Below, piece after piece: positions 1 through 64,000 of a DNA stretch of 64,000 nt (positions are counted from its first letter, which is position 1; every line of letters begins with the position of its first letter). Location of the stretch: positions 434,001 to 498,000 of the forward strand of contig NZ_JYFC01000002.1 of the NCBI RefSeq assembly GCF_000938265.1. The letters run 5' to 3'. Both the position numbers and the translations under genes were made by a program. The DNA comes from Agreia bicolorata (lineage in GTDB: Bacteria > Actinomycetota > Actinomycetes > Actinomycetales > Microbacteriaceae). The notes below the pieces were generated by a model. That model searched no databases. It was not told where the DNA came from and saw only the letters and a list, made by a program, of their open reading frames with translations.

Positions 1-492
1 AACAACGTCGAGACCACGTATGAGCGTATGAAGGCGAAGGTGAACGAGGAACTGAAGCGTCACTTCAAGCCCGAGTTCCTCAACCGCGTCGACGACACCA
101 TCGTGTTCCCGCAGTTGTCGAAGGGCGAGCTGCTGCAGATCGTCGATCTGTTCATCAAGCGTCTGCGCGACCGTCTGCTCGACCGCGATCTGTCGATCGA
201 ACTCACGCAGGCCGCCAAGGAGCGCCTCATCGAGGTCGGCTTCGATCCCACGCTGGGAGCTCGCCCTCTTCGCCGCGCCATCCAGAACGAGGTCGAAGAC
301 CGTCTCTCCGAGCGCATCCTGCACGGAGAGCTGAACGCGGGCGACCACGTGCACGTCGACTTCGTGGGAACGGAGTTCGTGTTCACCACGAGCCGCCGCC
401 CGGGTGTTGACGACGAGTTGGCGCCTGTCGGCGAGATCGCGGCGTCTTCCGCTGCGGCCGCCGCATCCACCGGCCCCACCGACGCACTGTAA
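1..492 (+). CDS. clpC: ClpC/ClpA-type AAA+ chaperone, C-terminal part (5' end outside window)
   Basis: The frame is open from base 1, so only the last 163 residues are visible. They are the end of the second AAA+ module and the D2-small domain of a Clp/HSP100 unfoldase. The segment has a PEFLNRVDD-type motif and the sensor-2 motif GARPLRR, whose arginine contacts ATP. The tail is Ala/Ser-rich. ClpC feeds unfolded substrates to ClpP in the cytoplasm. A strong hairpin terminator follows directly, so this ends a transcription unit. Assignment to ClpC rather than ClpB or ClpA rests on the actinobacterial context, because the N-terminal domain is not in view. Confidence 0.9.
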   Translation, partial: NNVETTYERMKAKVNEELKRHFKPEFLNRVDDTIVFPQLSKGELLQIVDLFIKRLRDRLLDRDLSIELTQAAKERLIEVGFDPTLGARPLRRAIQNEVEDRLSERILHGELNAGDHVHVDFVGTEFVFTTSRRPGVDDELAPVGEIAASSAAAAASTGPTDAL

Positions 493-511
493 GAGCCAGC
501 CGCAACGAACG

Positions 512-566
512 CGAATGCCGCGTTCCGACACCGAACTCCGGTGTCGGAACGCGGCATTCGTCGTTT
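512..566 (+). terminator. Rho-independent terminator after clpC
   Basis: A perfect 22-bp inverted repeat (512-533 and 539-560) with a 5-nt loop is followed by a short T run (564-567). It lies 20 bp after the clpC stop and separates it from the pnuC unit. Confidence 0.9.
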
Positions 567-614
567 TAGGCCGAGCGTGTCATCGTCTCTACACTGGTGC
601 CGTCTGCAGGGAAT

Positions 615-670
615 GACACGAACCCCTCTTGCGTTGTGTCGCTGTGGCCTGATGGCCGAGAAAGAAGGGG
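615..670 (+). promoter_or_regulatory. Structured 5' leader of the pnuC-like gene (speculative RNA element)
   Basis: Bases 615-623 pair with 633-640 (8 bp, one bulged G) around the loop CCCTCTTGC. The C-rich stretch CCCCT (623-627) can pair with AGGGG (666-670) of the Shine-Dalgarno region. A second small hairpin, GGCC-TGAT-GGCC, lies at 646-657 just before it. This would allow pseudoknot-like masking of the ribosome site. No match to a known riboswitch consensus was recognised, so this is inference from base pairing only. Confidence 0.25.
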
Positions 671-674
671 CGTC

Positions 675-1367
675 GTGGACGTACTGAACTGGCTCTTCAA
701 CGCCCAGCTGCACATCGGCGACCAGACGATCCTGTGGCGTGAGGTTCTCGGCAACGTGTTCGGGCTGCTCAGCGCGCTCGGCGGCATGCGACGCAAGGTC
801 TGGGCGTGGCCGATCGGCATCATGGGCAACGCGCTATTGTTCACCGTGTTCCTCGGCGCCGTCTTCGGCACCCCCAACCCGGTGAACCTTCTGGGGCAGG
901 CCGGTCGACAGGTGATGTTCATCGTCGTGTCGATCTACGGCTGGGTGCGATGGCAGCAGGCGAAGCACGACGGCGGGTCGGCGGTGAGCCCGCAGTGGGC
1001 CGGATGGAAGAACAGGATCTGGCTCGTGGTCGCCCTCGTGGGCGGCACGGCGATCGTGACGCCGGTGTTCCAGCTGCTCGGTTCGTACGAGCCCGTCTGG
1101 GCCGATGCCTGGATCTTCGTGGGCTCTCTTCTCGCCACCTACGGCATGGCCAAGGGCTGGGTGGAGTTCTGGTTGATCTGGGTGGCCGTCGATGTGGTCG
1201 GCGTGCCTCTTCTCGTCTCGGCCGGTTATTACGCCTCTGCCTTCATGTACATCTTCTACGGAGCGTTCACGATCGTGGGCTTCATCGTCTGGGCGCGCGT
1301 TCGCCGGGGCGAGAGACTCACGATCGAGACGCGTTTTCCCGACCCGACGGTGCGCACCGATTTGTGA
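675..1367 (+). CDS. pnuC: PnuC-family vitamin (nicotinamide riboside-like) transporter
   Basis: A 230-residue membrane protein with about seven hydrophobic segments and the WAWPIGI and GWVRW motifs of the PnuC/SWEET-like family. PnuC proteins move an unphosphorylated vitamin (nicotinamide riboside, or thiamine/riboflavin in the PnuT/PnuX variants) by facilitated diffusion, with kinase trapping inside the cell. The GTG at 675 is chosen because AAGAAGGGG lies just upstream and the N-terminus VDVLNWLFNAQ starts the conserved region; the reading frame stays open further upstream but that part is unlike the family. Which vitamin is carried cannot be read from the sequence. No kinase gene is adjacent. 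Confidence 0.85.
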   Translation: MDVLNWLFNAQLHIGDQTILWREVLGNVFGLLSALGGMRRKVWAWPIGIMGNALLFTVFLGAVFGTPNPVNLLGQAGRQVMFIVVSIYGWVRWQQAKHDGGSAVSPQWAGWKNRIWLVVALVGGTAIVTPVFQLLGSYEPVWADAWIFVGSLLATYGMAKGWVEFWLIWVAVDVVGVPLLVSAGYYASAFMYIFYGAFTIVGFIVWARVRRGERLTIETRFPDPTVRTDL

Positions 1368-1381
1368 TCGGCGACGGATCA

Positions 1382-1567
1382 ATGCGCGAAGAGGGCATAC
1401 AGCCTGGTCCGCACACGGGGATAGCGAGAAGGATCATCAGAGAGCTGGGCATGAAGAAGATCATCAGAAAGCTGGGCGACCGACGAGCGTCGAACATCGA
1501 ACGACGCGTCACGCCGCGCGAACTCGAGTTGCTCGGACGTCTTCTCTCAGCCGAGCCGAAGGCCTGA
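1382..1567 (+). CDS. Possible small basic protein
   Basis: A 61-residue frame between pnuC and the acetyltransferase, rich in Arg/Lys, with the N-terminal half MREEGIQPGP and a helix-like C-terminal half ending PRELELLGRLLSAEPKA. An internal ATG at 1451 would give 38 residues. There is no clear Shine-Dalgarno and no family I recognise. It may be real, because otherwise 240 bp here are empty, but evidence is thin. Confidence 0.3.
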   Translation: MREEGIQPGPHTGIARRIIRELGMKKIIRKLGDRRASNIERRVTPRELELLGRLLSAEPKA

Positions 1568-1615
1568 CGGCGTCGCATGCGCATGGAGATGCTGAACTGG
1601 CAATAAGCTGGTTCG

Positions 1616-2146
1616 ATGCCCGAAGTGACAAAGCCCGCCCCCACCTTCACGGTGCGGCGCGCGCAGACGAGTGATGTGCCGTGGATCAAGGAGCTCGTGG
1701 AGCCCCTCGTTCAGCGACGAATCCTCTTGGGCAAAGAGCTCGTTGTGTTCTACGAGGCGGTGCAGGAGTTCTACATCGCGCTCGACGATGAGGGCAACCG
1801 CATCGGCTGCGGCGCCCTGCATGTGTTCTGGGACGACCTCGGCGAGGTTCGCACTCTCGCTGTGGCAGACGCGTGGCTCGGCAAGGGAGTGGGCCACGCT
1901 CTGCTCGAAGCGGTGGAGCTCGAGGCGCGCCGTCTCGGCCTCACGAGATTGTTCTGCCTCACCTTCGAGGTCGGCTTCTTCGAGCGCAACGGCTTCAAGG
2001 CCTCACCGCTCGGTCTCGTCGATCCCGAGGTCTACTCCGAGCTGGTTCGCTCACCCGACGACGGTGTCGCCGAGTTCCTCGACCTCGCGCGGGTCAAGCA
2101 GAACACCCTCGGCAATACCCGGATGCTCAAGCACCTCACCTCGTAA
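1616..2146 (+). CDS. argA: Amino-acid N-acetyltransferase (short ArgA, N-acetylglutamate synthase type)
   Basis: A single-domain GNAT protein of 176 residues. It closely resembles the short actinobacterial ArgA (Rv2747 type): RRAQTSDVPWIKELV at the start, YEAVQEF, GCGALHVFWDDLGEVRTLAV, the acetyl-CoA loop GKGVGHALLEA, and the end VAEFLDLARVKQNTLGN. It transfers acetyl from acetyl-CoA to L-glutamate (or glutamine), the first step of arginine synthesis, and lacks the kinase-like domain of E. coli ArgA. It stands alone here, away from other arg genes, as is usual in this group. Confidence 0.88.
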   Translation: MPEVTKPAPTFTVRRAQTSDVPWIKELVEPLVQRRILLGKELVVFYEAVQEFYIALDDEGNRIGCGALHVFWDDLGEVRTLAVADAWLGKGVGHALLEAVELEARRLGLTRLFCLTFEVGFFERNGFKASPLGLVDPEVYSELVRSPDDGVAEFLDLARVKQNTLGNTRMLKHLTS

Positions 2147-2180
2147 CATGCCGAACATGTGCGGCGGGTAGCCTGCTGCA

Positions 2181-2666
2181 ATGTCTCCATACCAGGTCTG
2201 CGTGTGCTTCATCACTCGGCGTAACGAGCGCGGAACACGGCAGGTATTGCTCGGTCGCAAGAAGACCGGGTTGGGACTCGGCAACATCGTCGGCCTCGGC
2301 GGAAAGATCGAGCCGGGCGAGACTCCCCTCGAGGCGATCGTGCGCGAGATCGAAGAGGAGTCGAGCCTGATCGTCGATCCTGCGGCCGTGAACGAGATGG
2401 GCTTCATTCGCTACGCGTTTCCGCACCGCGAGAACTGGAGCCAGGACTCGACGGTCTTCGTCGTCGACGCGTTCTCGGGCACCCCGATGGAATCAGACGA
2501 GGTGGTTCCCGCCTGGTACGACGTTGCAGACCTGCCCCTCGACGGCATGTGGGACGACGCCAAGTACTGGCTGCCCCAGGTGCTCGCCGGCGAGACCGTG
2601 CACGCGAGCTTCACCTTCGGCGAAGACCTGAAGACTGTCTCCGAGTCGTCGTTCGACCCCGCGTAG
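2181..2666 (+). CDS. mutT: Nudix hydrolase, 8-oxo-dGTP diphosphatase (MutT/MTH1-like)
   Basis: 161 residues with a Nudix box from about residue 39: GGKIEPGE, seven residues, then REIEEESSL. The metal-binding REUxEE glutamates are present, but the usual glycine of the box is serine. LGLGNIVGLGGKIEPGE and the WSQDSTVFVVD segment resemble the human MTH1/8-oxo-dGTPase type, which removes oxidised nucleotides from the pool. The start is the ATG 35 bp after argA. Substrate is inferred from family likeness only. Confidence 0.75.
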   Translation: MSPYQVCVCFITRRNERGTRQVLLGRKKTGLGLGNIVGLGGKIEPGETPLEAIVREIEEESSLIVDPAAVNEMGFIRYAFPHRENWSQDSTVFVVDAFSGTPMESDEVVPAWYDVADLPLDGMWDDAKYWLPQVLAGETVHASFTFGEDLKTVSESSFDPA

Positions 2667-2753
2667 GCACCGAAACGAGTATCCTCGACAGTACGGTCGG
2701 ATGCTCGCGGTCCGGCCGCATGCTCCGTTCGATCAGCGTTGATTGGCACCTCT

Positions 2754-4025
2754 ATGACGAGTCCGTGGCTCGCGCAGCCTCAGGTTGCGCTGGCAGCTCC
2801 CCGACCTCTGGTGCGCGCCTCCTGGAACCGTGCCCTCGAACGACACCTCGATCCTGAGCTGCTGCTTGCCTCGCTCGAAGTCGCCGAAGACGAACTGAGT
2901 GACTACCGACTCGCGCATCCGCTCGCCTCGGTGCTGCCGGTTATCCGCCGTCTGCTCGTGCGAGACGCCGACGACGATTCCGGCATGCTCGTGGCAGTGG
3001 GGGATGCGATGGGCCGCCTCCTGTGGGTCGATGGCGACCGTGCGCTGCGGCGTCGAGCCGAGGGCATGCTGTTCGTCGAAGGCGCGGGGTGGGCGGAAAG
3101 CCGCGTGGGCACGTCGGCCCCCGGAACCGCGCTCGAACTCGATCATGCGGTGCAGATCTCGGGAGGCGAGCACTTCAATCGCCTCGCGCACGAGTGGAGC
3201 TGCACCGCGGTTCCGGTTCATGACCCGGAGACCCGGCGCATCCTGGGCATGATCGACATCACCGGCGGGCGCGAGGCGGTCGATCCGCATACCCTTCCGC
3301 TGATGGAGGCGACGGCCGCGGCCGTGGAGTCGGAGCTGATGGTGCAACGGCTGCGGGCCCAGCGCGACCGCATCGGGGTCGTGGGCCGATCCGCCCGCCG
3401 GCCATCGGCATCCGGAGCCACCGGCGTAGCGCGGGCGGATCGAGCGGTTCTGCGCGTGCTCGGCCGCGACACGGGAGAGCTGACGGGCGGCGGAGAGCCC
3501 GTGGAACTGAGCGCTCGGCACACCGAGCTGCTGACACTGCTGGCCTGGCATCGCCAGGGGCTGACGGCAGGGCAGCTCGCCGAACTCGTCTACACCGAGG
3601 GCGAGTCGGCCGTGACGCTGCGCGCCGAGATGGTGCGGCTGCGCAAGGTTCTCGAGCGAGCCCACGTCGATCTCGGTTTGGAGTCGCGGCCCTACCGGCT
3701 CACAAAAGCCCTCGAACTGGATGCGCAGCACGTCATCGCCCTTCTCGATCGCGGCGCGCACAGGGTCGCCCTCGCCACGGCGACGGGTGCGGTACTTCCG
3801 GGATCGACGGCGCCCGGTATCGAGGCGGTGCGCGACGAGGTGCGGGCCCGGCTGCGGGAGTCCGTGCTCACCGACGCCTCGGTCGATGTGCTCCACGAGT
3901 ACGCCCGCACCGCCGACGCCGTCGAGGACGCCGAGGTGTGGGCGGCGCTGCTCAGGCTGTTGCCGCCGCGGTCGCCGCGCCGGGCCGGCATCGTCGCCCA
4001 TCTCGAGGCGCTGGCCGCATCCTGA
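2754..4025 (+). CDS. GAF-domain transcriptional regulator (AcoR-like, without AAA+ domain)
   Basis: About 423 residues. The N-terminal third (SWNRALE, then [10 protein letters not shown] and the [20 protein letters not shown] segment) is the GAF sensory domain seen in AcoR-type regulators. The C-terminal half has a winged-helix-like region ([28 protein letters not shown]) in place of a sigma-54 ATPase and Fis domain. It lies 88 bp upstream of the aldehyde dehydrogenase on the same strand, the usual arrangement for regulators of acetoin, ethanol or aldehyde oxidation in actinobacteria. ATG 2754 is preferred over TTG 2739 because the family starts near MTSPWLAQ. Confidence 0.78.
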
Positions 4026-4113
4026 GTTGCAACGGTCTGCAACGTCGCCGGGCGTAGCGTCGAAGGAGTCTGAACCACAGAGATCCGACAACGACGTCGA
4101 AAGGCACACACGC

Positions 4114-5637
<1,524 letters not shown>

Positions 5638-5656
5638 TGCCCTGCTCGATCGGCTC

Positions 5657-6040
5657 ATGAGCCCCCGGGTGGAAGTGACGAGTGCCGCAGCGGACATGCT
5701 GCGGCACCTCGCCGAGCAGCACGGGCCGCTGATGTTCCACCAGTCGGGCGGGTGCTGCGACGGCTCGTCGCCCATGTGCTATCCGGTGGGTATGTTCCGC
5801 ACGGGCGGCTCCGACGTGCTGCTGCAGACGCTCGAGATCGACGGCCTCGCCCCCATCGAGTTCTACATGTCGGCCAGCCAGTTCGAGTACTGGAAGTACA
5901 CGCACCTCACCGTCGACCTCGTCGATGGACGGGGCAGCGGCTTCTCTGTGGAGGCTCCCGAGGGCAAGCGCTTTATGATCCGCTCGCGTCTGCTGACCGA
6001 CGGCGAGCTCGAGGAGTACGGGGTGGAGGCGCGGGCGTAG
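5657..6040 (+). CDS. DUF779 protein (aldehyde dehydrogenase partner)
   Basis: 127 residues with the DUF779 signature FHQSGGCCDGSSPMCYPVG and the FYMSASQFEYWKYTHL block. The cysteines suggest metal or disulfide chemistry. DUF779 genes usually follow ExaC-type aldehyde dehydrogenases, as here (19 bp gap), but the molecular role is not established. The following 89 bp before the next (convergent) gene contain an imperfect hairpin around 6064-6095 without a T run. Confidence 0.85.
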   Translation: MSPRVEVTSAAADMLRHLAEQHGPLMFHQSGGCCDGSSPMCYPVGMFRTGGSDVLLQTLEIDGLAPIEFYMSASQFEYWKYTHLTVDLVDGRGSGFSVEAPEGKRFMIRSRLLTDGELEEYGVEARA

Positions 6041-6129
6041 CCTTCCGGGCGGAGATCAGAGCATCTGACGTCGTATACGTGTCGGATGCGCTCAGCTCCT
6101 CCCGTTCTGTCGTCAGGCGCCGCGCGGGC

Positions 6130-7146
6130 TCAGTTTGCGGCGAGTTCGCGGCGCAAGAAGTCGACCAGGTCGGCGGATGCTCGCGCCGAGACCCGCATGA
6201 TGCCCGGGTAGGTCACCCAGCCGTGGGGCGCCTCGGCGTAGGTCTTCACTTCGACGGGCGTTCCCTCGGCGCTCAGCCGCGCGGCATAGTCCAGCGCCTG
6301 GTCGCGCAGCACGTCGTGGGCCGACACCTGCACGAAGGCGGGCGGCAGGCCGGCCAGCGATGCGGCGTGGATGGGCGCCACCGACGGGTCGTCGTCGGCC
6401 CCGTGCTCGCGCGACGCGCCCAGGTAGTAGCGGAAGAAGGCATCCATGTCGGCACGATGCAGCACCGGCTTGCGCGCGTTCTCACGCATCGATTCGTCAT
6501 CGAGTGTGGTGTCGGTGACCGGGTAGATCAGGCCCTGGGCCCGGATGGCGGGGCCGCCCGCATCCCGGGCGAGCAGGGCCACGACGGCCGAAAGATTGCC
6601 GCCGGCGCTGTCTCCGAAGACAGCGAGCCGCGACGCCGATGCTCCCAGCTCCTCAGCATGCGAAGACGCCCAAGAGACGGCGGCCAGGCAATCGTCGACA
6701 GCTGCAGGGTATGGATGCTGCGGGGCCAGCCGATAGTCGACGGCCACGACTACGGCGCCCAGCTCCGCGGCGACCCGTGAGGGCAGCCAGTCGCAGACGT
6801 CGAGGCCGCCGAAGAGGGTCCAGCCCCCGCCGTGGAAGTACACGGCGATCGGCAGATCAGCATCGACAGCTTCCCCGGCGTGGGAGCTGCGGGGCGTGTA
6901 GATGCGCACGCCGAGCGGCCCGTCGGCAGTGGGGATCGTGAGGTCGCGCACATCGACCCGGGTGTCCCTCGCTCCGAAGAGCATTCGCCTGACCGGCGCC
7001 GGGATGCCGCGCATCGTCTGGTTGTGCTCGATGTCGGTCGGGCTCATGGTGGCGATGTGCATCGAGCGGAACCGGTCCATGAACCAGCCCCACGCGCGCA
7101 CCCGAGCGGGGATCGTCACGGGCCGCGCCGCCGGGTCGTTGGTCAC
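6130..7146 (-). CDS. Alpha/beta hydrolase, hormone-sensitive-lipase (type IV) family
   Basis: 338 residues. The oxyanion motif HGGGW is at residues 105-109, and the nucleophile elbow GDSAGG at 178-183 has Ser180. The catalytic Asp and His fit the HDVLRDQ and EAPHGW segments near the C-terminus. Such enzymes hydrolyse short acyl esters or lactones. It starts with GTG overlapping the TGA of the preceding nitroreductase-like gene (GTGA), so it is the last gene of a five-gene coupled operon and probably acts on a product of that set. The natural substrate is unknown. Confidence 0.88.
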   Translation of the reverse strand: MTNDPAARPVTIPARVRAWGWFMDRFRSMHIATMSPTDIEHNQTMRGIPAPVRRMLFGARDTRVDVRDLTIPTADGPLGVRIYTPRSSHAGEAVDADLPIAVYFHGGGWTLFGGLDVCDWLPSRVAAELGAVVVAVDYRLAPQHPYPAAVDDCLAAVSWASSHAEELGASASRLAVFGDSAGGNLSAVVALLARDAGGPAIRAQGLIYPVTDTTLDDESMRENARKPVLHRADMDAFFRYYLGASREHGADDDPSVAPIHAASLAGLPPAFVQVSAHDVLRDQALDYAARLSAEGTPVEVKTYAEAPHGWVTYPGIMRVSARASADLVDFLRRELAAN

Positions 7147-8294
7147 TGCGCCGACGGATCGGTGAGTCGAGGCGAGCGGGGAACGCGCCGCGTCTGGGCA
7201 ACTCCGGCGCTGAAGACCGAGAGCGCGACGTCGCTGCGCGCGAGGCCGAGTCGCTTGCGCAGCGCGCCGTGCGCGGCGGGTGAGTCGATGACCTCGGAGT
7301 GCGGCGAGATGGCGATGCCCTGCCGGTGAGCGTGCAGCCAGAGCCGCTGCAGCACGCGGCCGGCCTCGAGAGCGTGCGGCTCGGTGACGCCGATCCGGCT
7401 GTCCATGGCCTCGGTGACGCTCAGGATGTCGTCGATGCCTGCCGCGCGCGAGTTCGCCACGAGCACGTGGTGCGTCGGCGCTCCCACTTCGTCGACCGTG
7501 CTGCTGGAAAGGCTGGCATCTCGACCGAGACCCTCGAAGAAACGGGCGAGAGGACCGGCGACGGCTACCAGCGGATCGCGCAGCCGCGCTCTTCGCGTGA
7601 ACGGGGCCGCGATTCGGGCGAGGGGCTTGGGCATCACGAGCATCGCATCGGTCATGCCGTCGCGGCCGTAGCGCGGGTGGCGCGGATCGAGCCGCAGCCA
7701 GTGCAGCAGCTCGTTCGCCACGGTGGCGCGCGATGCGGTGAAGGCGATGCCGAGCGTGCTGAGTTGCTGCATCGCGCGATCGTCGAGCGAGCGAACGCTG
7801 AGCCAGGGCGGCAGTTGCAGGGAGTCGAGCTGAGAGAACACCTCGGGCCTGCCTACGAGCTTGCCGCGGTACACACGTCGCTCGCGCACATCGGCGGCGG
7901 TGAACGGGCGGAGGTCCGACGCGTTCGCGGACGCATCCTCTGGTGTGGCGGCCGGTAACAAGGTGACCCGGAACACGGGGCGCGTCGAATCTGCCGGCCC
8001 TGAGATCGGCAGCGAATCGAGCTCGGACAGGGCGGGGAGCACCTCGACATCGATGGCGTAGCCTGCCTCGGCAGCTCCGATGGCCACACTCTCGATCCAG
8101 GCGCCGAGTGACATGATCACGTCGCGAAAGGTGGGGTCGCCGGCGGGCAGTGTGCGCCCGGGAACGATGGACACCTCGATGCCGCCGTCAACGATCCGGG
8201 GCGACCAGGGCTGCGTGTTGTGCGGAGAAGGCGACCGGCTGGCGAGCAGAACCAGTTCGTGCAGCAGCTCGGTGGAGGGATTCTCGGGCGTCAT
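7143..8294 (-). CDS. Nitroreductase-like FMN protein (Acg-like family)
   Basis: 383 residues, longer than a plain nitroreductase. The N-terminus has SPSPHNTQPW, the FMN-binding signature of the Acg/nitroreductase-like group, and the C-terminal half repeats the fold (LWLHAHRQGIAISPHSEV). Members of this group are often tandem-domain proteins that bind FMN and may lack one catalytic site. ATG overlaps the previous stop by four bases (8291-8294), and its own TGA overlaps the next start. It likely reduces or desaturates a metabolite of the operon; the substrate is not known. Confidence 0.75.
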   Translation of the reverse strand: MTPENPSTELLHELVLLASRSPSPHNTQPWSPRIVDGGIEVSIVPGRTLPAGDPTFRDVIMSLGAWIESVAIGAAEAGYAIDVEVLPALSELDSLPISGPADSTRPVFRVTLLPAATPEDASANASDLRPFTAADVRERRVYRGKLVGRPEVFSQLDSLQLPPWLSVRSLDDRAMQQLSTLGIAFTASRATVANELLHWLRLDPRHPRYGRDGMTDAMLVMPKPLARIAAPFTRRARLRDPLVAVAGPLARFFEGLGRDASLSSSTVDEVGAPTHHVLVANSRAAGIDDILSVTEAMDSRIGVTEPHALEAGRVLQRLWLHAHRQGIAISPHSEVIDSPAAHGALRKRLGLARSDVALSVFSAGVAQTRRVPRSPRLTDPSAQ

Positions 8295-9439
8295 ACAATT
8301 CCTTCGTCGGTGTCGGTCGGTGTCGCGGTCGTGGATGCGGTCGACGTGGGCCGCCGGTACAGCGTCGAGCCGTGCAGCGGCCGGCCTCCGAAGCGCGAGA
8401 ACTGCCGTGCCGAACCGACGTTGTCGAGACCCACGGTTGTGGTGCGCAGCCGCCGGTATCCGCCCTCGGTAAGGTTCACCTGCAGCTGGCGGCTGAGCAG
8501 CGTCAGGATGCCGCGGCCCTGTCGATCGGGCGCCGTGCCCTGAATGATCAGGATGGCCTCGCGGCGGTAGCGCCCGCGGGTCAGAAGCAGTTCGAGCTGG
8601 CGCAGAGCCGTGAGCCGACCACGGACTTTCTGCACGAATGGCGAGATGTCGGGAAGCACCAGGATGAATGCCACCCCCTCGCCGGAGTCTTCGTCGCGCG
8701 CGAGCAACAGCAGCTTCTCGTCGAGCAGGAACGACAGGCCGTCGGTCGCCGCCTTCATCTCGGCCGACGTGATGCGGGTGTAATACGGCAGCTGCTCGAA
8801 TGCGGCGTTCAGCACGACGAGCAGCTCGGGAATCAGCGTGTCGGTCTTCGACTTGTCGCCGTATTCGAGCCGGATGCCCGCGGCGGCGAGCTCTGCCGGT
8901 GTTGGCGGCGTCGCCTTCACGGCTCCGACCTCGACGATCCAGGTCTGCGCCTCTTGGGTCCGCGAGAAGCCGGCGGCCTCGTAGACGCCGGGGACCCACT
9001 CCGGGTTCCAGGCAGAGTCTACGAATCCGCGCTCGTCGAATCCCGAGGTGATGACGCCGGCCGACTGATTCGGCAGCAGCGAGACCGGTCCGAGAATCTG
9101 CAGTTTGCCCGCCGCCCTCGCGGTCTCGTCGAGGTGCTCGAACAGTGCTTCGGCTGCCTCGGCGTTCGCGAAGTCGGTGGCTCCGAACAGCTGCGAGGGC
9201 ACACCGAACTTCTCGTCGAGACGGGCGTCGGTGTGCACGGTCGACCGCCCCACGACCCGGCCCTCGTCATCGCGCACCACGACGAGCCGCACCGGCTCCG
9301 GATGTGCGCTCGTGCCCCGATACCAGGAACGGATCGTCGACTCGAGCAGCGGCACGGCGAGCTCGTGGGGCCAGAGGCGACTCGGAAGCTCGACGAACTC
9401 GCGGAAGGCCGCGTCGTCGGCGACCGTCTCGACCCTCAC
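8291..9439 (-). CDS. Unknown protein, GNAT-like acyltransferase fold suspected
   Basis: 382 residues starting with GTG, which overlaps the previous stop as GTGA. The N-terminal part (VRVETVADDAAFREFVELP) and the C-terminal part (ILIIQGTAPDRQGRGILTLLSRQLQVNL) look like the acetyl-CoA-binding region of GNAT proteins, and the lines on either side resemble a two-domain acyltransferase of the long hypothetical type found beside lipid or natural-product genes. It is gene 3 of the coupled operon. I do not recognise a characterised homologue. Confidence 0.7.
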   Translation of the reverse strand: MRVETVADDAAFREFVELPSRLWPHELAVPLLESTIRSWYRGTSAHPEPVRLVVVRDDEGRVVGRSTVHTDARLDEKFGVPSQLFGATDFANAEAAEALFEHLDETARAAGKLQILGPVSLLPNQSAGVITSGFDERGFVDSAWNPEWVPGVYEAAGFSRTQEAQTWIVEVGAVKATPPTPAELAAAGIRLEYGDKSKTDTLIPELLVVLNAAFEQLPYYTRITSAEMKAATDGLSFLLDEKLLLLARDEDSGEGVAFILVLPDISPFVQKVRGRLTALRQLELLLTRGRYRREAILIIQGTAPDRQGRGILTLLSRQLQVNLTEGGYRRLRTTTVGLDNVGSARQFSRFGGRPLHGSTLYRRPTSTASTTATPTDTDEGIV

Positions 9440-10293
9440 GAACCCGGCCCCGTGGCATCCGGAGCGGCAGCGAGACGCGTCACCGACTCGGGCGCCACAT
9501 GCAGCCGGATGTACCCGGCTGTGCCGTTCGTGGTGTCTTTGGTGATCCATTGCATGAGGTGCCGGTGGCCCGGCATGCGGGCGAAAGCGAGCAGGTCGTC
9601 GCGCCGTTCGAAGAAGGCCAGCGTGCCGAGGGTGAACGGGAACTCGTAGTAGGTCGTGAACCAGACGTAGCCGCGCATCGTGACCATGTGGGTGATCATC
9701 GGATAGTAGATGCGCGCGAGAGCGATGAGTGCCGTGGGACCGGTGTATTTGGTGGCACCCACGAACATGGCGTGCGCGTCTGAGACGGGCCGTGGCTCGC
9801 GCTTCGCCTGCCGCGGCTTCTTCGGGCCGCGGCCGGTCGGGCGCTCGGTGGATGCGGCGTCGACCCGAGGCGGCTCGGCCTCGCGGGCCGCCTCCACCGA
9901 GGTAGGGGTGAAGCGTTCGATGTGTCCCATGCGGCCGTCTTCGGCGCGCCAGATGCCGTTCGTGTACCCGGATGGCTCGGCCTCGAGAACACGGCCGGTC
10001 GGATGCGCGCCGCCGAGTCGCAGCCACGGTTCGACGTGCGAGGGGGCCGTGACAAGTGCGTGGTCGAGCTTGTCACGGGTGGAGAAATAGGAGGCGATTC
10101 CGAGCGTACGCGGCGGCCGACGGTAGCTTTTCTGCCACAGAAAGCCGGGGGAGTCGGCGAAGTGAGCCGCCAGATCGCGGCGGGCGCTGCGGGCGCGTCG
10201 CGCATCCATCGCCGTTTCGAACCGGCGCTCGACCACGACCATCGCGCCCGCTCGGCCCTGCGGCGGCGCGAGCGAGAAGTCGGTAGAGCGCAT
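9436..10293 (-). CDS. Unknown protein, possible dimeric alpha/beta-barrel monooxygenase-like
   Basis: 285 residues. Two blocks, LWQKSYRRPPRTLGIASYFSTRDK (quoted in part: RTLGIASYFSTRDK) and the later FTLGTLAFFERRDDLLAFA followed by HRHLMQWI, have the strand-helix pattern with a terminal Arg/His of small monooxygenases such as CrtA- or ABM-like proteins. A Pro/Arg-rich linker (about 135-175) separates the halves. Its ATG overlaps the upstream TGA by one base (TGATG), and its own stop overlaps the next GTG. Function is unknown and the fold is only a suggestion. Confidence 0.65.
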   Translation of the reverse strand: MRSTDFSLAPPQGRAGAMVVVERRFETAMDARRARSARRDLAAHFADSPGFLWQKSYRRPPRTLGIASYFSTRDKLDHALVTAPSHVEPWLRLGGAHPTGRVLEAEPSGYTNGIWRAEDGRMGHIERFTPTSVEAAREAEPPRVDAASTERPTGRGPKKPRQAKREPRPVSDAHAMFVGATKYTGPTALIALARIYYPMITHMVTMRGYVWFTTYYEFPFTLGTLAFFERRDDLLAFARMPGHRHLMQWITKDTTNGTAGYIRLHVAPESVTRLAAAPDATGPGS

Positions 10294-11864
10294 CAGGCCG
10301 CCCCGCCGCGGTCGGCCTCGTCGACGAGATAGACGTTCTTGATCTTGCGCGGGCCGCCCTCGAACACGCCTGTGCCGAACGCGTGCACCTCGATGCGCAC
10401 GTCGCTGGCGGTGGGATCTTCCTCGAGCGACTGGGCGATGTCACGCGAGACGGAGGCCAGGTGGGTGAGCACTCCGGCGGCCGACCGGGTCTTCAGGTCG
10501 TCGGTCGCGGCGGCGTCGAGCGTCACGCCCTCGCGCAGCTGCAGGTGGATGACCGGGCGCTGCTCGAGATTGCCGATGTCGAGCAGGCTCAGCTTGAACG
10601 ACTCGATTTCTTTCGCGTGCGGGTTGTCGAGATAGAGGCCGTTTTCCACATCGAGCGGGTAGATGTTGGCGCCCATGTACGAGATGGTCGAGTCCTTGCG
10701 GCCGAAGAGCAGCACGAACGGCAGCTTCATGCGCTGGGTCGAGAAGGCGCGTTCGAAGGCGAAGCCGAGGCGCGGGTACTTCTCTGCATAGGCCTGCATC
10801 TCGGGGAAGGTCACGATCTTGGCCTCGTCGCCGATATTGTAGCGCAGCTTCGGGCTCATGATGGCCATTGAGTTGAGCGTGACCAGAAGTTCGTTGTCTT
10901 CGGTGGTCTCGAGGTAGGTCTCGAGGGGGTTGTACTGGAAGATCATCGGGGTGCGCTGCTCGCTCTCACCCAGCACATCGCGTCTGAACGGCTCGTTGGC
11001 CACCAGTGCCCGCCGCAGCCAGACCGAGAGATCGCTCTCGCCCGACATGCCTATGGTGAGGTCGGATGCGCCGTAGCCGGAGTAAACGCGCGTGAAACGG
11101 TCTTCGAGGTAATCGCGGAGCCCCTCGGTGAGGGCCTCTCCGCCGACGAAGCCGTTGAGGTTGTACGCATCCCAGTCGAAGCCTTCGGAGTCGAGACGAT
11201 CGCGCAGGTGTTTGAGAAAGGGCGGATAGGCGCTGATGAGGTAGACGTAGCCGGGGCCGAAGTGCTTCAGGGTGTCGACGATCTTGTCGATGTCTGGACC
11301 GGTGTTCTTGACCATGGCGATCTTCGACATGGCGAGACCGGTGTTCGTTCCCGTAGCCCACGCGCCCATCGAGAAGGCGTTGATGCAGAAGAGCTTCTTC
11401 GTGCCGAACAGCAGCGTGATGTAGCCGGCCACATTCTTGTGCACGGTGTCGAGCTCGCGCTTCGAGCGCATCCAGTTGTAGGGCTTGCCGCTAGAGCCGC
11501 TCGACTCATCGACGACGGTGCCGACCGTGACGATCTCGCCGTTCCAGCAACGCTCGGCCTCGGCGTATCTGTTCACATAGTCGGTTTTGGATGTCGGCCG
11601 GTAGTTGGTGAGCTGCCACCAGCGGAACGAGAACTTCTCTTCGTCGAGGTAGCTCTTGTAGGCGGGAACATCGAGGTAGGCCTGCTGGCAGACCATCCAC
11701 GCGTTGAGTCTCGCGAAGCGCTCCATCGATGGGTGGTAGTGCCGGGCGGTGAAGCGCCAGAGCGCCGGGTGGAGCCGATAGATCGCATATGTCGCGGTGA
11801 CGAGCGCTGTCGCAATGCGCAGCGCAGCCTGCCGTAGTGCACTCGTTCGTTGGGGCCTGGCCAC
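10293..11864 (-). CDS. Adenylate-forming enzyme, phenylacetate-CoA ligase (PaaK)/F390-synthetase-like
   Basis: 523 residues, first gene of the five-gene operon. The ATP-binding loop is SSGSSGKP; YSGYGASDL matches the A5 aromatic/YGxxE region; YNIGDEAKI has the ribose-binding Asp; GRKDSTISYMGANIYPLDVE matches the hinge; and RKIKNVYLV near the end may hold the C-terminal lysine. These are the landmarks of PaaK-type acid-activating enzymes, which form an acyl-adenylate and then a thioester. GTG 11864 is chosen because GGAAGGA lies 6-7 nt upstream. The acid substrate cannot be deduced. The gene diverges from an anchored protein 84 bp away. Confidence 0.8.
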   Translation of the reverse strand: MARPQRTSALRQAALRIATALVTATYAIYRLHPALWRFTARHYHPSMERFARLNAWMVCQQAYLDVPAYKSYLDEEKFSFRWWQLTNYRPTSKTDYVNRYAEAERCWNGEIVTVGTVVDESSGSSGKPYNWMRSKRELDTVHKNVAGYITLLFGTKKLFCINAFSMGAWATGTNTGLAMSKIAMVKNTGPDIDKIVDTLKHFGPGYVYLISAYPPFLKHLRDRLDSEGFDWDAYNLNGFVGGEALTEGLRDYLEDRFTRVYSGYGASDLTIGMSGESDLSVWLRRALVANEPFRRDVLGESEQRTPMIFQYNPLETYLETTEDNELLVTLNSMAIMSPKLRYNIGDEAKIVTFPEMQAYAEKYPRLGFAFERAFSTQRMKLPFVLLFGRKDSTISYMGANIYPLDVENGLYLDNPHAKEIESFKLSLLDIGNLEQRPVIHLQLREGVTLDAAATDDLKTRSAAGVLTHLASVSRDIAQSLEEDPTASDVRIEVHAFGTGVFEGGPRKIKNVYLVDEADRGGAA

Positions 11865-11948
11865 GGGAGTCCTTCCGTCGGAGACGTAATTCACCCTACA
11901 GCCGCGCCAATGCGGGTGTCGGGTCGTCGAAGCTCGTACCCTTGGGTC

Positions 11949-12608
11949 ATGTCGACGATCAAGAATCCCGTCGGACCGGAACCGAGCAAGGTTTACTGGC
12001 GCCGGCGTGTGCTCGTGCTCGCAGGTCTTCTCGCTGTGATCGCCATCATCGTGCTCATCATCGTGCGCCCTGGCTCGTCTTCCGACGTCGGAAGCTCGGC
12101 CGCTCCCCCTGCGTCGACGACTGCCCCGGCAACGACGACTCCGCCGGCCGCCGCGAGCGAGCCGCAGAATGTCGATGCTGCTCCTCCCGCCGACGGTCAG
12201 ACGGCGGCGTGCGATCCTGCGAACATCAAAGTCATCCCCGTGACCGATGCCGAGACCTACGCCGCGGGGGTCAACCCGCAGCTGTCGCTCAGCGTGACGA
12301 ACACGGGCGGCACGGCCTGCTCGATCAACGTCGGCACTGCACAGCAGGTCTATACGATCCGAAGCGGTGACGAGCAGTACTGGGTGTCGACCGACTGCCA
12401 GGCCAGCCCCACCGACATGCCCACGGTGATCGCGGCCGGCGCCACACTCGCGTCGACGCCGTTCGCGTGGGATCGCACTCGCTCCGCCGCCGACACGTGC
12501 GCGTCGACAGATCGGCCGCAGGTTCCCGCGGGGGGCGCGTCGTACCATCTCGACGTGTCGATCGGCGGATTCGCGTCGACGACAAGCACGCAGTTCATTC
12601 TGGGCTAG
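11949..12608 (+). CDS. Membrane-anchored extracellular protein (DUF4232-like domain)
   Basis: 219 residues: a short cytoplasmic head ending KVYWRRR, one transmembrane helix (about 25-40), a Ser/Thr/Pro/Ala-rich stalk (about 45-80), then a domain with paired cysteines (ACDPANIKV, NTGGTACSINVG, STDCQ, DTCAS). The LSLSVTNTGGTACSINVG pattern resembles DUF4232-type secreted domains of actinobacteria. It acts outside the cell; the role is unknown. It is monocistronic and divergent from the adenylating enzyme. Confidence 0.75.
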   Translation: MSTIKNPVGPEPSKVYWRRRVLVLAGLLAVIAIIVLIIVRPGSSSDVGSSAAPPASTTAPATTTPPAAASEPQNVDAAPPADGQTAACDPANIKVIPVTDAETYAAGVNPQLSLSVTNTGGTACSINVGTAQQVYTIRSGDEQYWVSTDCQASPTDMPTVIAAGATLASTPFAWDRTRSAADTCASTDRPQVPAGGASYHLDVSIGGFASTTSTQFILG

Positions 12609-12682
12609 TGCCCCGCTCGTCTTGTGCCGTCCTGCTCAGGGGCTCCGGTCGATCGTTCATGTGGCGGCGTTAGCATCGGCGC

Positions 12683-14245
12683 ATGACCCGGCAGACAGAC
12701 ACGCACGAGCTGGAGGTGCGCACACAGCAGGGGATCGTGCGCGGTGTTCGTCTGTCGCAGATCGATGTCTGGCGCAATATTCCGTATGCTGACGCCCCCG
12801 TCGGCGAGTATCGATTTCGGGCGCCGCGGCCGCCGCAAGGGTGGGTCGGTGTTCGCGATGCGTCGACTTTCGGCCCTGTCTCCTGGCAGTCCCGCGAGGG
12901 AAACTTCGTGGGAGCGTCGAAGAACCAGGAGATGAGCGAGGACTGCCTCACTCTCAACGTGATGAGGCCCGCGCGTGATCATCCGTCGAGTGAGACGCGC
13001 GAGCTGCTACCTGTGATGCTCTTCATCCACGGTGGCGCCTATGCGGTCGGCTCCAGCGCGGAATACCCGCGCAACGGCGAAGCTCTCGTGCGAGACGGTG
13101 GCATCGTCTACGTGAGCATCAACTACCGTCTCAGCGCGCTGGGATATCTCGACTTCACGCGCTTCTCCACACCGGAACGCCCGTTCGACTCGAATCTCGG
13201 GTTGCGTGACCAGGTGGCAGCGCTCGAGTGGGTGCGCGACAACATTGCTGCCTTCGGAGGCGACCCGAACAACGTCACCGTGTTCGGCGAGTCCGCCGGT
13301 GGCAACGCCGTCACGACTCTTATGGCCACGCCGGCCGCGCACGGACTCTTCGCCAAGGCCATCGCCCAGAGCGCGCCGACGAACGCCATCTATCCTCCGG
13401 AGCAGACCCATCGCTGGGCCGACGAGTTCGTGGCCTTTCTCGCCGATCGCATCGAACCGGGCGGCGTCGAGACCACCTCTGTCGATGACGCAGGCGAATT
13501 GCTCGCCAGAGCCGACGCATCCGATCTCGTCGAGGCCGCCGTGGCTCTCACCCTGCTTGCCCCTGACCGCGACCCGGGAACGATCGCGCTGTGCCCCGTG
13601 ATCGACGGCGACTTTCTGCCCGAGCGGCCGCTCGACGCGTTCAAGCAGGGACGCGCTGCGCGCATCCCCCTGATCATCGGAACGAACGACCGCGAGGGCT
13701 CGCTGTTCACGGGGCGTCTCGACATTCTGGCCACGACGCCGGCCCGTATCCGTGCCATCTTCTCGCGCACCAAGAAGAAGGCCCGCAAGGCGATCAAGGC
13801 GGAGTACCCGGGACTGCCCGACAAGCGCCCAGCAGCAGATTTCGCGGGAGACTACGCCTTCTGGTACCCCACGGTGAAGGTGGCCGAGCGGCACTCGCGC
13901 TACGCCCCCGTGCACTTCTATCGCTTCGACATCGCTCCGCGGCTGGTTCGGCAGCTTGGATTCGACGCGACCCACGGGCTCGAACTCTTCGCGCTGTTCG
14001 ACCGCATGAACGGCTGGTTCGGACGCGCCATGGGGGTCTTAGGTGGGCGACGAGCGTTTATGCGCACGGGTGACCGGATGCGACGGCACTGGATCGACTT
14101 CGCCCGCAGCGGGCAGGTGGACGGCTGGCCCGCCTACGACGAAGAGACCCGTGCCACGATGATCTTCGATGAGACAGACCGTGTGGAGAACGATCCGCGC
14201 GGCGCCCGGCGCGTGGCCTGGCAGGAGTTCGTGCCCCACGTGTGA
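12683..14245 (+). CDS. Type B carboxylesterase (para-nitrobenzyl esterase family)
   Basis: 520 residues, full length. Landmarks: the oxyanion motif FIHGGAY, the nucleophile elbow FGESAGGN with Ser204, SEDCLTLNV near the N-terminus, and a late His in DATHGLELFALF. It lacks a signal peptide, so it is probably cytosolic. The family hydrolyses a wide range of carboxylic esters. It stands alone between an anchored protein and radA, with which it converges, so context gives no substrate. Confidence 0.88.
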   Translation: MTRQTDTHELEVRTQQGIVRGVRLSQIDVWRNIPYADAPVGEYRFRAPRPPQGWVGVRDASTFGPVSWQSREGNFVGASKNQEMSEDCLTLNVMRPARDHPSSETRELLPVMLFIHGGAYAVGSSAEYPRNGEALVRDGGIVYVSINYRLSALGYLDFTRFSTPERPFDSNLGLRDQVAALEWVRDNIAAFGGDPNNVTVFGESAGGNAVTTLMATPAAHGLFAKAIAQSAPTNAIYPPEQTHRWADEFVAFLADRIEPGGVETTSVDDAGELLARADASDLVEAAVALTLLAPDRDPGTIALCPVIDGDFLPERPLDAFKQGRAARIPLIIGTNDREGSLFTGRLDILATTPARIRAIFSRTKKKARKAIKAEYPGLPDKRPAADFAGDYAFWYPTVKVAERHSRYAPVHFYRFDIAPRLVRQLGFDATHGLELFALFDRMNGWFGRAMGVLGGRRAFMRTGDRMRRHWIDFARSGQVDGWPAYDEETRATMIFDETDRVENDPRGARRVAWQEFVPHV

Positions 14246-14323
14246 CGACGTATCCGCGCCCGTTCGGCGTGCCCGCGCCTGTTCGACCGGGAGCGGATGA
14301 ACCCAATCGGCGCGGATGCGGAG

Positions 14324-15796
14324 CTAGTCGCGGTCGCGGTCTGTCTCGACGAGTCGCAAGGGGGTGGTCGGCGCCTTCTTTTGCGGGGGCTTCGATGCGG
14401 GCGTTCGAGACTGCACGGGGAACGACCCTGTCGACGGATGCGCCGGTGTGACCCGGGAGCCGGCAGCGGGCTGCTTGTCGAAGGCCACGCGGAACGCGCG
14501 ACGGATCTGCGTCTCGTCGGGGCCGAGGATATCGGTGAATCCCAGCCGTCTCGCCTCGGTGACGCGCAGGCTTGAGGACGCGACAGGACGCACTTCGCCG
14601 GCGAGGCTGATCTCGCCGAACGCCGCGAAGGTGTGGGGCAGGGAGAGATCACTGTTCGCCGAGGCGATGGCGAGGGCGATAGCGAGATCCGCAGACGGAT
14701 CGACGAGGCGCACGCCGCCGACCGTCGACACATAGACGTCGCGGTCGCCGAGCGGGATGTTGAGTCGGCGCTCGAGCACGGCCAGGAGCATGGCCACCCG
14801 CGAGCCGTCTACGCCGTTGGTGACGCGGCGTGGATTGGGTGCCGTGGTCTTGACCACGAGCGCCTGGATCTCGACGGGCATCGCTCGCCGCCCGTCGAGC
14901 GCTACTGTGACGCAGGTGCCGCTGACCGCCTCGCCGCTGCGACTGAGGAACAGGCCGCTGGGATCGGGAACCTCGGCGATGCCTTCAGCAGTCATTTCGA
15001 AGCAGCCGACCTCGTCGGTGGGGCCGTATCGATTCTTGAGCGCGCGAACGAAGCGCAGGCTGGTGTGGCGGTCGCCCTCGAATTGGCAGACGACGTCGAC
15101 GAGATGCTCGAGAACGCGGGGGCCGGCGATCGAGCCGTCTTTTGTGACGTGGCCGACAAGGATGACGGGAAGGGAGCGTTCTTTGGCGACCCGGATGAGC
15201 GCCGATGCGACCTCGCGCACCTGGGTAGGGCTGCCGGCCGCGCTATCGATGGAGTTGCTGGCGACGGTCTGCACGGAGTCGACGATGACGAGGTGCGGTT
15301 GAACGGCGTCGATTTGGCCGAGCACGGTCGACAGATCGGTCTCGGCGGCGAGCATCAGCGTGGGGGAGAGGGAGTGGGTGCGCTCGGCGCGCAGCTTGAC
15401 CTGGCTGACCGACTCTTCGGCGCTGACGTAGAGCACACGCAGGTGCTCTTCTGCCGCTTTCGCCGCCACCTCGAGCAGCAGGGTGGATTTGCCCACGCCC
15501 GGCTCGCCCGACAGCAGGATCGTGGCGCCGGGAACGAGCCCGCCCCCGAGCACGCGGTCGAACTCATCGATGCCCGTGGCCCAGTGGCTGGCCGCCTCGG
15601 TGGAGATCTCTGTGATGGGCTGCGCGATGCGGGTCTCGCTGAGCTTTGCCGCCTTCACGGTGCGGGCTATGCCCTCGTTCTCGGCGCTCGAGACGACCGT
15701 GCCCCACGCCTGGCACTCACCGCAGCGGCCGACCCATTTGACGCTCTGCCAGCCGCACTCCGTGCAGCGGTAAGCGGTGGGGGTGCGTGAGGCCAT
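14324..15796 (-). CDS. radA: DNA repair protein RadA (Sms), branch-migration ATPase
   Basis: 490 residues in the standard order: a four-cysteine zinc finger (Cys11, 14, 25, 28), the RecA-like ATPase with Walker A GEPGVGKST (97-105), the RadA-specific KNRYG motif (KNRFG in many species), and a C-terminal Lon-protease-like domain (GDRDVYVSTVGGVR). RadA helps RecA extend heteroduplex DNA during recombination repair. The C-terminal 60 residues are a Pro/Lys-rich extension. It starts 59 bp from the stop of the sortase-like gene, on the same strand. Confidence 0.95.
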   Translation of the reverse strand: MASRTPTAYRCTECGWQSVKWVGRCGECQAWGTVVSSAENEGIARTVKAAKLSETRIAQPITEISTEAASHWATGIDEFDRVLGGGLVPGATILLSGEPGVGKSTLLLEVAAKAAEEHLRVLYVSAEESVSQVKLRAERTHSLSPTLMLAAETDLSTVLGQIDAVQPHLVIVDSVQTVASNSIDSAAGSPTQVREVASALIRVAKERSLPVILVGHVTKDGSIAGPRVLEHLVDVVCQFEGDRHTSLRFVRALKNRYGPTDEVGCFEMTAEGIAEVPDPSGLFLSRSGEAVSGTCVTVALDGRRAMPVEIQALVVKTTAPNPRRVTNGVDGSRVAMLLAVLERRLNIPLGDRDVYVSTVGGVRLVDPSADLAIALAIASANSDLSLPHTFAAFGEISLAGEVRPVASSSLRVTEARRLGFTDILGPDETQIRRAFRVAFDKQPAAGSRVTPAHPSTGSFPVQSRTPASKPPQKKAPTTPLRLVETDRDRD

Positions 15797-15855
15797 GCAT
15801 CCACGATAGACGCGACCGACGACATCCGATCACAGCCTGTGGAGAGTGGTAGGTG

Positions 15856-16518
15856 TCAGCCGCGCATCGCCTCGATGACCATGTTGTCGGTAGAAGGACT
15901 GCCGTCTGGCCGCTGGAGGCAGGTGATGACGACAAGACGACCGGGGGTGTCGGCCCAGACCGACTGGTCGTGAGAGATCTGGGTCTTGTCGACGGTCTCG
16001 GTGTTGACGACCTTGTATAAGACGTCGTCGACGACGATGCTCGCTCCGGTCGAGATGCGTGCGCGACCATTGTCGACATCGATCAGGGCATTGCCGGGTG
16101 CCTGCCCGCCGTTTCTGAGCGAGTGCATCACGACGAACACGGTGCCATCAGCCCCGTCGCTTGGCGCAACGCCCAGATTCCTCACCCAGTAGGCCGAGGT
16201 GAACCCGGGCGGCTCCAGCTCGTTGTCGACGACATCGAGTGAGCCGAGAGGCACGTCGAGATCGACCGATGGCGACTGGAAGCGTCCCGTGCCGGAAGGC
16301 GTGGCCGACGCGCTCGGATTCGGGCCCGGTCCGTCGAACTGAACCGCGTTGCCCGCGAGGTCGGTGGGGTCAGGAGCCGAATCCATCGTCGACGTATGAG
16401 GTACGAGGAAGACGGCGGAGATCACGACCATGCCCGATGCCACGACGACCGCGATGGCGGCGACGATATTCAGTCGCCGCCATCGCGATGCCGGCCGCGG
16501 CTGGTGCCGCGGAGTCAT
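15856..16518 (-). CDS. Class F-like sortase
   Basis: 220 residues: a basic N-terminus, one transmembrane helix (about 18-38), a Pro/Ser-rich linker, then a sortase fold with catalytic His132 in VVMHS and Cys200 in VVITC, and an Arg shortly after (LQRPDG). The short variant with TC-LQRP is typical of actinobacterial class E/F sortases, transpeptidases that attach surface proteins at LPxTG-like motifs. Its ATG directly abuts the stop of the secreted phosphatase gene (no spacing), so the two are co-translated and the phosphatase is the obvious candidate substrate. Confidence 0.82.
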   Translation of the reverse strand: MTPRHQPRPASRWRRLNIVAAIAVVVASGMVVISAVFLVPHTSTMDSAPDPTDLAGNAVQFDGPGPNPSASATPSGTGRFQSPSVDLDVPLGSLDVVDNELEPPGFTSAYWVRNLGVAPSDGADGTVFVVMHSLRNGGQAPGNALIDVDNGRARISTGASIVVDDVLYKVVNTETVDKTQISHDQSVWADTPGRLVVITCLQRPDGSPSTDNMVIEAMRG

Positions 16519-18018
16519 CTAGCTTCCCAGGTTCCGGCGTGCCCGACGGTAGGCGACAGCGATTGCCGCGAGCAGTGCAATACCGAGCGCTCCCAGGCCG
16601 ACCATCGGCCAGACGGGGGCCTGTGCGATCACGGTCCCGCCGGTGGCGACGGACGGACCGGCAATCGACGCGGCGGTATCTGTCGCGGACGCGGCGAGCA
16701 CGGTCACATTCAGCTGCTCGGTCACGGGATTTCCGCTGCTGTCGGCGAGGAACACCGTGTGCGCTCCCGCTTCGAGCGTGGTCGGAAGCGCCGCGCTGGC
16801 GGTGATGCTGCCGTCTTGCGCGGTGGTCGCTTGGCCGATGACCGTCGGGGTGGAGTGGACGACGATCTGGTAGACGGTTCCGGGGGTGAACCCTGAACCG
16901 GAGATGCTCACCGTGGCGCCCGGAGCAAGCGTGGCGCCCTGGGCGATCGTGAGAACGGGCTTCGCGACCGTGATGCGGTAGTGCGTGGTTGTCGCGCCAT
17001 CCTGCGCTGTGACGACCACGTCGACCTTCTGGCCGGACACCGTGACCGACGACGTCGCATCCGTGTCTTCTGTGACGACCTTCACATCGGCCGATGTGAG
17101 CGTCGCGCTCGCAAAGGCGATGGATGCGCCGGTCTCGGTAGCGGCGGCGTCGAGCGGCACGGCGACCCCGCCGATGCTAATCGATGCTGCTTTCGCGTCG
17201 TTGGAGACCAGGAATCGCTCGCGGAGCGCGGACACCTCGTGGGAGGTCACTCCGATGGTCTTCGACAGATATGAGTCCATGCCGTTGTACTTGGAGGCGA
17301 CGTCACTCTCGAAAGTGCCCTGCAGCAGCTCAGGAGTGGCCCAGGTGACGCCGAGCTGTGTGTTGGAGAGCAGATAGTCGTGCAGAATGTCTGCCTCGGA
17401 GACGCCGAGGATGTGGTCGAGCATGTCGATCACGGTTCCCGTGCGGTCCATGCCGTGCGAGCAGTGAATCAACACGGTGCCGCTGGTGTGGGTTGCCAGC
17501 AGCTGCAGAATCTGGCCGTAGGCGCTGATCATCGGTCCGGGTGTGGCCGCATCGACGTAACCCTTGTCGACGAGGTCGTGATACATCACCGTGTCATCGC
17601 TGTAGTTGCCATCGGCGCCGAACATCGAGATGTTGACGTTCTGTGCCCCGGGGATGGGCACGTCAGGCTTCGCAGCGACCTGGCTCGGGGTTCGCAGATC
17701 GATGACGAGGTCGACGTGGTACGTGTCAGCGAGCGTCTGTGCGCCGGCGGTCGTGATCTTGTCGAGGGACTCGGAACGAATGAGGCGGGGCGCGTTGACG
17801 GTCTGGCCGTCCAGGCCTGTAACGGCGTTGAGTTCGCGCCCGTTTACGAGTCCGGGCACGTCGGTGATGGCGTGGTCTTGAGCCGTGAGCGCTGGTTGCG
17901 CCTGGGTGGCGGCGCTGGCGCTTGTGGCGGAGAAGCCGACTGCAGCGGTGACGCACAGGGCGACCGCGGCGAGGCGGTTGACCGTCGAAAGACGGCGACG
18001 ATGGGCATGGATGTTCAC
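16519..18018 (-). CDS. Secreted, C-terminally anchored tyrosine-protein phosphatase (SIW14/PTP-like)
   Basis: 499 residues: a signal peptide (about 1-37, ending ATSASA), a PTP domain with the loop HCSHGMDRTG (Cys186, Arg192) and general-acid region near DDTVMYHD, a beta-sandwich part with Ig/IPT-like repeats (about 270-445), and a C-terminal helix (about 471-490) followed by RRARR. Just before that helix is SVATGG (456-461), a degenerate sorting-type motif. Related secreted PTPs act on phosphotyrosine or phosphoinositides. It abuts a sortase gene, which argues for cell-wall anchoring. Confidence 0.85.
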   Translation of the reverse strand: MNIHAHRRRLSTVNRLAAVALCVTAAVGFSATSASAATQAQPALTAQDHAITDVPGLVNGRELNAVTGLDGQTVNAPRLIRSESLDKITTAGAQTLADTYHVDLVIDLRTPSQVAAKPDVPIPGAQNVNISMFGADGNYSDDTVMYHDLVDKGYVDAATPGPMISAYGQILQLLATHTSGTVLIHCSHGMDRTGTVIDMLDHILGVSEADILHDYLLSNTQLGVTWATPELLQGTFESDVASKYNGMDSYLSKTIGVTSHEVSALRERFLVSNDAKAASISIGGVAVPLDAAATETGASIAFASATLTSADVKVVTEDTDATSSVTVSGQKVDVVVTAQDGATTTHYRITVAKPVLTIAQGATLAPGATVSISGSGFTPGTVYQIVVHSTPTVIGQATTAQDGSITASAALPTTLEAGAHTVFLADSSGNPVTEQLNVTVLAASATDTAASIAGPSVATGGTVIAQAPVWPMVGLGALGIALLAAIAVAYRRARRNLGS

Positions 18019-18191
18019 GGTGATCCCCGTTCGGGTTCGGGAGGGAATGCCGGGTGTTTATGGCACCGTCGGCGGGATGCCGAGAACGCTAAGCACGCTT
18101 GGCGCGGTGATGGCAAACGGCCGGTGAACGGAGGGCGACGGACTGCTGAGAAAGTGCCCAGCCCATGTCGATTCGGTGATCTCCCAGGTAA

Positions 18192-18971
18192 TCAGGCCTC
18201 GGGGTCTTCGCCGAATCCGTCGTCGTGGCGGCCCTTGGCAGCAAGCGCGGCGGCGCGTTCTGCCAGGCGCTGACGAACCTCGGCCTGCGCCTCCTCAACG
18301 ATCTTGGGGTCGATGGGAACGTTCGGGTTGTACGGGTTGCCGTGGTACTTCTCGATGTAGGCGTCGAGCTCGGGGCCGGAGGTCCACGAGGTGATGAGGC
18401 AGTAGCGCGGCTCTGGACCCTTGTGCCAGACGGCGTGCCAGAAGCGCTGCGTGTCGACGATGAGCTGGGCGCCCGCGGGCAGCGCGATGCGCACCTCCGT
18501 GTCGGGGTCGAAGCGGTTCTCGCGCAGGATCATGAACGACTCGGCATCGTCGGAGAGATTGAAGAAGCCGCGAACGATCCAGCCGGTGCCGTCGGGGTTG
18601 AGGCGGTTGTTGTCGTCCTGGTGCAGGTTGTAGAGCGCGTTCGCGTAGGTGTTGGGCTGCAGCTCGATCACGCGGCAGCGGCCGATGTTGGCTCCAGGCT
18701 CCTCGGCGCGGGCCTTGAGGATGGGCGCGTGCTCGACGTTGGCCTGAACCCAGACGCCGTCCTTGTCGGTGCGCGGTGGCGTGTGGTTCCAGAAACCGTT
18801 GCACTCCATCTCGCCGAAGGCGGAGGCCAGAGGGGCGAAACGGGTCACTCCGGAGGACTTCCAGTCGACGTATTCGAGGTCGAGCCACTCCTGCGGATCG
18901 GCAGCCTGGTCGTAGCGGTCGAGAACCACGTAGCCGGTCTCTTCGAATGCTGCGGAGCGGATGTAGCTCAT
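18192..18971 (-). CDS. Conserved protein with Fe(II)/2-oxoglutarate-oxygenase-like motif
   Basis: 259 residues. A candidate metal triad is visible: His117 and Asp119 in LHQDDNN, then His179 (RFWHAVWH) with Arg189 ten residues later, the order and spacing of jelly-roll Fe/2OG dioxygenases. The intervening strand pattern (GWIVRGFFNLSDD, then ALPAGAQLIVDTQRFWH) fits a double-stranded beta-helix. I do not recognise a characterised member. The gene is monocistronic, preceded by AAAGGG 9 nt before the ATG, and has a charged C-terminal tail. Function is unknown; the oxygenase idea is inference. Confidence 0.7.
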   Translation of the reverse strand: MSYIRSAAFEETGYVVLDRYDQAADPQEWLDLEYVDWKSSGVTRFAPLASAFGEMECNGFWNHTPPRTDKDGVWVQANVEHAPILKARAEEPGANIGRCRVIELQPNTYANALYNLHQDDNNRLNPDGTGWIVRGFFNLSDDAESFMILRENRFDPDTEVRIALPAGAQLIVDTQRFWHAVWHKGPEPRYCLITSWTSGPELDAYIEKYHGNPYNPNVPIDPKIVEEAQAEVRQRLAERAAALAAKGRHDDGFGEDPEA

Positions 18972-19109
18972 AGAACCAGGACCCTTTCAGTGGGAGGGCG
19001 CGCGGGTTTTGTCGCGCCCAACTAAGGCAAGGCTAACACCTCGGATGCGCCGGATTTCGGCCCAGAACGGCTCGATCGGGCGGCATCCGCGAGATTCCGG
19101 GCTTCGATT

Positions 19110-19124
19110 TCTACACGCTGTAGA
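19110..19124. promoter_or_regulatory. Perfect 15-bp dyad TCTACA-CGC-TGTAGA
   Basis: A perfect inverted repeat in the region between the oxygenase-like gene (start at 18971, minus strand) and tRNA-Ser (19162). The shape resembles BlaI/CopY-type operators (TACA-n-TGTA), but no such regulator gene is in the window. It may serve either neighbour. Confidence 0.4.
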
Positions 19125-19161
19125 TTCGCGCGAACCTCTGGTCTGCATTACACTCGTCCCC

Positions 19162-19251
19162 GGTACCGTGTCCGAGCGGCCGAAGGTGCAACTCTCGAAA
19201 AGTTGTGTGCTTGAAAGAGCACCGTGGGTTCAAATCCCACCGGTACCGCCA
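19162..19251 (+). tRNA. tRNA-Ser (anticodon CGA)
   Basis: Acceptor arms 19162-19168 and 19241-19247 pair perfectly (GGTACCG/CGGTACC), the discriminator is G19248 and CCA is encoded (19249-19251). The anticodon stem CAACT/AGTTG carries the loop CTCGAAA, giving anticodon CGA (19196-19198), which reads UCG. The long variable arm is of the class II serine type, and the T arm reads GTGGG-TTCAAAT-CCCAC. A TACACT -10-like box ends 7 bp before the gene. Confidence 0.95.
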
Positions 19252-19259
19252 CGAATCAG

Positions 19260-19299
19260 CCCCCTGAATTCCTTTTCTATAAGGGAATCAGGGGGTTTT
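19260..19299 (+). terminator. Rho-independent terminator of tRNA-Ser
   Basis: An inverted repeat CCCCCTGAATTCC (19260-19272) / GGGAATCAGGGGG (19283-19295) with one bulge is followed by TTTT, 9 bp after the tRNA. Confidence 0.85.
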
Positions 19300-19357
19300 G
19301 TCGTTTCTGGATGCGGGGTTGGAAGCGATCTGCACAGAGCAGATCGGCGGGAACGTC

Positions 19358-19379
19358 ACTGGTGCTGTCCTTGATGCGA
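19358..19379 (+). promoter_or_regulatory. Cluster operator copy 1 (ACTGGTG-N8-GATGCGA)
   Basis: One of eight copies of the shared 22-bp element of the aromatic cluster. It has both perfect end boxes and points toward the SDR gene, 75 bp upstream of its GTG. Confidence 0.65.
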
Positions 19380-19453
19380 CCACGAGGACTCCTCGAGAGG
19401 ATCGAAGTGTCTCGATGCTCGAGGCGCGCAATTCAACGAGGAAGCGAGAACAC

Positions 19454-20245
19454 GTGGACGTCCGATATGACTACACAGGCAAGGTAGCCCTGGTCACCGG
19501 AGCAGCTTCGGGGATGGGGCGGGTGAGTGCCCTCGCCTTCGCCGAGACAGGCGCCGCAGTCGCTGTCAGCGACATTGACGTAGCGGGAGGCGAGGCGGTT
19601 GTCAGAGAAATAGAAGCGGCCGGAGGGACCGGCAGGTTCTTCGAGATGGATGTGTCGGATTCGGACTCGGTCGACCGCGGAGTGACAGCGGTCGTCGACA
19701 CCTTCGGTGGCCTGGACTTCGCGCACAACAATGCGGGTATCGAGGGCCAGCACGGAAAAATCCTGACTCAGACCAAGGAGAGCTGGGCGAAGCTGGTCGG
19801 CGTAGACCTGTCGTCGATCTTGTACTGCATGCAGGCCGAAATCCGCGTGATGCAAGCTCGCGGCGGTGGAAGCATCGTCAACACGGCCTCCGCGGCCGGC
19901 CTCATCGGAGGGTACGCATTCGCGCCCTATGGCGCCGTCAAGCACGGAGTCGTCGGACTCACCAAACACACGGCGCAGGAGATGGCCGACCTCGGTGTTC
20001 GGATCAACGCTGTGTGCCCGGGTCCGATCGACACGCCCTTCCTCAACGCCCTCCCTCCGGCGGCGCTCGACCGTCTCGTGCAGGGAACACCGATCGGGCG
20101 TCTCGGACGACCGGAAGAAGTCGCTCAGGCAGTTCTCTGGCTGTGCTCGGAAGGCGCGTCGTTCGTCATCGGAGTCGCGTTGCCCGTCGACGGCGGCACG
20201 GTGATCGGTGGGATGTCGACTCGGTCGGACGACCTGGGTCATTGA
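19454..20245 (+). CDS. Short-chain dehydrogenase/reductase (SDR)
   Basis: 263 residues with the classical SDR landmarks: the nucleotide loop TGAASGMG (15-22), NNAG (92-95), and the catalytic Ser146, Tyr159 and Lys163 (YGAVK). The Asp at the end of strand 2 (SDID) favours NAD(H). GTG 19454 is chosen for the GAGGAAGCGAG ribosome site; an in-frame ATG at 19415 lies just upstream. A copy of the cluster operator precedes it. It is the first gene of the aromatic block and probably oxidises an alcohol or dihydrodiol of that pathway. Confidence 0.88.
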   Translation: MDVRYDYTGKVALVTGAASGMGRVSALAFAETGAAVAVSDIDVAGGEAVVREIEAAGGTGRFFEMDVSDSDSVDRGVTAVVDTFGGLDFAHNNAGIEGQHGKILTQTKESWAKLVGVDLSSILYCMQAEIRVMQARGGGSIVNTASAAGLIGGYAFAPYGAVKHGVVGLTKHTAQEMADLGVRINAVCPGPIDTPFLNALPPAALDRLVQGTPIGRLGRPEEVAQAVLWLCSEGASFVIGVALPVDGGTVIGGMSTRSDDLGH

Positions 20246-20268
20246 CACCGAGCGTTGTCGATCGAAAG

Positions 20269-20311
20269 CGCAGAAATGGGGCAGACCGTGCAGGTCTGCC
20301 CCATTTCTGCG
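20269..20311. terminator. Bidirectional terminator between SDR and O-demethylase genes
   Basis: A perfect 19-bp inverted repeat (20269-20287 / 20293-20311) with loop GTGCA between two convergent genes. The A-rich and T-rich segments inside the stem allow termination in both directions. Confidence 0.85.
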
Positions 20312-20320
20312 TGTCATACG

Positions 20321-21697
20321 TCAGCGGCGAGGGATCGACGAGGTATCGAACTTCTCGTTGCGGAATTCGCCCTGGTAGTAGGGGAATTGAGCGACGGTGG
20401 CGCGGATCTCGATCTTCGGGTGGTCGATGTCGCCCCAGAGCACGGTGACCTCGGTCCCCTCTGCGGCGTGCTCAACATCGAGCCAGGCGAGGGAGATCAT
20501 CCTGTTCTCGACGAAGGCCGGTGTGCGGCCGGTCGCAAGACCGATCTTCTCCCCGTTCAGGAGCACGTAATCGATGCGCATCCGGCCTACCGCGTAATCC
20601 GCGATCGCGATTACCGGATCGTTGCTCATCCGGTCGTAGACCACGGCGTCGGCCCCGCGGAATTGAGCTGAGTACGCCGCGCCGATGTCATCGGCGTTCC
20701 ATTCGAGCGTCACGACCTTTCGAGGGCGGTTCGACGCAATCGCCTGGAGGGCGGCCTTGCCGGGGAACTCGTGGTCGAAGTTGACGAGGTAGCCCCATCC
20801 AATGTCATACGGGGTGACCCAGGCGTTGCTGAGGTCGTCGCTGGCGCTGCCGTGGACGCCGATGTCGAAGGGGATGACCGACTCCATGTATGCCGCGAGT
20901 TCGGGCCCGCTGTCGCGGTAGGGCGGCAGGAAATGGATCACCTGGTTCGGGTAGCCGGCGACCGTGTGGTTGACCAGAGAGTAGTTCCAGAAGCCCTGCG
21001 GGCGACCTCCTACCTCCTCGACCGCGGCGCGAAGCTGCCGATATGCCTCCCGCGCAACAGTCGACGGACCATGCACCTCGTAGGCGAGGGCACCCGACAT
21101 GCCGAGGCGATGCACCACTGCCTCGGCACCCGCGATCGACACCGTCGCGTTCTGCGCGAACCGCAGGTGGTGCAGGTCGCTGCCCGTCACCTTCTCGAGG
21201 ATCTCGAGCGACTTGGGGCCGTCGATCTGGTAGAAGTACTCATCGAGCACCCACGTTCCCGTGACATCCAGAGTGCTCTTCGTCAAGAAGAAGTCGAGCA
21301 CGGGAGCCAACCAATAGGTGCGGAAATGGTTTTCGCCGAGCTTGAGCAGCACGCCGTCCGCGAGGATGTAGCCCTGCTCGTTGCAGATGACGACATGCTT
21401 CGACGCGCCGGTCTCGAGGGGACCGAAGTCCTTGTTGACGGCGACGGAGTTGAGGAACGCCGCGGCCTCTGGTCCGGTCACGTCGTAGACGGGGCTGTTG
21501 TTGAGCACGAACCCTATCGATGCGGTCTCGCGCGACGCGAGGAACTCATCACGGGTCGTCGAATATTCGGCTGGAACCCATCCGAAACCGATGTTCGTCT
21601 GAACATTGGACCCTTCGAATATGGGGCTGTCAGGCGCAAAAATGATCTGGCCGATCGGTGTACCGGGCGGGACAGAAACTTCATTGTTATCTGGCAT
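20321..21697 (-). CDS. Tetrahydrofolate-dependent aromatic O-demethylase homologue (LigM/DesA-like, GcvT fold), copy 1
   Basis: 458 residues, the length of LigM/DesA (about 460-470) rather than GcvT (about 365). The GcvT-type folate-binding fold is visible in DVTGPEAAAFLNSVAV, GENHFRTYWLAP, DGPKSLEILEKVTG, VHRLGMSGALAYEVHG and the C-terminal barrel. LigM moves the methyl of vanillate to THF, giving protocatechuate and 5-methyl-THF; DesA does so for syringate. The start has GAAGGAGA 8-10 nt upstream. It diverges from the beta-lactamase-like hydrolase, each with its own operator copy. A paralogue lies at 42.4 kb. The exact methoxy substrate is not readable. Confidence 0.82.
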   Translation of the reverse strand: MPDNNEVSVPPGTPIGQIIFAPDSPIFEGSNVQTNIGFGWVPAEYSTTRDEFLASRETASIGFVLNNSPVYDVTGPEAAAFLNSVAVNKDFGPLETGASKHVVICNEQGYILADGVLLKLGENHFRTYWLAPVLDFFLTKSTLDVTGTWVLDEYFYQIDGPKSLEILEKVTGSDLHHLRFAQNATVSIAGAEAVVHRLGMSGALAYEVHGPSTVAREAYRQLRAAVEEVGGRPQGFWNYSLVNHTVAGYPNQVIHFLPPYRDSGPELAAYMESVIPFDIGVHGSASDDLSNAWVTPYDIGWGYLVNFDHEFPGKAALQAIASNRPRKVVTLEWNADDIGAAYSAQFRGADAVVYDRMSNDPVIAIADYAVGRMRIDYVLLNGEKIGLATGRTPAFVENRMISLAWLDVEHAAEGTEVTVLWGDIDHPKIEIRATVAQFPYYQGEFRNEKFDTSSIPRR

Positions 21698-21757
21698 GAG
21701 GGCGAGTCTCCTTCGGCTCTTCATTGATTCATTCATCATCGGCACCGTGTCGACGGG

Positions 21758-21779
21758 CCGCATCCATGAATCCACCGGT
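21758..21779 (-). promoter_or_regulatory. Cluster operator copy 2 (ACCGGTG-N8-GATGCGG)
   Basis: It faces the O-demethylase copy 1 gene, 60 bp upstream of its ATG. It shares the inner GATTCAT with copy 3 on the opposite strand, so the divergent promoter region holds a mirrored pair. Confidence 0.65.
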
Positions 21780-21808
21780 ATTCAAGAGACGACGATCGCG
21801 CTCCCCCC

Positions 21809-21830
21809 ACTGGTGGATTCATCGATGCGA
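21809..21830 (+). promoter_or_regulatory. Cluster operator copy 3 (ACTGGTG-N8-GATGCGA)
   Basis: A perfect copy of the 22-bp element facing the hydrolase gene, about 72 bp upstream of GTG 21902. Confidence 0.7.
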
Positions 21831-21901
21831 CTGCGGCGGCTCGCATCGAAACTGAGGAGGCGCCGGCGCACACCGGAGTGAAGACCGAAGGAGTCCCGTC
21901 C

Positions 21902-23113
21902 GTGACCAGAGCATCCATACCCGATTCGGTGCACCTCGGTTCGGTCGATCTCGGAGGGAAGCTGCTGCCTCTGGGTGGCAGCTACGATCCAGCCTTCGCT
22001 CCGGTGGCGGAGGCATTCGTCGAGAATCACCTCGCGGGGGAGGAGATCGGCTCTGCCGTGTCGGTTGTCATCGACGGACGGGTCGTCGTCGACCTCTGGG
22101 GAGGCTGGACAGACGCGAGCCGTGCCCGCGAGTGGGATGCCGACACGATCGTGTGCATGATGTCGGTCGCGAAAGGCATCGCAGGAATCGCATTCGCCAT
22201 CTTGGTGGATCGAGGTCTCGTGGATCTCGACGCACCGGTCGCCGACTATTGGCCGGAATTCGCCCAGAACGGAAAAGCAGAGCTCCCGGTGCGCTATCTG
22301 CTCGACCATCGCGCGGGACTGCCGGTGCTGACGCCGAACAAGCTGTGGCCGGGGGCCATGTTCGACCGCGAGGCGATGGTCGACGCATTGGCCGCGCAGG
22401 CGCCGCTATGGACACCCGGGAGCACGTCTGCGTACCACGTGCACACACAGGGTTACCTGCTGAGCGAGATCACGCGTCGCGTCACGGGCAAACTCATGGG
22501 CGAGTTCCTTCGTGACGAGGTGACGGGCCCGCTCGGTGCCGACTACTCGATGGGGTTGGACGAGTCTCAATTCGCTCGAGTCGCAACGCTCACGCCGAAC
22601 CTGGAGTCACGGCTCCTGGCGTCCAAAGACCACGAGGATCCCGATTCGCTTCGGGCCTTGGCATTCGCCCAGAACCCGGACGGGCCTTGGCAGGGGATGT
22701 TGAACTCCCCTGAGTTCCGGCAACTCGACATGCCGAGTGCCAGCGGGCACGGCAACGCCAGGTCGGTCGCGAGAATATACGCGGCTGTCGCCCGCGGTGG
22801 CGAGCTCGACGGCGTGCGCATCCTTTCGCCGGGGGCGATCAGCCAGATGGCGACGGTGCAGCACGATCAGATCGAGCTTCTGCAAGAGCGGCACTACCGC
22901 CAAGGGCTCGGCGTTCTACTGAACTCTCCCGAGGCCGTCTACATGGGTCCCCATCCCGACGCGTTCGGTCATCACGGCATCGGGGGATCGATCGGATTCG
23001 CCGACCCGGGTGCCCGAATCGGGTTCGGCTACTCGGTGAACAAGATGCACGCCGTCGGAACGAACGGGCCTCGTGCCCGCCGGCTGATCGATGCGCTCTA
23101 CAGCATCCTCTGA
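21902..23113 (+). CDS. Serine hydrolase of the class C beta-lactamase/esterase (EstB-like) family
   Basis: 403 residues from GTG 21902, chosen because AAGGAG lies 8 nt upstream; GTG 21878 is possible. The SxxK motif is SVAK in MMSVAKGIAG, the tyrosine motif is YHVH in STSAYHVHTQGYLL, and GHHGIGGSIGF is the KTG/HxG equivalent. Such proteins are usually carboxylesterases rather than true beta-lactamases. Sharing a divergent operator pair with the O-demethylase suggests that it releases an aromatic acid or phenol from an ester before demethylation. That role is inferred. Confidence 0.82.
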   Translation: MTRASIPDSVHLGSVDLGGKLLPLGGSYDPAFAPVAEAFVENHLAGEEIGSAVSVVIDGRVVVDLWGGWTDASRAREWDADTIVCMMSVAKGIAGIAFAILVDRGLVDLDAPVADYWPEFAQNGKAELPVRYLLDHRAGLPVLTPNKLWPGAMFDREAMVDALAAQAPLWTPGSTSAYHVHTQGYLLSEITRRVTGKLMGEFLRDEVTGPLGADYSMGLDESQFARVATLTPNLESRLLASKDHEDPDSLRALAFAQNPDGPWQGMLNSPEFRQLDMPSASGHGNARSVARIYAAVARGGELDGVRILSPGAISQMATVQHDQIELLQERHYRQGLGVLLNSPEAVYMGPHPDAFGHHGIGGSIGFADPGARIGFGYSVNKMHAVGTNGPRARRLIDALYSIL

Positions 23114-23135
23114 CGCCTGAAAGACGCGCGCGAAT

Positions 23136-23993
23136 TCACCCCGAGGTCGGGGCGAGCTCCGCTGCCTTCAGAGTGTTTCTCAGCAGCTCCGCGATGGTCA
23201 TCGGCCCGACTCCGCCGGGGACAGGCGTGAGATAGCCGGCGTGACCGAGCAGCTCGTCGAACCGCACGTCGCCGATCAATCCTGCCGTCCCACGGTGGAT
23301 ACCGACATCGATCACCGCTGCGCCTTCGGCGACGTCATCGCGCCCGACCAGATGGGGAACTCCCGCGGCGACCACGAGAATGTCCGCCCGTCGCATGATG
23401 GCCTGCGCGTTCCGCGTTCGTGAGTGAACCACCGTGACGGTGGCGTTTCGGGCCTGGAGCATCTGCGCCACCGGTCGGCCCACCAACTCTGAGCGGCCGA
23501 CGACGACCGCTTCTCGACCTGCCAGATCGATGCCGGCAGCGTCCAGCAGAGTGATCACCCCGCTCGGTGTGCACGGCTGCAGCCCTGGTCTGCCTCGCGC
23601 CAGCAGTCCGACGCTGGTGGTCGTGAGCCCATCGACGTCTTTGAACCAGGGGATGCGCTCGATCGAGGAGCTCGAGTCGATTCCTTCGGGAAGAGGGAGC
23701 TGCAACAGGATGCCGGAGACGGCGGTGTCGGCGGCCAGCCGATCGATTTCGCCGTCGATGTCTGCCGCCGTCGCTTCAGCGTCGAGATGGCGGTGGAAGT
23801 CGGCGATCCCGGCACTCGCAGCCTGACGCCGCTTGTTCCGCACATAGACCTGTGAGGCAGGATCGTCCCCGACCAGCACGGTGGCCAGTCCCGGCCGAGT
23901 GCCGGTTCGGGATACGAATGCGTCGACGTCACGCGTGACGCTCTCTCGGACGCCGCGGGCGATAGCCGTCCCGTCGATGATGATCGTGTCCAT
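23136..23993 (-). CDS. folD: Bifunctional methylene-THF dehydrogenase / methenyl-THF cyclohydrolase
   Basis: 285 residues with all FolD signatures: YVRNKRRQ (catalytic Lys), LPLPEGI, KDVDG, PCTPSG, GRSELVGRP and the terminal PVPGGVGPMT. It interconverts 5,10-methylene-, methenyl- and 10-formyl-THF with NADP. ATG 23993 overlaps the upstream TGA by one base (GTG 23996 is possible). It is the last gene of a five-gene operon in the aromatic cluster, so it is probably a dedicated copy that processes the carbon taken from methoxy groups, with PurU finishing the job. Confidence 0.93.
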   Translation of the reverse strand: MDTIIIDGTAIARGVRESVTRDVDAFVSRTGTRPGLATVLVGDDPASQVYVRNKRRQAASAGIADFHRHLDAEATAADIDGEIDRLAADTAVSGILLQLPLPEGIDSSSSIERIPWFKDVDGLTTTSVGLLARGRPGLQPCTPSGVITLLDAAGIDLAGREAVVVGRSELVGRPVAQMLQARNATVTVVHSRTRNAQAIMRRADILVVAAGVPHLVGRDDVAEGAAVIDVGIHRGTAGLIGDVRFDELLGHAGYLTPVPGGVGPMTIAELLRNTLKAAELAPTSG

Positions 23994-24805
23994 CACAGGT
24001 TCCTTCTTCCGATGATCGTGAGGTTCGAGTTCACCCTCTCGCCCAGCTCGAGCTCCGCTTGATCGTGGCCGGTGACGACGATATCGACAGCCCCCGAGGC
24101 GAGAAGCTCCTTCACACGCCGATACCCGGCGATGGAATCCGGCAGATCGGTCAGAGCGACGAACGGCAGCTCGTCGCGCAGTTCCTCTCGGAAGTGCGCT
24201 ACATCCGACGTCAGCAGAACGGTTCCGACCGATGTGGCGACCGTCACCATCGACTGCCCGGGTGTATGGCCGCCGACCTCAAGCACGCGCACGCCAGGAG
24301 CGATCTCGGTGCTTCCCTCGAAAAGTCTGAGGCGTCGGCTCTGACGAAGGTGCGACAACTCTGCCAGTTCACTGGCCTCGGTGAAGTGAGCGATCTGCGG
24401 CGCACGCGAGATGCTGGTCTCCCAGAATTCGACTTCCGAGCGAGCCATCCAGATGGGCGACGTGGGAAAGAGATCGAGATTTCCGATGTGGTCCCAGTGC
24501 GCGTGGGTGACGATGAGAGGCCAGCCGGCTCCGGGCTCGACGCCAAGACTCCGATAGATGTCTGCGGGCGAGCTTATGACCGTGCGTCCTCGCCGCTGAG
24601 CCGCAGCGGCGGAGAAGCCCGTGTCCACGAAGATCGTCCGAGTCTCGTTGCGGATGACCCAGAGGAAGTAGTCGGTGACGATCGCGCTATCCGGCTCCCC
24701 GCTCAGCGAGTAGTTGAGAAACGCCTCGCTTCGCATCCCCACTCGGGTTCCATGCCGCGCGATGGCCACCTCGTACTCGTCATCCTTCACTACCGCGGTG
24801 TTCAT
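23993..24805 (-). CDS. Metallo-beta-lactamase-fold hydrolase (lactonase-like)
   Basis: 270 residues with the dinuclear zinc motif THAHWDHIGN (His101, His103, Asp105, His106), GGHTPGQSM and a later TSDVAHF and TGHDQ. The overall pattern matches the N-acyl-homoserine-lactonase-like branch, which opens lactones. In this operon a lactone or ester intermediate of ring catabolism is a more likely target than a signal molecule. It is coupled to folD by TGATG and lies 8 bp after the carboxymuconolactone-decarboxylase-like gene. Confidence 0.82.
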   Translation of the reverse strand: MNTAVVKDDEYEVAIARHGTRVGMRSEAFLNYSLSGEPDSAIVTDYFLWVIRNETRTIFVDTGFSAAAAQRRGRTVISSPADIYRSLGVEPGAGWPLIVTHAHWDHIGNLDLFPTSPIWMARSEVEFWETSISRAPQIAHFTEASELAELSHLRQSRRLRLFEGSTEIAPGVRVLEVGGHTPGQSMVTVATSVGTVLLTSDVAHFREELRDELPFVALTDLPDSIAGYRRVKELLASGAVDIVVTGHDQAELELGERVNSNLTIIGRRNL

Positions 24806-24813
24806 GCGGTTCG

Positions 24814-25221
24814 TCAGAGCGCCGAGCCTTCAACCACCGAAACGGTCGGTTCGAGCCCGTCGGCGCCGACGATCTCCCGCCACGCCTCGAAGCCGTCCTG
24901 AAAAGCCACGATGCCGGCTTCCGGAAGGGTAATCTCGATTGCCTCGAGCACCTCCTGAGCACTCGCACCCTCCGCGAGAGCGACGCGAATATGCGCTTGG
25001 ATCTGCGCGCGCGGCGCGCGAAGCACCGTGAGGCAGCAGATGAATATCAGCTCTTTCGTCTTGCGGTCGATGATCCGCTGATCGAGGTAGGCGGCGGAGA
25101 CGATCCCGTTGGCAGCTTTCAGAACCGGGAAATCGTGCTTCGCCATGACCTTGTGATAGCTGAGTACGTAGCCCCGCTTCGCGGCCATGTCGTCGATATA
25201 TTCCTGCGCTTCGTCAGTCAT
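24814..25221 (-). CDS. Carboxymuconolactone decarboxylase family protein
   Basis: 135 residues, a single CMD/AhpD-type helical domain with RKTKELIFICCLTVLRAP, AQIQAHIRVALAEGAS and EVLEAIEITLPEAG. Members decarboxylate lactones or act as peroxidase partners; the adjacent CC and His77 are near the usual active site. It is distinct from the true PcaC at 49.5 kb. It overlaps the preceding dehydrogenase gene by 8 bp. Its place among ring-catabolism genes suggests a decarboxylation or isomerisation step, but this is not proven. Confidence 0.82.
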   Translation of the reverse strand: MTDEAQEYIDDMAAKRGYVLSYHKVMAKHDFPVLKAANGIVSAAYLDQRIIDRKTKELIFICCLTVLRAPRAQIQAHIRVALAEGASAQEVLEAIEITLPEAGIVAFQDGFEAWREIVGADGLEPTVSVVEGSAL

Positions 25222-26137
25222 GATGATGATCCTTCTTCTGCTGTTGGTGAATCGGTCGGAATGAAACCTCGCCTGCGTTCTCGTACCAGGCGGCCACCTG
25301 GGTGTGGTCGAGCTCGCGTCCCTTGCCGAGTTCGTCGAACGCTGTGGTGGTCACGTCGGCGGCCGAATGCAGTACTGAAGCGGGAATGCCGGCCGCATCG
25401 ACCACGTCCAGCGCTATGCCGATGTCTTTCACCATGAGTGCCAGGGCGAACCCGGAATCGAAATGACCGGTCAGCACCTGCTGAGGGAACTTGACCTCGC
25501 TGGCTTGGCTGCGCCCGGTCGATGCGTTGACCACATCCACCATCACGGCGGGATCTATTCCCCAGGCGGTGGCGGCCACGAGCACTTCGGACATCGCGGC
25601 GATGTTCGTCGCGGAGAGCAGGTTGTTCAGCGCTTTCGCGGCGTGGCCGGCTCCTGACGGGCCAACGTGGATGAACGCGGCGGACATCGGATCGATGACC
25701 GCGCGCGCCCGGGCCACCGCCTCGACTGTGCCACCCGCCATCACCGCGAGTTCGCCGGTTTTTGCTTTGGCGATGCCGCCGGATACGGGTGCGTCGACGA
25801 AGTCGATACCTTGTCGCTTGGCGGCTTCCGCCAGTCGGCGGGTGCTCGCCGGTATCGATGAACTCATATCGATGACGAGCGAACCCGGTCGGAGACGTGT
25901 GAAGAGACCGTTCGAGCCGATGGTCACGGACTCGACGACGGCGCTGGTCGGCAGCATCAGGATGACGGTCTCGAGATCGATGGGAAGGGAGCGCAGGTCG
26001 TCGACGAGTTGGGCCCCCAGGGCGCTCGCGAGTTCGGCGGTCGCGGGTGCGGGGTCGTAGAGATAGAGGTCTGTCCGGCCGAGGCGGCTCGCCATGGGTG
26101 CGCCCATCCGGCCCAGCCCGAGGAACAGGAGGCTCAT
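25214..26137 (-). CDS. NAD(P)-dependent 3-hydroxyacid dehydrogenase (3-hydroxyisobutyrate dehydrogenase family)
   Basis: 307 residues: the Rossmann start FLGLGRMGAPMASRL, the substrate loop DAPVSGG (116-121), the catalytic Lys168 in GHAAKALNNLL, and the C-terminal helical domain. Enzymes of this family oxidise beta-hydroxyacids or reduce semialdehydes, for example tartronate semialdehyde. It starts with ATGA overlap after the FAD monooxygenase. The C-terminus ends with a His/Lys-rich tail. Its substrate in this cluster is unclear. Confidence 0.85.
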   Translation of the reverse strand: MSLLFLGLGRMGAPMASRLGRTDLYLYDPAPATAELASALGAQLVDDLRSLPIDLETVILMLPTSAVVESVTIGSNGLFTRLRPGSLVIDMSSSIPASTRRLAEAAKRQGIDFVDAPVSGGIAKAKTGELAVMAGGTVEAVARARAVIDPMSAAFIHVGPSGAGHAAKALNNLLSATNIAAMSEVLVAATAWGIDPAVMVDVVNASTGRSQASEVKFPQQVLTGHFDSGFALALMVKDIGIALDVVDAAGIPASVLHSAADVTTTAFDELGKGRELDHTQVAAWYENAGEVSFRPIHQQQKKDHHHD

Positions 26138-27333
26138 GCCAGCGCCTCGTGGTGACGCGGAAGGTCGCTGCGCAGGACGGTCATACCCGTGAGCCTGTTG
26201 AGCGTCGCCGCTGGGTCGCTGAAGTCGCCAGCCGCACGCACCATGCTCTCCAGGGCTGCGGTGTCGGATGTGTCGTACACCAGCCCCTTGATGCGGGAGG
26301 CCATGGGCGAGGCGAACTCGCGAAAAAGGCTAAGCCTCGTTTCCGCCCAGTGGTCGAGAAGGCTCTCATCCGCGGTCCCTCGGAGTGCAGCAGACAGCGG
26401 CTCGATCAGGGCGAGGAGGTCATAGATTCCTGAGGTCAGCCCGAATCCGCCGGTGGGATTCGTGGCGTGCGCGGCATCGCCGAGGAGAAGCACGCGCCCG
26501 GTGCGCATCGTGTCGACCATTCGCTGGTGCATCCGGTAGGGCGTGAACGAATCGACGTCGAATGGCACATCGCCGAAGCCGAGTGCGGCCAGTCGACCCG
26601 GCAGCCGGTCGAGCACGCTGTCCTCGGGCAACTCCGCCGACTCGCTCCACGTCCACCGCCAGAGGCCGGTGTCGTTGATCTGCGCGATGACGGCGCCATG
26701 CTCGGGATCGAAGATCATGTTCGCTTTCGCCAGGCCGCCGACGACATCGAAGGGATACTGGATGTTGGTCGCGACAAATCGCTGAGGCCAGGTCGTGCCG
26801 TCGAAGCTCAGCCCGAGCGAGCGGCGGACTGCGCTTCGTGCTCCGTCGGCGCCGAGAACCCAACGGGTCGCCCAGGTCTCCAGACCCTCCGGGCCATCCA
26901 CATCGAGAACCGCGTGATCGGCATCGTTGCGCACGGCCGTAACGGTTGCTCCGTTCAGGATGCGAGCATTCGGGTAGCGGGCGAGATGCTGGAGCGCAAT
27001 TTCAACGACCTCGTGCTGGCCCAGATGCACATTGTAGGCGTAGGGCGAGATCGCCGCGACCGGATCGAGCGGAATATCGGCTCGGAGTCCCGTCGACAGA
27101 ACGCGCTGCTGAAAGCTCGTGTTTCGCAGTCCGGCGGCATCCATGTCGCCCAGCACGCCGAGCCGATCGAGTCCGTCGAGGACGTGCCAGTAGTACACCA
27201 TGGCGCGCGGAGAACGGACGATCAAGGGTTCTGCCTCGAAGACGACCACGTCGTGCCCACGTTGAGCAAGCCCGAGGGCTGCGAGGGCACCGACAGGGCC
27301 GGCTCCGACGATGGCTACTTCTGCGGAGTTCAT
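26134..27333 (-). CDS. FAD-dependent aromatic monooxygenase (PheA/TfdB/MhpA-like)
   Basis: 399 residues from ATG 27333 (ATG 27345 is also possible; neither has a clear Shine-Dalgarno). Class A flavoprotein hydroxylase motifs are present: GAGPVG, LGADGARSAVR (DG motif) and GDAAHATNPTGGFGL (GD motif). These enzymes use NAD(P)H and O2 to hydroxylate phenols, some with loss of a carboxyl group. As first gene of the operon with FolD, it is a good candidate for making a methoxyhydroquinone or hydroxyquinol-type intermediate. An operator copy ends 30 bp upstream of the start. Confidence 0.87.
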   Translation of the reverse strand: MNSAEVAIVGAGPVGALAALGLAQRGHDVVVFEAEPLIVRSPRAMVYYWHVLDGLDRLGVLGDMDAAGLRNTSFQQRVLSTGLRADIPLDPVAAISPYAYNVHLGQHEVVEIALQHLARYPNARILNGATVTAVRNDADHAVLDVDGPEGLETWATRWVLGADGARSAVRRSLGLSFDGTTWPQRFVATNIQYPFDVVGGLAKANMIFDPEHGAVIAQINDTGLWRWTWSESAELPEDSVLDRLPGRLAALGFGDVPFDVDSFTPYRMHQRMVDTMRTGRVLLLGDAAHATNPTGGFGLTSGIYDLLALIEPLSAALRGTADESLLDHWAETRLSLFREFASPMASRIKGLVYDTSDTAALESMVRAAGDFSDPAATLNRLTGMTVLRSDLPRHHEALA

Positions 27334-27363
27334 ACGAACGATCATCGACGCCGAGGATCTGGA

Positions 27364-27385
27364 TCGCATCAGTGGGGCCACCGGT
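27364..27385 (-). promoter_or_regulatory. Cluster operator copy 4 (ACCGGTG-N8-GATGCGA)
   Basis: Located in the divergent region between the FAD monooxygenase and the first LuxR-type regulator, facing the monooxygenase only 30 bp from its ATG. It is also 58 bp from the regulator start, so it could serve autoregulation. Confidence 0.65.
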
Positions 27386-27442
27386 GACGCACGAGGTGCG
27401 GTAGCGTGACAAGGCACGACGAGCACGCAAAGGAGCGTCAGC

Positions 27443-29992
27443 ATGACACGGGCGCGTTTTCCGGGGAGTGAGACAGAACTCGAGATAGCGGTCAGCACGC
27501 TTCTAGACGAGCTGCAGAATTCACGGAGCGGCGTGCTGATGGTTCGAGGCGAGTTGCCTGTCGATGCTCTGAGGCTGTCGATTTCGCGCCATTCGTCGCA
27601 TCCCGAACAACGACATCTCGTCGGCTCTGCGGCAGAGACCGACCTCAGTTTTGCCGGACTGCACCAATTGGTGGGGGCACGACTGCGAGAGAGGGCGACC
27701 ACGGACTCGTCTGTCCGCGCCGTGGCCGAGGTCTTCGCGGGCGCCGACCGGCATCCGGACGATGTCGCGGCTGCGACGCTCGACCTGCTGCGGACCACGT
27801 CGCACGGCGGAGTCGTGTGTGTCGTGCATCGGCCGCACGTGGTTGATCAGGCCTCGATGGAGGTGCTCCTGCGCCTGTTCGAGAGTGCACATGCAGAGCC
27901 GATCGGACTTATCTGCGTCGTGCCATTCGAGGTCGATCCTCCGAAGATTCCGGGTATGAGGACGGTTGTTCTTCCGCTGTCCTCCGCCGATCTGCGTGGC
28001 CGCATGCTCGCGATGAGCGCCGCAGCGCGCGGGGTGCTCGTGCGTACGGCCGCGGATCGTCGCTTCGGAGCAGATCGCGCGCGGCCGGCGGTTTCGGCAA
28101 CGACGAGTTCGACCGTGCTCGCAGAGCTCGAGAGGGCGGGGTTGATCGCGGTACTCAGGGGCGACGGTCGCGACGCCGACGATCTTGGTCGTGCGGTGTA
28201 CTCCATCGCGAGTTCGGCCGATCGACGGCGAGCCCACCACTTCCTGGCGGCCGATGCTGCTCACGACGACGATCGCCGCGTTCTGCATCTGGCGTTGTCG
28301 GCAACGGGGCGTGACGAGCTGCTGGCCGATCGAGCGGCGGCCGTCGGTGCGAGCCGGAGGGCGCACGGGCGGCCAGCCGAGGCTGCCGAGTACCTCGAGC
28401 GGAGTGCGAGACTGACGGGTGATCCTGCCTCGTATGCAGAACGGATGACAGACGCCGCTGATGCCCGGCGGGCGGCCGGTGGCATGGATGAGGCGCGATC
28501 GCTGCTCCGACTGGCGCGGCAGCGCACACTCTCCACTCTGCTCCGCGCTCGGGTCGACCTCATCGAAGGGTCGATCGAGTTCTCGGCGGGGGAGCTCGAT
28601 TCTGCTTACCGTTTCTTCATGGCGAGTGCCACTGCCGCGATCGAACGTGATCCGGTCGTCGCGACCGGAGCGCTGACCCGAGCCGCCGAGGTGGCGTGGT
28701 GGTCCGGACGCGCGGATCGCGCTGCGGAGGTTTCTGCGATGCTCGAGACGCTTCCCTCAGACGGCGGAGATACGGCCGCGTTTATGCTGGCACTGTTTCG
28801 CGGCGCCAATCGGAGACTGGCAGGCGAGGGTGTCGGGGCCGGTGCCGACCTTCGACACGCCTTGGAGCTCGCCGACACGCTCGACGCCCCTCGAACAGCG
28901 ATTCTCGCCGGGCAGGCTGCTTTTCTTCTTGGCGACGACCGGGTGGCATCGATGCAGTTCGGTCGTGCCGCCGAGGAGCTTCAGGCGTCGGGGGACGTCG
29001 GAGACCTTTCTGTTGCGCTGCAGGATGCCGCCGCCGTAGCGGCCTGGACCGGAGACCTTCCGGCCGCACGAGATCTGGTCGAACGCTCGATTGCGGGAAC
29101 CCCAGGAGTCAGCGCGTTCGCTTCGTCGGTGCTGGCTCACGTCGCTGCGCTGAGGGGAGAGGCGGTCGAGTGTCGGCGGCTCGTCGATCAGAGCATGTTC
29201 GCTGCCGCACACGAACACTTTCGGAGCGCTTCGGCGACCGCAGTGTGGGCGCTCGGCCGTCTCGAACTCGGCCTCGGCAATCCCGACGTGGCGCTTGACA
29301 CGATGCTGGGTTTGACCGACAGCCAGTCCGGCCATGCGCATCCGCTCACGGCACTGTTCGCGGCTCCCGATATCGTCGAAGCCGCCATGAGGAGCGGAAG
29401 ACCCGGCATCGCGCAGCGCGCCCTAGCCGACTTCGAGACATGGGCGGTCGGCGGAGGACACTGGGTGGCGGCCGTCGCGCCGCGTCTGCGGGCCCTGCTG
29501 AGCGAAGAGAAGTCGGCGATCGGAGCCTACGAATCTGCCCTGCATGCGGCGGCGGAAGCAGACCTGCCTTTCGAAGAAGCGCGAGTGCGCCTCCTCTTCG
29601 GGGAGCACCTTCGACGTGGCCGGCAGCGAACCCGCGCACGAGAGCAGCTTCGCGACGCGATTGTCGTGTTCGATGCGATCGGCGCGGCGCCATGGGCCCA
29701 TCGGGCTCGTGCCGAACTTGCGGCCAGTGGCGAAACGGCGCGGCCGCGGGACGGCGGCTCGGGAAAGGCTCTCACAGAACGGGAAAGGCAGATCGCCACC
29801 TTGGCTGCGGGAGGCGCGAGCAATCACGAGGTCGCAAGTCGATTCTTCCTGAGCCGCAAGACGGTGGAGTACCACCTCCATCAGGTGTACCAGAAGCTGG
29901 GCATCGGCTCGCGCGCCGCTCTCGCGGCGGCACTTCAGGACGATGCACGGGATGCCGAATCCGAAGGCTTAGCCGGCGCCGAGCGCCGCTGA
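27443..29992 (+). CDS. Large LuxR-family transcriptional regulator (LAL-like, no intact ATPase), regulator 1
   Basis: 849 residues. The C-terminal LuxR helix-turn-helix is clear (LTERERQIATLAAGGASN, then LSRKTVEYHLHQVYQKLGI). The middle is a TPR-like helical array (about 290-760). The N-terminal part occupies the place of the LAL/MalT ATPase but lacks a Walker A glycine-lysine loop, and its Walker B-like strand has lost the Asp (CVVHRPHVVD). It is 58 bp from an operator copy and overlaps the tail of its paralogue by 24 bp. It is likely a pathway regulator of the aromatic cluster. Confidence 0.85.
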   Translation: MTRARFPGSETELEIAVSTLLDELQNSRSGVLMVRGELPVDALRLSISRHSSHPEQRHLVGSAAETDLSFAGLHQLVGARLRERATTDSSVRAVAEVFAGADRHPDDVAAATLDLLRTTSHGGVVCVVHRPHVVDQASMEVLLRLFESAHAEPIGLICVVPFEVDPPKIPGMRTVVLPLSSADLRGRMLAMSAAARGVLVRTAADRRFGADRARPAVSATTSSTVLAELERAGLIAVLRGDGRDADDLGRAVYSIASSADRRRAHHFLAADAAHDDDRRVLHLALSATGRDELLADRAAAVGASRRAHGRPAEAAEYLERSARLTGDPASYAERMTDAADARRAAGGMDEARSLLRLARQRTLSTLLRARVDLIEGSIEFSAGELDSAYRFFMASATAAIERDPVVATGALTRAAEVAWWSGRADRAAEVSAMLETLPSDGGDTAAFMLALFRGANRRLAGEGVGAGADLRHALELADTLDAPRTAILAGQAAFLLGDDRVASMQFGRAAEELQASGDVGDLSVALQDAAAVAAWTGDLPAARDLVERSIAGTPGVSAFASSVLAHVAALRGEAVECRRLVDQSMFAAAHEHFRSASATAVWALGRLELGLGNPDVALDTMLGLTDSQSGHAHPLTALFAAPDIVEAAMRSGRPGIAQRALADFETWAVGGGHWVAAVAPRLRALLSEEKSAIGAYESALHAAAEADLPFEEARVRLLFGEHLRRGRQRTRAREQLRDAIVVFDAIGAAPWAHRARAELAASGETARPRDGGSGKALTERERQIATLAAGGASNHEVASRFFLSRKTVEYHLHQVYQKLGIGSRAALAAALQDDARDAESEGLAGAERR

Positions 29993-32485
29993 CAGCTGCG
30001 TCCTCGAACTGATTCCGAGCTTCACATAGACCTTCGCCAGGTGGTATTCCACCGTTCGCGGGCTCAGGTGGAGCTCTGCGGCCACGTCGCGATTCGAAAC
30101 GCCCGTGGCGACCAGCTCGGCGACCTGAACCTCCTGCGCGGTGAGCCCGTTGAGGGTTTCGATCCTCGTCGAGGTCGCCGCTTCGCCGCTCGCCCGGAGT
30201 TCTGCCCGGGCCTGGGCCGCCCACGCATCCATGCCAAGCTGCGTGAATGAGGCGGTAGCTGCCCGGAAGTGCTCTCGCGAATCGATCCTGCGTCGCATCT
30301 TGCGGAGACGACGCCCGAGCAGAAGCTGCGTGCGAGCGCGGTCGTAGGGTCGAAGCAACCCGTTGTCAGGCTGCAGGGAGCGTTCGAAGTGGCCCACCGC
30401 TTGCACGTCGTCGGCGAGTAGTCCGCGCAGTCGGGGCATGACTGCGCGGCCCCAGGGAGACCCGGCCTCTGCCCAGCGATCGAACAACTCAGCGACCTTC
30501 TCGGCCGACTCGAGGTGACCGGCATCCACGGCCGCTTCGACGTAGTCGGGCGCGGCGTAGAGCACTGTGAGCGGATGCTGCGCGGGGCCCGAGTAGATTT
30601 CCGACAGCTCGCGGAAGGCGTCGGCCGAGCGGCCCAGGGAGAGTTCGAGCCGACCCAGAGCCCAGCGTACGGTGGCGGGGTTCGCGTCGGGAGAGCCGGA
30701 CAGTGCATCGGCGGCGAACCGACGGCAGTCGACCTCGTCGCCCCGGAGGGCTGCCACATGCGCCAGCACGGCGTACTGAAACGGTCCCCTCCGGCGCTCC
30801 CCGTACTTCTCCGCGAGCTCGAGCGCTTGATCCGCGGCCACGGCGGCGGCATCGAGTTGACCGTGCCAGGCATTCACGAACGCGAAGAGTTCAAGGGCGA
30901 AGGGGAGCTCAGATGACGAGCCGCCCTCTCTGATCGATGTGATCGCAGCTCCCTGGAGGCTGAGCGCCCGTTCGTCATCCCCGATTAATCCTGCAACCTC
31001 GCTGGCGAAGACGAGCTGCCGTCCTTCGAGGCCACTGACCGCGTCGAGTGCGGTGAGCACGTCGGGGATGGCGGTGAAGTCGTGTTGGAGGATCCGGAGT
31101 CCGGCAGGGATGGAGTCCGCCACGAATCGGTCGATCGAGGAGACTGCTGTCGGCTCGATGCGCTTGCTGAGGTGAACGGCTGCCTCCGCCCAGTCGAGGC
31201 GGCCGGACCACCAGGCGACTCCTGCCACGCGGCTGGTCAAGTCGATCGCCAGCCCGGGCGATTCGCTCGATGCGGCCTCGGTCGCGGAGACGAGCAGATC
31301 GAATGCGTCGTCGGGATCGGCGGACCGCTGGGCAAGCGCACCCGCCACGAAAATCGCGGTGGCGCGCGCCTCCGGGTCGTCGACAGGTTCCGCCAGCGCA
31401 AGCAGACGCTGAGCACGACGATCCAGGCCTGCTCGCCATGCTGCCAATCCTGCACGCACGAGGAGCGACCCGCGCTGGCCCGTCTTCTCGGTGAGCTGGG
31501 CAGCGCGCTCGATGAGCAGCGACTCGCTGGCAGGACCACCCCGACGGCGAGCCTGATCGACCGAAGCCAGGAGTGCGTCTGCTGCGACCTGATCTGGCCC
31601 TGCGGCGGCAGCGGACCACTGCCACGCCTGCAGGTCGGAGTCTCCAGCGAGTTCGAGAGCCTTCGCGGCCCGGCGGTGTGCCGCGCGACGCTCGTCGGGC
31701 GCCAGCGTGAAGTAGACCTGCGAGCGGAGATCCTCGTCGAGAATCCGAACGCGCTCCACATCGACCGTGACCATGCCTGCGAGTTCCAGCAGGTCGAGAT
31801 CGCTCAGCTCGGCATTGTCTGCTGCGGTGAGCGCGATGTCGATCTCGGCGTCTCCCAACACGGCGATCGCCGAGAGCAGCCGTCGTGCACCGAGGGGGAG
31901 CGCGTCGATGGCGCTCGCGTGGAGACGGACCGACCCATCGTCGGCGGGTGTGCGAGTGGGTTGCCAGATGCCCTGGACCGGCACATCATTTGCGGGAAGA
32001 ACGATGGTGGGGAGACCGATCTCTCGCAGTCGCTCGTCGGCGTCGGTCGCCGAGAAGAGCAGCGTGATGCGCGTGCCCGCGCTTCGTCGGCCGAAGAACT
32101 CCATCAGCGCGAGATGAGGCCGTGTCGACGGGTCGGCTGTGTCGACGAGAACAACGAGCGGGTGCTCCTGCCCGATCCGCAGAGCCTTCTCCCAGGCCTC
32201 GGCGAACGCTCGAACCCCATCAATGAGAGGAGGGAGGCCTTTCGCCAGTGACGCTGGCCGTATGCTGCGCCACTCGGGATGACGCAGCGCGAAGGTACGC
32301 ACGAGTGAGGCCGCGTCAGCGGCATCCGGGGCGGTCACCAGAGCGCCTCCTGAGGAGTCGACCACGATCCACCGGTCGAGCAGGGTGAGGAATCGGTCGC
32401 GATCGGCCGGATACGGTCGATGACCGGCGTCGGCGCTGTCAGCTGTGCTCACGATGTGGGGCTCCGTCGCTACAAGTGAGGTCAT
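29969..32485 (-). CDS. Large LuxR-family transcriptional regulator, regulator 2 (paralogue)
   Basis: 838 residues from ATG 32485, which has no clear ribosome site; upstream in-frame starts exist. The C-terminal HTH reads LTAQEVQVAELVATGVSN, then LSPRTVEYHLAKVYVKLGI. It shares blocks such as VLAHVAALRG and WALGRLEL with regulator 1, so the two are paralogues placed tail-to-tail. The Walker A loop is absent, but a Walker B-like strand HPLVVLVDTAD remains. Its start codon lies inside operator copy 5, so binding there could also silence this gene. Confidence 0.82.
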   Translation of the reverse strand: MTSLVATEPHIVSTADSADAGHRPYPADRDRFLTLLDRWIVVDSSGGALVTAPDAADAASLVRTFALRHPEWRSIRPASLAKGLPPLIDGVRAFAEAWEKALRIGQEHPLVVLVDTADPSTRPHLALMEFFGRRSAGTRITLLFSATDADERLREIGLPTIVLPANDVPVQGIWQPTRTPADDGSVRLHASAIDALPLGARRLLSAIAVLGDAEIDIALTAADNAELSDLDLLELAGMVTVDVERVRILDEDLRSQVYFTLAPDERRAAHRRAAKALELAGDSDLQAWQWSAAAAGPDQVAADALLASVDQARRRGGPASESLLIERAAQLTEKTGQRGSLLVRAGLAAWRAGLDRRAQRLLALAEPVDDPEARATAIFVAGALAQRSADPDDAFDLLVSATEAASSESPGLAIDLTSRVAGVAWWSGRLDWAEAAVHLSKRIEPTAVSSIDRFVADSIPAGLRILQHDFTAIPDVLTALDAVSGLEGRQLVFASEVAGLIGDDERALSLQGAAITSIREGGSSSELPFALELFAFVNAWHGQLDAAAVAADQALELAEKYGERRRGPFQYAVLAHVAALRGDEVDCRRFAADALSGSPDANPATVRWALGRLELSLGRSADAFRELSEIYSGPAQHPLTVLYAAPDYVEAAVDAGHLESAEKVAELFDRWAEAGSPWGRAVMPRLRGLLADDVQAVGHFERSLQPDNGLLRPYDRARTQLLLGRRLRKMRRRIDSREHFRAATASFTQLGMDAWAAQARAELRASGEAATSTRIETLNGLTAQEVQVAELVATGVSNRDVAAELHLSPRTVEYHLAKVYVKLGISSRTQLSAALGAG

Positions 32486-32493
32486 GGATGCGA
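32472..32493 (+). promoter_or_regulatory. Cluster operator copy 5 (ACAAGTG-N8-GATGCGA)
   Basis: It faces the hydroxyquinol dioxygenase gene, about 125 bp upstream of its ATG, and overlaps the start codon of the divergent LuxR-type regulator 2. Its inner eight bases AGGTCATG are identical to those of copy 8. Confidence 0.6.
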
Positions 32494-32617
32494 GCCGTGC
32501 CGTTGGCGCGTCACCATGGTGCAATCGGCCGAGCCTCCACATGGAGCGGGGTTCGGACGATGAGATTCTTTCACACTCCTTCACGAGCACCGTCGCTCCG
32601 AGCCCGAAAGCAGATCG

Positions 32618-33505
32618 ATGTCCACCTTCGATGACGTCACAGAACAGGTCCGGCGTGAGAGCGCCCTGACCGAGGAGGTGATCGCCAGCTTCGCCGGCTC
32701 GACGGACGATCGTTTCCGCACCGTCATGGAGAGTTTGGTGCGCCACCTTCATGGTTTCGTGCGCGATGTCCGGCTCTCTTCCGCAGAATGGGACGAGGCT
32801 ATCGCCTTCCTCAACAAGGCCGGCCGGATCACCGACGACCACCGGCAGGAATTCATCCTGTTGTCTGACGTGCTCGGCGTGTCGATGATGACCGTCGGGG
32901 TGAACTCGCCGCCTCGCTCACGGGCGACCGAGTCGACCGTATTCGGCCCGTTCTTCGTTGAGGCCTCGCCAGAGTACGAGCGGGGCCAGGACATCTCCCG
33001 GGGCATGAGCGGAATGCCGTGTTATGTGCACGGCTCGGTGAGGTCGGTCGACGGTGCAGTCGTGCCGAGCGCTCGTATCGAGGTGTGGGCGGCCGACGAC
33101 GAAGGGTTCTACGACGTGCAGCACGCCGACCAGGAACTGGCCGGCCGTGGGCACCTGTTCGCATCATCCGCGGGCGAATACGATTTCTGGACAGTGCAAC
33201 CGGCCGCCTACCCCATTCCACATGACGGCCCGGTCGGCGATCTGCTCACCGCCGCACGTCGGTCTCCAATGCGACCGGCTCACATCCACTTCATGGTGTC
33301 GGCCGACGGGTACAAGACCCTGATCACGCATATCTTCGTCGCGGGAGATCCCTGGCTTGACGGGGACGCCGTTTTCGGTGTCAAGTCGAGCCTGATCGTC
33401 GATTTCTTCGAGCACCCGGCGACGAGCGCGGCACCTCGTGGGCGCCGGCTCGACGTGCCCTGGAGCGAGGCCGTGTTCGAGATCGTTCTCGCCCCCGTCG
33501 ACTGA
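32618..33505 (+). CDS. Intradiol ring-cleavage dioxygenase, hydroxyquinol 1,2-dioxygenase type
   Basis: 295 residues: the N-terminal helical dimer domain of the catechol/hydroxyquinol group (about 1-100) and the catalytic beta sandwich. The Fe(III) ligands are Tyr165, Tyr198, His222 and His224 (YDVQ, AYPIP, PAHIHF), at nearly the numbering of known hydroxyquinol 1,2-dioxygenases. It opens 1,2,4-trihydroxybenzene to maleylacetate. Close to a maleylacetate reductase gene (convergent, 49 bp away), which strongly supports this over catechol cleavage. An operator copy precedes it. Confidence 0.88.
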   Translation: MSTFDDVTEQVRRESALTEEVIASFAGSTDDRFRTVMESLVRHLHGFVRDVRLSSAEWDEAIAFLNKAGRITDDHRQEFILLSDVLGVSMMTVGVNSPPRSRATESTVFGPFFVEASPEYERGQDISRGMSGMPCYVHGSVRSVDGAVVPSARIEVWAADDEGFYDVQHADQELAGRGHLFASSAGEYDFWTVQPAAYPIPHDGPVGDLLTAARRSPMRPAHIHFMVSADGYKTLITHIFVAGDPWLDGDAVFGVKSSLIVDFFEHPATSAAPRGRRLDVPWSEAVFEIVLAPVD

Positions 33506-33554
33506 CGGCCGTTCGGAGCAACGCCGTTGAGGTCACGGCGGTTGCCGTCACCGC

Positions 33555-34607
33555 TCAGAGCGCCGCCCCGAGGATGGTGGCGATGCCACTCCGGGATACG
33601 GGGCGCGGATTCGCGATCGGCAGCTTCGCGGTGACCACATCGATCGCATACTCGAGCTCTTTCTCGTCGAACCCCAGTGCCCGGAGGGTGCGGGTTGCGC
33701 CGATCGAGTCGTACAGTTCATCCAACCCGGACACCGCGTCGGTGGCACCGAGAGCCTGAGCCACTCGCGCCGCGGCGTCCGGTGCATCGTGCAGGTTGAA
33801 CTCCAGCACGTGCGGCAGGATCACTCCGTGCAGTTCGGCATGGGGAAGGTCGAAGGCGCCGCCCAAGGCATGGCAGATCTTATGGTGCAGCCCCGACCCA
33901 GCCGCCGCGAACGACAGACCAGCGAGGAAGGAGCCGTACAGGAGGCTTTCGCGTCGCGCCGAATCGAACGGGTCTCCCGATCCGCGCAGCCCACGGCTCA
34001 GCGAGCGCAATCCGTCTGACGCCATGGATGCGGTCACGGGGTTCGAGTCCGGTGTCCAGAACGCCTCCACGCAGTGGGCGATCGCATTGAGAGCGGACGC
34101 TACCGCGACCTCATGGGGCAGTTCGGCGAGCAGATCCGGATCGTAGACAACGGCCGTCGGTAAAACGCCGCGGTCGTAGCCCGTCTCTTTTCGAGCCGCC
34201 GTCGTCAGGCCCCAGATCGGGGTCACTTCCGATCCTGCATAGCTGGTCGGCACGGCCACGATCGGGAGGCGTAGCGTCAGTGCGATCGCTTTCGCCGTTC
34301 CTGTCGCCGACCCGCCCCCGATCGAGACGATTCCGTCTGCATCGAGCTGAGCGGCCAGCGCACGTCCAGCCTCGGCGACCTCGAGCGGAACGTGCTGGCG
34401 CACCTGGTCGAAGGTGCCTACCAGCCGGTCGCCCAGCTCACGGGTGAGTCGTTCGGCGCGCGGCCGTTCGCGCCCCGAACACACGAGCAGTACTCGGCGG
34501 AGGCCGGCACGGTCGACCTCCTCGGCGATGGCCGTGGCGGCGATGCCCGCTCCGAAGCGCGCACGGGTCGGCAGAGAATCGATGGAGAACCGCACGCCGG
34601 GTCTCAA
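33555..34607 (-). CDS. Maleylacetate reductase
   Basis: 350 residues of the iron-type alcohol dehydrogenase fold, with SIGGGSATGTAKAIA (NAD-binding), VPTSYAGSEVTPIWG, and AGSGLHHKICHALGG with the metal or substrate histidines. These are the signatures of maleylacetate reductases, which reduce maleylacetate to 3-oxoadipate with NADH. TTG 34607 overlaps the SDR stop (TTGA); GTG 34595 is an alternative. The 3-oxoadipate produced needs PcaIJ and PcaF, which are encoded at 49.9-52.4 kb. Confidence 0.92.
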   Translation of the reverse strand: MRPGVRFSIDSLPTRARFGAGIAATAIAEEVDRAGLRRVLLVCSGRERPRAERLTRELGDRLVGTFDQVRQHVPLEVAEAGRALAAQLDADGIVSIGGGSATGTAKAIALTLRLPIVAVPTSYAGSEVTPIWGLTTAARKETGYDRGVLPTAVVYDPDLLAELPHEVAVASALNAIAHCVEAFWTPDSNPVTASMASDGLRSLSRGLRGSGDPFDSARRESLLYGSFLAGLSFAAAGSGLHHKICHALGGAFDLPHAELHGVILPHVLEFNLHDAPDAAARVAQALGATDAVSGLDELYDSIGATRTLRALGFDEKELEYAIDVVTAKLPIANPRPVSRSGIATILGAAL

Positions 34608-35476
34608 TCGAGCAGGTCGGGGTTCTGCACGGCGTCGTCGGCGGGCGGCGTAGGGGCAGGGCCGCCTTTCAACCAGGACAACTCCGCTTCGACGGCGGCC
34701 ACGGTCATGTCGGGATGGGTCAACAGGTAGAAGCGACGCTCTCGGATGCCGTCCAGCACGAGTTGCGCGACATCCTCGGGCGCCATGCCGATCTTCTCGG
34801 TGGCCCGCTCGATGTTGTGATGGATGCTGACGCGCAGGTCATCGGAATCGGTGGCGGGAACGCCGGCCGGACGATTGCGCTCCGAATCGTTCATCCGGGT
34901 CTTCACCAGGCCCGGGACCAGAAGAGAGACCCCGACGTGGGGGTCGGTCGTACTGAGTTCGCGCTCCAGATTCGCCGTCATCGACGCGACGGCGGCCTTG
35001 GACGACACGTACGCGTGGAAGGTCGGCAGGCCCGTGGCGAAGGCGGCTTGGGAGGCGGTCGTCACGATGTGAGCTTCCTCCTGCTGCCTCAGAATCGGCA
35101 GAAAGGCCCTGCAGCCGTAGAGCGGGCCCCAGAAGTTCACGTCGAAGACCCACTTCCAGGTCTGCTCCGACATCTCCGAGAACAGGGCGCCGCCTTCGAC
35201 CCCCGCGTTGTTGCAGAGGACGTGCACCGCGCCGAACTCTGCGACGGCGCGGTCGGCGAGATTCTGTACTTGATCGGGGTCGGTCACGTCGGTGCGGACT
35301 CCGATCGCCTCAGCGCCTGCCGCGCGCAGCTCTGAGACCGCGCGGTCCAAGGCTGCCTGCTCCACATCGGCCAGCACGACCTTCATTCCTTCGTGCGCGA
35401 AGCGATCGACCATCGCCCGCCCGATCCCACTTGCCCCGCCGGTGACCACTGCCACCTTTGATGTAAAACTGCGCAT
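34604..35476 (-). CDS. Short-chain dehydrogenase/reductase (SDR), longer type
   Basis: 290 residues with TGGASGIG (nucleotide loop), NNAG, and the active-site YVSSK preceded by a serine in TTASQAA. Compared with a typical 250-residue SDR it has a C-terminal extension ending in a Pro-rich tail. It starts after GAAAGGCGACGAAG and is translationally coupled to maleylacetate reductase. An operator copy lies 51 bp upstream. It probably handles an alcohol or aldehyde of the aromatic side chain, possibly the product of the neighbouring flavin oxidase. Confidence 0.87.
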   Translation of the reverse strand: MRSFTSKVAVVTGGASGIGRAMVDRFAHEGMKVVLADVEQAALDRAVSELRAAGAEAIGVRTDVTDPDQVQNLADRAVAEFGAVHVLCNNAGVEGGALFSEMSEQTWKWVFDVNFWGPLYGCRAFLPILRQQEEAHIVTTASQAAFATGLPTFHAYVSSKAAVASMTANLERELSTTDPHVGVSLLVPGLVKTRMNDSERNRPAGVPATDSDDLRVSIHHNIERATEKIGMAPEDVAQLVLDGIRERRFYLLTHPDMTVAAVEAELSWLKGGPAPTPPADDAVQNPDLLD

Positions 35477-35527
35477 CTTCGTCGCCTTTCGTAGCTCGAC
35501 CAGAACTCTCCTCGCCCCGGCACCTGA

Positions 35528-35549
35528 TCGCATCGGTGCCGCCACCAGT
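35528..35549 (-). promoter_or_regulatory. Cluster operator copy 6 (ACTGGTG-N8-GATGCGA)
   Basis: A perfect pair of end boxes facing the SDR-maleylacetate reductase operon. Its inner part GCGGCACC makes the dyad CACCGAT / ATCGGTG especially clear. Copy 7 lies only 12 bp away on the opposite strand. Confidence 0.7.
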
Positions 35550-35561
35550 GGTGCGACGCAC

Positions 35562-35583
35562 CCTAGGGAGCTCATGGATGCGA
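35562..35583 (+). promoter_or_regulatory. Cluster operator copy 7, weaker (CCTAGGG-N8-GATGCGA)
   Basis: It faces the flavin oxidase gene, 58 bp upstream of its ATG. The right box is perfect and the left box diverges at three positions; the inner TCATG matches copies 5 and 8. Confidence 0.5.
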
Positions 35584-35640
35584 CACCGCCCGGACTCGCG
35601 TGAACCTGTTGAGCAGACCTGATTCGAAGGAGAACAGCGA

Positions 35641-37164
35641 ATGTCCACGACAGCCCCGCCCACGAACCACACGGACAGCCTGCACGGCGCGCTTGCCGAA
35701 TTCGAAGCGCTCCTCGGACAGGCGGCCGTCATCACCGACCCCGTCGCGCTCCACGAGTTCCGCGACCCTTTCACCTATCGCGAGTCCGATCAATGGGATG
35801 CCGCGGCGGCCGTTCTGCCCACGACCACTGAGCAGGTGGCGGAGGTGGTGAAGATCGCCAACCGGTTCGGCGTTCCCTTGTGGACCTTCAGCCAGGGCCG
35901 GAACAACACCTATGGTGGACCGGCGCCCAGGGTCAAGGGTGCTGTGATCGTGAATCTGCGCAATATGAACCGGGTCATCGAGATCGACGAAGACCTCGCC
36001 TTCGCCGTTGTGGAGCCCGGCGTGCGCTGGTTCGACCTCTACGATGCGCTCGAGGCCGCTGGTGGTCGCCTCTGGACGTCGATTCCCGACCTCGGCTGGG
36101 GAAGCGTCATCGGCAACAGCACCGAGTACGGTCGCGGATACACCCCTTTCGGCGACCACGCCGAGAACATCTGCGGCCTCGAGGTCGTGCTTCCCACCGG
36201 GGAGATCATGCGCACCGGCATGGGCGGCATGTCGAACAGCCAGACCTCGCATGTCTACAAGCACGCATTCGGCCCTCAGCTTCAGGGACTGTTCCAGAGC
36301 TCGGGTCTCGGCATCATCACTCGCATGGGTTTCTGGCTGCAGCGCCGACCGGAGACCTATGCATCGTGTTGGCTGAGCTTCGAGGGCGACGAGGCTCTCG
36401 CGGCGGCAGTCGATCGAATGCGGGAGTTCATGCTCGACGGCACGGTCACGAACTATCCCGTGATTCTGCACGGGGTCGCGCTCGATGACGACGGCAATCC
36501 GAGCTTCACCCCGGACGACGACCTCTGGCTCGCCAGGTTCGCTCTGTACGGCCGGCCCGAGATCGTGGATGCGCATTGGGCTGCGTGCGAGCGGGTGTTC
36601 GGCGAGATACCGGGCCTCACCCTGCGGCGGCGGGTGTACGACGGCACCGACCGCACGTCTCACGCCGGCCACGAGGACCGGGTCATGGCAGGAATCCCCG
36701 ACATGGACATCCTCGAGCTGTTCCAGAGCGTCTATGGAGAAGACACGGCTCACCTCGACTTCTCGCCGGTCGGCCCGCTACGGGGAAGCGATGTCGTCGA
36801 GACAGCTCACCTGATGCAGGGGCTCTACGAGAAGACCGGCGAGCGATTCTTCTCGGGCCTGATGCTCTCCCCGCGAAGCGTGATCCACATCAGCACGATG
36901 TTCTTCGACCCGCACGACGAGCAGCAGACCGCAGCGGTCTACGCGAACTATTCGGCCATGCTCGCGGTCATGCGGGAGCGCGGCTACCCGATCTACCGCA
37001 CCAACCTGCAGCACATGGACGAAGTGGCGGAGCAGTTCGACTTCAATGACGGAGTGCTGCTGCGAGTGAACGAGCGGATCAAGGACGTCCTCGATCCCAA
37101 TGGCATCCTGCAGCCCGGCAAGTCCGGCGTCTGGGCCAAGAGGTACAGGGAGCAGAACTCATGA
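35641..37164 (+). CDS. Vanillyl-alcohol/eugenol-oxidase-type flavoprotein (VAO family)
   Basis: 507 residues: an N-terminal FAD-binding (PCMH) domain with VVKIANRFGVPLW, NNTYGG and IPDLGWGSVIGN, then the RGYTPFGDH segment and the cap domain. His371 in AHLDFSPVG aligns with the His that carries 8-alpha-histidyl FAD in eugenol oxidase, and the C-terminus DPNGILQPGKSG is also typical. Such enzymes oxidise para-substituted phenols (vanillyl alcohol, eugenol, 4-alkylguaiacols) with O2, or with a cytochrome in related dehydrogenases. It starts an operon of at least four genes (VAO-like, purU, hydrolase, pabB). Confidence 0.88.
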   Translation: MSTTAPPTNHTDSLHGALAEFEALLGQAAVITDPVALHEFRDPFTYRESDQWDAAAAVLPTTTEQVAEVVKIANRFGVPLWTFSQGRNNTYGGPAPRVKGAVIVNLRNMNRVIEIDEDLAFAVVEPGVRWFDLYDALEAAGGRLWTSIPDLGWGSVIGNSTEYGRGYTPFGDHAENICGLEVVLPTGEIMRTGMGGMSNSQTSHVYKHAFGPQLQGLFQSSGLGIITRMGFWLQRRPETYASCWLSFEGDEALAAAVDRMREFMLDGTVTNYPVILHGVALDDDGNPSFTPDDDLWLARFALYGRPEIVDAHWAACERVFGEIPGLTLRRRVYDGTDRTSHAGHEDRVMAGIPDMDILELFQSVYGEDTAHLDFSPVGPLRGSDVVETAHLMQGLYEKTGERFFSGLMLSPRSVIHISTMFFDPHDEQQTAAVYANYSAMLAVMRERGYPIYRTNLQHMDEVAEQFDFNDGVLLRVNERIKDVLDPNGILQPGKSGVWAKRYREQNS

Positions 37165-38036
37165 CGATCTCAAAGACGGAGATTCCGTACATTCTGGCGG
37201 TCGCCTGCGAAGACAGGCCCGGAATCGTGGCCCGTATCACCGGAGTGATCTTCGAGGAAGGGGGAAACATCGCAGAGTCGCAGCAATTCGACGATTCTCT
37301 GTCGGGGCGCTTCTTCTCGCGAATCGCGTTCACCCCGTCTGGCCCTGGCTTCGACGAGGCCAGGCTCCGTGCGCGGTTGCAGGCACTGATGGCGGAGTTC
37401 GACGCCGATTACCGTTTCGAGCGCGCAGATGTGCGCAGACGCGTGGTGATCCTTGCTTCCAAGCAGGACCACTGCCTCGCCGACCTTCTTTATCGTGCGC
37501 GTACCGGGGATTTGGCGATGGACGTGGTCGCCGTCGTGTCGAACCACCCGATCTCGGTCTACGGGTCGCTCAACTTCGGCTCCGTCCCCTTCCACCACTT
37601 CCCGGTGCTCGACGGTGACAAACGCGCACAAGAACGCCGTATCTCAGCCCTGATCGAAACCCTGAATGCCGACCTCGTGATTCTCGCCCGGTACATGCAG
37701 ATTCTCAGTGATGAGTTCTCGGCCGAGCTGAACGGCCGGTGCATCAACATCCACCATTCCTTCCTGCCCGGATTCAAGGGGGCGCGTCCGTACCACCAGG
37801 CGTTCGAGAGGGGAGTCAAGCTGATCGGAGCCACCGCGCACTACGTCACCGGTGATCTCGACGAGGGTCCGATCATCGTGCAGGATGTCGAGGCGGTCAG
37901 CCATCGCGATCTGCCAGATACTCTCGTGCGCAAGGGCCGTGACATCGAACGCCGGGTCCTCGCCCGCGCGGTGAGGTACCACATCGAAGACCGGGTGTTC
38001 GTGAATGGGCGCACATCCGTCGTCTTCCCCGATTGA
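37161..38036 (+). CDS. purU: Formyltetrahydrofolate deformylase
   Basis: 291 residues: an N-terminal ACT domain (ILAVACEDRPGIVARITGVIF) and a C-terminal formyl-THF hydrolase domain with the active-site segments INIHHSFLPGFKGARPYHQA and GATAHYVTGDLDEGPII. It splits 10-formyl-THF into formate and THF. ATGA overlaps the VAO-like gene, a very unusual partner for purU. This ties folate recycling to aromatic oxidation: FolD and PurU together would turn folate-bound methoxy carbon into formate and regenerate free THF. Confidence 0.94.
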   Translation: MTISKTEIPYILAVACEDRPGIVARITGVIFEEGGNIAESQQFDDSLSGRFFSRIAFTPSGPGFDEARLRARLQALMAEFDADYRFERADVRRRVVILASKQDHCLADLLYRARTGDLAMDVVAVVSNHPISVYGSLNFGSVPFHHFPVLDGDKRAQERRISALIETLNADLVILARYMQILSDEFSAELNGRCINIHHSFLPGFKGARPYHQAFERGVKLIGATAHYVTGDLDEGPIIVQDVEAVSHRDLPDTLVRKGRDIERRVLARAVRYHIEDRVFVNGRTSVVFPD

Positions 38037-38049
38037 CCGGCTCGTCGAC

Positions 38050-39021
38050 ATGAACATGACACGACCCCACCTGAGCGGCGAGATCCGAGAGCGATCGCGT
38101 CGCGGCGGGTTCTGGATACCGGGACAGAAGGTCACCGGCGAAGCCGGGACCTTGCTTCGAGGTTCGATGTGGGTGGAGTGGGAGTCACCGGTCGATCCGC
38201 TTGCCGACCCCGTAGTCTTCGTCCACGGCGGAGGAGGCCAGGGGACGGACTGGCTCATGACGCCCGACGGTCGGCCGGGCTGGGCCGCGGAATTCGTGGC
38301 GGCCGGGCATCCGGTCTATGTCGTCGACCGGCCCGGGCACGGGCGCTCTCGCAGCCACCCCGATCTGGACGGTCCGCTGACCGGCTCGATGCCGTTGGAG
38401 GCGGTAGCCAGAGTGTTCGCCTCGTCCGTCGGCCAGGGCGACGAAGCGGCTCGCGACGGTATCCGCGACCTGGTCCTCCACCAGCTCGGCGCCTCGGCCG
38501 GCCCGCGACACCGCGACCTCGCCGAGGGCAACCGGCGCGACGCGGACCGTCTCGTCGAGCTGCTGGAGATGATCGGTCCGGCGATCATCGTCAGTCATTC
38601 ACTCGGTGCCCTCGGCAGCTGGGTCGCCGCGTCCCGACGACCCCGGCTGGTGAGCGCCCTCGTCGCCGTGGAACCACCCGGTCCACCGTTCTCCACGATT
38701 CCCGGTGTCGGGCGACTCGATTCCGGTCTCGCTGCAATCGACCCGGCCGACGTCGACACCACCGTGGACGACGCCTGGGCGCGTTCGCTGAGCGGAGTAC
38801 CGATCGTCGTGGTGACGGCACCCGAATCGCCGTTCCGGGACGGAGCCTCGCGACTCGCCGGCTATCTCGTCGCGCTCGGACTCGATGCGGAGGAGCAGGC
38901 TCTCGAGCAGCACGGCCTCCAGGGGAACGGACACGGGCTCATCCTGGAATCCAACTCGTCGAGCACGGCCGCCGTCGTGCTCGAGTGGATCGCCACTCGC
39001 CGCGGCCATGCTTCGTTATGA
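38050..39021 (+). CDS. Alpha/beta hydrolase
   Basis: 323 residues from ATG 38050 (ATG 38056 is possible). It has an oxyanion-type HGGGG (59-63), VDRPGHGRS, the nucleophile elbow SHSLGALG with Ser184, and a terminal NGHGL that supplies the His. It follows purU by 13 bp and overlaps pabB by 14 bp. Members hydrolyse esters, lactones or C-C bonds; no closer family is recognised. Position within the operon suggests an aromatic ester or lactone substrate. Confidence 0.8.
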   Translation: MNMTRPHLSGEIRERSRRGGFWIPGQKVTGEAGTLLRGSMWVEWESPVDPLADPVVFVHGGGGQGTDWLMTPDGRPGWAAEFVAAGHPVYVVDRPGHGRSRSHPDLDGPLTGSMPLEAVARVFASSVGQGDEAARDGIRDLVLHQLGASAGPRHRDLAEGNRRDADRLVELLEMIGPAIIVSHSLGALGSWVAASRRPRLVSALVAVEPPGPPFSTIPGVGRLDSGLAAIDPADVDTTVDDAWARSLSGVPIVVVTAPESPFRDGASRLAGYLVALGLDAEEQALEQHGLQGNGHGLILESNSSSTAAVVLEWIATRRGHASL

Positions 39022-40327
39022 CGTGCCCGGTGACTTCGACCTGGAGCGCGCCTATGCCTGTCTCATCGGCGGGAGGACCGACTCGGTCTGGCTAGACAGC
39101 GGTGACGGCGCGCGAAGCTATTTCGCCATCGGTGAGCCGGTGGATCTCGCGGGAGGCGTTCTTTCCGCCCTTGACCGGGAGCTTCCTGCCCGGAGGGTAT
39201 CCCCGCCCTCCGATGTCATCCACGAACTCGAGTTCACGCTCGGTTTGATCGGGTGGCTCGGGTACGGGGTGCTCGGGGAGACGTTGGGCATGGAGACTAT
39301 TCCGGATCTCCGCCGTACTGATGCCGCGCTGCTGAAAGTTGTTCGGGCGGTGATGATCGACACCCAGGGAGCTCACCTCCTGGCGATAGGCGACGAATGG
39401 CTGGCTGAGAACGCGCAATGGCGGCACGACGTACTTCGCCAGCTCGCCCTCATCGAGGGAGTCGGCCCACTCGCGCCGCCTCCACCTCCGCGTCCGACCA
39501 CGACGCGATGGGCGGACTCGCCAGCGGAATACCGAGGAAAGATCGCCGCGTGCTTCGAGTCGATCCACGCCGGAGACGCCTTCCAGCTCTGCTTGACCAC
39601 CACTATCGAGGTCGCTGGATCCTTCGACGTCTTCGATCTCTACCGCCGTGTCAGGAAGACGAGCCCGACTCACCACGGAGCGCTCCTGCGCATCGGGGGC
39701 GTCAGCGTCGTCAGCGCGTCGCCGGAGCGGTTTCTGGAGATCGACCCGGCCGGCCTCATCACGACCCGGCCTATCAAGGGGACACGTCCCCGTGCGGCGG
39801 ACAGCGCAGCAGACGACGCGAGCCGCGAAGAGCTGCGGCACAGCGTCAAGGAGCAGGCGGAGAACCTGATGATTGTGGACCTGATGCGAAACGACCTCTC
39901 GCAGGTCTGTGAGGTCGGAACCGTCGGAGTACCCGGCTTGTTCGAGATCGAGAGCTATGCCCAGGTGCATCAACTTGTGAGCACCGTCACCGGTCGGCTC
40001 ACCCCGACGGCGACGGTGGCCGACGTGCTTCGCGCCTGCTTTCCGGCCGGCTCGATGACCGGAGCCCCGAAACGCCGGGCGATCAGCCTGTTGCAGTCAT
40101 TGGAGATGCGGGCGCGCGGAGTGTATGCCGGGGCGTTCGGATACTTCGGCTTCGACGGATCGGTCGACCTGGCGATGACGATTCGAACCATCGTGGTCGA
40201 CTCTCACGGCGCGACTGTCGGCGCAGGCGGGGGTATCACTGCCCTGTCGAATCCCGACGCCGAAGTCGAAGAAGTGGCAGTAAAGGCGGCACCTCTGCTC
40301 CGGGCGCTCGGCTGTATCGGCTGGTGA
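39008..40327 (+). CDS. pabB: Chorismate-binding enzyme, aminodeoxychorismate synthase component I (PabB-like)
   Basis: 439 residues with the anthranilate-synthase/PabB core: FQLCLTTTIEV, SASPERFLEID, RPIKGTRPRA, LMIVDLMRNDLSQVC, PAGSMTGAPKRRA and GVYAGAFGYFG. It makes 4-amino-4-deoxychorismate, the precursor of p-aminobenzoate and folate. No PabA amidotransferase or PabC lyase gene is adjacent, so it must borrow them or use ammonia. Coupled behind purU, it would boost folate supply for the THF-dependent demethylases. Anthranilate synthase is the main alternative, less likely with no trp neighbours. Confidence 0.85.
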   Translation: MLRYDVPGDFDLERAYACLIGGRTDSVWLDSGDGARSYFAIGEPVDLAGGVLSALDRELPARRVSPPSDVIHELEFTLGLIGWLGYGVLGETLGMETIPDLRRTDAALLKVVRAVMIDTQGAHLLAIGDEWLAENAQWRHDVLRQLALIEGVGPLAPPPPPRPTTTRWADSPAEYRGKIAACFESIHAGDAFQLCLTTTIEVAGSFDVFDLYRRVRKTSPTHHGALLRIGGVSVVSASPERFLEIDPAGLITTRPIKGTRPRAADSAADDASREELRHSVKEQAENLMIVDLMRNDLSQVCEVGTVGVPGLFEIESYAQVHQLVSTVTGRLTPTATVADVLRACFPAGSMTGAPKRRAISLLQSLEMRARGVYAGAFGYFGFDGSVDLAMTIRTIVVDSHGATVGAGGGITALSNPDAEVEEVAVKAAPLLRALGCIGW

Positions 40328-40374
40328 TCGTGGTTGTGACAGCGAAGGAACCCATCGAAGAATGAAGGAACGAC

Positions 40375-41250
40375 GTGCTCATAGAATCAATTCCGGGAAT
40401 TAGGACCACTGTCGGGGAGAGCCCCATCTGGGACTCGTCATCCAGGTCGCTCTGGTTCGTGGATATCCTCGAACCCGCAGTGCTCCGCCTCGATGAGCAC
40501 GGCGACCTGAGCCGATGGGCGACACCTCGTCAGGTCGGCGCCGTAGCGCTCGCGGACTCCGGCACAGTGGCGGTCGCTCTCGACAATGCCTTCACGACGC
40601 TCCATCCCTCCAGCGGTGACTTCGCGCCGCCGACGGCGGCCGGAGTTGCGGCAAACGCCGCGATCAGCGAAGGGAAGGTCGATAGGGACGGCCGCTTCGT
40701 AGCCGTCTCCGGCGGACGCGATTTCAGCTCAGCTGTCGGGGCGATCCACCGCTGGGAGCCTGACGGCAGCGTCACCGAACTCGACGACGGGTTCATCCTC
40801 GGCAACGGCCTCTGTTGGAGCGTGGATGGCTCGATCATGTACGTCGCCGACAGCAAGCGCGGCGTCATCTACGCATACGAGTACGGCACGTCACTGGGCG
40901 AACGGCGCGTCTTCGCCCGATTCGACGACGACGGCGCCTTTCCCGACGGGGCCACCGTCGACGAGGACGATCATGTCTGGACGATCCTTCACGGCTCGAA
41001 GTGGCTGATCCGGATGGCTCCCGATGGCCGAGAGGTGCTTCGGATCGACATGCCCAGCCCGAACATCACGAGTCTCGCGTTCGGCGGCCACGCACTCGAT
41101 GAGATCTACGTCACGTCATTGGACCCGGCGAGCATCCCCGATGCCGCCGCGTCAGCTCGGGACCGAACAGAGTCCGGGCTGTTGTACCGGATCTCGGGGT
41201 CGGGTTTCGTCGGCGTACCCGAGACGCGCGTGAGGCGAGACAGCTACTAA
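40375..41250 (+). CDS. SMP-30/gluconolactonase family lactonase
   Basis: 291 residues, a six-bladed beta-propeller of the SMP-30 type: GESPIWDSSSRSLWFVDI at the start supplies the metal-binding Glu, with GNGLCWSVDGSIMYVADS and FPDGATVDEDDHVW further on. Such calcium or zinc lactonases open sugar or aromatic-derived lactones. GTG 40375 follows GAAGGAACGAC. It is 47 bp behind pabB and probably in the same unit. A lactone of the ring-cleavage route is the plausible substrate. Confidence 0.87.
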   Translation: MLIESIPGIRTTVGESPIWDSSSRSLWFVDILEPAVLRLDEHGDLSRWATPRQVGAVALADSGTVAVALDNAFTTLHPSSGDFAPPTAAGVAANAAISEGKVDRDGRFVAVSGGRDFSSAVGAIHRWEPDGSVTELDDGFILGNGLCWSVDGSIMYVADSKRGVIYAYEYGTSLGERRVFARFDDDGAFPDGATVDEDDHVWTILHGSKWLIRMAPDGREVLRIDMPSPNITSLAFGGHALDEIYVTSLDPASIPDAAASARDRTESGLLYRISGSGFVGVPETRVRRDSY

Positions 41251-41264
41251 AAGGCGCAAGCGCT

Positions 41265-41286
41265 ACTAGTGAGGTCATGGATGCCG
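41265..41286 (+). promoter_or_regulatory. Cluster operator copy 8 (ACTAGTG-N8-GATGCCG)
   Basis: In the 140-bp gap before the NmrA-like gene, about 105 bp upstream of its ATG. The inner AGGTCATG is identical to copy 5, and the two share a longer AGTGAGGTCATGGATGC string. Confidence 0.6.
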
Positions 41287-41390
41287 TGCAATGTCGGTGC
41301 TGTGAGACTTCGAGCACGCCGAGCGCGGTAAAGGTTAGTTGCACCGCGGTCTGCGTCACAGTCCAGTTCAGCGAAGAACGGAAGTAGAAC

Positions 41391-42317
41391 ATGAAGACAA
41401 TGGTGTCTGGAGCGTCCGGAGGATTCGGGCGCGAGGCAGTCGAGCTCCTGCTGGAACGTGTCGCTCCTCAGGACCTCATCCTCGTGACGAGGAACCCAGC
41501 GAGTCTGGCGGATCTTGCCGCGCGCGGCGCAGAGGTGCGCCAGGGCGACTTCGACCGGCCCGAGGAACTCGATACCGCATTCGCCGGCGCGGATCGCATG
41601 CTGCTCATCAGCACCCGCGACGTGGGACGGCGAGCGGAACAGCATGCCATCGCGATCGAGGCGGCGACACGGGCCGGCGTGCAGCACATCGTCTACACCT
41701 CGAGTGACGGATCCGAACCCGGCAACCCCGCCATCGTCGCACCGGACCATCTGCGCACCGAGATCCTGCTGGCCGAGAGTGGCGTCGACTACACCGTCAT
41801 GCGTGACAGTCTGTACGCCGAGGCGGCCGCGTTCATGATGGTGCCTGTCGGCCTGGCCACCGGTCAGCTACGCATGTCTACGGGCGATGGCCGAGTCGGC
41901 TTCATCTCCCGCTCGGAATGCGTGGCCGCTGCTGTGGAGGTGCTCACGAGCGACGGCCATTCCGGGCGTACCTATCGGATCGCCAATGAGCAGAACTGGT
42001 CGATCCGAGAGCTGGCGTCGATGGCCGCCGAGATCTTCGATCGGCCCATCGAGTACGTCGAGCTCACGTCGGAGGAGCGGGACTCCGAACTTGCGGCCGC
42101 GGGAGTTCCCGAGCACTACGAAGTGGGACTCGAGACGGAGACGTACGGAGCCTCGGCTCGAGACGACCTGGTGACATACGAAGCCGGTATCCGTGAGCAC
42201 TACTTCGGCACGACCTCGCGCGACGTGCGCACCCTGACCGGTCGTGGGCCGACACCGTTGCACGAGGTGCTCGTCCGAGGCCGCGACGCCGTCCTCGAGC
42301 GTTCCCGCCTGTTCTGA
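41391..42317 (+). CDS. NmrA/NAD(P)-binding atypical SDR
   Basis: 308 residues. The N-terminal loop GASGGFG is the NAD(P)-binding motif of atypical SDRs, followed by VYTSSDGSEPG and the substrate-side VDYTVMRDSLYAE. The C-terminal part (RTYRIANEQNWSIRELASMAAEIF) fits NmrA/QOR2-type quinone reductases and redox sensors. It may reduce a quinone formed from (methoxy)hydroquinones, protecting the pathway, or act as a redox regulator. It is 46 bp upstream of O-demethylase copy 2 and probably co-transcribed with it. Confidence 0.83.
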   Translation: MKTMVSGASGGFGREAVELLLERVAPQDLILVTRNPASLADLAARGAEVRQGDFDRPEELDTAFAGADRMLLISTRDVGRRAEQHAIAIEAATRAGVQHIVYTSSDGSEPGNPAIVAPDHLRTEILLAESGVDYTVMRDSLYAEAAAFMMVPVGLATGQLRMSTGDGRVGFISRSECVAAAVEVLTSDGHSGRTYRIANEQNWSIRELASMAAEIFDRPIEYVELTSEERDSELAAAGVPEHYEVGLETETYGASARDDLVTYEAGIREHYFGTTSRDVRTLTGRGPTPLHEVLVRGRDAVLERSRLF

Positions 42318-42363
42318 ACGACCTCAGATCCGCCAGATCCTCAATCATCCGAAGGAGAAGCAC

Positions 42364-43755
42364 GTGTCCGACACATCCAGCACCGCCAGTCAGCCGGAGT
42401 GGGGGTCAGGTACGCCCGCAACCGCTCTGATCTTCGCACCCGGCAGCCCGGTCTTCGAGGGAGCGACGGCATTGGCGCCGTTCGGCCCCTTCCTCGTGCC
42501 GGCGCAGTACTCCTCACCGCGGGAGGAGTTCCTCGCCGCCCGGACAACGGCCTGGCTTGGCACCTTCCTCAATACGAGCCCAGTCTTCGACGTGACCGGC
42601 CCCGACGCCGTGGCGTTCCTCAACAGTGTGGCGGTGAATAGAGACTTCGGAAAACTCCCCGAGGGCGGATCACGTCACATGATCATCTGCAACGATGACG
42701 GCCAGATGCTTGCAGATGGACTCTGCGTGAAGCTGGGTGAGAACCACTTCCGCACATACTGGCTAGCACCCGTCCTCGACTTTCATCTGCGTCGGAGTGC
42801 GCTCGATGTGCACGGGTCGTACGTCCTCGACGAGTACTTCTTCCAGGTCGACGGACCCAAATCGCTCGAGATCATGGAGAAGGTCACAGGGGCCGACCTC
42901 CACGGCCTGCGCTTCGGGCGGAACACCCGAGTGGCTCTGGGCGGAGGTGCCGCCGTCGTGCATCGCCTCGGCATGTCGGGATCACTGGCCTATGAAGTCC
43001 ACGGGCACTCCACCTACGCGCTCGCCGCCTACGAGGCGCTGCGTGAAGCGGTCGAGGCGGCGGGAGGCAAGCCGCAGGGATTCCTCAATTACGCCCTCGG
43101 AAACCACACCATCGGGGGCTACCCGAACCAATTCCAGCATTTCCTCTACCCTTACGCGGAAAGCGGCTCGGAGCTTGCTGCCTTCATCGCTCAGGTGCCG
43201 CACCTCGACCTGGGACTCGCCGGCAGCGCCGCCGATAGCAGGGCCAACGTCTACCTGACCCCTTACGACGTCGGTTGGGGAAACCTCGTGAACTTCGATC
43301 ATGACTTTCCCGGGAAAACTGCCCTGCAACGCATCGCGCAGGACCCGCCCCGGCAGGCGGTCACGCTCGAATGGAATGCCGACGACGTTGCGGCCGCGTT
43401 CTCGACGCAGCTCAGGGGCCGGGCAGCTACCGCGGCCGACCTGGTGACAACTCCCGGCTTCACGCTCGAGGAGTTCGCGAGCCTCAAGATGCGGGTCGAC
43501 TACGTTCTCGCGGACGGCGGGAAGATCGGGGTCACTGCGGGCCGCACGATCGATTATCGGGAGAACCGGATGGTGTCGCTCGCGTTCATCGAGCGGGAGT
43601 TCGCCGATGAAGGATCACCCGTCGTGGTGCTCTGGGGTGATACCGAGGAATCGCGGGTCGAGATACGCGCCACGGTCGCGCCGATGCCCTACTTTCGAGG
43701 CGACGATCGCAACGAGGTATTCGACACGACCCGGATACCCGTCAGGGAGCCGTGA
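42364..43755 (+). CDS. Tetrahydrofolate-dependent aromatic O-demethylase homologue (LigM/DesA-like), copy 2
   Basis: 463 residues from GTG 42364, preceded by GAAGGAGAAGCAC. It is a clear paralogue of the protein at 20.3 kb: both share GENHFRTYWLAPVLDF, DGPKSLEI, VHRLGMSG and the NFDH-FPGK segment. The GcvT fold and LigM/DesA length are kept. The copies differ in the N-terminal 30 residues and in insertions around residue 375. They could demethylate different methoxyphenols, or the first and second methoxy groups of a syringyl compound. No metF gene is nearby, so the chromosomal MetF would be needed if the product is 5-methyl-THF. Confidence 0.82.
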   Translation: MSDTSSTASQPEWGSGTPATALIFAPGSPVFEGATALAPFGPFLVPAQYSSPREEFLAARTTAWLGTFLNTSPVFDVTGPDAVAFLNSVAVNRDFGKLPEGGSRHMIICNDDGQMLADGLCVKLGENHFRTYWLAPVLDFHLRRSALDVHGSYVLDEYFFQVDGPKSLEIMEKVTGADLHGLRFGRNTRVALGGGAAVVHRLGMSGSLAYEVHGHSTYALAAYEALREAVEAAGGKPQGFLNYALGNHTIGGYPNQFQHFLYPYAESGSELAAFIAQVPHLDLGLAGSAADSRANVYLTPYDVGWGNLVNFDHDFPGKTALQRIAQDPPRQAVTLEWNADDVAAAFSTQLRGRAATAADLVTTPGFTLEEFASLKMRVDYVLADGGKIGVTAGRTIDYRENRMVSLAFIEREFADEGSPVVVLWGDTEESRVEIRATVAPMPYFRGDDRNEVFDTTRIPVREP

Positions 43756-43770
43756 GGGGTACGGACATGC

Positions 43771-43806
43771 GAGTCTCGCCGTCTCGGCATGAGAGATCCT
43801 TTTTCC
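43771..43806. terminator. Possible terminator between O-demethylase copy 2 and pobA
   Basis: An imperfect stem (CTCGCCG 43775-43781 against CGGCATGAG 43785-43793, two-base bulge) followed by TCCTTTTTCC between convergent genes. It is a weak but correctly placed structure. Confidence 0.35.
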
Positions 43807-44984
43807 TAGTGAAGTGGCCATCCGGTGTAGGCCTCGGCAAGGTAGGCGCGACCGGCCTCGGACGATACGACGGTGCGTAGCTCGCCGAGCTGGCGTCGGC
43901 GGTCGAAGTCGCTCGCGTCGGGGGCGACATGCAGCATGCTCGTCATCCACCAGGAGAAGTGCTGGGCTTTCCAGATGCGGTCGAGGGCGCGTTCAGCGTA
44001 GGAGTCGATGAGTCGTTCGTTGCTCTCGGTGAGCAGAGACCGCAGTGCCTCGGCGAGCAGCACGACGTCGGCGATGGCCAGGTTCATACCCTTGGCCCCG
44101 GTGGGGGGAACGGTGTGCGCGGCGTCGCCGACGAGAGCGACCCGGCCGCGTCGCAGCTCGTGCGCCACGAAGCTGCGGAAGCGGAGCACGTCGCGTTGGA
44201 TGATCGGACCCTCGGCGAGTGTGGTTCCGGGCACCCGGCTCTGCAGGGCATCCCAGATCTCGGCGTCACTCGGCGCGGCGGCATCGGTGGTGGGGTCGCA
44301 TTGGAAGTACATGCGCTGCACCTCGGGGCTGCGCTGGCTGATCAGGGCGAATCCGTTCTCGGAGTTGCTGTAGATGAGCTCTTGCGCGCTCGGCGGCGCC
44401 TCACAGAGGATGCCGAACCAGGCGAAGGGATACTCGCGGAAGTAGCCGCCCGAGCGCGATCCCGTCACGGCCGCGCGCACCACGCTACGCGAGCCGTCGG
44501 CACCGACCACGAAGTCGGCCTCGAGGCGCAGAGCCTCGCCGTGCGCATCCGTGCCGACGACCGCCGGATGCGTGGGGTCACCGTCGTCGACCCCGTCGAT
44601 TGTCACGCCGAAGCGCAGATCCTGGCCTGCGCCGAGCCGCAACGCGAGGAGGTCTTTCAGAACCTCGTGCTGCGGGTAGAGCCAGACGCTCCGACCCACC
44701 AGTGACGGGAAGTCGATGCGGTGCCCCTCTCCGTCGAAGCGCAGTTCGATGCCATCGTGCCGGTGCCCCACGGTGTCGACCCGAGTGGCGGGGTCAATCG
44801 CTCGGAGGAGGTCGACGGTGTTCTGCTCGAGGATTCCGGCGCGAATGGTCGATTCGATCTCGACTCGAGAGCGGGAGTCGACGATCACCGATTCCACGCC
44901 GGCATCAGCCAGCAACTGCGACAGTATGAGCCCCGCGGGGCCTGCGCCGACGATCGCAACGCGTGTTCGGATGGTGGTGGTCAT
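43806..44984 (-). CDS. pobA: 4-hydroxybenzoate 3-monooxygenase
   Basis: 392 residues with class A flavoprotein motifs GAGPAG, VGADGSRSVVR (DG) and GDAAHTVPPTGAKGMNLAI (GD), plus the PobA-specific SGGYFREYPFAWFGIL and RIWKAQHFSWWMT. It converts 4-hydroxybenzoate to protocatechuate with NAD(P)H and O2. ATG 44984 follows GGAGACGCC. The 17-bp IclR operator lies 63 bp upstream. It feeds the pcaHGBDCIJF operon encoded on the other side of the regulator. Confidence 0.95.
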   Translation of the reverse strand: MTTTIRTRVAIVGAGPAGLILSQLLADAGVESVIVDSRSRVEIESTIRAGILEQNTVDLLRAIDPATRVDTVGHRHDGIELRFDGEGHRIDFPSLVGRSVWLYPQHEVLKDLLALRLGAGQDLRFGVTIDGVDDGDPTHPAVVGTDAHGEALRLEADFVVGADGSRSVVRAAVTGSRSGGYFREYPFAWFGILCEAPPSAQELIYSNSENGFALISQRSPEVQRMYFQCDPTTDAAAPSDAEIWDALQSRVPGTTLAEGPIIQRDVLRFRSFVAHELRRGRVALVGDAAHTVPPTGAKGMNLAIADVVLLAEALRSLLTESNERLIDSYAERALDRIWKAQHFSWWMTSMLHVAPDASDFDRRRQLGELRTVVSSEAGRAYLAEAYTGWPLH

Positions 44985-45046
44985 GGCGTCTCCTTCGACG
45001 GGGCTGCCGTCATTGTGGGAGGTAGTAGAGGCCACAACCGGTGATA

Positions 45047-45063
45047 TTCCCGATGAACGGGAA
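45047..45063. promoter_or_regulatory. IclR operator 1 (TTCCCGATGAACGGGAA)
   Basis: A 17-bp inverted repeat (TTCCCG-N5-CGGGAA) upstream of pobA. The same 17 bases occur in the opposite orientation at 45857-45873, on the other side of the iclR gene. Confidence 0.8.
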
Positions 45064-45075
45064 TCTATTCGCCCT

Positions 45076-45828
45076 TCAGGAGCGGTAGCCCAGCGACCGC
45101 GCGATGTCGTTGGCGGCCCGGTGCAGCTCGACCACGGCGAAGTCGGACTCGGCTTCGCGCGGCAGCACCGCCGAGAGCGCGGCGATCACGCGCCCTGTTT
45201 CGTCGCGGATGGGCACGGCGATGCCGGTGGACACATCCTCTACGTAGCCGGGTGCGATGGCGTGGCCGAGCTGCCGCACCTCGGCGAGCTTGCGGCGCAC
45301 CGTATCCGGGTCGGAGAGGGTCGCGCGGGTGAGCGGCGCAAGCCGTGACGAGAGCACCCGCTCCTGTAGGTCGGGCGGGCCGAAGGCGAGCAGCACGAGG
45401 CCCGAGCTCGAGGCGTGCAGTGGGAGCCGGCCGGCGACCCGGGTGATGTTCGAGCCCGAATCGGGGCTGCTGAGGCGCTCGAGGAAGAGCGCTTCGTCCT
45501 GCTCCAGGATGGCGAGTTGGGTGTGTTCTCTCACCCGCGATTGCACACGCTCCATAAACGGCATGGCCGCCTGGCGCAGTCGGAGGGCGTGCGAAGATCG
45601 GGTGGAGAGCTCCCAGAGGCGCATGCCGATGCGCACCCGGCGGTCCTCGTCGCGTTCGAGCAGGCCAGCGTCGACGAGCTCGTTCACGATGCGGTGGGCG
45701 GTGGTGCTCGGCAGGCCCGATCGGCGGCCGATCTCGGTGGCTGTCTGCACGGTGCGGGTGGGCGTGAAGGTGGCCAGGATGCGTACCAGTCGGTCGGTCG
45801 CGGAATCGCCGGTGGGGGAGTTGGCCAT
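45076..45828 (-). CDS. IclR-family regulator of the pob/pca genes (PcaR/PobR-like)
   Basis: 250 residues: a winged HTH (TATEIGRRSGLPSTTAHRIVNELVDAGLLE) and an effector domain with GYVEDVSTGIAVPI and the LHASSSGLVLLAFG block. IclR proteins of this type bind protocatechuate, 4-hydroxybenzoate or 3-oxoadipate and control pob/pca genes. ATG 45828 is preferred; the frame stays open upstream to 45942 but crosses the operator. Two identical operators flank the gene, one for pobA and one in the divergent iclR-pcaH region, pointing to joint control and autoregulation. Confidence 0.88.
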   Translation of the reverse strand: MANSPTGDSATDRLVRILATFTPTRTVQTATEIGRRSGLPSTTAHRIVNELVDAGLLERDEDRRVRIGMRLWELSTRSSHALRLRQAAMPFMERVQSRVREHTQLAILEQDEALFLERLSSPDSGSNITRVAGRLPLHASSSGLVLLAFGPPDLQERVLSSRLAPLTRATLSDPDTVRRKLAEVRQLGHAIAPGYVEDVSTGIAVPIRDETGRVIAALSAVLPREAESDFAVVELHRAANDIARSLGYRS

Positions 45829-45856
45829 GCTCCATAATGACACCCGCTCGACGATG

Positions 45857-45873
45857 TTCCCGTTCATCGGGAA
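45857..45873. promoter_or_regulatory. IclR operator 2 (TTCCCGTTCATCGGGAA)
   Basis: The exact reverse complement of operator 1, 29 bp upstream of iclR and 71 bp upstream of pcaH, in the divergent promoter region. Confidence 0.8.
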
Positions 45874-45943
45874 GTGGGCGCGTTTGGAGTCGTCGCTGGC
45901 GCACCATGGAGAAACACAGTTCCGAGTCGTCGAAGGAGACACC

Positions 45944-46753
45944 GTGACCTCACAGACCGCCGCGGCTCCGGAGAGTCTGCTTGCCGCTCCCGATCAAGCC
46001 ACACAGCGTGATATCACAGACGAGATCGGCCGACTCCACGCCGATCTGGAGCGCCGTGAGCAGGCGGGTGAGCGCATCCGCTCGACCGTGCACGATTTTC
46101 CGGCCTATCGCTCGAGTCTGCTGCGGCATCCCACGAAGAACCTCAAGCTGGTCGACCCCGAGACCATCGAGCTGCTCTCGCCGGCGTTCGGGCAGCGCGA
46201 CGTTGCGGCGGTGGAGTCCGACCTCACCGTTCAGCACGCGGGCGAGCCGCTGGGCGAGCGGATGACCGTGGCGGGGCGCCTGCTCGACTCCTGGGGGCGA
46301 CCGGTCGCGAATCAGCTGATCGAGATCTGGCAGGCCAACTCGGCCGGCCGATACATCCACCAGCGCGACCAACACCCGGCGCCGCTCGACCCGAACTTCA
46401 CCGGGGCAGGGCGGGCTGTCACGAATGCCTCCGGCGAGTACACGTTCACCACGGTGAAACCCGGCCCTTACCCGTGGAAGAACCACGTGAACGCGTGGCG
46501 GCCGGCTCACATCCATTTCTCGATCTTCGGCAGTTCGTTCACGCAGCGGCTTGTGACGCAGATGTATTTTCCTGGCGACCCGCTGTTCGCACTTGACCCT
46601 ATCTTCAACACCATCTGGCGGCAGAAAGACCGGGATAGCCTGATCGGCGTCTACGACCACGATCTCACCTCGGCCGAATGGGCCACCGGCTATCGTTTCG
46701 ACATCGTGGTCGATGGACCGGACGCGACCTGGTTCGAGAACGAGAGCGAATGA
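45944..46753 (+). CDS. pcaH: Protocatechuate 3,4-dioxygenase, beta subunit
   Basis: 269 residues from GTG 45944 with GAAGGAG 6 nt upstream. The beta subunit carries the Fe(III) site: the ligand tyrosines and histidines fit GRYIHQRDQHPAP, GPYPWKNH and RPAHIHFSIFG. RLLDSWGRPVANQLIEIWQANSAG (in part: GRPVANQLIEIWQAN) is typical of PcaH. It cleaves protocatechuate between its hydroxyls to beta-carboxy-cis,cis-muconate. First gene of the eight-gene pca operon. Confidence 0.95.
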   Translation: MTSQTAAAPESLLAAPDQATQRDITDEIGRLHADLERREQAGERIRSTVHDFPAYRSSLLRHPTKNLKLVDPETIELLSPAFGQRDVAAVESDLTVQHAGEPLGERMTVAGRLLDSWGRPVANQLIEIWQANSAGRYIHQRDQHPAPLDPNFTGAGRAVTNASGEYTFTTVKPGPYPWKNHVNAWRPAHIHFSIFGSSFTQRLVTQMYFPGDPLFALDPIFNTIWRQKDRDSLIGVYDHDLTSAEWATGYRFDIVVDGPDATWFENESE

Positions 46754-47316
46754 CGATGACCGTTCCCGCGCGCACTCTGCGGCCCACCCCCGGGCAGACT
46801 GTCGGGCCGTTCTTCGCGTACGGCGTCGAGTACGACCGGATGCACCAGGTCGTCGATCCGCATGCGCCCGGCGCGGTGCTGCTCGGCGGCACGATCTACG
46901 ACGGCGCGGGCGATCCCGTGCCCGACGCGTTCATCGAGATCTTCGGCGCCGATTCGGATGGCCGGGTGCCTCGCGCCCGGGGAGCGTTCCGGCGTGACGG
47001 CCACACCTTCACCGGGTTCGGTCGTGCGTTCACGAATGACGACGGGCACTACGAGTTCTTCACCCGCGCCCCCGGGGCCGCACAGGGCCGTCCGGCCTTC
47101 TTCGCGGCGATCGTCTTCGCGCGGGGGCTGCCTGACAAGCTGCACACCCGCATCTACCTGCCTGACGACGCGGCGGCGCTGGCCGCCGATCCGTTCCTCG
47201 CGTCGCTCGAGTCTGAGGAGCGTTCCACACTCATCGCCTCGCGGCCGACTCCGGCCCAACTCCAGCATGACATCCGCCTGCAGGGCGAGAAGGAGACGGT
47301 GTTCCTTGACTTCTGA
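46750..47316 (+). CDS. pcaG: Protocatechuate 3,4-dioxygenase, alpha subunit
   Basis: 188 residues, overlapping pcaH by ATGA. It has PTPGQTVGPFFAYG and VPDAFIEIFGADSDG of the alpha chain, LHTRIYLPDD near the end, and, as expected for alpha, no full iron ligand set. It forms the (alpha-beta)-type dioxygenase with PcaH. Confidence 0.94.
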   Translation: MTMTVPARTLRPTPGQTVGPFFAYGVEYDRMHQVVDPHAPGAVLLGGTIYDGAGDPVPDAFIEIFGADSDGRVPRARGAFRRDGHTFTGFGRAFTNDDGHYEFFTRAPGAAQGRPAFFAAIVFARGLPDKLHTRIYLPDDAAALAADPFLASLESEERSTLIASRPTPAQLQHDIRLQGEKETVFLDF

Positions 47317-48673
47317 TCGCCCCTTCACCGCGCTCGACGTCGGTCTGCTGTCGCCGGTGACCGTGGAGCACGACGCACTGGTGTCGGACGACGCCGTGCT
47401 GACCGCGTTGGTGGGCGCCGAACTCGGCCTCGTGCGCGCGTGGACCGCTCTCGGCGCCCTGTCCTCCCAGTCGGCCGAGGCGATCGCCGCAGCCTGGGGC
47501 CTCGGGGCGGCGGATTCGGATGAGGCGATCGGCCCCGCCGGTGCGCTCGGAATCGACGCGGCGCAGATCGCGGCAGCCGCGGTCGGGGGCGGCAACCCGG
47601 TCATCCCGCTGGTGTCTGTGCTGAAGCAGGCGCTGCCCGCCGACAAGCGGCAGTGGGCGCATCGAGGCGCGACCAGCCAGGACATCCTCGACACAGCGAT
47701 CATGCTTGTGGCCCGTCGCGCGGTCGACGCGATCCTCGTCTCCCTCTCGAACGCCGACGCGGCGCTCTCCGCCTTCGCCGTCGAGCATCGCGACGTGGTG
47801 GCGGCCGGCCGAACGCTGGCGCAGCACGCGGTTCCCACCACGGTCGGGATGCGCGCCGCGGGCTGGGTCGGCGGCATCCGTCGGGCTCGGACCCGGCTTG
47901 AGCGCCTCAGCCTGCCGGCCCAGCTGGGAGGTGCAGCCGGCACCCGCGCCTCGTTCCTCGAGCTCGGCGGCCCAGGCACGACCGAGCTTCCGGCCCGCTA
48001 CGCCGAGGCACTCCACCTCGACGACGCGGGCGCCGTGTGGCACACCAGTCGCTGGCCGGTCACCGAGCTGGCCGATGCGCTGGTGCAGGCGACGGATGCG
48101 CTCGGCAAGCTCGCGGGAGACGTCGTCACGCTCACCCGCACCGAGATCGCCGAGCTCTCGGCGGGCGCCGGCGGAGCGTCATCTGCCATGCCGCAGAAGA
48201 GCAACCCCGTCGCCGCCGTGCTCATCCGTTCAGCAGCGCTGCGCGCTCCCCAACTCGCTGCGACCCTGCACCTCTGCGCTGCTCTCGCCGAAGACGAGCG
48301 CCCGGCCGGAGCCTGGCACGCCGAGTGGCCCACCCTGCGCGAACTCCTCCGACTCGCGCTGGGAGCGGCCGCGCACTCGGCCCGACTCGCGTCGTCGCTG
48401 CGCGTCGACCGCGATGCCGTCGCCCGCAATCTGGTCCTGACGCGCGGCCTCATCCTGGCCGAGCGCATCTCACTTGTGCTCACTCCGCTCATCGGCTCCG
48501 AGCGCGTGACCGCTCTGGTCGCCGATGCGGCCGCCGGTGCAGATCTGGCCGAGCTCATCAGTGCCCTGCCCGAGGCCGAGGGGCTCGACGCCAGCGCTCT
48601 CCTCGACCCGGCGGGCTACATCGGTGACGTCTCCGCCACCGTCGACCGCACCATCCACGAGGAGCTGCAATGA
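47306..48673 (+). CDS. pcaB: 3-carboxy-cis,cis-muconate cycloisomerase
   Basis: 455 residues of the fumarase/aspartase superfamily: RGATSQDILDTAIML, the signature SSAMPQKSNPVAAV, and the PcaB-type W-HAEW (GAWHAEWPTLRELL). It converts 3-carboxymuconate to 4-carboxymuconolactone. TTG 47306 is chosen because AAGGAGA lies upstream and conserved sequence begins at PFTALDVGLLSPV; it overlaps the end of pcaG by 11 bp. Confidence 0.93.
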   Translation: MTSDRPFTALDVGLLSPVTVEHDALVSDDAVLTALVGAELGLVRAWTALGALSSQSAEAIAAAWGLGAADSDEAIGPAGALGIDAAQIAAAAVGGGNPVIPLVSVLKQALPADKRQWAHRGATSQDILDTAIMLVARRAVDAILVSLSNADAALSAFAVEHRDVVAAGRTLAQHAVPTTVGMRAAGWVGGIRRARTRLERLSLPAQLGGAAGTRASFLELGGPGTTELPARYAEALHLDDAGAVWHTSRWPVTELADALVQATDALGKLAGDVVTLTRTEIAELSAGAGGASSAMPQKSNPVAAVLIRSAALRAPQLAATLHLCAALAEDERPAGAWHAEWPTLRELLRLALGAAAHSARLASSLRVDRDAVARNLVLTRGLILAERISLVLTPLIGSERVTALVADAAAGADLAELISALPEAEGLDASALLDPAGYIGDVSATVDRTIHEELQ

Positions 48674-49467
48674 CTGTGCCAACCCTTGCCGTCCAGGAAC
48701 TGGGCCGCGCGCCGGGTCTGCCGTTACTCGTGCTCGGCCCCTCGCTCGGCACCTCGACGATCCTGTGGGAGGCGGCCGCGCCGACACTGGCTGAGCACTT
48801 CCGTCTGCTGGCGTGGGACCTGCCCGGGCACGGCGAGTCGCCGGCAACCACCGATCCGTTCACCGCGGCCGAGCTGGCCGAGGCGGTCGTGGCTGCGCTC
48901 GGGGTCGTTGGTGCCGGTGACGAGCCCTTCTTCTACGCGGGTGTCTCGCTGGGAGGCGCGACCGGCCTCGAACTGATGCTGCGGCACGGCGGGCGTGTGC
49001 GGGCATCCGCCATCATTGCCTCGGGCGCGCAGCTCGGCGACCCGGCGGGCTGGCGGGAACGGGCGGCGAAGGTGCGCTCCGAGAGCACCTCGAGCATCAT
49101 CATCCCGTCGGCTCAGCGCTGGTTCGCACCCGAGTCGATGGCCGCGCATCCGGATCTCACCGGCCGGTTGCTCCATGCTCTGCAGAACGCCGACGACGAG
49201 TCGTACGCGCTCTGCTGCGAGGCCTTGGCCGCCTACGACGTGCGCGACCGCCTTGCCGAGATCACCGTGCCCGCGCTCGCCCTCTGGGGCCGCCACGATG
49301 TCGTCGCCCCCGAGGCCAAAGCGCTCGAGATCGCCGCAGGTGTAGCCCACGGTGAGTCGGCTTTCATCGAGCGCGCCGCCCACCTCCCGCCCGCCGAGCA
49401 GCCCGAGGCCACGGCCGCCGCGCTGCGAGAGTTCTTCGCCCGCCACACCGATGGAGTACAGCCATGA
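48670..49467 (+). CDS. pcaD: 3-oxoadipate enol-lactonase
   Basis: 265 residues, an alpha/beta hydrolase with LGPSLGTSTILWE, DLPGHGES, the nucleophile elbow GVSLGG, and the terminal ERAAHLPPAEQP with the catalytic His. It hydrolyses 3-oxoadipate enol-lactone. It is separate from, but overlaps by ATGA, the pcaC gene; in many actinobacteria the two are fused as PcaL. Confidence 0.93.
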   Translation: MTVPTLAVQELGRAPGLPLLVLGPSLGTSTILWEAAAPTLAEHFRLLAWDLPGHGESPATTDPFTAAELAEAVVAALGVVGAGDEPFFYAGVSLGGATGLELMLRHGGRVRASAIIASGAQLGDPAGWRERAAKVRSESTSSIIIPSAQRWFAPESMAAHPDLTGRLLHALQNADDESYALCCEALAAYDVRDRLAEITVPALALWGRHDVVAPEAKALEIAAGVAHGESAFIERAAHLPPAEQPEATAAALREFFARHTDGVQP

Positions 49468-49874
49468 CCCGCCCCGATAGTGCCGGCTTGAGCGACGCCG
49501 AGAGGCATGAGCAGGGTATGGCCGTGCGGCGCGCCGTGCTCTCCGACGAGCACGTCGACCGTGCCACGGCCGAGAGCACCCCGTTCACGGCAGACTGGCA
49601 AGACTTCATCACCCGCACCGCCTGGGGCGACATCTGGTCGCGCCCCGGCCTCGACCGTCGCTCGCGGTCGGTTGCTGTGCTCAGCTCCCTGATCGCTCAC
49701 GGCCACCACGAGGAGCTCGCCATGCACCTGCGCGCCGCCCTGCGCAACGGCCTCACTGTCGAGGAGATCAGAGAGGTCATCCTCCAGTCAGCGCTCTACT
49801 CCGGGTTGCCGGCCGCAAACACGGCGTTCCGCATCGCGGGCGCCGTATTCGCCGAGACAGCAGAGGAGTCCTGA
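49464..49874 (+). CDS. pcaC: 4-carboxymuconolactone decarboxylase
   Basis: 136 residues with the PcaC pattern RRAVLSDEHVDRATA, FITRTAWGDIWSRPGLDRR, SLIAHGHHEELAMHLRAA and EVILQSALYSGLPAAN. It removes CO2 from 4-carboxymuconolactone to give the enol-lactone for PcaD. Coupled to both neighbours (ATGA before, TGATG after). Confidence 0.95.
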   Translation: MTRPDSAGLSDAERHEQGMAVRRAVLSDEHVDRATAESTPFTADWQDFITRTAWGDIWSRPGLDRRSRSVAVLSSLIAHGHHEELAMHLRAALRNGLTVEEIREVILQSALYSGLPAANTAFRIAGAVFAETAEES

Positions 49875-50611
49875 TGATCGACAAGACCGTTCCCGGCACT
49901 GCGGATGCCGTGGCCGGCGTCGCCGACGGCTCCACCGTTATGATCGGCGGCTTCGGCCGCGCCGGCCAGCCCGTCGAGCTCATCGACGCCCTGATCGAGC
50001 AGGGTGCCGGCGACCTCACCATCGTGAGCAACAACGCCGGCAACGGCGACACCGGCCTCGCCGCCCTGTTGGCGAAGGGCAGGGTGCGTCGCATGGTGTG
50101 CTCCTTTCCCCGCCAGCACGACTCGTGGGTGTTCGATGGCCTCTATCGCGCCGGCGAGATCGAGCTCGAGATCGTTCCTCAGGGCAATCTCGCGGAGCGC
50201 ATCCGAGCAGCGGGGGCTGGCATCGGCGCCTTCTTCAGCCCCACCGGGGTGGGCACCGAGCTCGCCGAGGGCAAGGAGGAGCGCACCATCGATGGTCGGC
50301 GCTATGTGCTCGAGTACCCCATCAAGGCCGACGTTGCCCTCATCTCGGCCTATCGCGGCGATCGCTGGGGCAATCTGATCTACCGCGAGACGGCCCGCAA
50401 CTTCGGCCCGATCATGGCGGCCGCTGCCACCACCACCGTCGCACAGGTCGACGAGGTGGTCGCGCTCGGTGCGCTCGACCCCGAGGCTGTGGTGACCCCG
50501 GGCGTCTTCGTGAACCGGGTGGTGGCCGTTGCTCCGCGCGGCTGGGTTCAGGATGGCATCTTCGTCGGCGGCGTCGACATCGAGGGCCGCCCACTGGAGG
50601 TGCTCTCATGA
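49874..50611 (+). CDS. pcaI: 3-oxoadipate CoA-transferase, subunit A
   Basis: 245 residues of the CoA-transferase alpha type: GSTVMIGGFGRAGQP (glycine loop), LTIVSNNAGNG, and PTGVGTELAEGKE. With PcaJ it moves CoA from succinyl-CoA to 3-oxoadipate. It would serve both the protocatechuate and the hydroxyquinol branches, because no other such gene is in the window. Confidence 0.93.
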   Translation: MIDKTVPGTADAVAGVADGSTVMIGGFGRAGQPVELIDALIEQGAGDLTIVSNNAGNGDTGLAALLAKGRVRRMVCSFPRQHDSWVFDGLYRAGEIELEIVPQGNLAERIRAAGAGIGAFFSPTGVGTELAEGKEERTIDGRRYVLEYPIKADVALISAYRGDRWGNLIYRETARNFGPIMAAAATTTVAQVDEVVALGALDPEAVVTPGVFVNRVVAVAPRGWVQDGIFVGGVDIEGRPLEVLS

Positions 50612-51255
50612 CCCGCATCGGCCGCGAGGAGCTTGCTCAGCGCATCGCCTCCGACATCCCCGAGGGCGCCTACGTGAACCTCGGTATCGGAGCACCGACC
50701 CTGGTCGCCAACTATCTGCCGTCCGACCTCGAGGTCATCCTGCATACCGAGAACGGTCTGCTGGGCATGGGCTCGGCCCCGGCGCCCGGGCTGATCGATC
50801 CAGACCTCATCAACGCGGGAAAGCAGCCTGTCACCGCGCTCGCCGGTGCCGCCTACTTCCATCACGCCGACTCCTTCGGCATGATGCGCGGCGGCCACCT
50901 CGACATCTGCGTGTTGGGCGCGTTCCAGGTGAGCGCCACAGGCGACCTCGCCAACTGGTCCACCGGCGCTCCCGGCGCCATCCCGGCCGTTGGCGGCGCC
51001 ATGGATCTCGCCATCGGCGCCAAGGCCGTGTACGTGATGACCGACCTGCTCACGAAGGCGGGCGAGTCTAAGCTCGTGGCCGAGTGCACGTATCCGCTGA
51101 CGGGCGTCGGATGCGTCTCCCGCGTCTACACCGATCACGCTGTCTTCGATGTGACCGGCGGTGGCTTCCAGGTGCGCGAACTGTTCGGTGGCACCACCGT
51201 CGATGAGCTCGAGCAGCTCACCGGACTTTCTCTGCAGCTAAGGATTGAATCATGA
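50608..51255 (+). CDS. pcaJ: 3-oxoadipate CoA-transferase, subunit B
   Basis: 215 residues from ATG 50608, overlapping pcaI by ATGA. It has YVNLGIGAPTLVANYL, the catalytic glutamate in HTENGLLGMG, and MRGGHLDICVLGAFQVS. Pairs with PcaI. Confidence 0.94.
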   Translation: MTRIGREELAQRIASDIPEGAYVNLGIGAPTLVANYLPSDLEVILHTENGLLGMGSAPAPGLIDPDLINAGKQPVTALAGAAYFHHADSFGMMRGGHLDICVLGAFQVSATGDLANWSTGAPGAIPAVGGAMDLAIGAKAVYVMTDLLTKAGESKLVAECTYPLTGVGCVSRVYTDHAVFDVTGGGFQVRELFGGTTVDELEQLTGLSLQLRIES

Positions 51256-52421
51256 TCGCGAGCTTCGTCCACGACGCCGTACGCACTCCATTCGGCCGCG
51301 CCGGTGGCGCACTCTCCGGCGTGCGGCCCGACGACCTGGCCGCCGTGGTGATGGCCTCGATCGTCGAGCGTACGGGTCTGGATCCCGCCCGCATCGACGA
51401 CGTGATCTTCGGCGATGCGAACCAGGCCGGAGAAGACAATCGCAACGTGGCCCGCTTCGGCGCCCTGCTCGCGGGGTTTCCCACGACCGTCACCGGCACG
51501 ACCGTGAACCGGCTCTGCGCATCGTCACTCGAGGCCGTGATTCAGGGCTCGCGCGCGATCGAGGCCGGCGACGCCGACATAGTGCTCACAGGCGGCGTCG
51601 AGTCGATGAGCCGGGCGCCGTACGTGCTCGAGAAGTCGGCCAAACCGTGGCCAGCCTCGGGCAATCCGACTCTGTGGAACACCTCGATCGGGTGGCGCAT
51701 GACCAACCCCGCCCTCCGAGCAGACTGGACGATCAGCAACGGCGAGTCCGCCGAGCACATCGCCCGCACCTGGGAGATAGGGCGTGAGGCTCAAGACGAG
51801 TTCGCGGTGCGCTCGCACCGCCTCGCAGCCGAGGCATGGGCATCCGGGGTCTTCGGCGCCGAAATCGTGCAGGTGCCAGGGGTATCGCTGGCCCGCGACG
51901 AGGGTATCCGTGACGGCAGCACCGTCGAGAAGCTCGCCGCGCTGAAGGCGCTGTTCGTGGCTGATGGCTCGGTGACGGCGGGCAATTCCTCCTCGATCAA
52001 CGACGGTGCCTCCGCCGTGCTCGTGGCCGGCGAGGGCGCCCTCGCCGGGGAGCCGCTGGCGCGGATCGCAGGCCGAGCAGCACACGGCGTCGACCCGCAG
52101 AACTTTCCGATCGCCCCCATCGAGGCCGCGAACAAGGCCTTGGCCCGCGCTGGCCGGAGCTGGGCCGATGTCGACTTCGTGGAGCTCAACGAAGCCTTCG
52201 CCTCGCAGTCGCTCGCGTGTCTGAAGGGCTGGCCGGAACTCGACCCGCAGAAACTCAACGTGCACGGCGGCGCGCTCGCCATCGGTCACCCGCTCGGCGC
52301 ATCCGGTGGCCGTATCGTGGGGCGCGCTGCACATGAGCTGGCTCGGCGGGGGAGCGGAGTCGCCGTCGTCGCGATCTGCATCGGGGTCGGCCAGGGCCTC
52401 GCGGTCGTACTCGAACGATGA
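51252..52421 (+). CDS. pcaF: 3-oxoadipyl-CoA thiolase
   Basis: 389 residues with thiolase landmarks: the acyl-accepting Cys in TVNRLCASSLEAV, GGVESMSRAPYV, the base His in HGGALAIGHPLGASG, and the second Cys in AICIGVGQG. It splits 3-oxoadipyl-CoA into acetyl-CoA and succinyl-CoA, the end of the pathway. Last gene of the pca operon; the following 113 bp hold no clear terminator or gene apart from the next ribosome site. Confidence 0.94.
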   Translation: MIASFVHDAVRTPFGRAGGALSGVRPDDLAAVVMASIVERTGLDPARIDDVIFGDANQAGEDNRNVARFGALLAGFPTTVTGTTVNRLCASSLEAVIQGSRAIEAGDADIVLTGGVESMSRAPYVLEKSAKPWPASGNPTLWNTSIGWRMTNPALRADWTISNGESAEHIARTWEIGREAQDEFAVRSHRLAAEAWASGVFGAEIVQVPGVSLARDEGIRDGSTVEKLAALKALFVADGSVTAGNSSSINDGASAVLVAGEGALAGEPLARIAGRAAHGVDPQNFPIAPIEAANKALARAGRSWADVDFVELNEAFASQSLACLKGWPELDPQKLNVHGGALAIGHPLGASGGRIVGRAAHELARRGSGVAVVAICIGVGQGLAVVLER

Positions 52422-52534
52422 CGGCGAGTGCCCGCTGCGTCTGATGGATGGCGGGCGGCGGATCCTGTGGCAGAACCTCATCTCGGCAAGAATGACGTGA
52501 CAGGCAATTCCGCTCGACGCGCAGGAGGCACGAG

Positions 52535-54595
52535 ATGACCAGATCGGTCCGATCCGTCATCACCCGAATACCGGCGACGCTCATCCTTGCCGTCATCGTG
52601 CTCGCCGTCGGAGTCGTTGGTCAAGGCCTCTGGGTGCCGACGCCGCAGCAGCCGTGGTGGGAGGCCGTCGCCTATGGGCTGCCCGCTCTGCAGGACGGAC
52701 GGTGGTGGACGCCGGTCACGGGCACCTTCTTCGTGATCAGCCCCTGGACCTATGCGATCGCGATGGGAGGCTTCGTCTGGTTGGGCCTCCTCGAGTGGCG
52801 TCGTGGAACCAAGGTCGCGCTGACCTACTTCTGGGTCGGCCAGATCCTCGCGGTCCTCGCCACCGCGGCGTTCCTCTGGGCATCGAGCCTGCTTCCCTGG
52901 CCCTGGGCCGTCGACCTCGCCGGCATGCTGGATGTCGGCCCATCCGGCGGCACCATGGCCTGCTTTGCCGCCTGCGTCAGCCTTTTCCCGTCGCCGTGGC
53001 GGCAGCGCGGCTGGCTCATCGTGGTCGGCTACGCGGCCATCGGCGTGCTGTTCCTCGGCACTCTCGCCGATATGGAGCACGCGTTCGCCGTGATCCTGGT
53101 GCTCGCAGTCGACAGGTCGTTCCGCATCCAGCGTGCGAGTCTCCGCGAACGCCGGCTCCTGGCCTTCGCCGGCGGCCTCGCGCTCGGGGTCATCCAGATT
53201 CTGACTCTGCTGGTGCCGACCAATGGCCCCTTCGGCCCGACCGCCCCCGGAGACGGCCCGTTGCTGGAGGCCACGATCGACGCCGTGGTGATCCTGCTCG
53301 TAGCCAACGGTTTGCGCCTCGGGCGACGATGGGCGTGGGTGCTCACGATCATCTGGGCCGTTGTGAACATTGCTCTCGCCGCCTTGTACCTCGCGCTGTC
53401 TGCGGTGGACCCCGTCGACCTCCCCCTGGGGTTGGGAGACATCGACGTCTTCCTCGCCACGGCGGTCATCTGGGCCGCCTTTCTCCTCTATCTCGTCGCG
53501 ACCCGCCACTCTTTCGGGTCTCGGCGGCGGCGTCCGCTCGGTTCCGGTGCCGACCGTCACGGGCGAGGCGCACCGACCGCGGCCGACGCCAGACAGATCA
53601 TCGCTCAGTACGGCGGCGGCAGTCTCTCGTGGATGACGACGTGGGAGGGCATGGAGTACTTCCGAACCGAACGGGGAATCATCCCCTATCAGAAGCATGT
53701 CGGCGTCGCGCTTGTGCTCGCCGACCCGCTGGGGCCGGAATCCGCGACTGAAGCGAGCATCGCCGAATTCATCACTGCGGCGGAGCGTGACTCCCTCATC
53801 CCATGCTTCTTCAGCTCCAGCCAGCACACCCGCGACAGCCTTCCCGACGGATGGCGTGACCTGATCATTGCCGACGACACGATTGTCGACCTCCCCGGCC
53901 TGGCCTTCACGGGCAAGAGCTGGCAGCACGTGAGAACGGCGATCAACAAGGCCGACCGTGAGGGCATCACGTTTCGCATGACCACCCTGGCGGAGGTGAC
54001 GTGGGGCATCCGCCAGCAGATCCGCGCCATCTCCGAGTCGTGGGTGGGTGACAAGGACCTGCCCGAGATGAGATTCACGCTGGGTACCCTGCAGGAGGCT
54101 GAGGATCCTGAGGTGCGGCTCGCTCTCGCTGTGTCGCCGGACGGAGATGTCGACGGTTTCCTGAGCTGGCTGCCGATCTACGGGCCCGACGGAACGCACA
54201 CCGGTTGGACCCTCGACCTCATGCGACGGCGCGACGGCGGTTTCGGCGCGGTCATGGAGTTCTTGATCGGATCATCGGCGCGCACCTTCGCGGAGGAGGG
54301 CGCGTCGATCGTCTCGCTCTCCGGCGCGCCGCTGGCTCACCAGGCGACCGACGACGAGGGCACGGTCGCGCACCTGCTCGGCCAGCTCAGCAGCATCCTC
54401 GAACCCGTCTACGGGTTCTCGTCGCTGCACCGGTTCAAGCAGAAGTTCAATCCGCGTACCGAGCCGATCTATCTCCTCTACCGCGACGAGGGCGACCTCA
54501 CCCGCATCAGTGCCGCGCTGACCCGCGCGTTTCTGCCCGATGCCACCCTGCGCCAATTCGCGGGCGCCGGCATCGACATGCTTCGCCGCGACTGA
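52535..54595 (+). CDS. Rhomboid-like membrane domain fused to DUF2156 aminoacyl-lipid synthase (MprF-like)
   Basis: 686 residues. The N-terminal about 340 residues hold some ten membrane helices. They include DGRWWTPVTGTFF, GPSGG with Ser137, and MEHAF with His182, in the order of a rhomboid fold and its Ser/His dyad. From about residue 360 comes the DUF2156 GNAT-like domain (YGGGSLSWMTTW, FTGKSWQHVRTAINKA, FNPRTEPIYLLYRDE) that takes an amino acid from aminoacyl-tRNA and places it on phosphatidylglycerol or diacylglycerol. It faces a truncated AlaRS 22 bp away, which suggests alanine as the amino acid. Confidence 0.83.
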   Translation: MTRSVRSVITRIPATLILAVIVLAVGVVGQGLWVPTPQQPWWEAVAYGLPALQDGRWWTPVTGTFFVISPWTYAIAMGGFVWLGLLEWRRGTKVALTYFWVGQILAVLATAAFLWASSLLPWPWAVDLAGMLDVGPSGGTMACFAACVSLFPSPWRQRGWLIVVGYAAIGVLFLGTLADMEHAFAVILVLAVDRSFRIQRASLRERRLLAFAGGLALGVIQILTLLVPTNGPFGPTAPGDGPLLEATIDAVVILLVANGLRLGRRWAWVLTIIWAVVNIALAALYLALSAVDPVDLPLGLGDIDVFLATAVIWAAFLLYLVATRHSFGSRRRRPLGSGADRHGRGAPTAADARQIIAQYGGGSLSWMTTWEGMEYFRTERGIIPYQKHVGVALVLADPLGPESATEASIAEFITAAERDSLIPCFFSSSQHTRDSLPDGWRDLIIADDTIVDLPGLAFTGKSWQHVRTAINKADREGITFRMTTLAEVTWGIRQQIRAISESWVGDKDLPEMRFTLGTLQEAEDPEVRLALAVSPDGDVDGFLSWLPIYGPDGTHTGWTLDLMRRRDGGFGAVMEFLIGSSARTFAEEGASIVSLSGAPLAHQATDDEGTVAHLLGQLSSILEPVYGFSSLHRFKQKFNPRTEPIYLLYRDEGDLTRISAALTRAFLPDATLRQFAGAGIDMLRRD

Positions 54596-54617
54596 CCGGA
54601 TGCGGCAGAGCCGCGCG

Positions 54618-56051
54618 TCAGGCGGGCGCGCCGCCGCCCGGGAGGCCGGCCGCGCCGAGTCGCGTGGCGCCGCGCGAACGGGCGCGCTGCTCCTCGAGCG
54701 CCGCGGCGAAGCCCGACTCCCAGTCCCCGGCCACCTCGATGCCGAGGCGCCGCGCTTCCTCCACCGAGAGCTCCTTGGGAAAGCCGTGCGTGTCAGAGAG
54801 GCGGAACACGTCGAGGCCGGTCAGCGTCGACCCCTGGTACTCGGCGAGGGCGCGGAGCCCGCTCGCAAGCGTGCGCCGAAAAGCCGTCTCTTCCTTCACG
54901 AGCACGGCGATGACCTCGTCGCGTGAGGCGGCCACCTCGGGGTAGTCCGACGCGTACAGATCGGCGATGACGGGAACGACCGTCGAGAAGAAGTTCTCGG
55001 AGAGCCCCAGTGAGAGGGCGAACCGGATGGCGCGGCGCAGCAGGCGGCGCATCACATAACCCTGCTCCTTGTTCGATGGACGCACACCGTCGACCGCGAG
55101 GAAAGTCGCACCGCGGAGGTGGTCCGCGATGATCCGCATCGCCGCCGTCTCGTCTTCGTACCGGCGTCCCGTCAACTCCTGCAGTGACTCGATGATGGGC
55201 CACAGCAGCGAGATGCGGAACACGTCGTCGGAGCCGATCGACGCGGCGGCGATGCGCTCCAGGCCGCCGCCGAAGTCGACGTTGCGCTTGGTGAGTTCTT
55301 CGAACGAGCCGTCCTCGCGCCGCCGGTACTGCATAAAGACCTGGTTACCGATCTCCATGAACTGCCCACCGTCGCTGGCCGGATGCGCCAGGCCGTACGA
55401 CGCATCCTGATGCTCTGCGCCGAAGTCGTAGAACACCTCGCTGTCGGGCCCGCAGGGGTCGCCGATCGGCGTGCCATCGAGCGATCCGCCGCGCGACCAC
55501 CAGTTCTCGCCGCCGTCGTAGAAGAAGATGCGCTCGCCGGGCCGCACACCTCGGGTGTCGCCATCCGCCTGCGAGCCGATCTCGGCGATGCCGTTCGAGA
55601 CGCCGCGTTCGGCGAAGACCGAGGCCCAGATGGATGCCGCCTCATCGTCGCGGGGGATTCCGTTGGCCGGATCGCCAATGAAGCAGGTGACGTAGATCTT
55701 CGAGGAGTCCAGGCCGACCACGTCGACCAGGAAGCTGTAGAACTGCCGGATCTGCGTCTCTTTGAAGTAGTCGCCGAGCGACCAGTTGCCGAGCATCTCG
55801 AAGAACGTCGTGTGGCGGTTGTCGCCGACGTCGTCGATGTCCTGGGCGCGCACGCACGGCTGGCTGTCAGTGAGACGCACGCCGGCTGGATGCTCCTGCC
55901 CCAGCAGGTAGGGCAGTAGCGATTGCATGCCGCTTCCGTTGAACAGGGTGGACGTGTCGCCCCTCGGCACCAGGGGCGCCCGATCGATGACGGTGTGCCC
56001 CTTCGCCTGGAGGAACGTCAGATACGAGTTGCGGATATCGTGGGCGTCCAT
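54618..56051 (-). CDS. Truncated alanyl-tRNA synthetase-like protein (catalytic and tRNA-recognition core only)
   Basis: 477 residues against about 875-900 for AlaRS. It has the class II catalytic motifs (RNSYLTFLQAKGH, HTTFFEMLGNWSLGDYFK, GGGLERIA) and the helical tRNA-recognition part (DHLRGATFLAVDGVRPSNKEQGYVMRRLLRR, in part), and ends where the editing domain should begin. The length equals the minimal aminoacylating fragment of E. coli AlaRS (461 residues). GDPCGPDSE has Asp where many have Cys. It cannot proofread Gly or Ser. It is probably a second, specialised copy; the adjacent aminoacyl-lipid synthase is a likely user. Confidence 0.85.
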   Translation of the reverse strand: MDAHDIRNSYLTFLQAKGHTVIDRAPLVPRGDTSTLFNGSGMQSLLPYLLGQEHPAGVRLTDSQPCVRAQDIDDVGDNRHTTFFEMLGNWSLGDYFKETQIRQFYSFLVDVVGLDSSKIYVTCFIGDPANGIPRDDEAASIWASVFAERGVSNGIAEIGSQADGDTRGVRPGERIFFYDGGENWWSRGGSLDGTPIGDPCGPDSEVFYDFGAEHQDASYGLAHPASDGGQFMEIGNQVFMQYRRREDGSFEELTKRNVDFGGGLERIAAASIGSDDVFRISLLWPIIESLQELTGRRYEDETAAMRIIADHLRGATFLAVDGVRPSNKEQGYVMRRLLRRAIRFALSLGLSENFFSTVVPVIADLYASDYPEVAASRDEVIAVLVKEETAFRRTLASGLRALAEYQGSTLTGLDVFRLSDTHGFPKELSVEEARRLGIEVAGDWESGFAAALEEQRARSRGATRLGAAGLPGGGAPA

Positions 56052-56123
56052 CCTGCAAGCGTTCCATACGAGGCGCCTGACCGCGTATCCGATTCCCGAG
56101 AGCCGCCACGGCTTGGATGTCGA

Positions 56124-56795
56124 CTAGTTCGTGTTCTTTGCACGCGCTGCGCGGATGAGCGCGGTCGAGTGCGCCAGATGCTCTCGCACTGCCGCGCCAC
56201 CTTCCCGCCCGAGCGCGTCCACATAGGATCGATGCTCCGCGGTCAGGCCACCGGACGGGTAATCGGGGCGAACCTGGGCGAGCAGCAGAAGGATCTCTGC
56301 CTCGAGGTGCGCGTGTGCCTCGGCGATGCGGGGGCTGTCAGCAGCCGCGACGATCGCCCGGTGCACACCGGCGTGCGCGCGCGTTGTCGCGGACCAGTCG
56401 GCGGAGCCCTCCGCGGACGCGAGCGCGTCGATCGCGGCGTCTATGGGTGCCCGCACCTCGATCGGCCAGCCTGACGGATGCGTGTCGCCTAGCAAGCGCA
56501 CAGCCTCGGTCTCGAGAGCCGCGCGCAGCTGCTGAAGGGCGATCAGCGCTGCGTCGTCGAGTGTGGCGACGCGGGCGCCGCGATACGGAACAACCTCGAC
56601 GAGGCGCTCGGCGCCGAGCATCGCCAGCGCGGCACGCACGGTGTGCCGCGAGAGATCGTGGGCCTGTGCCAACTCCTCTTCACGCAGCGCGGTTCCGGGT
56701 GCCGGGTCTCCCTCGAGGATGCGTTCGCGAAGACTCTCGGCCAGCGCCGCCGCCGCCGTGGGCCCGGGCGTGCTGTCACGCCGCCTGGGCGACAT
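56124..56795 (-). CDS. GntR-family (FadR/FCD-type) transcriptional regulator
   Basis: 223 residues: an N-terminal winged HTH (LRERILEGDPAPGTALREEELAQAHDLSRHTVRAALAML, quoted in part: DLSRHTVRAALAML) and an all-helical FCD effector domain with the metal-binding type histidines (HAGVHRAIV, HLEAEI, EHRSYVDAL). It overlaps the EamA transporter gene by 20 bp, so it is co-expressed and likely controls it and itself. The dyad at 57711-57725 is the probable operator. Confidence 0.88.
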   Translation of the reverse strand: MSPRRRDSTPGPTAAAALAESLRERILEGDPAPGTALREEELAQAHDLSRHTVRAALAMLGAERLVEVVPYRGARVATLDDAALIALQQLRAALETEAVRLLGDTHPSGWPIEVRAPIDAAIDALASAEGSADWSATTRAHAGVHRAIVAAADSPRIAEAHAHLEAEILLLLAQVRPDYPSGGLTAEHRSYVDALGREGGAAVREHLAHSTALIRAARAKNTN

Positions 56796-57705
56796 CGGCT
56801 GTCTCCTTTCGGGGTGAGATGCTGAGCAGTGTGAGCCCGGCCGCGATGACCGCTAGTCCCGCGATCGATATGGGGGAGAGCTGCTCGTGCAGCACGATCA
56901 GCCCGAGCAGGGTGGCGGTGAGCGGCTCGGCCAGAGTGAGCGTGGCCACCGTTGTCGGGTTGAGGCGTTTCAGGCCCCAGCCGAACAGCAGATACGCGAC
57001 CGCCGTCGTTACGACGCCGAGCCAGAGCGCAAGCGCGATTCCTTTCGGGGTGACCAGCCATGCCGTGGAGGTGAGCAGCAGCACTGGCAAGCTCAGAACG
57101 GCGGCGGTGCCGAAGATCGACCCCATCGCGCCGGTGGTGCTCCACCCTCGGTCGAGCAGAACCTTGCTCGCTATCGCGTACACCGCGTACGAGACTCCGG
57201 CGCCGAGCGACGCGGCCAGACCGAGCGCGTTCACGGAGCCCGTCGCGCCGGATCCGACCAGCCCGGAGACCAGTACTACGCCGACCAGTGCGACCGTGGT
57301 CGCGAGCCCCCACCGGGCGCCGGGGATCCGGCGTCGGATGATCGCGTCGAGCACACCCGTGACGATCGGTGCCGACCCGAGGGCGATCACCGTGCCGACC
57401 GCGACGCCGTTCACGCGGGTTCCCGCGAAAAAGGCGGGCTGGTAGGCGAGCACGCCGATCGCGCCGACGGCGATCACGATAACGGCCGGGATGCGCGCGG
57501 CCGGGCGATCAACGGCGGGGGCAGATGCGCGAGCGGGGGATCGTCGCAGTGCGATCAGGGCGGCGATTCCGAGGATCGCGCCGCCGATGAGCACCCGTGC
57601 AGCACCGATCGAGAGCGGCGTCGCGTCGGTGTGGGCGAGTGACTGCGCCGTGCCGGTCGTCGAGAAGCACAGCGCGGCCAGGAGGACGGCGAGCATGGGT
57701 GGCAT
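56776..57705 (-). CDS. EamA-family (drug/metabolite) transporter
   Basis: 309 residues with ten membrane helices in two EamA repeats. LLAALCFSTTGTAQSLA opens the first repeat and LTLAEPLTATLLGLIVLHEQLSP closes the second, both typical. Such proteins export amino acids or small metabolites. ATG 57705 is preferred (ATG 57696 is possible); an upstream TTG at 57723 would lie inside the operator. It is cotranscribed with the GntR gene, which may sense the exported compound. Confidence 0.87.
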   Translation of the reverse strand: MPPMLAVLLAALCFSTTGTAQSLAHTDATPLSIGAARVLIGGAILGIAALIALRRSPARASAPAVDRPAARIPAVIVIAVGAIGVLAYQPAFFAGTRVNGVAVGTVIALGSAPIVTGVLDAIIRRRIPGARWGLATTVALVGVVLVSGLVGSGATGSVNALGLAASLGAGVSYAVYAIASKVLLDRGWSTTGAMGSIFGTAAVLSLPVLLLTSTAWLVTPKGIALALWLGVVTTAVAYLLFGWGLKRLNPTTVATLTLAEPLTATLLGLIVLHEQLSPISIAGLAVIAAGLTLLSISPRKETADVAQAA

Positions 57706-57710
57706 GGGAA

Positions 57711-57725
57711 CATTGTTACACAATG
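57711..57725. promoter_or_regulatory. Probable GntR operator (CATTGT-TAC-ACAATG)
   Basis: A perfect dyad with 6-bp arms and 3-bp centre, 6 bp upstream of the EamA ATG. TTGT-n-ACAA-type sites are usual for FadR-class GntR regulators, and the gntR gene is in the same operon, which supports autoregulation. Confidence 0.6.
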
Positions 57726-57797
57726 TGCCACGCTGTAGGGCCCGAGTAGGGCGTTAACGCATGACCACTGTCTCTCGCCGCTGCAGTCGCCGCAGAC

Positions 57798-57831
57798 CCT
57801 CGGATGGCGCGCACCGCCGCAATCGGCGTCA
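57798..57831. repeat. 34-bp duplicate of the 3' end of the ydcF-like gene
   Basis: These 34 bases match 58212-58245, inside the C-terminal codons of the ydcF-like gene, with three mismatches. On the minus strand it still encodes TPIAAVRAIRG, against KPIAAVRATRG in the intact gene. It sits just after the stop of the 115-residue gene (57834-58181), as if an earlier ydcF tail had been separated by insertion of that gene, or by tandem duplication and decay. Confidence 0.75.
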
Positions 57832-57833
57832 GA

Positions 57834-58181
57834 TCAGAGCGGGCGCAGCTGATCTTCGGTGACAGGAAACGGCAGCGAGTAGTAGACCTGCGTCGCGGTC
57901 ATGTCGCCCCAATCGTCTTTCTTGACGCGGATCGCGGCGGGAGACACCTCGGCGATTCGAACCCGCAGCCAGGATCCGTCGTCGAGCCGAAACTCGTGCG
58001 GGTCGGCGAGGTAGGCCAGTCCGAGCTCGTCGAGCGTCTCTTCGGCCACCATCCAGTCCACCGGGTCTGTCCGTCGGCGTCCCAAGAGATCAATTGCGAC
58101 GAAGCCGTCGCCGACCGGCTTCATCCACCCCACCAGCTCACGATCGTCTGATCGACGATGTTCGATCCAGTCAGCCTCCAT
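57834..58181 (-). CDS. Conserved hypothetical protein
   Basis: 115 residues, acidic and Trp-rich (MEADWIEHRR, DWMVAEETLDELGLAYLAD, VTATQ-type end VYYSLPFPVTEDQLRPL). No signal peptide or membrane segment. The strand-rich pattern suggests a small beta domain. It starts 2 bp after the stop of the ydcF-like gene and is likely coupled to it. Function unknown. Confidence 0.6.
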   Translation of the reverse strand: MEADWIEHRRSDDRELVGWMKPVGDGFVAIDLLGRRRTDPVDWMVAEETLDELGLAYLADPHEFRLDDGSWLRVRIAEVSPAAIRVKKDDWGDMTATQVYYSLPFPVTEDQLRPL

Positions 58182-58183
58182 GG

Positions 58184-58774
58184 CTAGAGGGTAGCTCTCA
58201 AACGCTGCTTGCCTCGGGTGGCGCGCACCGCAGCAATCGGCTTCACGAAGGCGATCTCGCCGAGTCGGTAGTCTTTCGCCGCGACCAGGCGCTCAGCGAC
58301 ATCGGGTCGTTGCTTCCAAAGGTATGCGCGTGCCTTCTCCGCGTGCATGCTGTTCGACGCGATCTTCACGGTGTCGAACCCCGCAAGAATGTCGACGACG
58401 TTCGCGATGTTCTCCCAGGTGGTTCGACTGAGCCGGTCCAGAACGTAAGCACCGTCGTATCCACAGTGGGTGCGGGCGTACTCGAGCAGAAGATCGGCTT
58501 CGGGCACCTCGCTCCCGACGCCGCCTCCGCAGAATACGAGCACTGTCTCAGTCGAGCGGGAGTCGATCGACCGCAGCGCCACGCCTACGCGATACCGGTT
58601 GAGGTAGTTGGCTCGTGTGCCTCTATTGCGGCATCCGAGCACCACGATCGCCTGTCTGCCCGGCCCAGATGCGAGATTGCCGAGCCGGCGCCTGCTCGCG
58701 CGCCAATGCATCCATTCGGCCCAGGCCAGGATGTTCGCGATTGCGACGACCGGAACGGCGGCGAGGGCCCTCAT
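58184..58774 (-). CDS. YdcF/SanA/ElyC-family (DUF218) protein
   Basis: 196 residues: a hydrophobic N-terminal segment, then the DUF218 fold with IVVLGCRNRG, CGGGVGSEVPEADLLLEYA, RTTWENIANVVDIL and IASNSMHAEKARAYL. Members are linked to cell-envelope integrity, or bind nucleotide-like ligands; the exact role is not known. Its C-terminus (IAAVRATRGKQRL) is duplicated downstream at 57.8 kb. Its ATG directly follows the stop of the tautomerase-like fragment. Confidence 0.82.
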   Translation of the reverse strand: MRALAAVPVVAIANILAWAEWMHWRASRRRLGNLASGPGRQAIVVLGCRNRGTRANYLNRYRVGVALRSIDSRSTETVLVFCGGGVGSEVPEADLLLEYARTHCGYDGAYVLDRLSRTTWENIANVVDILAGFDTVKIASNSMHAEKARAYLWKQRPDVAERLVAAKDYRLGEIAFVKPIAAVRATRGKQRLRATL

Positions 58775-58972
58775 TCAGGCGTCGACCCTGTAGCCCAGTG
58801 CCAGGTCTGCGCCATTGACGCCTCGGATGCCCCAGTTCATTTTCGGCGTCTCGGTGCGTTTCTCTGCCGGGTACGCGAGGGCCGCCATGACCGCCCCATG
58901 GACCGCGTCGGAGATCGCGGCGCGACGTGTCTCGATGCAGTGCCGCCGTGCGTAGATAGTCACCTGTGCCAT
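58775..58972 (-). pseudogene. Truncated tautomerase-family protein (probable remnant)
   Basis: 65 residues. The first 38 (MAQVTIYARRHCIETRRAAI, then SDAVHGAVMAALAYPAEKR) look like the N-terminus of the larger tautomerase/MIF-type proteins of about 130 residues. After EKR the family pattern stops and an unrelated tail (MNWGIRGVNGADLALGY) leads to a stop. The position after the initiator Met is Ala, not the catalytic Pro. It abuts the ydcF-like gene with no gap. It may be a decayed gene or an expressed short protein. Confidence 0.5.
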
Positions 58973-59017
58973 GCGTCACAGCCTATGGCGACCATCTCGG
59001 CTTCGTAGACTGGATGC

Positions 59018-59470
59018 GTGCCCGTCGTCTCTCTCGAATCTCCCCGTCGCGACGACGTGCTGTCGCTTCTTCAGCAGGCCGATGACTTCGCCCTGGCGCT
59101 GTACCCTGCCGAGAACTACCACCGACTCGACATCGACGACCTCGAGAGAGCTGACGTGGGCTTCTATGTGGCGAGAGAAGACGGCGAGGCGCTCGGCACT
59201 GTCGCGATCGTCGACCGGGGCGATGGATCGGCCGAGCTGAAGCGTATGTTCGTCACGGCATCGGCGCGCGGCCTCGGTGTGGGCCGGGCGCTGATCAACA
59301 CGGTCGAAGAGCACGCGCGAAACCAGGGCGTCACTGTGATCCGACTCGAGACGGGGGTGCCCCAGACCGCGGCGATCGCCCTCTATGAGAAGTCGGGGTA
59401 TCGTCCCATTCCTGCCTTCGGGCCGTACATCGGCGACCCCACGAGCTATTGCATGGAGAAGTCCCTCTAG
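59018..59470 (+). CDS. GNAT-family N-acetyltransferase
   Basis: 150 residues from GTG 59018. The acetyl-CoA loop is ARGLGVGRALINTVEEHA, preceded by AELKRMFVTASARG, with LYEKSGYRPIPAFGPY at the end: a common small GNAT type (PhnO/YitI-like). The acceptor is unknown. It converges on the zinc-ribbon-like gene with 30 bp between. Confidence 0.85.
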   Translation: MPVVSLESPRRDDVLSLLQQADDFALALYPAENYHRLDIDDLERADVGFYVAREDGEALGTVAIVDRGDGSAELKRMFVTASARGLGVGRALINTVEEHARNQGVTVIRLETGVPQTAAIALYEKSGYRPIPAFGPYIGDPTSYCMEKSL

Positions 59471-59500
59471 AGGTGCGCGTCGAACGCACCCCGAGGTCGA

Positions 59501-59749
59501 TCAGGATTCGGGGCAGTGCAACTGCGTGCGCTCTCCCGAGCGGTCGATGGTGTGCAGCGCCATCGATCTGCCGCACAGCGGGCAATGCGGATCTGTTGGC
59601 GGCACGTACGGTTCTTCCTTGCGGCCGATACCCACCTGGGCCGGACCGGTAAACGTGTAGACGATGCGATTGAGGTTGTTGATGAATCCGGTCTTGCCGT
59701 CGAACGGATTCATGGGATTGGGCGTGCGAGCCTGCCTGGTCAACGTCAT
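59501..59749 (-). CDS. Small conserved protein with a CPLCG zinc-ribbon motif
   Basis: 82 residues. PHCPLCGRSM and a later HCPES provide three cysteines plus histidines that could bind zinc; the middle part FDGKTGFINNLNRIVYTFTG is compact and non-acidic. I do not know a characterised homologue. The start is ATG 59747-59749, and the divergent region to the ROK gene holds a 12-bp palindrome. Confidence 0.65.
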   Translation of the reverse strand: MTLTRQARTPNPMNPFDGKTGFINNLNRIVYTFTGPAQVGIGRKEEPYVPPTDPHCPLCGRSMALHTIDRSGERTQLHCPES

Positions 59750-59775
59750 TCCTCAGGTGATGAGTGCTGCAATGA

Positions 59776-59787
59776 TTAGTGCACTAA
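59776..59787. promoter_or_regulatory. 12-bp palindrome TTAGTGCACTAA upstream of the ROK regulator
   Basis: A perfect palindrome of the shape bound by XylR/NagC-type ROK regulators (TTAnT...AnTAA), 98 bp upstream of the ROK start and 27 bp upstream of the divergent small gene. A related half, TTAGTCCAAT, occurs in the promoter of the ABC operon at 61140. Confidence 0.5.
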
Positions 59788-59885
59788 GTATATCGCGATC
59801 TCGCCGTGTCCGCAGAGTGCGGGGTGCTCGGAGGTTGATCTTGACGGGGCGTCATAATGAGACGACTGGCCACGAGGGAGCGGGA

Positions 59886-61109
59886 ATGCACAGAGGCACG
59901 AATCTCCCTGCGGTGGGCGGCTACAACCAGGCGCTCATACTCGACGTGATCCGACGGTCGGGCGAAGGCGCGAGCCGCGTGGAGCTCGCCGAAAAGACCG
60001 GCCTATCAGCCCAGACGCTGTCGAATGTCTCGCGCCGGCTGCTCGACGAAGGGCTTATTCGAGAGAGCGGCAAAATGGTGACCGGTCCTGGCAAGCCGCG
60101 CACCATTCTCCGACTCGAGCCAGAGGCGCGATTCGCCGTTGGTGTGCATCTCGATCCCACCGTCATCACCTATGTGGTGCTTGACCTCGAGGGCCATGTC
60201 GTCGCCCACTCGCGCACAAGAACACCGGTGGGAACGAAGCCGGAGGAGACGATTCGCCGTCTCACGGTATCTGTCAATGCCATCATCGAAACGTCGGGCA
60301 TCGACGCGACGCGCATTCTCGGAATAGGCATCGCGGCTCCCGGTCCGTTGGATGCAGAGGGCGGTCAGGTGTTCAATCCGCCCCTTATGACCGAGTGGCA
60401 CAACGTGCCGCTGGGGGCATCTCTTGCAGCATCCACGGGTCTGCCCGTCTTCGTCGAAAAAGACGTGACGGCCGCGGTTGCGGCCGAGCAGTGGATGGGC
60501 GCGCTCGGCGATCTGAAGAACTCGTTGTTCTTCTACTACGGCACCGGTGTGGGCGCGGGACTTGTGGTCGACGGGGCCGTCGTCCGCGGAGCCAGCAGCA
60601 ACTCGGGTGATATCGGCCACCTCATCGTCGATCCAGACGGCCCGCTCTGCCGCTGCGGCAAGAGGGGATGCCTGGGAGACTCCGTGGCCCCGGTCTCCCT
60701 CGTGCTCGAAGCCATCGAGGCCGGACTCGTCAGCGCCCCGACCGGCGAACTCGATTCGGTGACCGTCGACAACGACTTCACCAGGCTGCTCTCCCTCGCC
60801 GATGAGGGCAACGGCCACGCGGTCGTGATCGTGGAGCGCGCAGCTCGCCGGATAGCCCGAGGGGTGCTCGCCATCGTCAGCATCCTCGATGTCGATCGAG
60901 TCGTGTTCGGCGGCCCTTTCTGGGACCGGGCATCCCGCGCCTATCTCGGGGTCGTGCCCGGTGCGGTCGCCGATGATCCCGCACTCATGATGACCCACCC
61001 GATCCGATTCGAGCAGTCCAAACTGGGTGCCGATGTTGCGGCGATCGGAGCTGGGTGCCTTGTGCTCGACCGAGTTCTGTCACCCAAGCCGACGGATCTG
61101 CTCATCTAG
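59886..61109 (+). CDS. ROK-family transcriptional regulator (XylR/NagC-like)
   Basis: 407 residues from ATG 59886: an N-terminal winged HTH (NQALILDVIRRSGEGASR, LAEKTGLSAQTLSNVSRRLL) and a ROK sugar-kinase-like domain with GIGIAAPGPLD, EKDVTAAVAAEQ and YYGTGVGAGLVVDG. The zinc motif is CRCGKRGCLGD (from Cys255), with Gly where CxCGxxGCxE usually has Glu. It is 20 residues longer than sugar kinases because of the HTH. It precedes the sugar ABC transporter and most likely controls it in response to the sugar. Confidence 0.9.
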   Translation: MHRGTNLPAVGGYNQALILDVIRRSGEGASRVELAEKTGLSAQTLSNVSRRLLDEGLIRESGKMVTGPGKPRTILRLEPEARFAVGVHLDPTVITYVVLDLEGHVVAHSRTRTPVGTKPEETIRRLTVSVNAIIETSGIDATRILGIGIAAPGPLDAEGGQVFNPPLMTEWHNVPLGASLAASTGLPVFVEKDVTAAVAAEQWMGALGDLKNSLFFYYGTGVGAGLVVDGAVVRGASSNSGDIGHLIVDPDGPLCRCGKRGCLGDSVAPVSLVLEAIEAGLVSAPTGELDSVTVDNDFTRLLSLADEGNGHAVVIVERAARRIARGVLAIVSILDVDRVVFGGPFWDRASRAYLGVVPGAVADDPALMMTHPIRFEQSKLGADVAAIGAGCLVLDRVLSPKPTDLLI

Positions 61110-61129
61110 CCGTGAGTTTCGGATCTGGC

Positions 61130-61159
61130 TTGACAGAGTTAGTCCAATCGATTTATAAA
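61130..61159 (+). promoter_or_regulatory. Promoter of the sugar ABC operon
   Basis: A -35 TTGACA (61130-61135), 18-bp spacer and -10 TATAAA (61154-61159), an unusually consensus-like promoter for this GC content. The spacer contains TTAGTCCAAT, similar to half of the ROK palindrome, so repression at the promoter is plausible. Confidence 0.7.
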
Positions 61160-61295
61160 TAGATCACCAGTCAGACGCAGCCTTCGCCAGGAGTGCGTAA
61201 GCGCGTCTGAATCAGTCACGTTCGGTTGGCGTGCGCACCCGAATGGGTGCGTGAATCACCGCGCGTTGTCGCGGTTGAAAGCAAAGGAGCTTCAT

Positions 61296-62654
61296 ATGAA
61301 ACGACGTCTCGCGGCTGGCCTAGCGGTCGCACTGAGTGCGGCACTCGCACTCTCCGCATGTTCGGCAAGTTCTGACAGCAGCGCGGAGCCCAAGACGATC
61401 AAGGTCGCCTATCAGACGACGGCCACCTTCAATCAGATGCAGAATCTGATGGCGGCGGCTAAGTCGCAGTATGAGAAGGCGCATCCGGGCGTCACGATCG
61501 AACTCGTGCCGATCCAGGGTGAGAGCGCCGACTATTACACCAAGCTTGCGCTGATGAACCAGTCCGCCGCCACTGCCCCCGATGTCCAGTACGAAGACAC
61601 GTTCAAGATCCAGTCGGATGCGGCCGCAGGCTATCTGCTTCCCCTCGACGACAAACTCGCCGGCTGGGCCGACTACTCGCAGTTCGCCGCGGGAGCCAAG
61701 AGCGCGGGTCTCGGCGCTGACGGAAAGACCTACGGAGTCTCGCTCGGCACCGACACCCGGGCGCTCTGGTACAACAAGGACCTCTTCGCCAAAGCCGGAA
61801 TCACTGTTCCGTGGGAGCCGAAGACGTGGGCCGATGTTCTGAAGGCCGCGTCGACCATCAAGGCCAAGCTGCCCGACGTGATTCCTTTCAACGTCTATTC
61901 CGGCAAGGCTGCCGGTGAGGCCGCATCGCTGCAGGGCTTCCAAATGCTGCTCTACGGAACCAAAGACACCCTCTACGACACCTCGAGCAAGAAGTGGGTC
62001 ACGGGGAGCCAGGGTTTCAAGGACTCTCTGAAGTTCGTGCAGGATGTGTACCAGGGCGGCCTGGGGCCGACCCCGCAGCAGGCGCTCGACCCGAACATCT
62101 TCACCAACGTCACCGCCGAGTGGCTCCCGAAGAGCCAGCTGGCCATCGCGCTCGACGGCTCATGGCAGTCGGCCGCCTGGATTCCCACGGGAACAAACCC
62201 CTGGCCCGAGTGGTCGACTGTTCTCTCCCAAGCTCCGATGCCGACTCAGCTCGGTGATGCTCCTGGCGTGAACAGCATGTCGGGTGGCTGGACGCTGGCC
62301 GTCGGAGCGAAGACGAAGGCACCCAACCTGGCCTTCGACTTTCTGACCACCGCTCTCAACCAGGAGAACTCGAAGTCCTACGACATCGGCAACAGCCAGA
62401 TCGCCGTGCGCAACGACGTGGCTACCGATCCCGAGTACACGGCGGCCAACCCCTCGTTCGGCTTCTTCTCCAGCCTCGTCGCCAACACGCATTTCCGCGC
62501 CGCGACCGAGGACTATGCACAGATCTCCAACGCGATCACGGTCGCCATGGAGGCGGTCATGACCGGGCAACAGAGCGTTGACGATGCCGCTGCGGCATAT
62601 GACCAGGCTGTTGTGGGCATCGTCGGGCAAGACGGCACGCAGTCAGCAAACTGA
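61296..62654 (+). CDS. Sugar ABC transporter, substrate-binding lipoprotein
   Basis: 452 residues: a lipoprotein signal peptide with lipobox LSAC (Cys22), then an extracellular solute-binding protein of family 1 with YEKAHPGVTIELVPIQG, ADYYTKLALMNQSA, TRALWYNKDLFAKAGI and GDGSWQ-type ligand loop IALDGSWQSAAW. It binds an oligosaccharide outside the membrane for the downstream permeases. ATG 61296 follows AAAGGAGC. The sugar cannot be read from the sequence. Confidence 0.92.
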   Translation: MKRRLAAGLAVALSAALALSACSASSDSSAEPKTIKVAYQTTATFNQMQNLMAAAKSQYEKAHPGVTIELVPIQGESADYYTKLALMNQSAATAPDVQYEDTFKIQSDAAAGYLLPLDDKLAGWADYSQFAAGAKSAGLGADGKTYGVSLGTDTRALWYNKDLFAKAGITVPWEPKTWADVLKAASTIKAKLPDVIPFNVYSGKAAGEAASLQGFQMLLYGTKDTLYDTSSKKWVTGSQGFKDSLKFVQDVYQGGLGPTPQQALDPNIFTNVTAEWLPKSQLAIALDGSWQSAAWIPTGTNPWPEWSTVLSQAPMPTQLGDAPGVNSMSGGWTLAVGAKTKAPNLAFDFLTTALNQENSKSYDIGNSQIAVRNDVATDPEYTAANPSFGFFSSLVANTHFRAATEDYAQISNAITVAMEAVMTGQQSVDDAAAAYDQAVVGIVGQDGTQSAN

Positions 62655-62657
62655 GCA

Positions 62658-63632
62658 ATGTCCACAGCCTCGTCAACATCTGACGTCACGGTCGCGGGCG
62701 GTCTGGTGCACCCGAGCACCAGGCCGCCCGGGGCCGGGCGGCCGCGGGCGAAAGCCGCTACCCGGCGCCGGAACGCAGTTGTGCGCACCATTCCTCTGCT
62801 GCCCGCAACCGTGCTGCTCGCCGTCTTCCTGCTGGGCCCGATCCTCTCGTCGTTCTACGGCTCGTTCACCGACTCATCGCTGTCGGGAAGCGCTGCCGCC
62901 GGCAGCAAATTCATCGGTTTTGACAACTACTCGGCACTCTTCGCCGACCCCGATTTTCCGACCGCCGTCATCCTGACTCTGCTTTTCGTCATCGGATCTG
63001 CTGTCATAGGTCAGAACGTGCTCGGCCTCGGCCTCGCCTTGCTGATGCGGTCGAGTGGTCGGCTGGTTCGATCTGTCGTGGGCACATTCGTCGTCGCCGC
63101 CTGGGTTCTTCCCGAGATCGTCGCCGCTTTCGCGTCGTACGCGTTCTACCGCGACACCGGAACCGCGAACTCGTTTCTGGCCCTGTTCGGCATCGCCGGG
63201 CCGAGCTGGCTCTACGTCTTTCCGATGCTGGTGGTGATTCTGGCGAATACCTGGCGAGGCACCGCATTCTCGATGCTGGTGTACTCCGCTGCGCTCGCGG
63301 ATGTGCCGGATGAGATTCAGGAGGCGGCGGAGATGGATGGGGCGAACGGCTGGAAGCGGCTGCGGCTCGTCACTCTGCCCATGATCCGGCAGAGCATCGC
63401 GACCAACGCGATGATCACGACACTGCAGACGCTCTCTGTCTTCACTTTGATCTTCGTGATGACGGGCGGTGGCCCGGGCGTGCAGAGCACCACACTTCCT
63501 CTTCTCGCCTACCAAGAGGCGTTCAAGTTCGGCCAACTGGGCTTCGGAACCGCCATCGCGACCATCATGCTGCTCGTGGGCGCGATCTTCTCGATCTTCT
63601 ACATTCGCGCTCTACGCACCGATCTGGAATAG
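62658..63632 (+). CDS. Sugar ABC transporter permease (MalF-like)
   Basis: 324 residues, six membrane helices after a cytoplasmic Pro/Arg-rich head of about 40 residues. The ATPase-docking EAA loop reads EAAEMDGANGWKRLRLVTLP. It starts 3 bp after the binding-protein stop. Works with the next permease and an ATPase that is not in the window (often a shared MsiK-type). Confidence 0.93.
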   Translation: MSTASSTSDVTVAGGLVHPSTRPPGAGRPRAKAATRRRNAVVRTIPLLPATVLLAVFLLGPILSSFYGSFTDSSLSGSAAAGSKFIGFDNYSALFADPDFPTAVILTLLFVIGSAVIGQNVLGLGLALLMRSSGRLVRSVVGTFVVAAWVLPEIVAAFASYAFYRDTGTANSFLALFGIAGPSWLYVFPMLVVILANTWRGTAFSMLVYSAALADVPDEIQEAAEMDGANGWKRLRLVTLPMIRQSIATNAMITTLQTLSVFTLIFVMTGGGPGVQSTTLPLLAYQEAFKFGQLGFGTAIATIMLLVGAIFSIFYIRALRTDLE

Positions 63633-63635
63633 ACC

Positions 63636-64000
63636 ATGACAACCACTCTCGGCCCTGCCGTGCGGGCAGGTGCACTCTCCACACCCGGCCGATCCATGTC
63701 ATCGCCGACGAGGCGATGGATGAAGGCACTCTCGAGCATCACGCTCGCGATCATCGGGATCTGCTTCGCGGTTCCCCTGCTCTGGCTTGTGCTCGCCTCG
63801 GTCGATGCGCAGCCCAGTCTCTCCGTCAAGATCCCCGAGGTCTTCACGCTCGACAACTTCGGCCAGGTGCTGACGCCGAGTCTGACCTTCGTTCCGCTGA
63901 TGAACAGCGTGATCCTTTCGGGCGGATGCGCGGTGCTCACGGTCGTTCTCGCGATCTTGGCGGCCTACCCGCTCTCCCGATACCGGATGCGGATCACCAA
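63636..64000 (+). CDS. Sugar ABC transporter permease (MalG-like), 5' part, cut by window end
   Basis: The frame opens at ATG 63636, 3 bp after the first permease, and runs off the window without a stop (121 residues visible). It begins MTTTLGPAVRAGAL, has a first membrane helix (LAIIGICFAVPLLWLVLAS), then VFTLDNFGQVL and FVPLMNSVILS leading to a second helix and YPLSRYRMR, the usual start of CUT1 MalG-type permeases. Confidence 0.9.
   Translation, partial: MTTTLGPAVRAGALSTPGRSMSSPTRRWMKALSSITLAIIGICFAVPLLWLVLASVDAQPSLSVKIPEVFTLDNFGQVLTPSLTFVPLMNSVILSGGCAVLTVVLAILAAYPLSRYRMRIT

What the first reader, a model, noticed from the sequence alone, without database searches (positions are those of the whole stretch)
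20321..43755. Folate-coupled O-demethylation module: two LigM/DesA-like proteins with dedicated folD, purU and pabB
Two GcvT-fold O-demethylase homologues bracket a cluster that also encodes FolD, PurU and PabB, none of which belongs in an ordinary aromatic operon. LigM-type enzymes pass methoxy carbon to THF. FolD and PurU would oxidise it to 10-formyl-THF and release formate plus free THF, and PabB would raise folate supply. This resembles the sphingomonad LigM system but with a different folate set (no metF or formate-THF ligase here), in an actinobacterium. It may be a new form of THF-dependent demethylation.
Basis: partly seen in the sequence, partly recalled or inferred. Interest (0 to 1): 0.85.

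Follow-up and report, generated by a model that had tools for sequence, protein, structure and literature searches.

The report
Folate-linked aromatic ether-cleaving gene cluster
A bacterium carries a gene cluster that probably strips a one-carbon group off plant aromatics, burns it to formate through folate and feeds the ring into central metabolism; it resembles known systems in a combination that the literature searches made here did not turn up.

Summary
The genes are real: two GcvT-fold proteins (58-60% identical) with extra copies of folD, purU and pabB, no metF nearby and no formate-THF ligase. The LigM/DesA label fails at family level. In 99 rows, GcvT-fold homologues split on one branch: a LigM side (Q at the position of SesA H82; LigM H60 kept) and a side with most of the published SesA/BrdA fingerprint. 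Both window proteins are on the second. A MetF-like gene lies within 10 kb of a LigM-side GcvT in 24 of 25 genomes examined and beside 10 of 11 plasmid loci, against 0 of 3 and 0 of 7 for the other side. Best reading: a SesA/BrdA-like system moving a methylene (less likely methyl) group from a phenylpropanoid or lignan-derived aromatic to THF; FolD and PurU make formate plus THF; the ring goes through hydroxyquinol to 3-oxoadipate. New variant of a known kind.

The parts
20321..21775 (-). gcvT1: stand-alone GcvT-fold THF-dependent C1 transferase, on the side of the family with the SesA/BrdA fingerprint
42244..43755 (+). gcvT2: paralogue of gcvT1 (58-60% identity); likely start about 42364
23136..23996 (-). 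folD, second genomic copy; overlaps the next gene of the minus-strand run by 4 bases
37161..38036 (+). purU, second genomic copy; start overlaps the end of the VAO-type gene by 4 bases
38885..40327 (+). pabB-type chorismate-binding enzyme (likely start 39008), one of four chorismate-binding enzymes in the genome
35641..37164 (+). vanillyl-alcohol oxidase / eugenol (4-allylsyringol) oxidase-type flavoprotein
   Evidence: 4e-104 to 4-allyl syringol oxidase, 1e-98 to eugenol oxidase; 83% identical in Agreia
32618..33505 (+). hydroxyquinol 1,2-dioxygenase
   Evidence: 1tmx, 1.2e-106; 69% identical in Agreia
33555..34607 (-). maleylacetate reductase
   Evidence: named maleylacetate reductases 3w5s 3e-69 and 3hl0 4e-67; two unnamed iron alcohol dehydrogenases score higher
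26134..27798 (-). FAD hydroxylase of HspB/PnpA type (likely start about 27339): by analogy, ring hydroxylation with loss of a para side group
   Evidence: HspB 8e-74, PnpA 2e-70
34604..35575 (-). SDR (domain begins at residue 34-40), 78% identical in Agreia
19298..20245 (+). second SDR beside gcvT1 (real start downstream of 19298)
25214..26137 (-). 3-hydroxyisobutyrate-dehydrogenase-like, same minus-strand run
24814..25221 (-). carboxymuconolactone-decarboxylase-domain protein
23993..24805 (-). metallo-beta-lactamase-fold, lactonase-like hydrolase
21878..23113 (+). serine esterase / beta-lactamase-fold (LipL-like) hydrolase
38005..39021 (+). alpha/beta hydrolase between purU and pabB
   Evidence: also after purU in Agreia
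40375..41250 (+). SMP-30/gluconolactonase-like
41391..42317 (+). NmrA-like NAD(P)-binding protein
27443..29992 (+). large LuxR-type regulator
29969..32842 (-). large LuxR-type regulator (true start probably downstream; the ORF's first part overlaps the dioxygenase gene)
43806..45035 (-). pobA, 4-hydroxybenzoate 3-monooxygenase, border to the pca cluster

Best explanation
A catabolic island for a plant phenylpropanoid or lignan-derived aromatic. GcvT1 and GcvT2 belong to the side of the GcvT-fold family that carries the SesA/BrdA fingerprint and most likely open a methylenedioxy ring, passing the methylene carbon to THF as 5,10-CH2-THF. FolD oxidises this to 10-CHO-THF and PurU releases formate and THF; PabB supplies p-aminobenzoate for a larger folate pool. 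Because the carbon enters as methylene, no MetF is needed. The VAO-type flavoprotein and SDRs would oxidise the benzylic side-chain carbon of the freed phenol, the HspB/PnpA-type hydroxylase would remove the side chain by para-hydroxylation, and hydroxyquinol would go through hydroxyquinol 1,2-dioxygenase and maleylacetate reductase to 3-oxoadipate, which the adjacent pca genes can finish. Shown by sequence: the genes, the family side, the absence of a linked MetF, the hydroxyquinol pair. Inferred: methylene rather than methyl, the substrate, the order of steps. I hold the wider statement (THF-dependent C1 removal from an aromatic, ending in hydroxyquinol) at about 0.8 and the methylene version at about 0.5.
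For: Family side: of 99 rows, 34 have H and 63 have Q at the SesA H82 position (2 neither). All 34 H rows have H at the H225 equivalent (same or next residue), R179 and E189; 28 of 34 have Y221. All 63 Q rows keep LigM H60 and none has H at 225; no H row has H60 (6 of 34 are gapped there). The labels lie on opposite sides of one branch. SesA residues and the published SesA/BrdA versus LigM/DesA/DmdA split are from PMC5547118 (parts 1-2 of 4 read). SesA gives 5,10-CH2-THF (PMC9560768 passage). Partner genes: MTHFR-like ORF within 10 kb of a LigM-side GcvT in 24 of 25 genomes versus 0 of 3 H-type genomes (G000, G363, G577; Fisher p 0.0012), and in 10 of 11 LigM-side versus 0 of 7 H-type plasmid loci (p 0.00025). 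Some H-type loci carry folD and/or purU without metF: Agreia (purU), Sphingobium EP60837 (folD), R. opacus G13 (folD-purU-gcvT), R. erythropolis R138 (folD), Rhizobium lusitanum (purU). Hydroxyquinol dioxygenase and maleylacetate reductase sit beside H-type GcvT in the window, Agreia, Sphingobium EP60837 and R138. Gene overlaps: VAO/purU, folD/MBL, CMD/HIBDH, HIBDH/FMO.
Against: SesA and BrdA sequences could not be fetched, so they are not in the tree; the link rests on published residue numbers. In the window proteins SesA R100 is K and the H225 equivalent is one residue further on. BrdA enzymes do not act on sesamin (PMC5547118), so the clan does not fix the substrate. No folD or purU was seen near the GcvT in the Rhodococcoides, Deinococcus, Psychrobacter and G363 H-type loci nor in the anaerobes' loci. 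The H-type side holds acetogens and gut anaerobes, where the C1 chemistry is unknown and a housekeeping MetF could serve. A divergent MTHFR-domain ORF elsewhere in the genome could still oxidise CH3-THF. The VAO and hydroxyquinol genes suit a methoxyphenol equally well, and a maleylacetate reductase or a hydroxyquinol-dioxygenase-like gene also lies near two LigM-side GcvT genes. R. opacus G13's GcvT is H-type by residues but scores slightly better with LigM (223 bits) than with the window protein (207). In A. tumefaciens L100 an H-type GcvT lies near a metF that adjoins a LigM-type GcvT; it was left out of the count. H-type genome G405 was not searched for MTHFR.
Confidence: 0.5

Rival explanations
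1. O-demethylase module: GcvT1/2 transfer a methyl group from a carboxylate-free methoxyphenol (4-alkylguaiacol or methoxyhydroquinone) to THF; the housekeeping MTHFR oxidises CH3-THF, then FolD and PurU finish. Methoxyhydroquinone demethylation would give hydroxyquinol directly.
For: Closest solved fold is LigM (Foldseek 4e-34); the column of LigM's catalytic Tyr (Y247, recalled) is Y265 in gcvT1; loss of LigM H60 and R122 (substrate-site residues, recalled) suits a substrate without carboxylate; VAO/eugenol-oxidase-type enzymes act on guaiacyl compounds (recalled; match); a divergent MTHFR-domain ORF exists.
Against: A MetF-like partner is beside H-type GcvT in 0 of 3 genomes and 0 of 7 plasmid loci, against 24 of 25 and 10 of 11 on the LigM side; both proteins carry most of the SesA/BrdA fingerprint.
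Confidence: 0.35
2. The two GcvT paralogues act on a non-aromatic or N-methyl donor, and the aromatic genes are neighbours by chance.
For: The GcvT fold also serves sarcosine, dimethylglycine and DMSP enzymes; mabO-folD-purU on pAO1 is an N-demethylation operon (PMC6214936 passages).
Against: No flavin amine-oxidase domain is fused and none was annotated among the cluster genes scanned; homologous GcvT genes sit with hydroxyquinol genes in three other records; the best sequence match among solved structures is an aryl O-demethylase.
Confidence: 0.08
3. Ordinary LigM/DesA-type vanillate or syringate module, with unlinked metF.
For: Best NCBIfam profiles are DesA and LigM.
Against: Far below cut-off; outside the LigM branch with 99/96 support; H60 and R122 lost, Q82 replaced by H.
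Confidence: 0.05

Closest known systems
[quoted passage not shown] no. 22
   Same: THF-dependent GcvT-type enzyme; residues H82, D95, R179, E189, Y221 and (shifted by one) H225 matched by position in the window proteins; product 5,10-CH2-THF would fit folD+purU without metF
   Different: Sequence not available here; R100 is K in the window; substrate of the window proteins unknown; no hydroxyquinol genes beside sesA are known to me
BrdA, berberine demethylenases (Rhodococcus, Arthrobacter, Sphingobium, Burkholderia)
   Same: Same demethylenase clan as SesA in the published tree; SesA H82, R100, R179 and H225 conserved in them (PMC5547118)
   Different: Substrate is an alkaloid; no sequence in hand; folate neighbours not described in the parts read
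LigM / DesA and the LigM-side actinobacterial and plasmid homologues found here
   Same: Same fold and THF chemistry; purU, folD and folate-synthesis genes often beside them
   Different: Other side of the family; MetF-like partner; keep vanillate-site H60, mostly R122
pAO1 mabO-folD-purU operon of Paenarthrobacter nicotinovorans
   Same: A CH2-THF producer with folD and purU in one operon (PMC6214936 passages)
   Different: Flavin-dependent N-demethylation of methylaminobutyrate, not aryl ether cleavage
Rhodococcus opacus DSM 44186 plasmid cluster pabB-gcvT-metF-purU-folD
   Same: pabB, purU and folD beside a GcvT-fold gene in an actinobacterium
   Different: LigM side, with metF, and extradiol ring-cleavage genes

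Membership tests
LigM/DesA O-demethylases | Score above the NCBIfam equivalog cut-off | tested here: not met
   168 of 800 and 143 of 580 bits (gcvT1); 151 and 129 (gcvT2)
LigM/DesA O-demethylases | On the LigM side of the tree | tested here: not met
   99/96 branch separates 30 LigM-side rows from 29 rows with the window; same split with 63 and 34 rows. DesA itself was not in the trees
LigM/DesA O-demethylases | LigM H60 and R122 (vanillate-site residues, recalled) | tested here: not met
   N/T and L in the window proteins; H60 in 63 of 63 LigM-side rows and 0 of 34 others; R122 in 42 of 63 and 2 of 34
LigM/DesA O-demethylases | Linked MetF-like gene | tested here: not met
   24 of 25 LigM-side genomes, 10 of 11 plasmid loci; none in the window
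LigM/DesA O-demethylases | 5-CH3-THF from a methoxyphenol | not testable with these tools
   needs an assay
SesA/BrdA demethylenases | SesA residues R81, H82, R100, R179, H225; D95, E189, Y221 | tested here: inconclusive
   K (gcvT1) or R (gcvT2) at 81; H82, D95, R179, E189, Y221 kept; K at 100; H225 one residue later
SesA/BrdA demethylenases | Clusters with SesA and BrdA in a tree | not tested
   sequences not in hand; the SesA paper is not held
SesA/BrdA demethylenases | THF-dependent opening of a methylenedioxy ring | not testable with these tools
   needs an assay
Hydroxyquinol pathway | Hydroxyquinol 1,2-dioxygenase plus maleylacetate reductase genes | tested here: met
FolD-PurU C1 oxidation branch | Dedicated extra folD and purU copies | tested here: met
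Dimethylglycine/sarcosine oxidases | Fused or partner flavin amine oxidase | tested here: not met
   Pfam finds only GcvT domains in both proteins; no amine oxidase among the cluster genes scanned

The most novel reading that the evidence does not exclude
GcvT-fold aryl-ether enzymes fall into two clans that differ in the oxidation state of the carbon given to THF, readable from one residue (Q or H at SesA 82) and from the presence or absence of a linked MetF. The window would then be a methylenedioxyphenyl (lignan or sesamol-type) degradation island that ends in hydroxyquinol, a route that the searches made here did not turn up.
Probability: 0.35. Interest if true: 0.7.

Novelty: new variant of a known kind. 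Interest (0 to 1): 0.5.

Why it matters
If right, the metF rule would let one predict from sequence whether a GcvT-like gene, now labelled 'aminomethyltransferase' or LigM in many records, takes methyl or methylene groups. It would also give a testable aerobic route for methylenedioxy plant compounds and enzymes for lignan and lignin chemistry. It corrects an easy annotation error: the nearest profile is LigM, but the protein lies on another branch.

Tried and rejected
LigM/DesA membership: rejected on profile scores, tree, residues and partner genes. Sarcosine/dimethylglycine type: rejected, no flavin domain or partner seen. A missed metF in the window: MetF proteins taken from LigM-side loci gave no tblastn hit in the window, and the only MTHFR-domain hit in the genome is on another contig. 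Some ORFs first taken as genes (21782-22309 -, 35572-36753 -, 19433-20317 -) lie opposite better ORFs and were dropped. The second structure aligner was not available. An active-site superposition with LigM was not done. Rows dropped before counts: genome G177 (LigM side) was not passed, so 25 of 26 LigM-side genomes were examined; H-type genome G405 was not searched for MTHFR; L100's H-type GcvT was left out because a LigM-type GcvT with metF lies beside it; fragments L014_11637 and L018 were left out of both trees and the duplicate L046 row of the 99-row tree, while L067/L068 (neither Q nor H) were kept ungrouped. Plasmid loci were read in stretches of 4 to 12 kb on each side; the L048 and L106 records have no annotation there and rest on tblastn, L050 on annotation alone. 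The one LigM-side plasmid miss is the archaeon Halobellus (L109). The GcvT survey starts from best hits to the window protein, so it is no random sample and the p values are only a guide. Literature: 'methylenedioxy + tetrahydrofolate + GcvT' gave 1 paper; 'hydroxyquinol + maleylacetate reductase + aminomethyltransferase' 0; two of 'sesamol, hydroxyquinol, demethylenation' 21 papers, 10 listed; 'methoxyhydroquinone + hydroxyquinol + tetrahydrofolate' 2, seen as listing only. PMC9404685 and PMC7914952 were searched for passages, nothing used.

Full report
Observation. The window (63-70% G+C by 4-kb block; part of a 715 kb contig of a 3.9 Mb genome) holds two GcvT-fold genes that bracket folD, purU and a pabB-type gene. 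They are the only two such genes found in the genome at E<=1e-3 and 58-60% identical. The folate genes are additional copies: the second folD and purU lie about 210 and 190 kb away on the same contig, and three more chorismate-binding enzymes elsewhere. No formate-THF ligase was found.

Between the GcvT genes are a hydroxyquinol 1,2-dioxygenase (32618-33505 +; 1.2e-106 to 1tmx), a maleylacetate reductase (33555-34607 -), a VAO/eugenol-oxidase-type flavoprotein (35641-37164 +) and an HspB/PnpA-type hydroxylase (26134 to about 27339 -). pobA, a PcaR-type regulator and pcaH follow, then further pca-type genes by position and family. Four-base overlaps tie the VAO-type gene to purU, and folD ends a closely packed minus-strand run that begins with the hydroxylase.

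Relatives. Agreia sp. VKM Ac-1783 has the block dioxygenase, maleylacetate reductase, SDR, VAO, purU, hydrolase, GcvT (76%), then pobA and pca genes; no folD was seen in the 21 kb held. Rhodococcoides trifolii has a GcvT (76%), SDR, a short ORF like the start of a maleylacetate reductase, and the hydroxylase, without folD or purU in the stretch. Sphingobium EP60837 plasmid pEP1 has maleylacetate reductase, dioxygenase, folD, folB and GcvT (40%); Rhodococcus erythropolis R138's plasmid has dioxygenase, maleylacetate reductase, folD and GcvT (30%). Other relatives at 40-53% are mostly in acetogens and gut anaerobes, some in tandem, with no folD or purU in the stretches held. Of 396 sampled genomes of the same order, 28 have a match at E<=1e-20: the window's own, one other H-type genome (G363) and 26 with LigM-side members only. 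In a phylum sample of 396 genomes, searched at E<=1e-40, H-type rows came from the own genome, G577 and G405.

Family side. In a 60-row tree the LigM side (30 rows with LigM itself) and the window side (29 rows) are separated by a 99/96 branch. A 99-row quick tree gives the same split for rows with Q (63) and rows with H (34) at the position of SesA H82, with 2 rows in neither. All H rows have H at the H225 equivalent and none has LigM H60; all Q rows keep H60 and none has H at 225; R122 is kept in 42 of 63 Q rows and 2 of 34 H rows. The SesA residue numbers and the published split of demethylenases (SesA, BrdA) from demethylases (LigM, DesA, DmdA) come from PMC5547118 (parts 1 and 2 of 4 read). 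The predicted structure (mean pLDDT 84.8) has LigM as nearest solved fold; it shows the fold, not the substrate.

Partner genes. With Pfam MTHFR in 28 genomes, an MTHFR-like ORF lies within 10 kb of a LigM-side GcvT in 24 of 25 genomes (the miss, G014, has its GcvT at a contig end) and near an H-type GcvT in 0 of 3; G363 has no MTHFR hit at all and G577's hits are on other contigs. In plasmid loci metF lies beside the GcvT in 10 of 11 LigM-side and 0 of 7 H-type cases (p 0.00025). Of the 13 records or genomes behind further H-type loci, 8 have MTHFR hits somewhere, none near the GcvT as judged from positions and contig lengths. Many of these are anaerobes in which a housekeeping MetF would do, so the weight lies on the aerobes. 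PurU is within 10 kb in 16 of 25 and FolD in 3 of 25 LigM-side genomes, so purU and folD alone are not special; their presence without metF is.

Mechanism. SesA transfers a methylene group to THF giving 5,10-CH2-THF (PMC9560768 passage), and the pAO1 mabO-folD-purU operon shows that a CH2-THF producer can be paired with these two enzymes (PMC6214936 passages). LigM makes CH3-THF, which needs MetF before FolD (recalled). The gene set here therefore fits a methylene donor better. The hydroxyquinol pair, the VAO-type enzyme and the HspB/PnpA-type hydroxylase suggest side-chain oxidation, side-chain removal by para-hydroxylation and ring cleavage of a trihydroxybenzene; sesamol-type or lignan-derived methylenedioxyphenyl compounds, or methoxyhydroquinone in the rival reading, would both reach hydroxyquinol. 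This part is inference; a maleylacetate reductase and a dioxygenase of this type also occur near single LigM-side genes. PabB as folate supply is supported by pabB and folP near a LigM-side module in R. opacus and folB in others.

Verdict. Real cluster, mis-filed at family level, more informative than described. New variant of known THF-dependent demethylenase/demethylase systems; moderate interest.

Noticed in passing
L012 1474-11257 (Atopobiaceae), also L006, L011, L014: Tandem arrays of two to four H-type GcvT genes in gut and other anaerobes or MAGs, and single ones in acetogens, some beside LysR- or methyltransferase-like ORFs (read by eye); possible corrinoid-independent aryl ether cleavage in anaerobes.
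   Followed up: partly
L049 7980-10380 and L050 1219-3482: An H-type GcvT gene sits with a TetR regulator and an SMR efflux gene on both a Deinococcus and a small Psychrobacter plasmid: a recurring trio with unknown substrate.
   Followed up: no
L003 1399-2475 (own genome, contig C16): The genome's only MTHFR hit is a divergent 359-aa frame with an MTHFR C-terminal-type motif (DUF5981); Agreia's only MTHFR hit is likewise one weak match in a 359-aa frame. A canonical MetF was not found in either.
   Followed up: partly
window 19162-19251: tRNA-Ser (CGA) lies at the edge of the cluster, a possible integration site for an island.
   Followed up: no
L101 (Rhodococcus opacus DSM 44186 plasmid): Folate-gene island: pabB, folP, a Mur-ligase-family gene, purU, folD and metF around a LigM-side GcvT, with extradiol dioxygenase genes and a second LigM-side GcvT.
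   Followed up: partly
L086 8175-9083 and similar: A short (about 290-330 aa frame) MTHFR-like family scoring only about 24-42 bits to Pfam MTHFR is the usual partner of LigM-side GcvT genes in the sampled order.
   Followed up: partly
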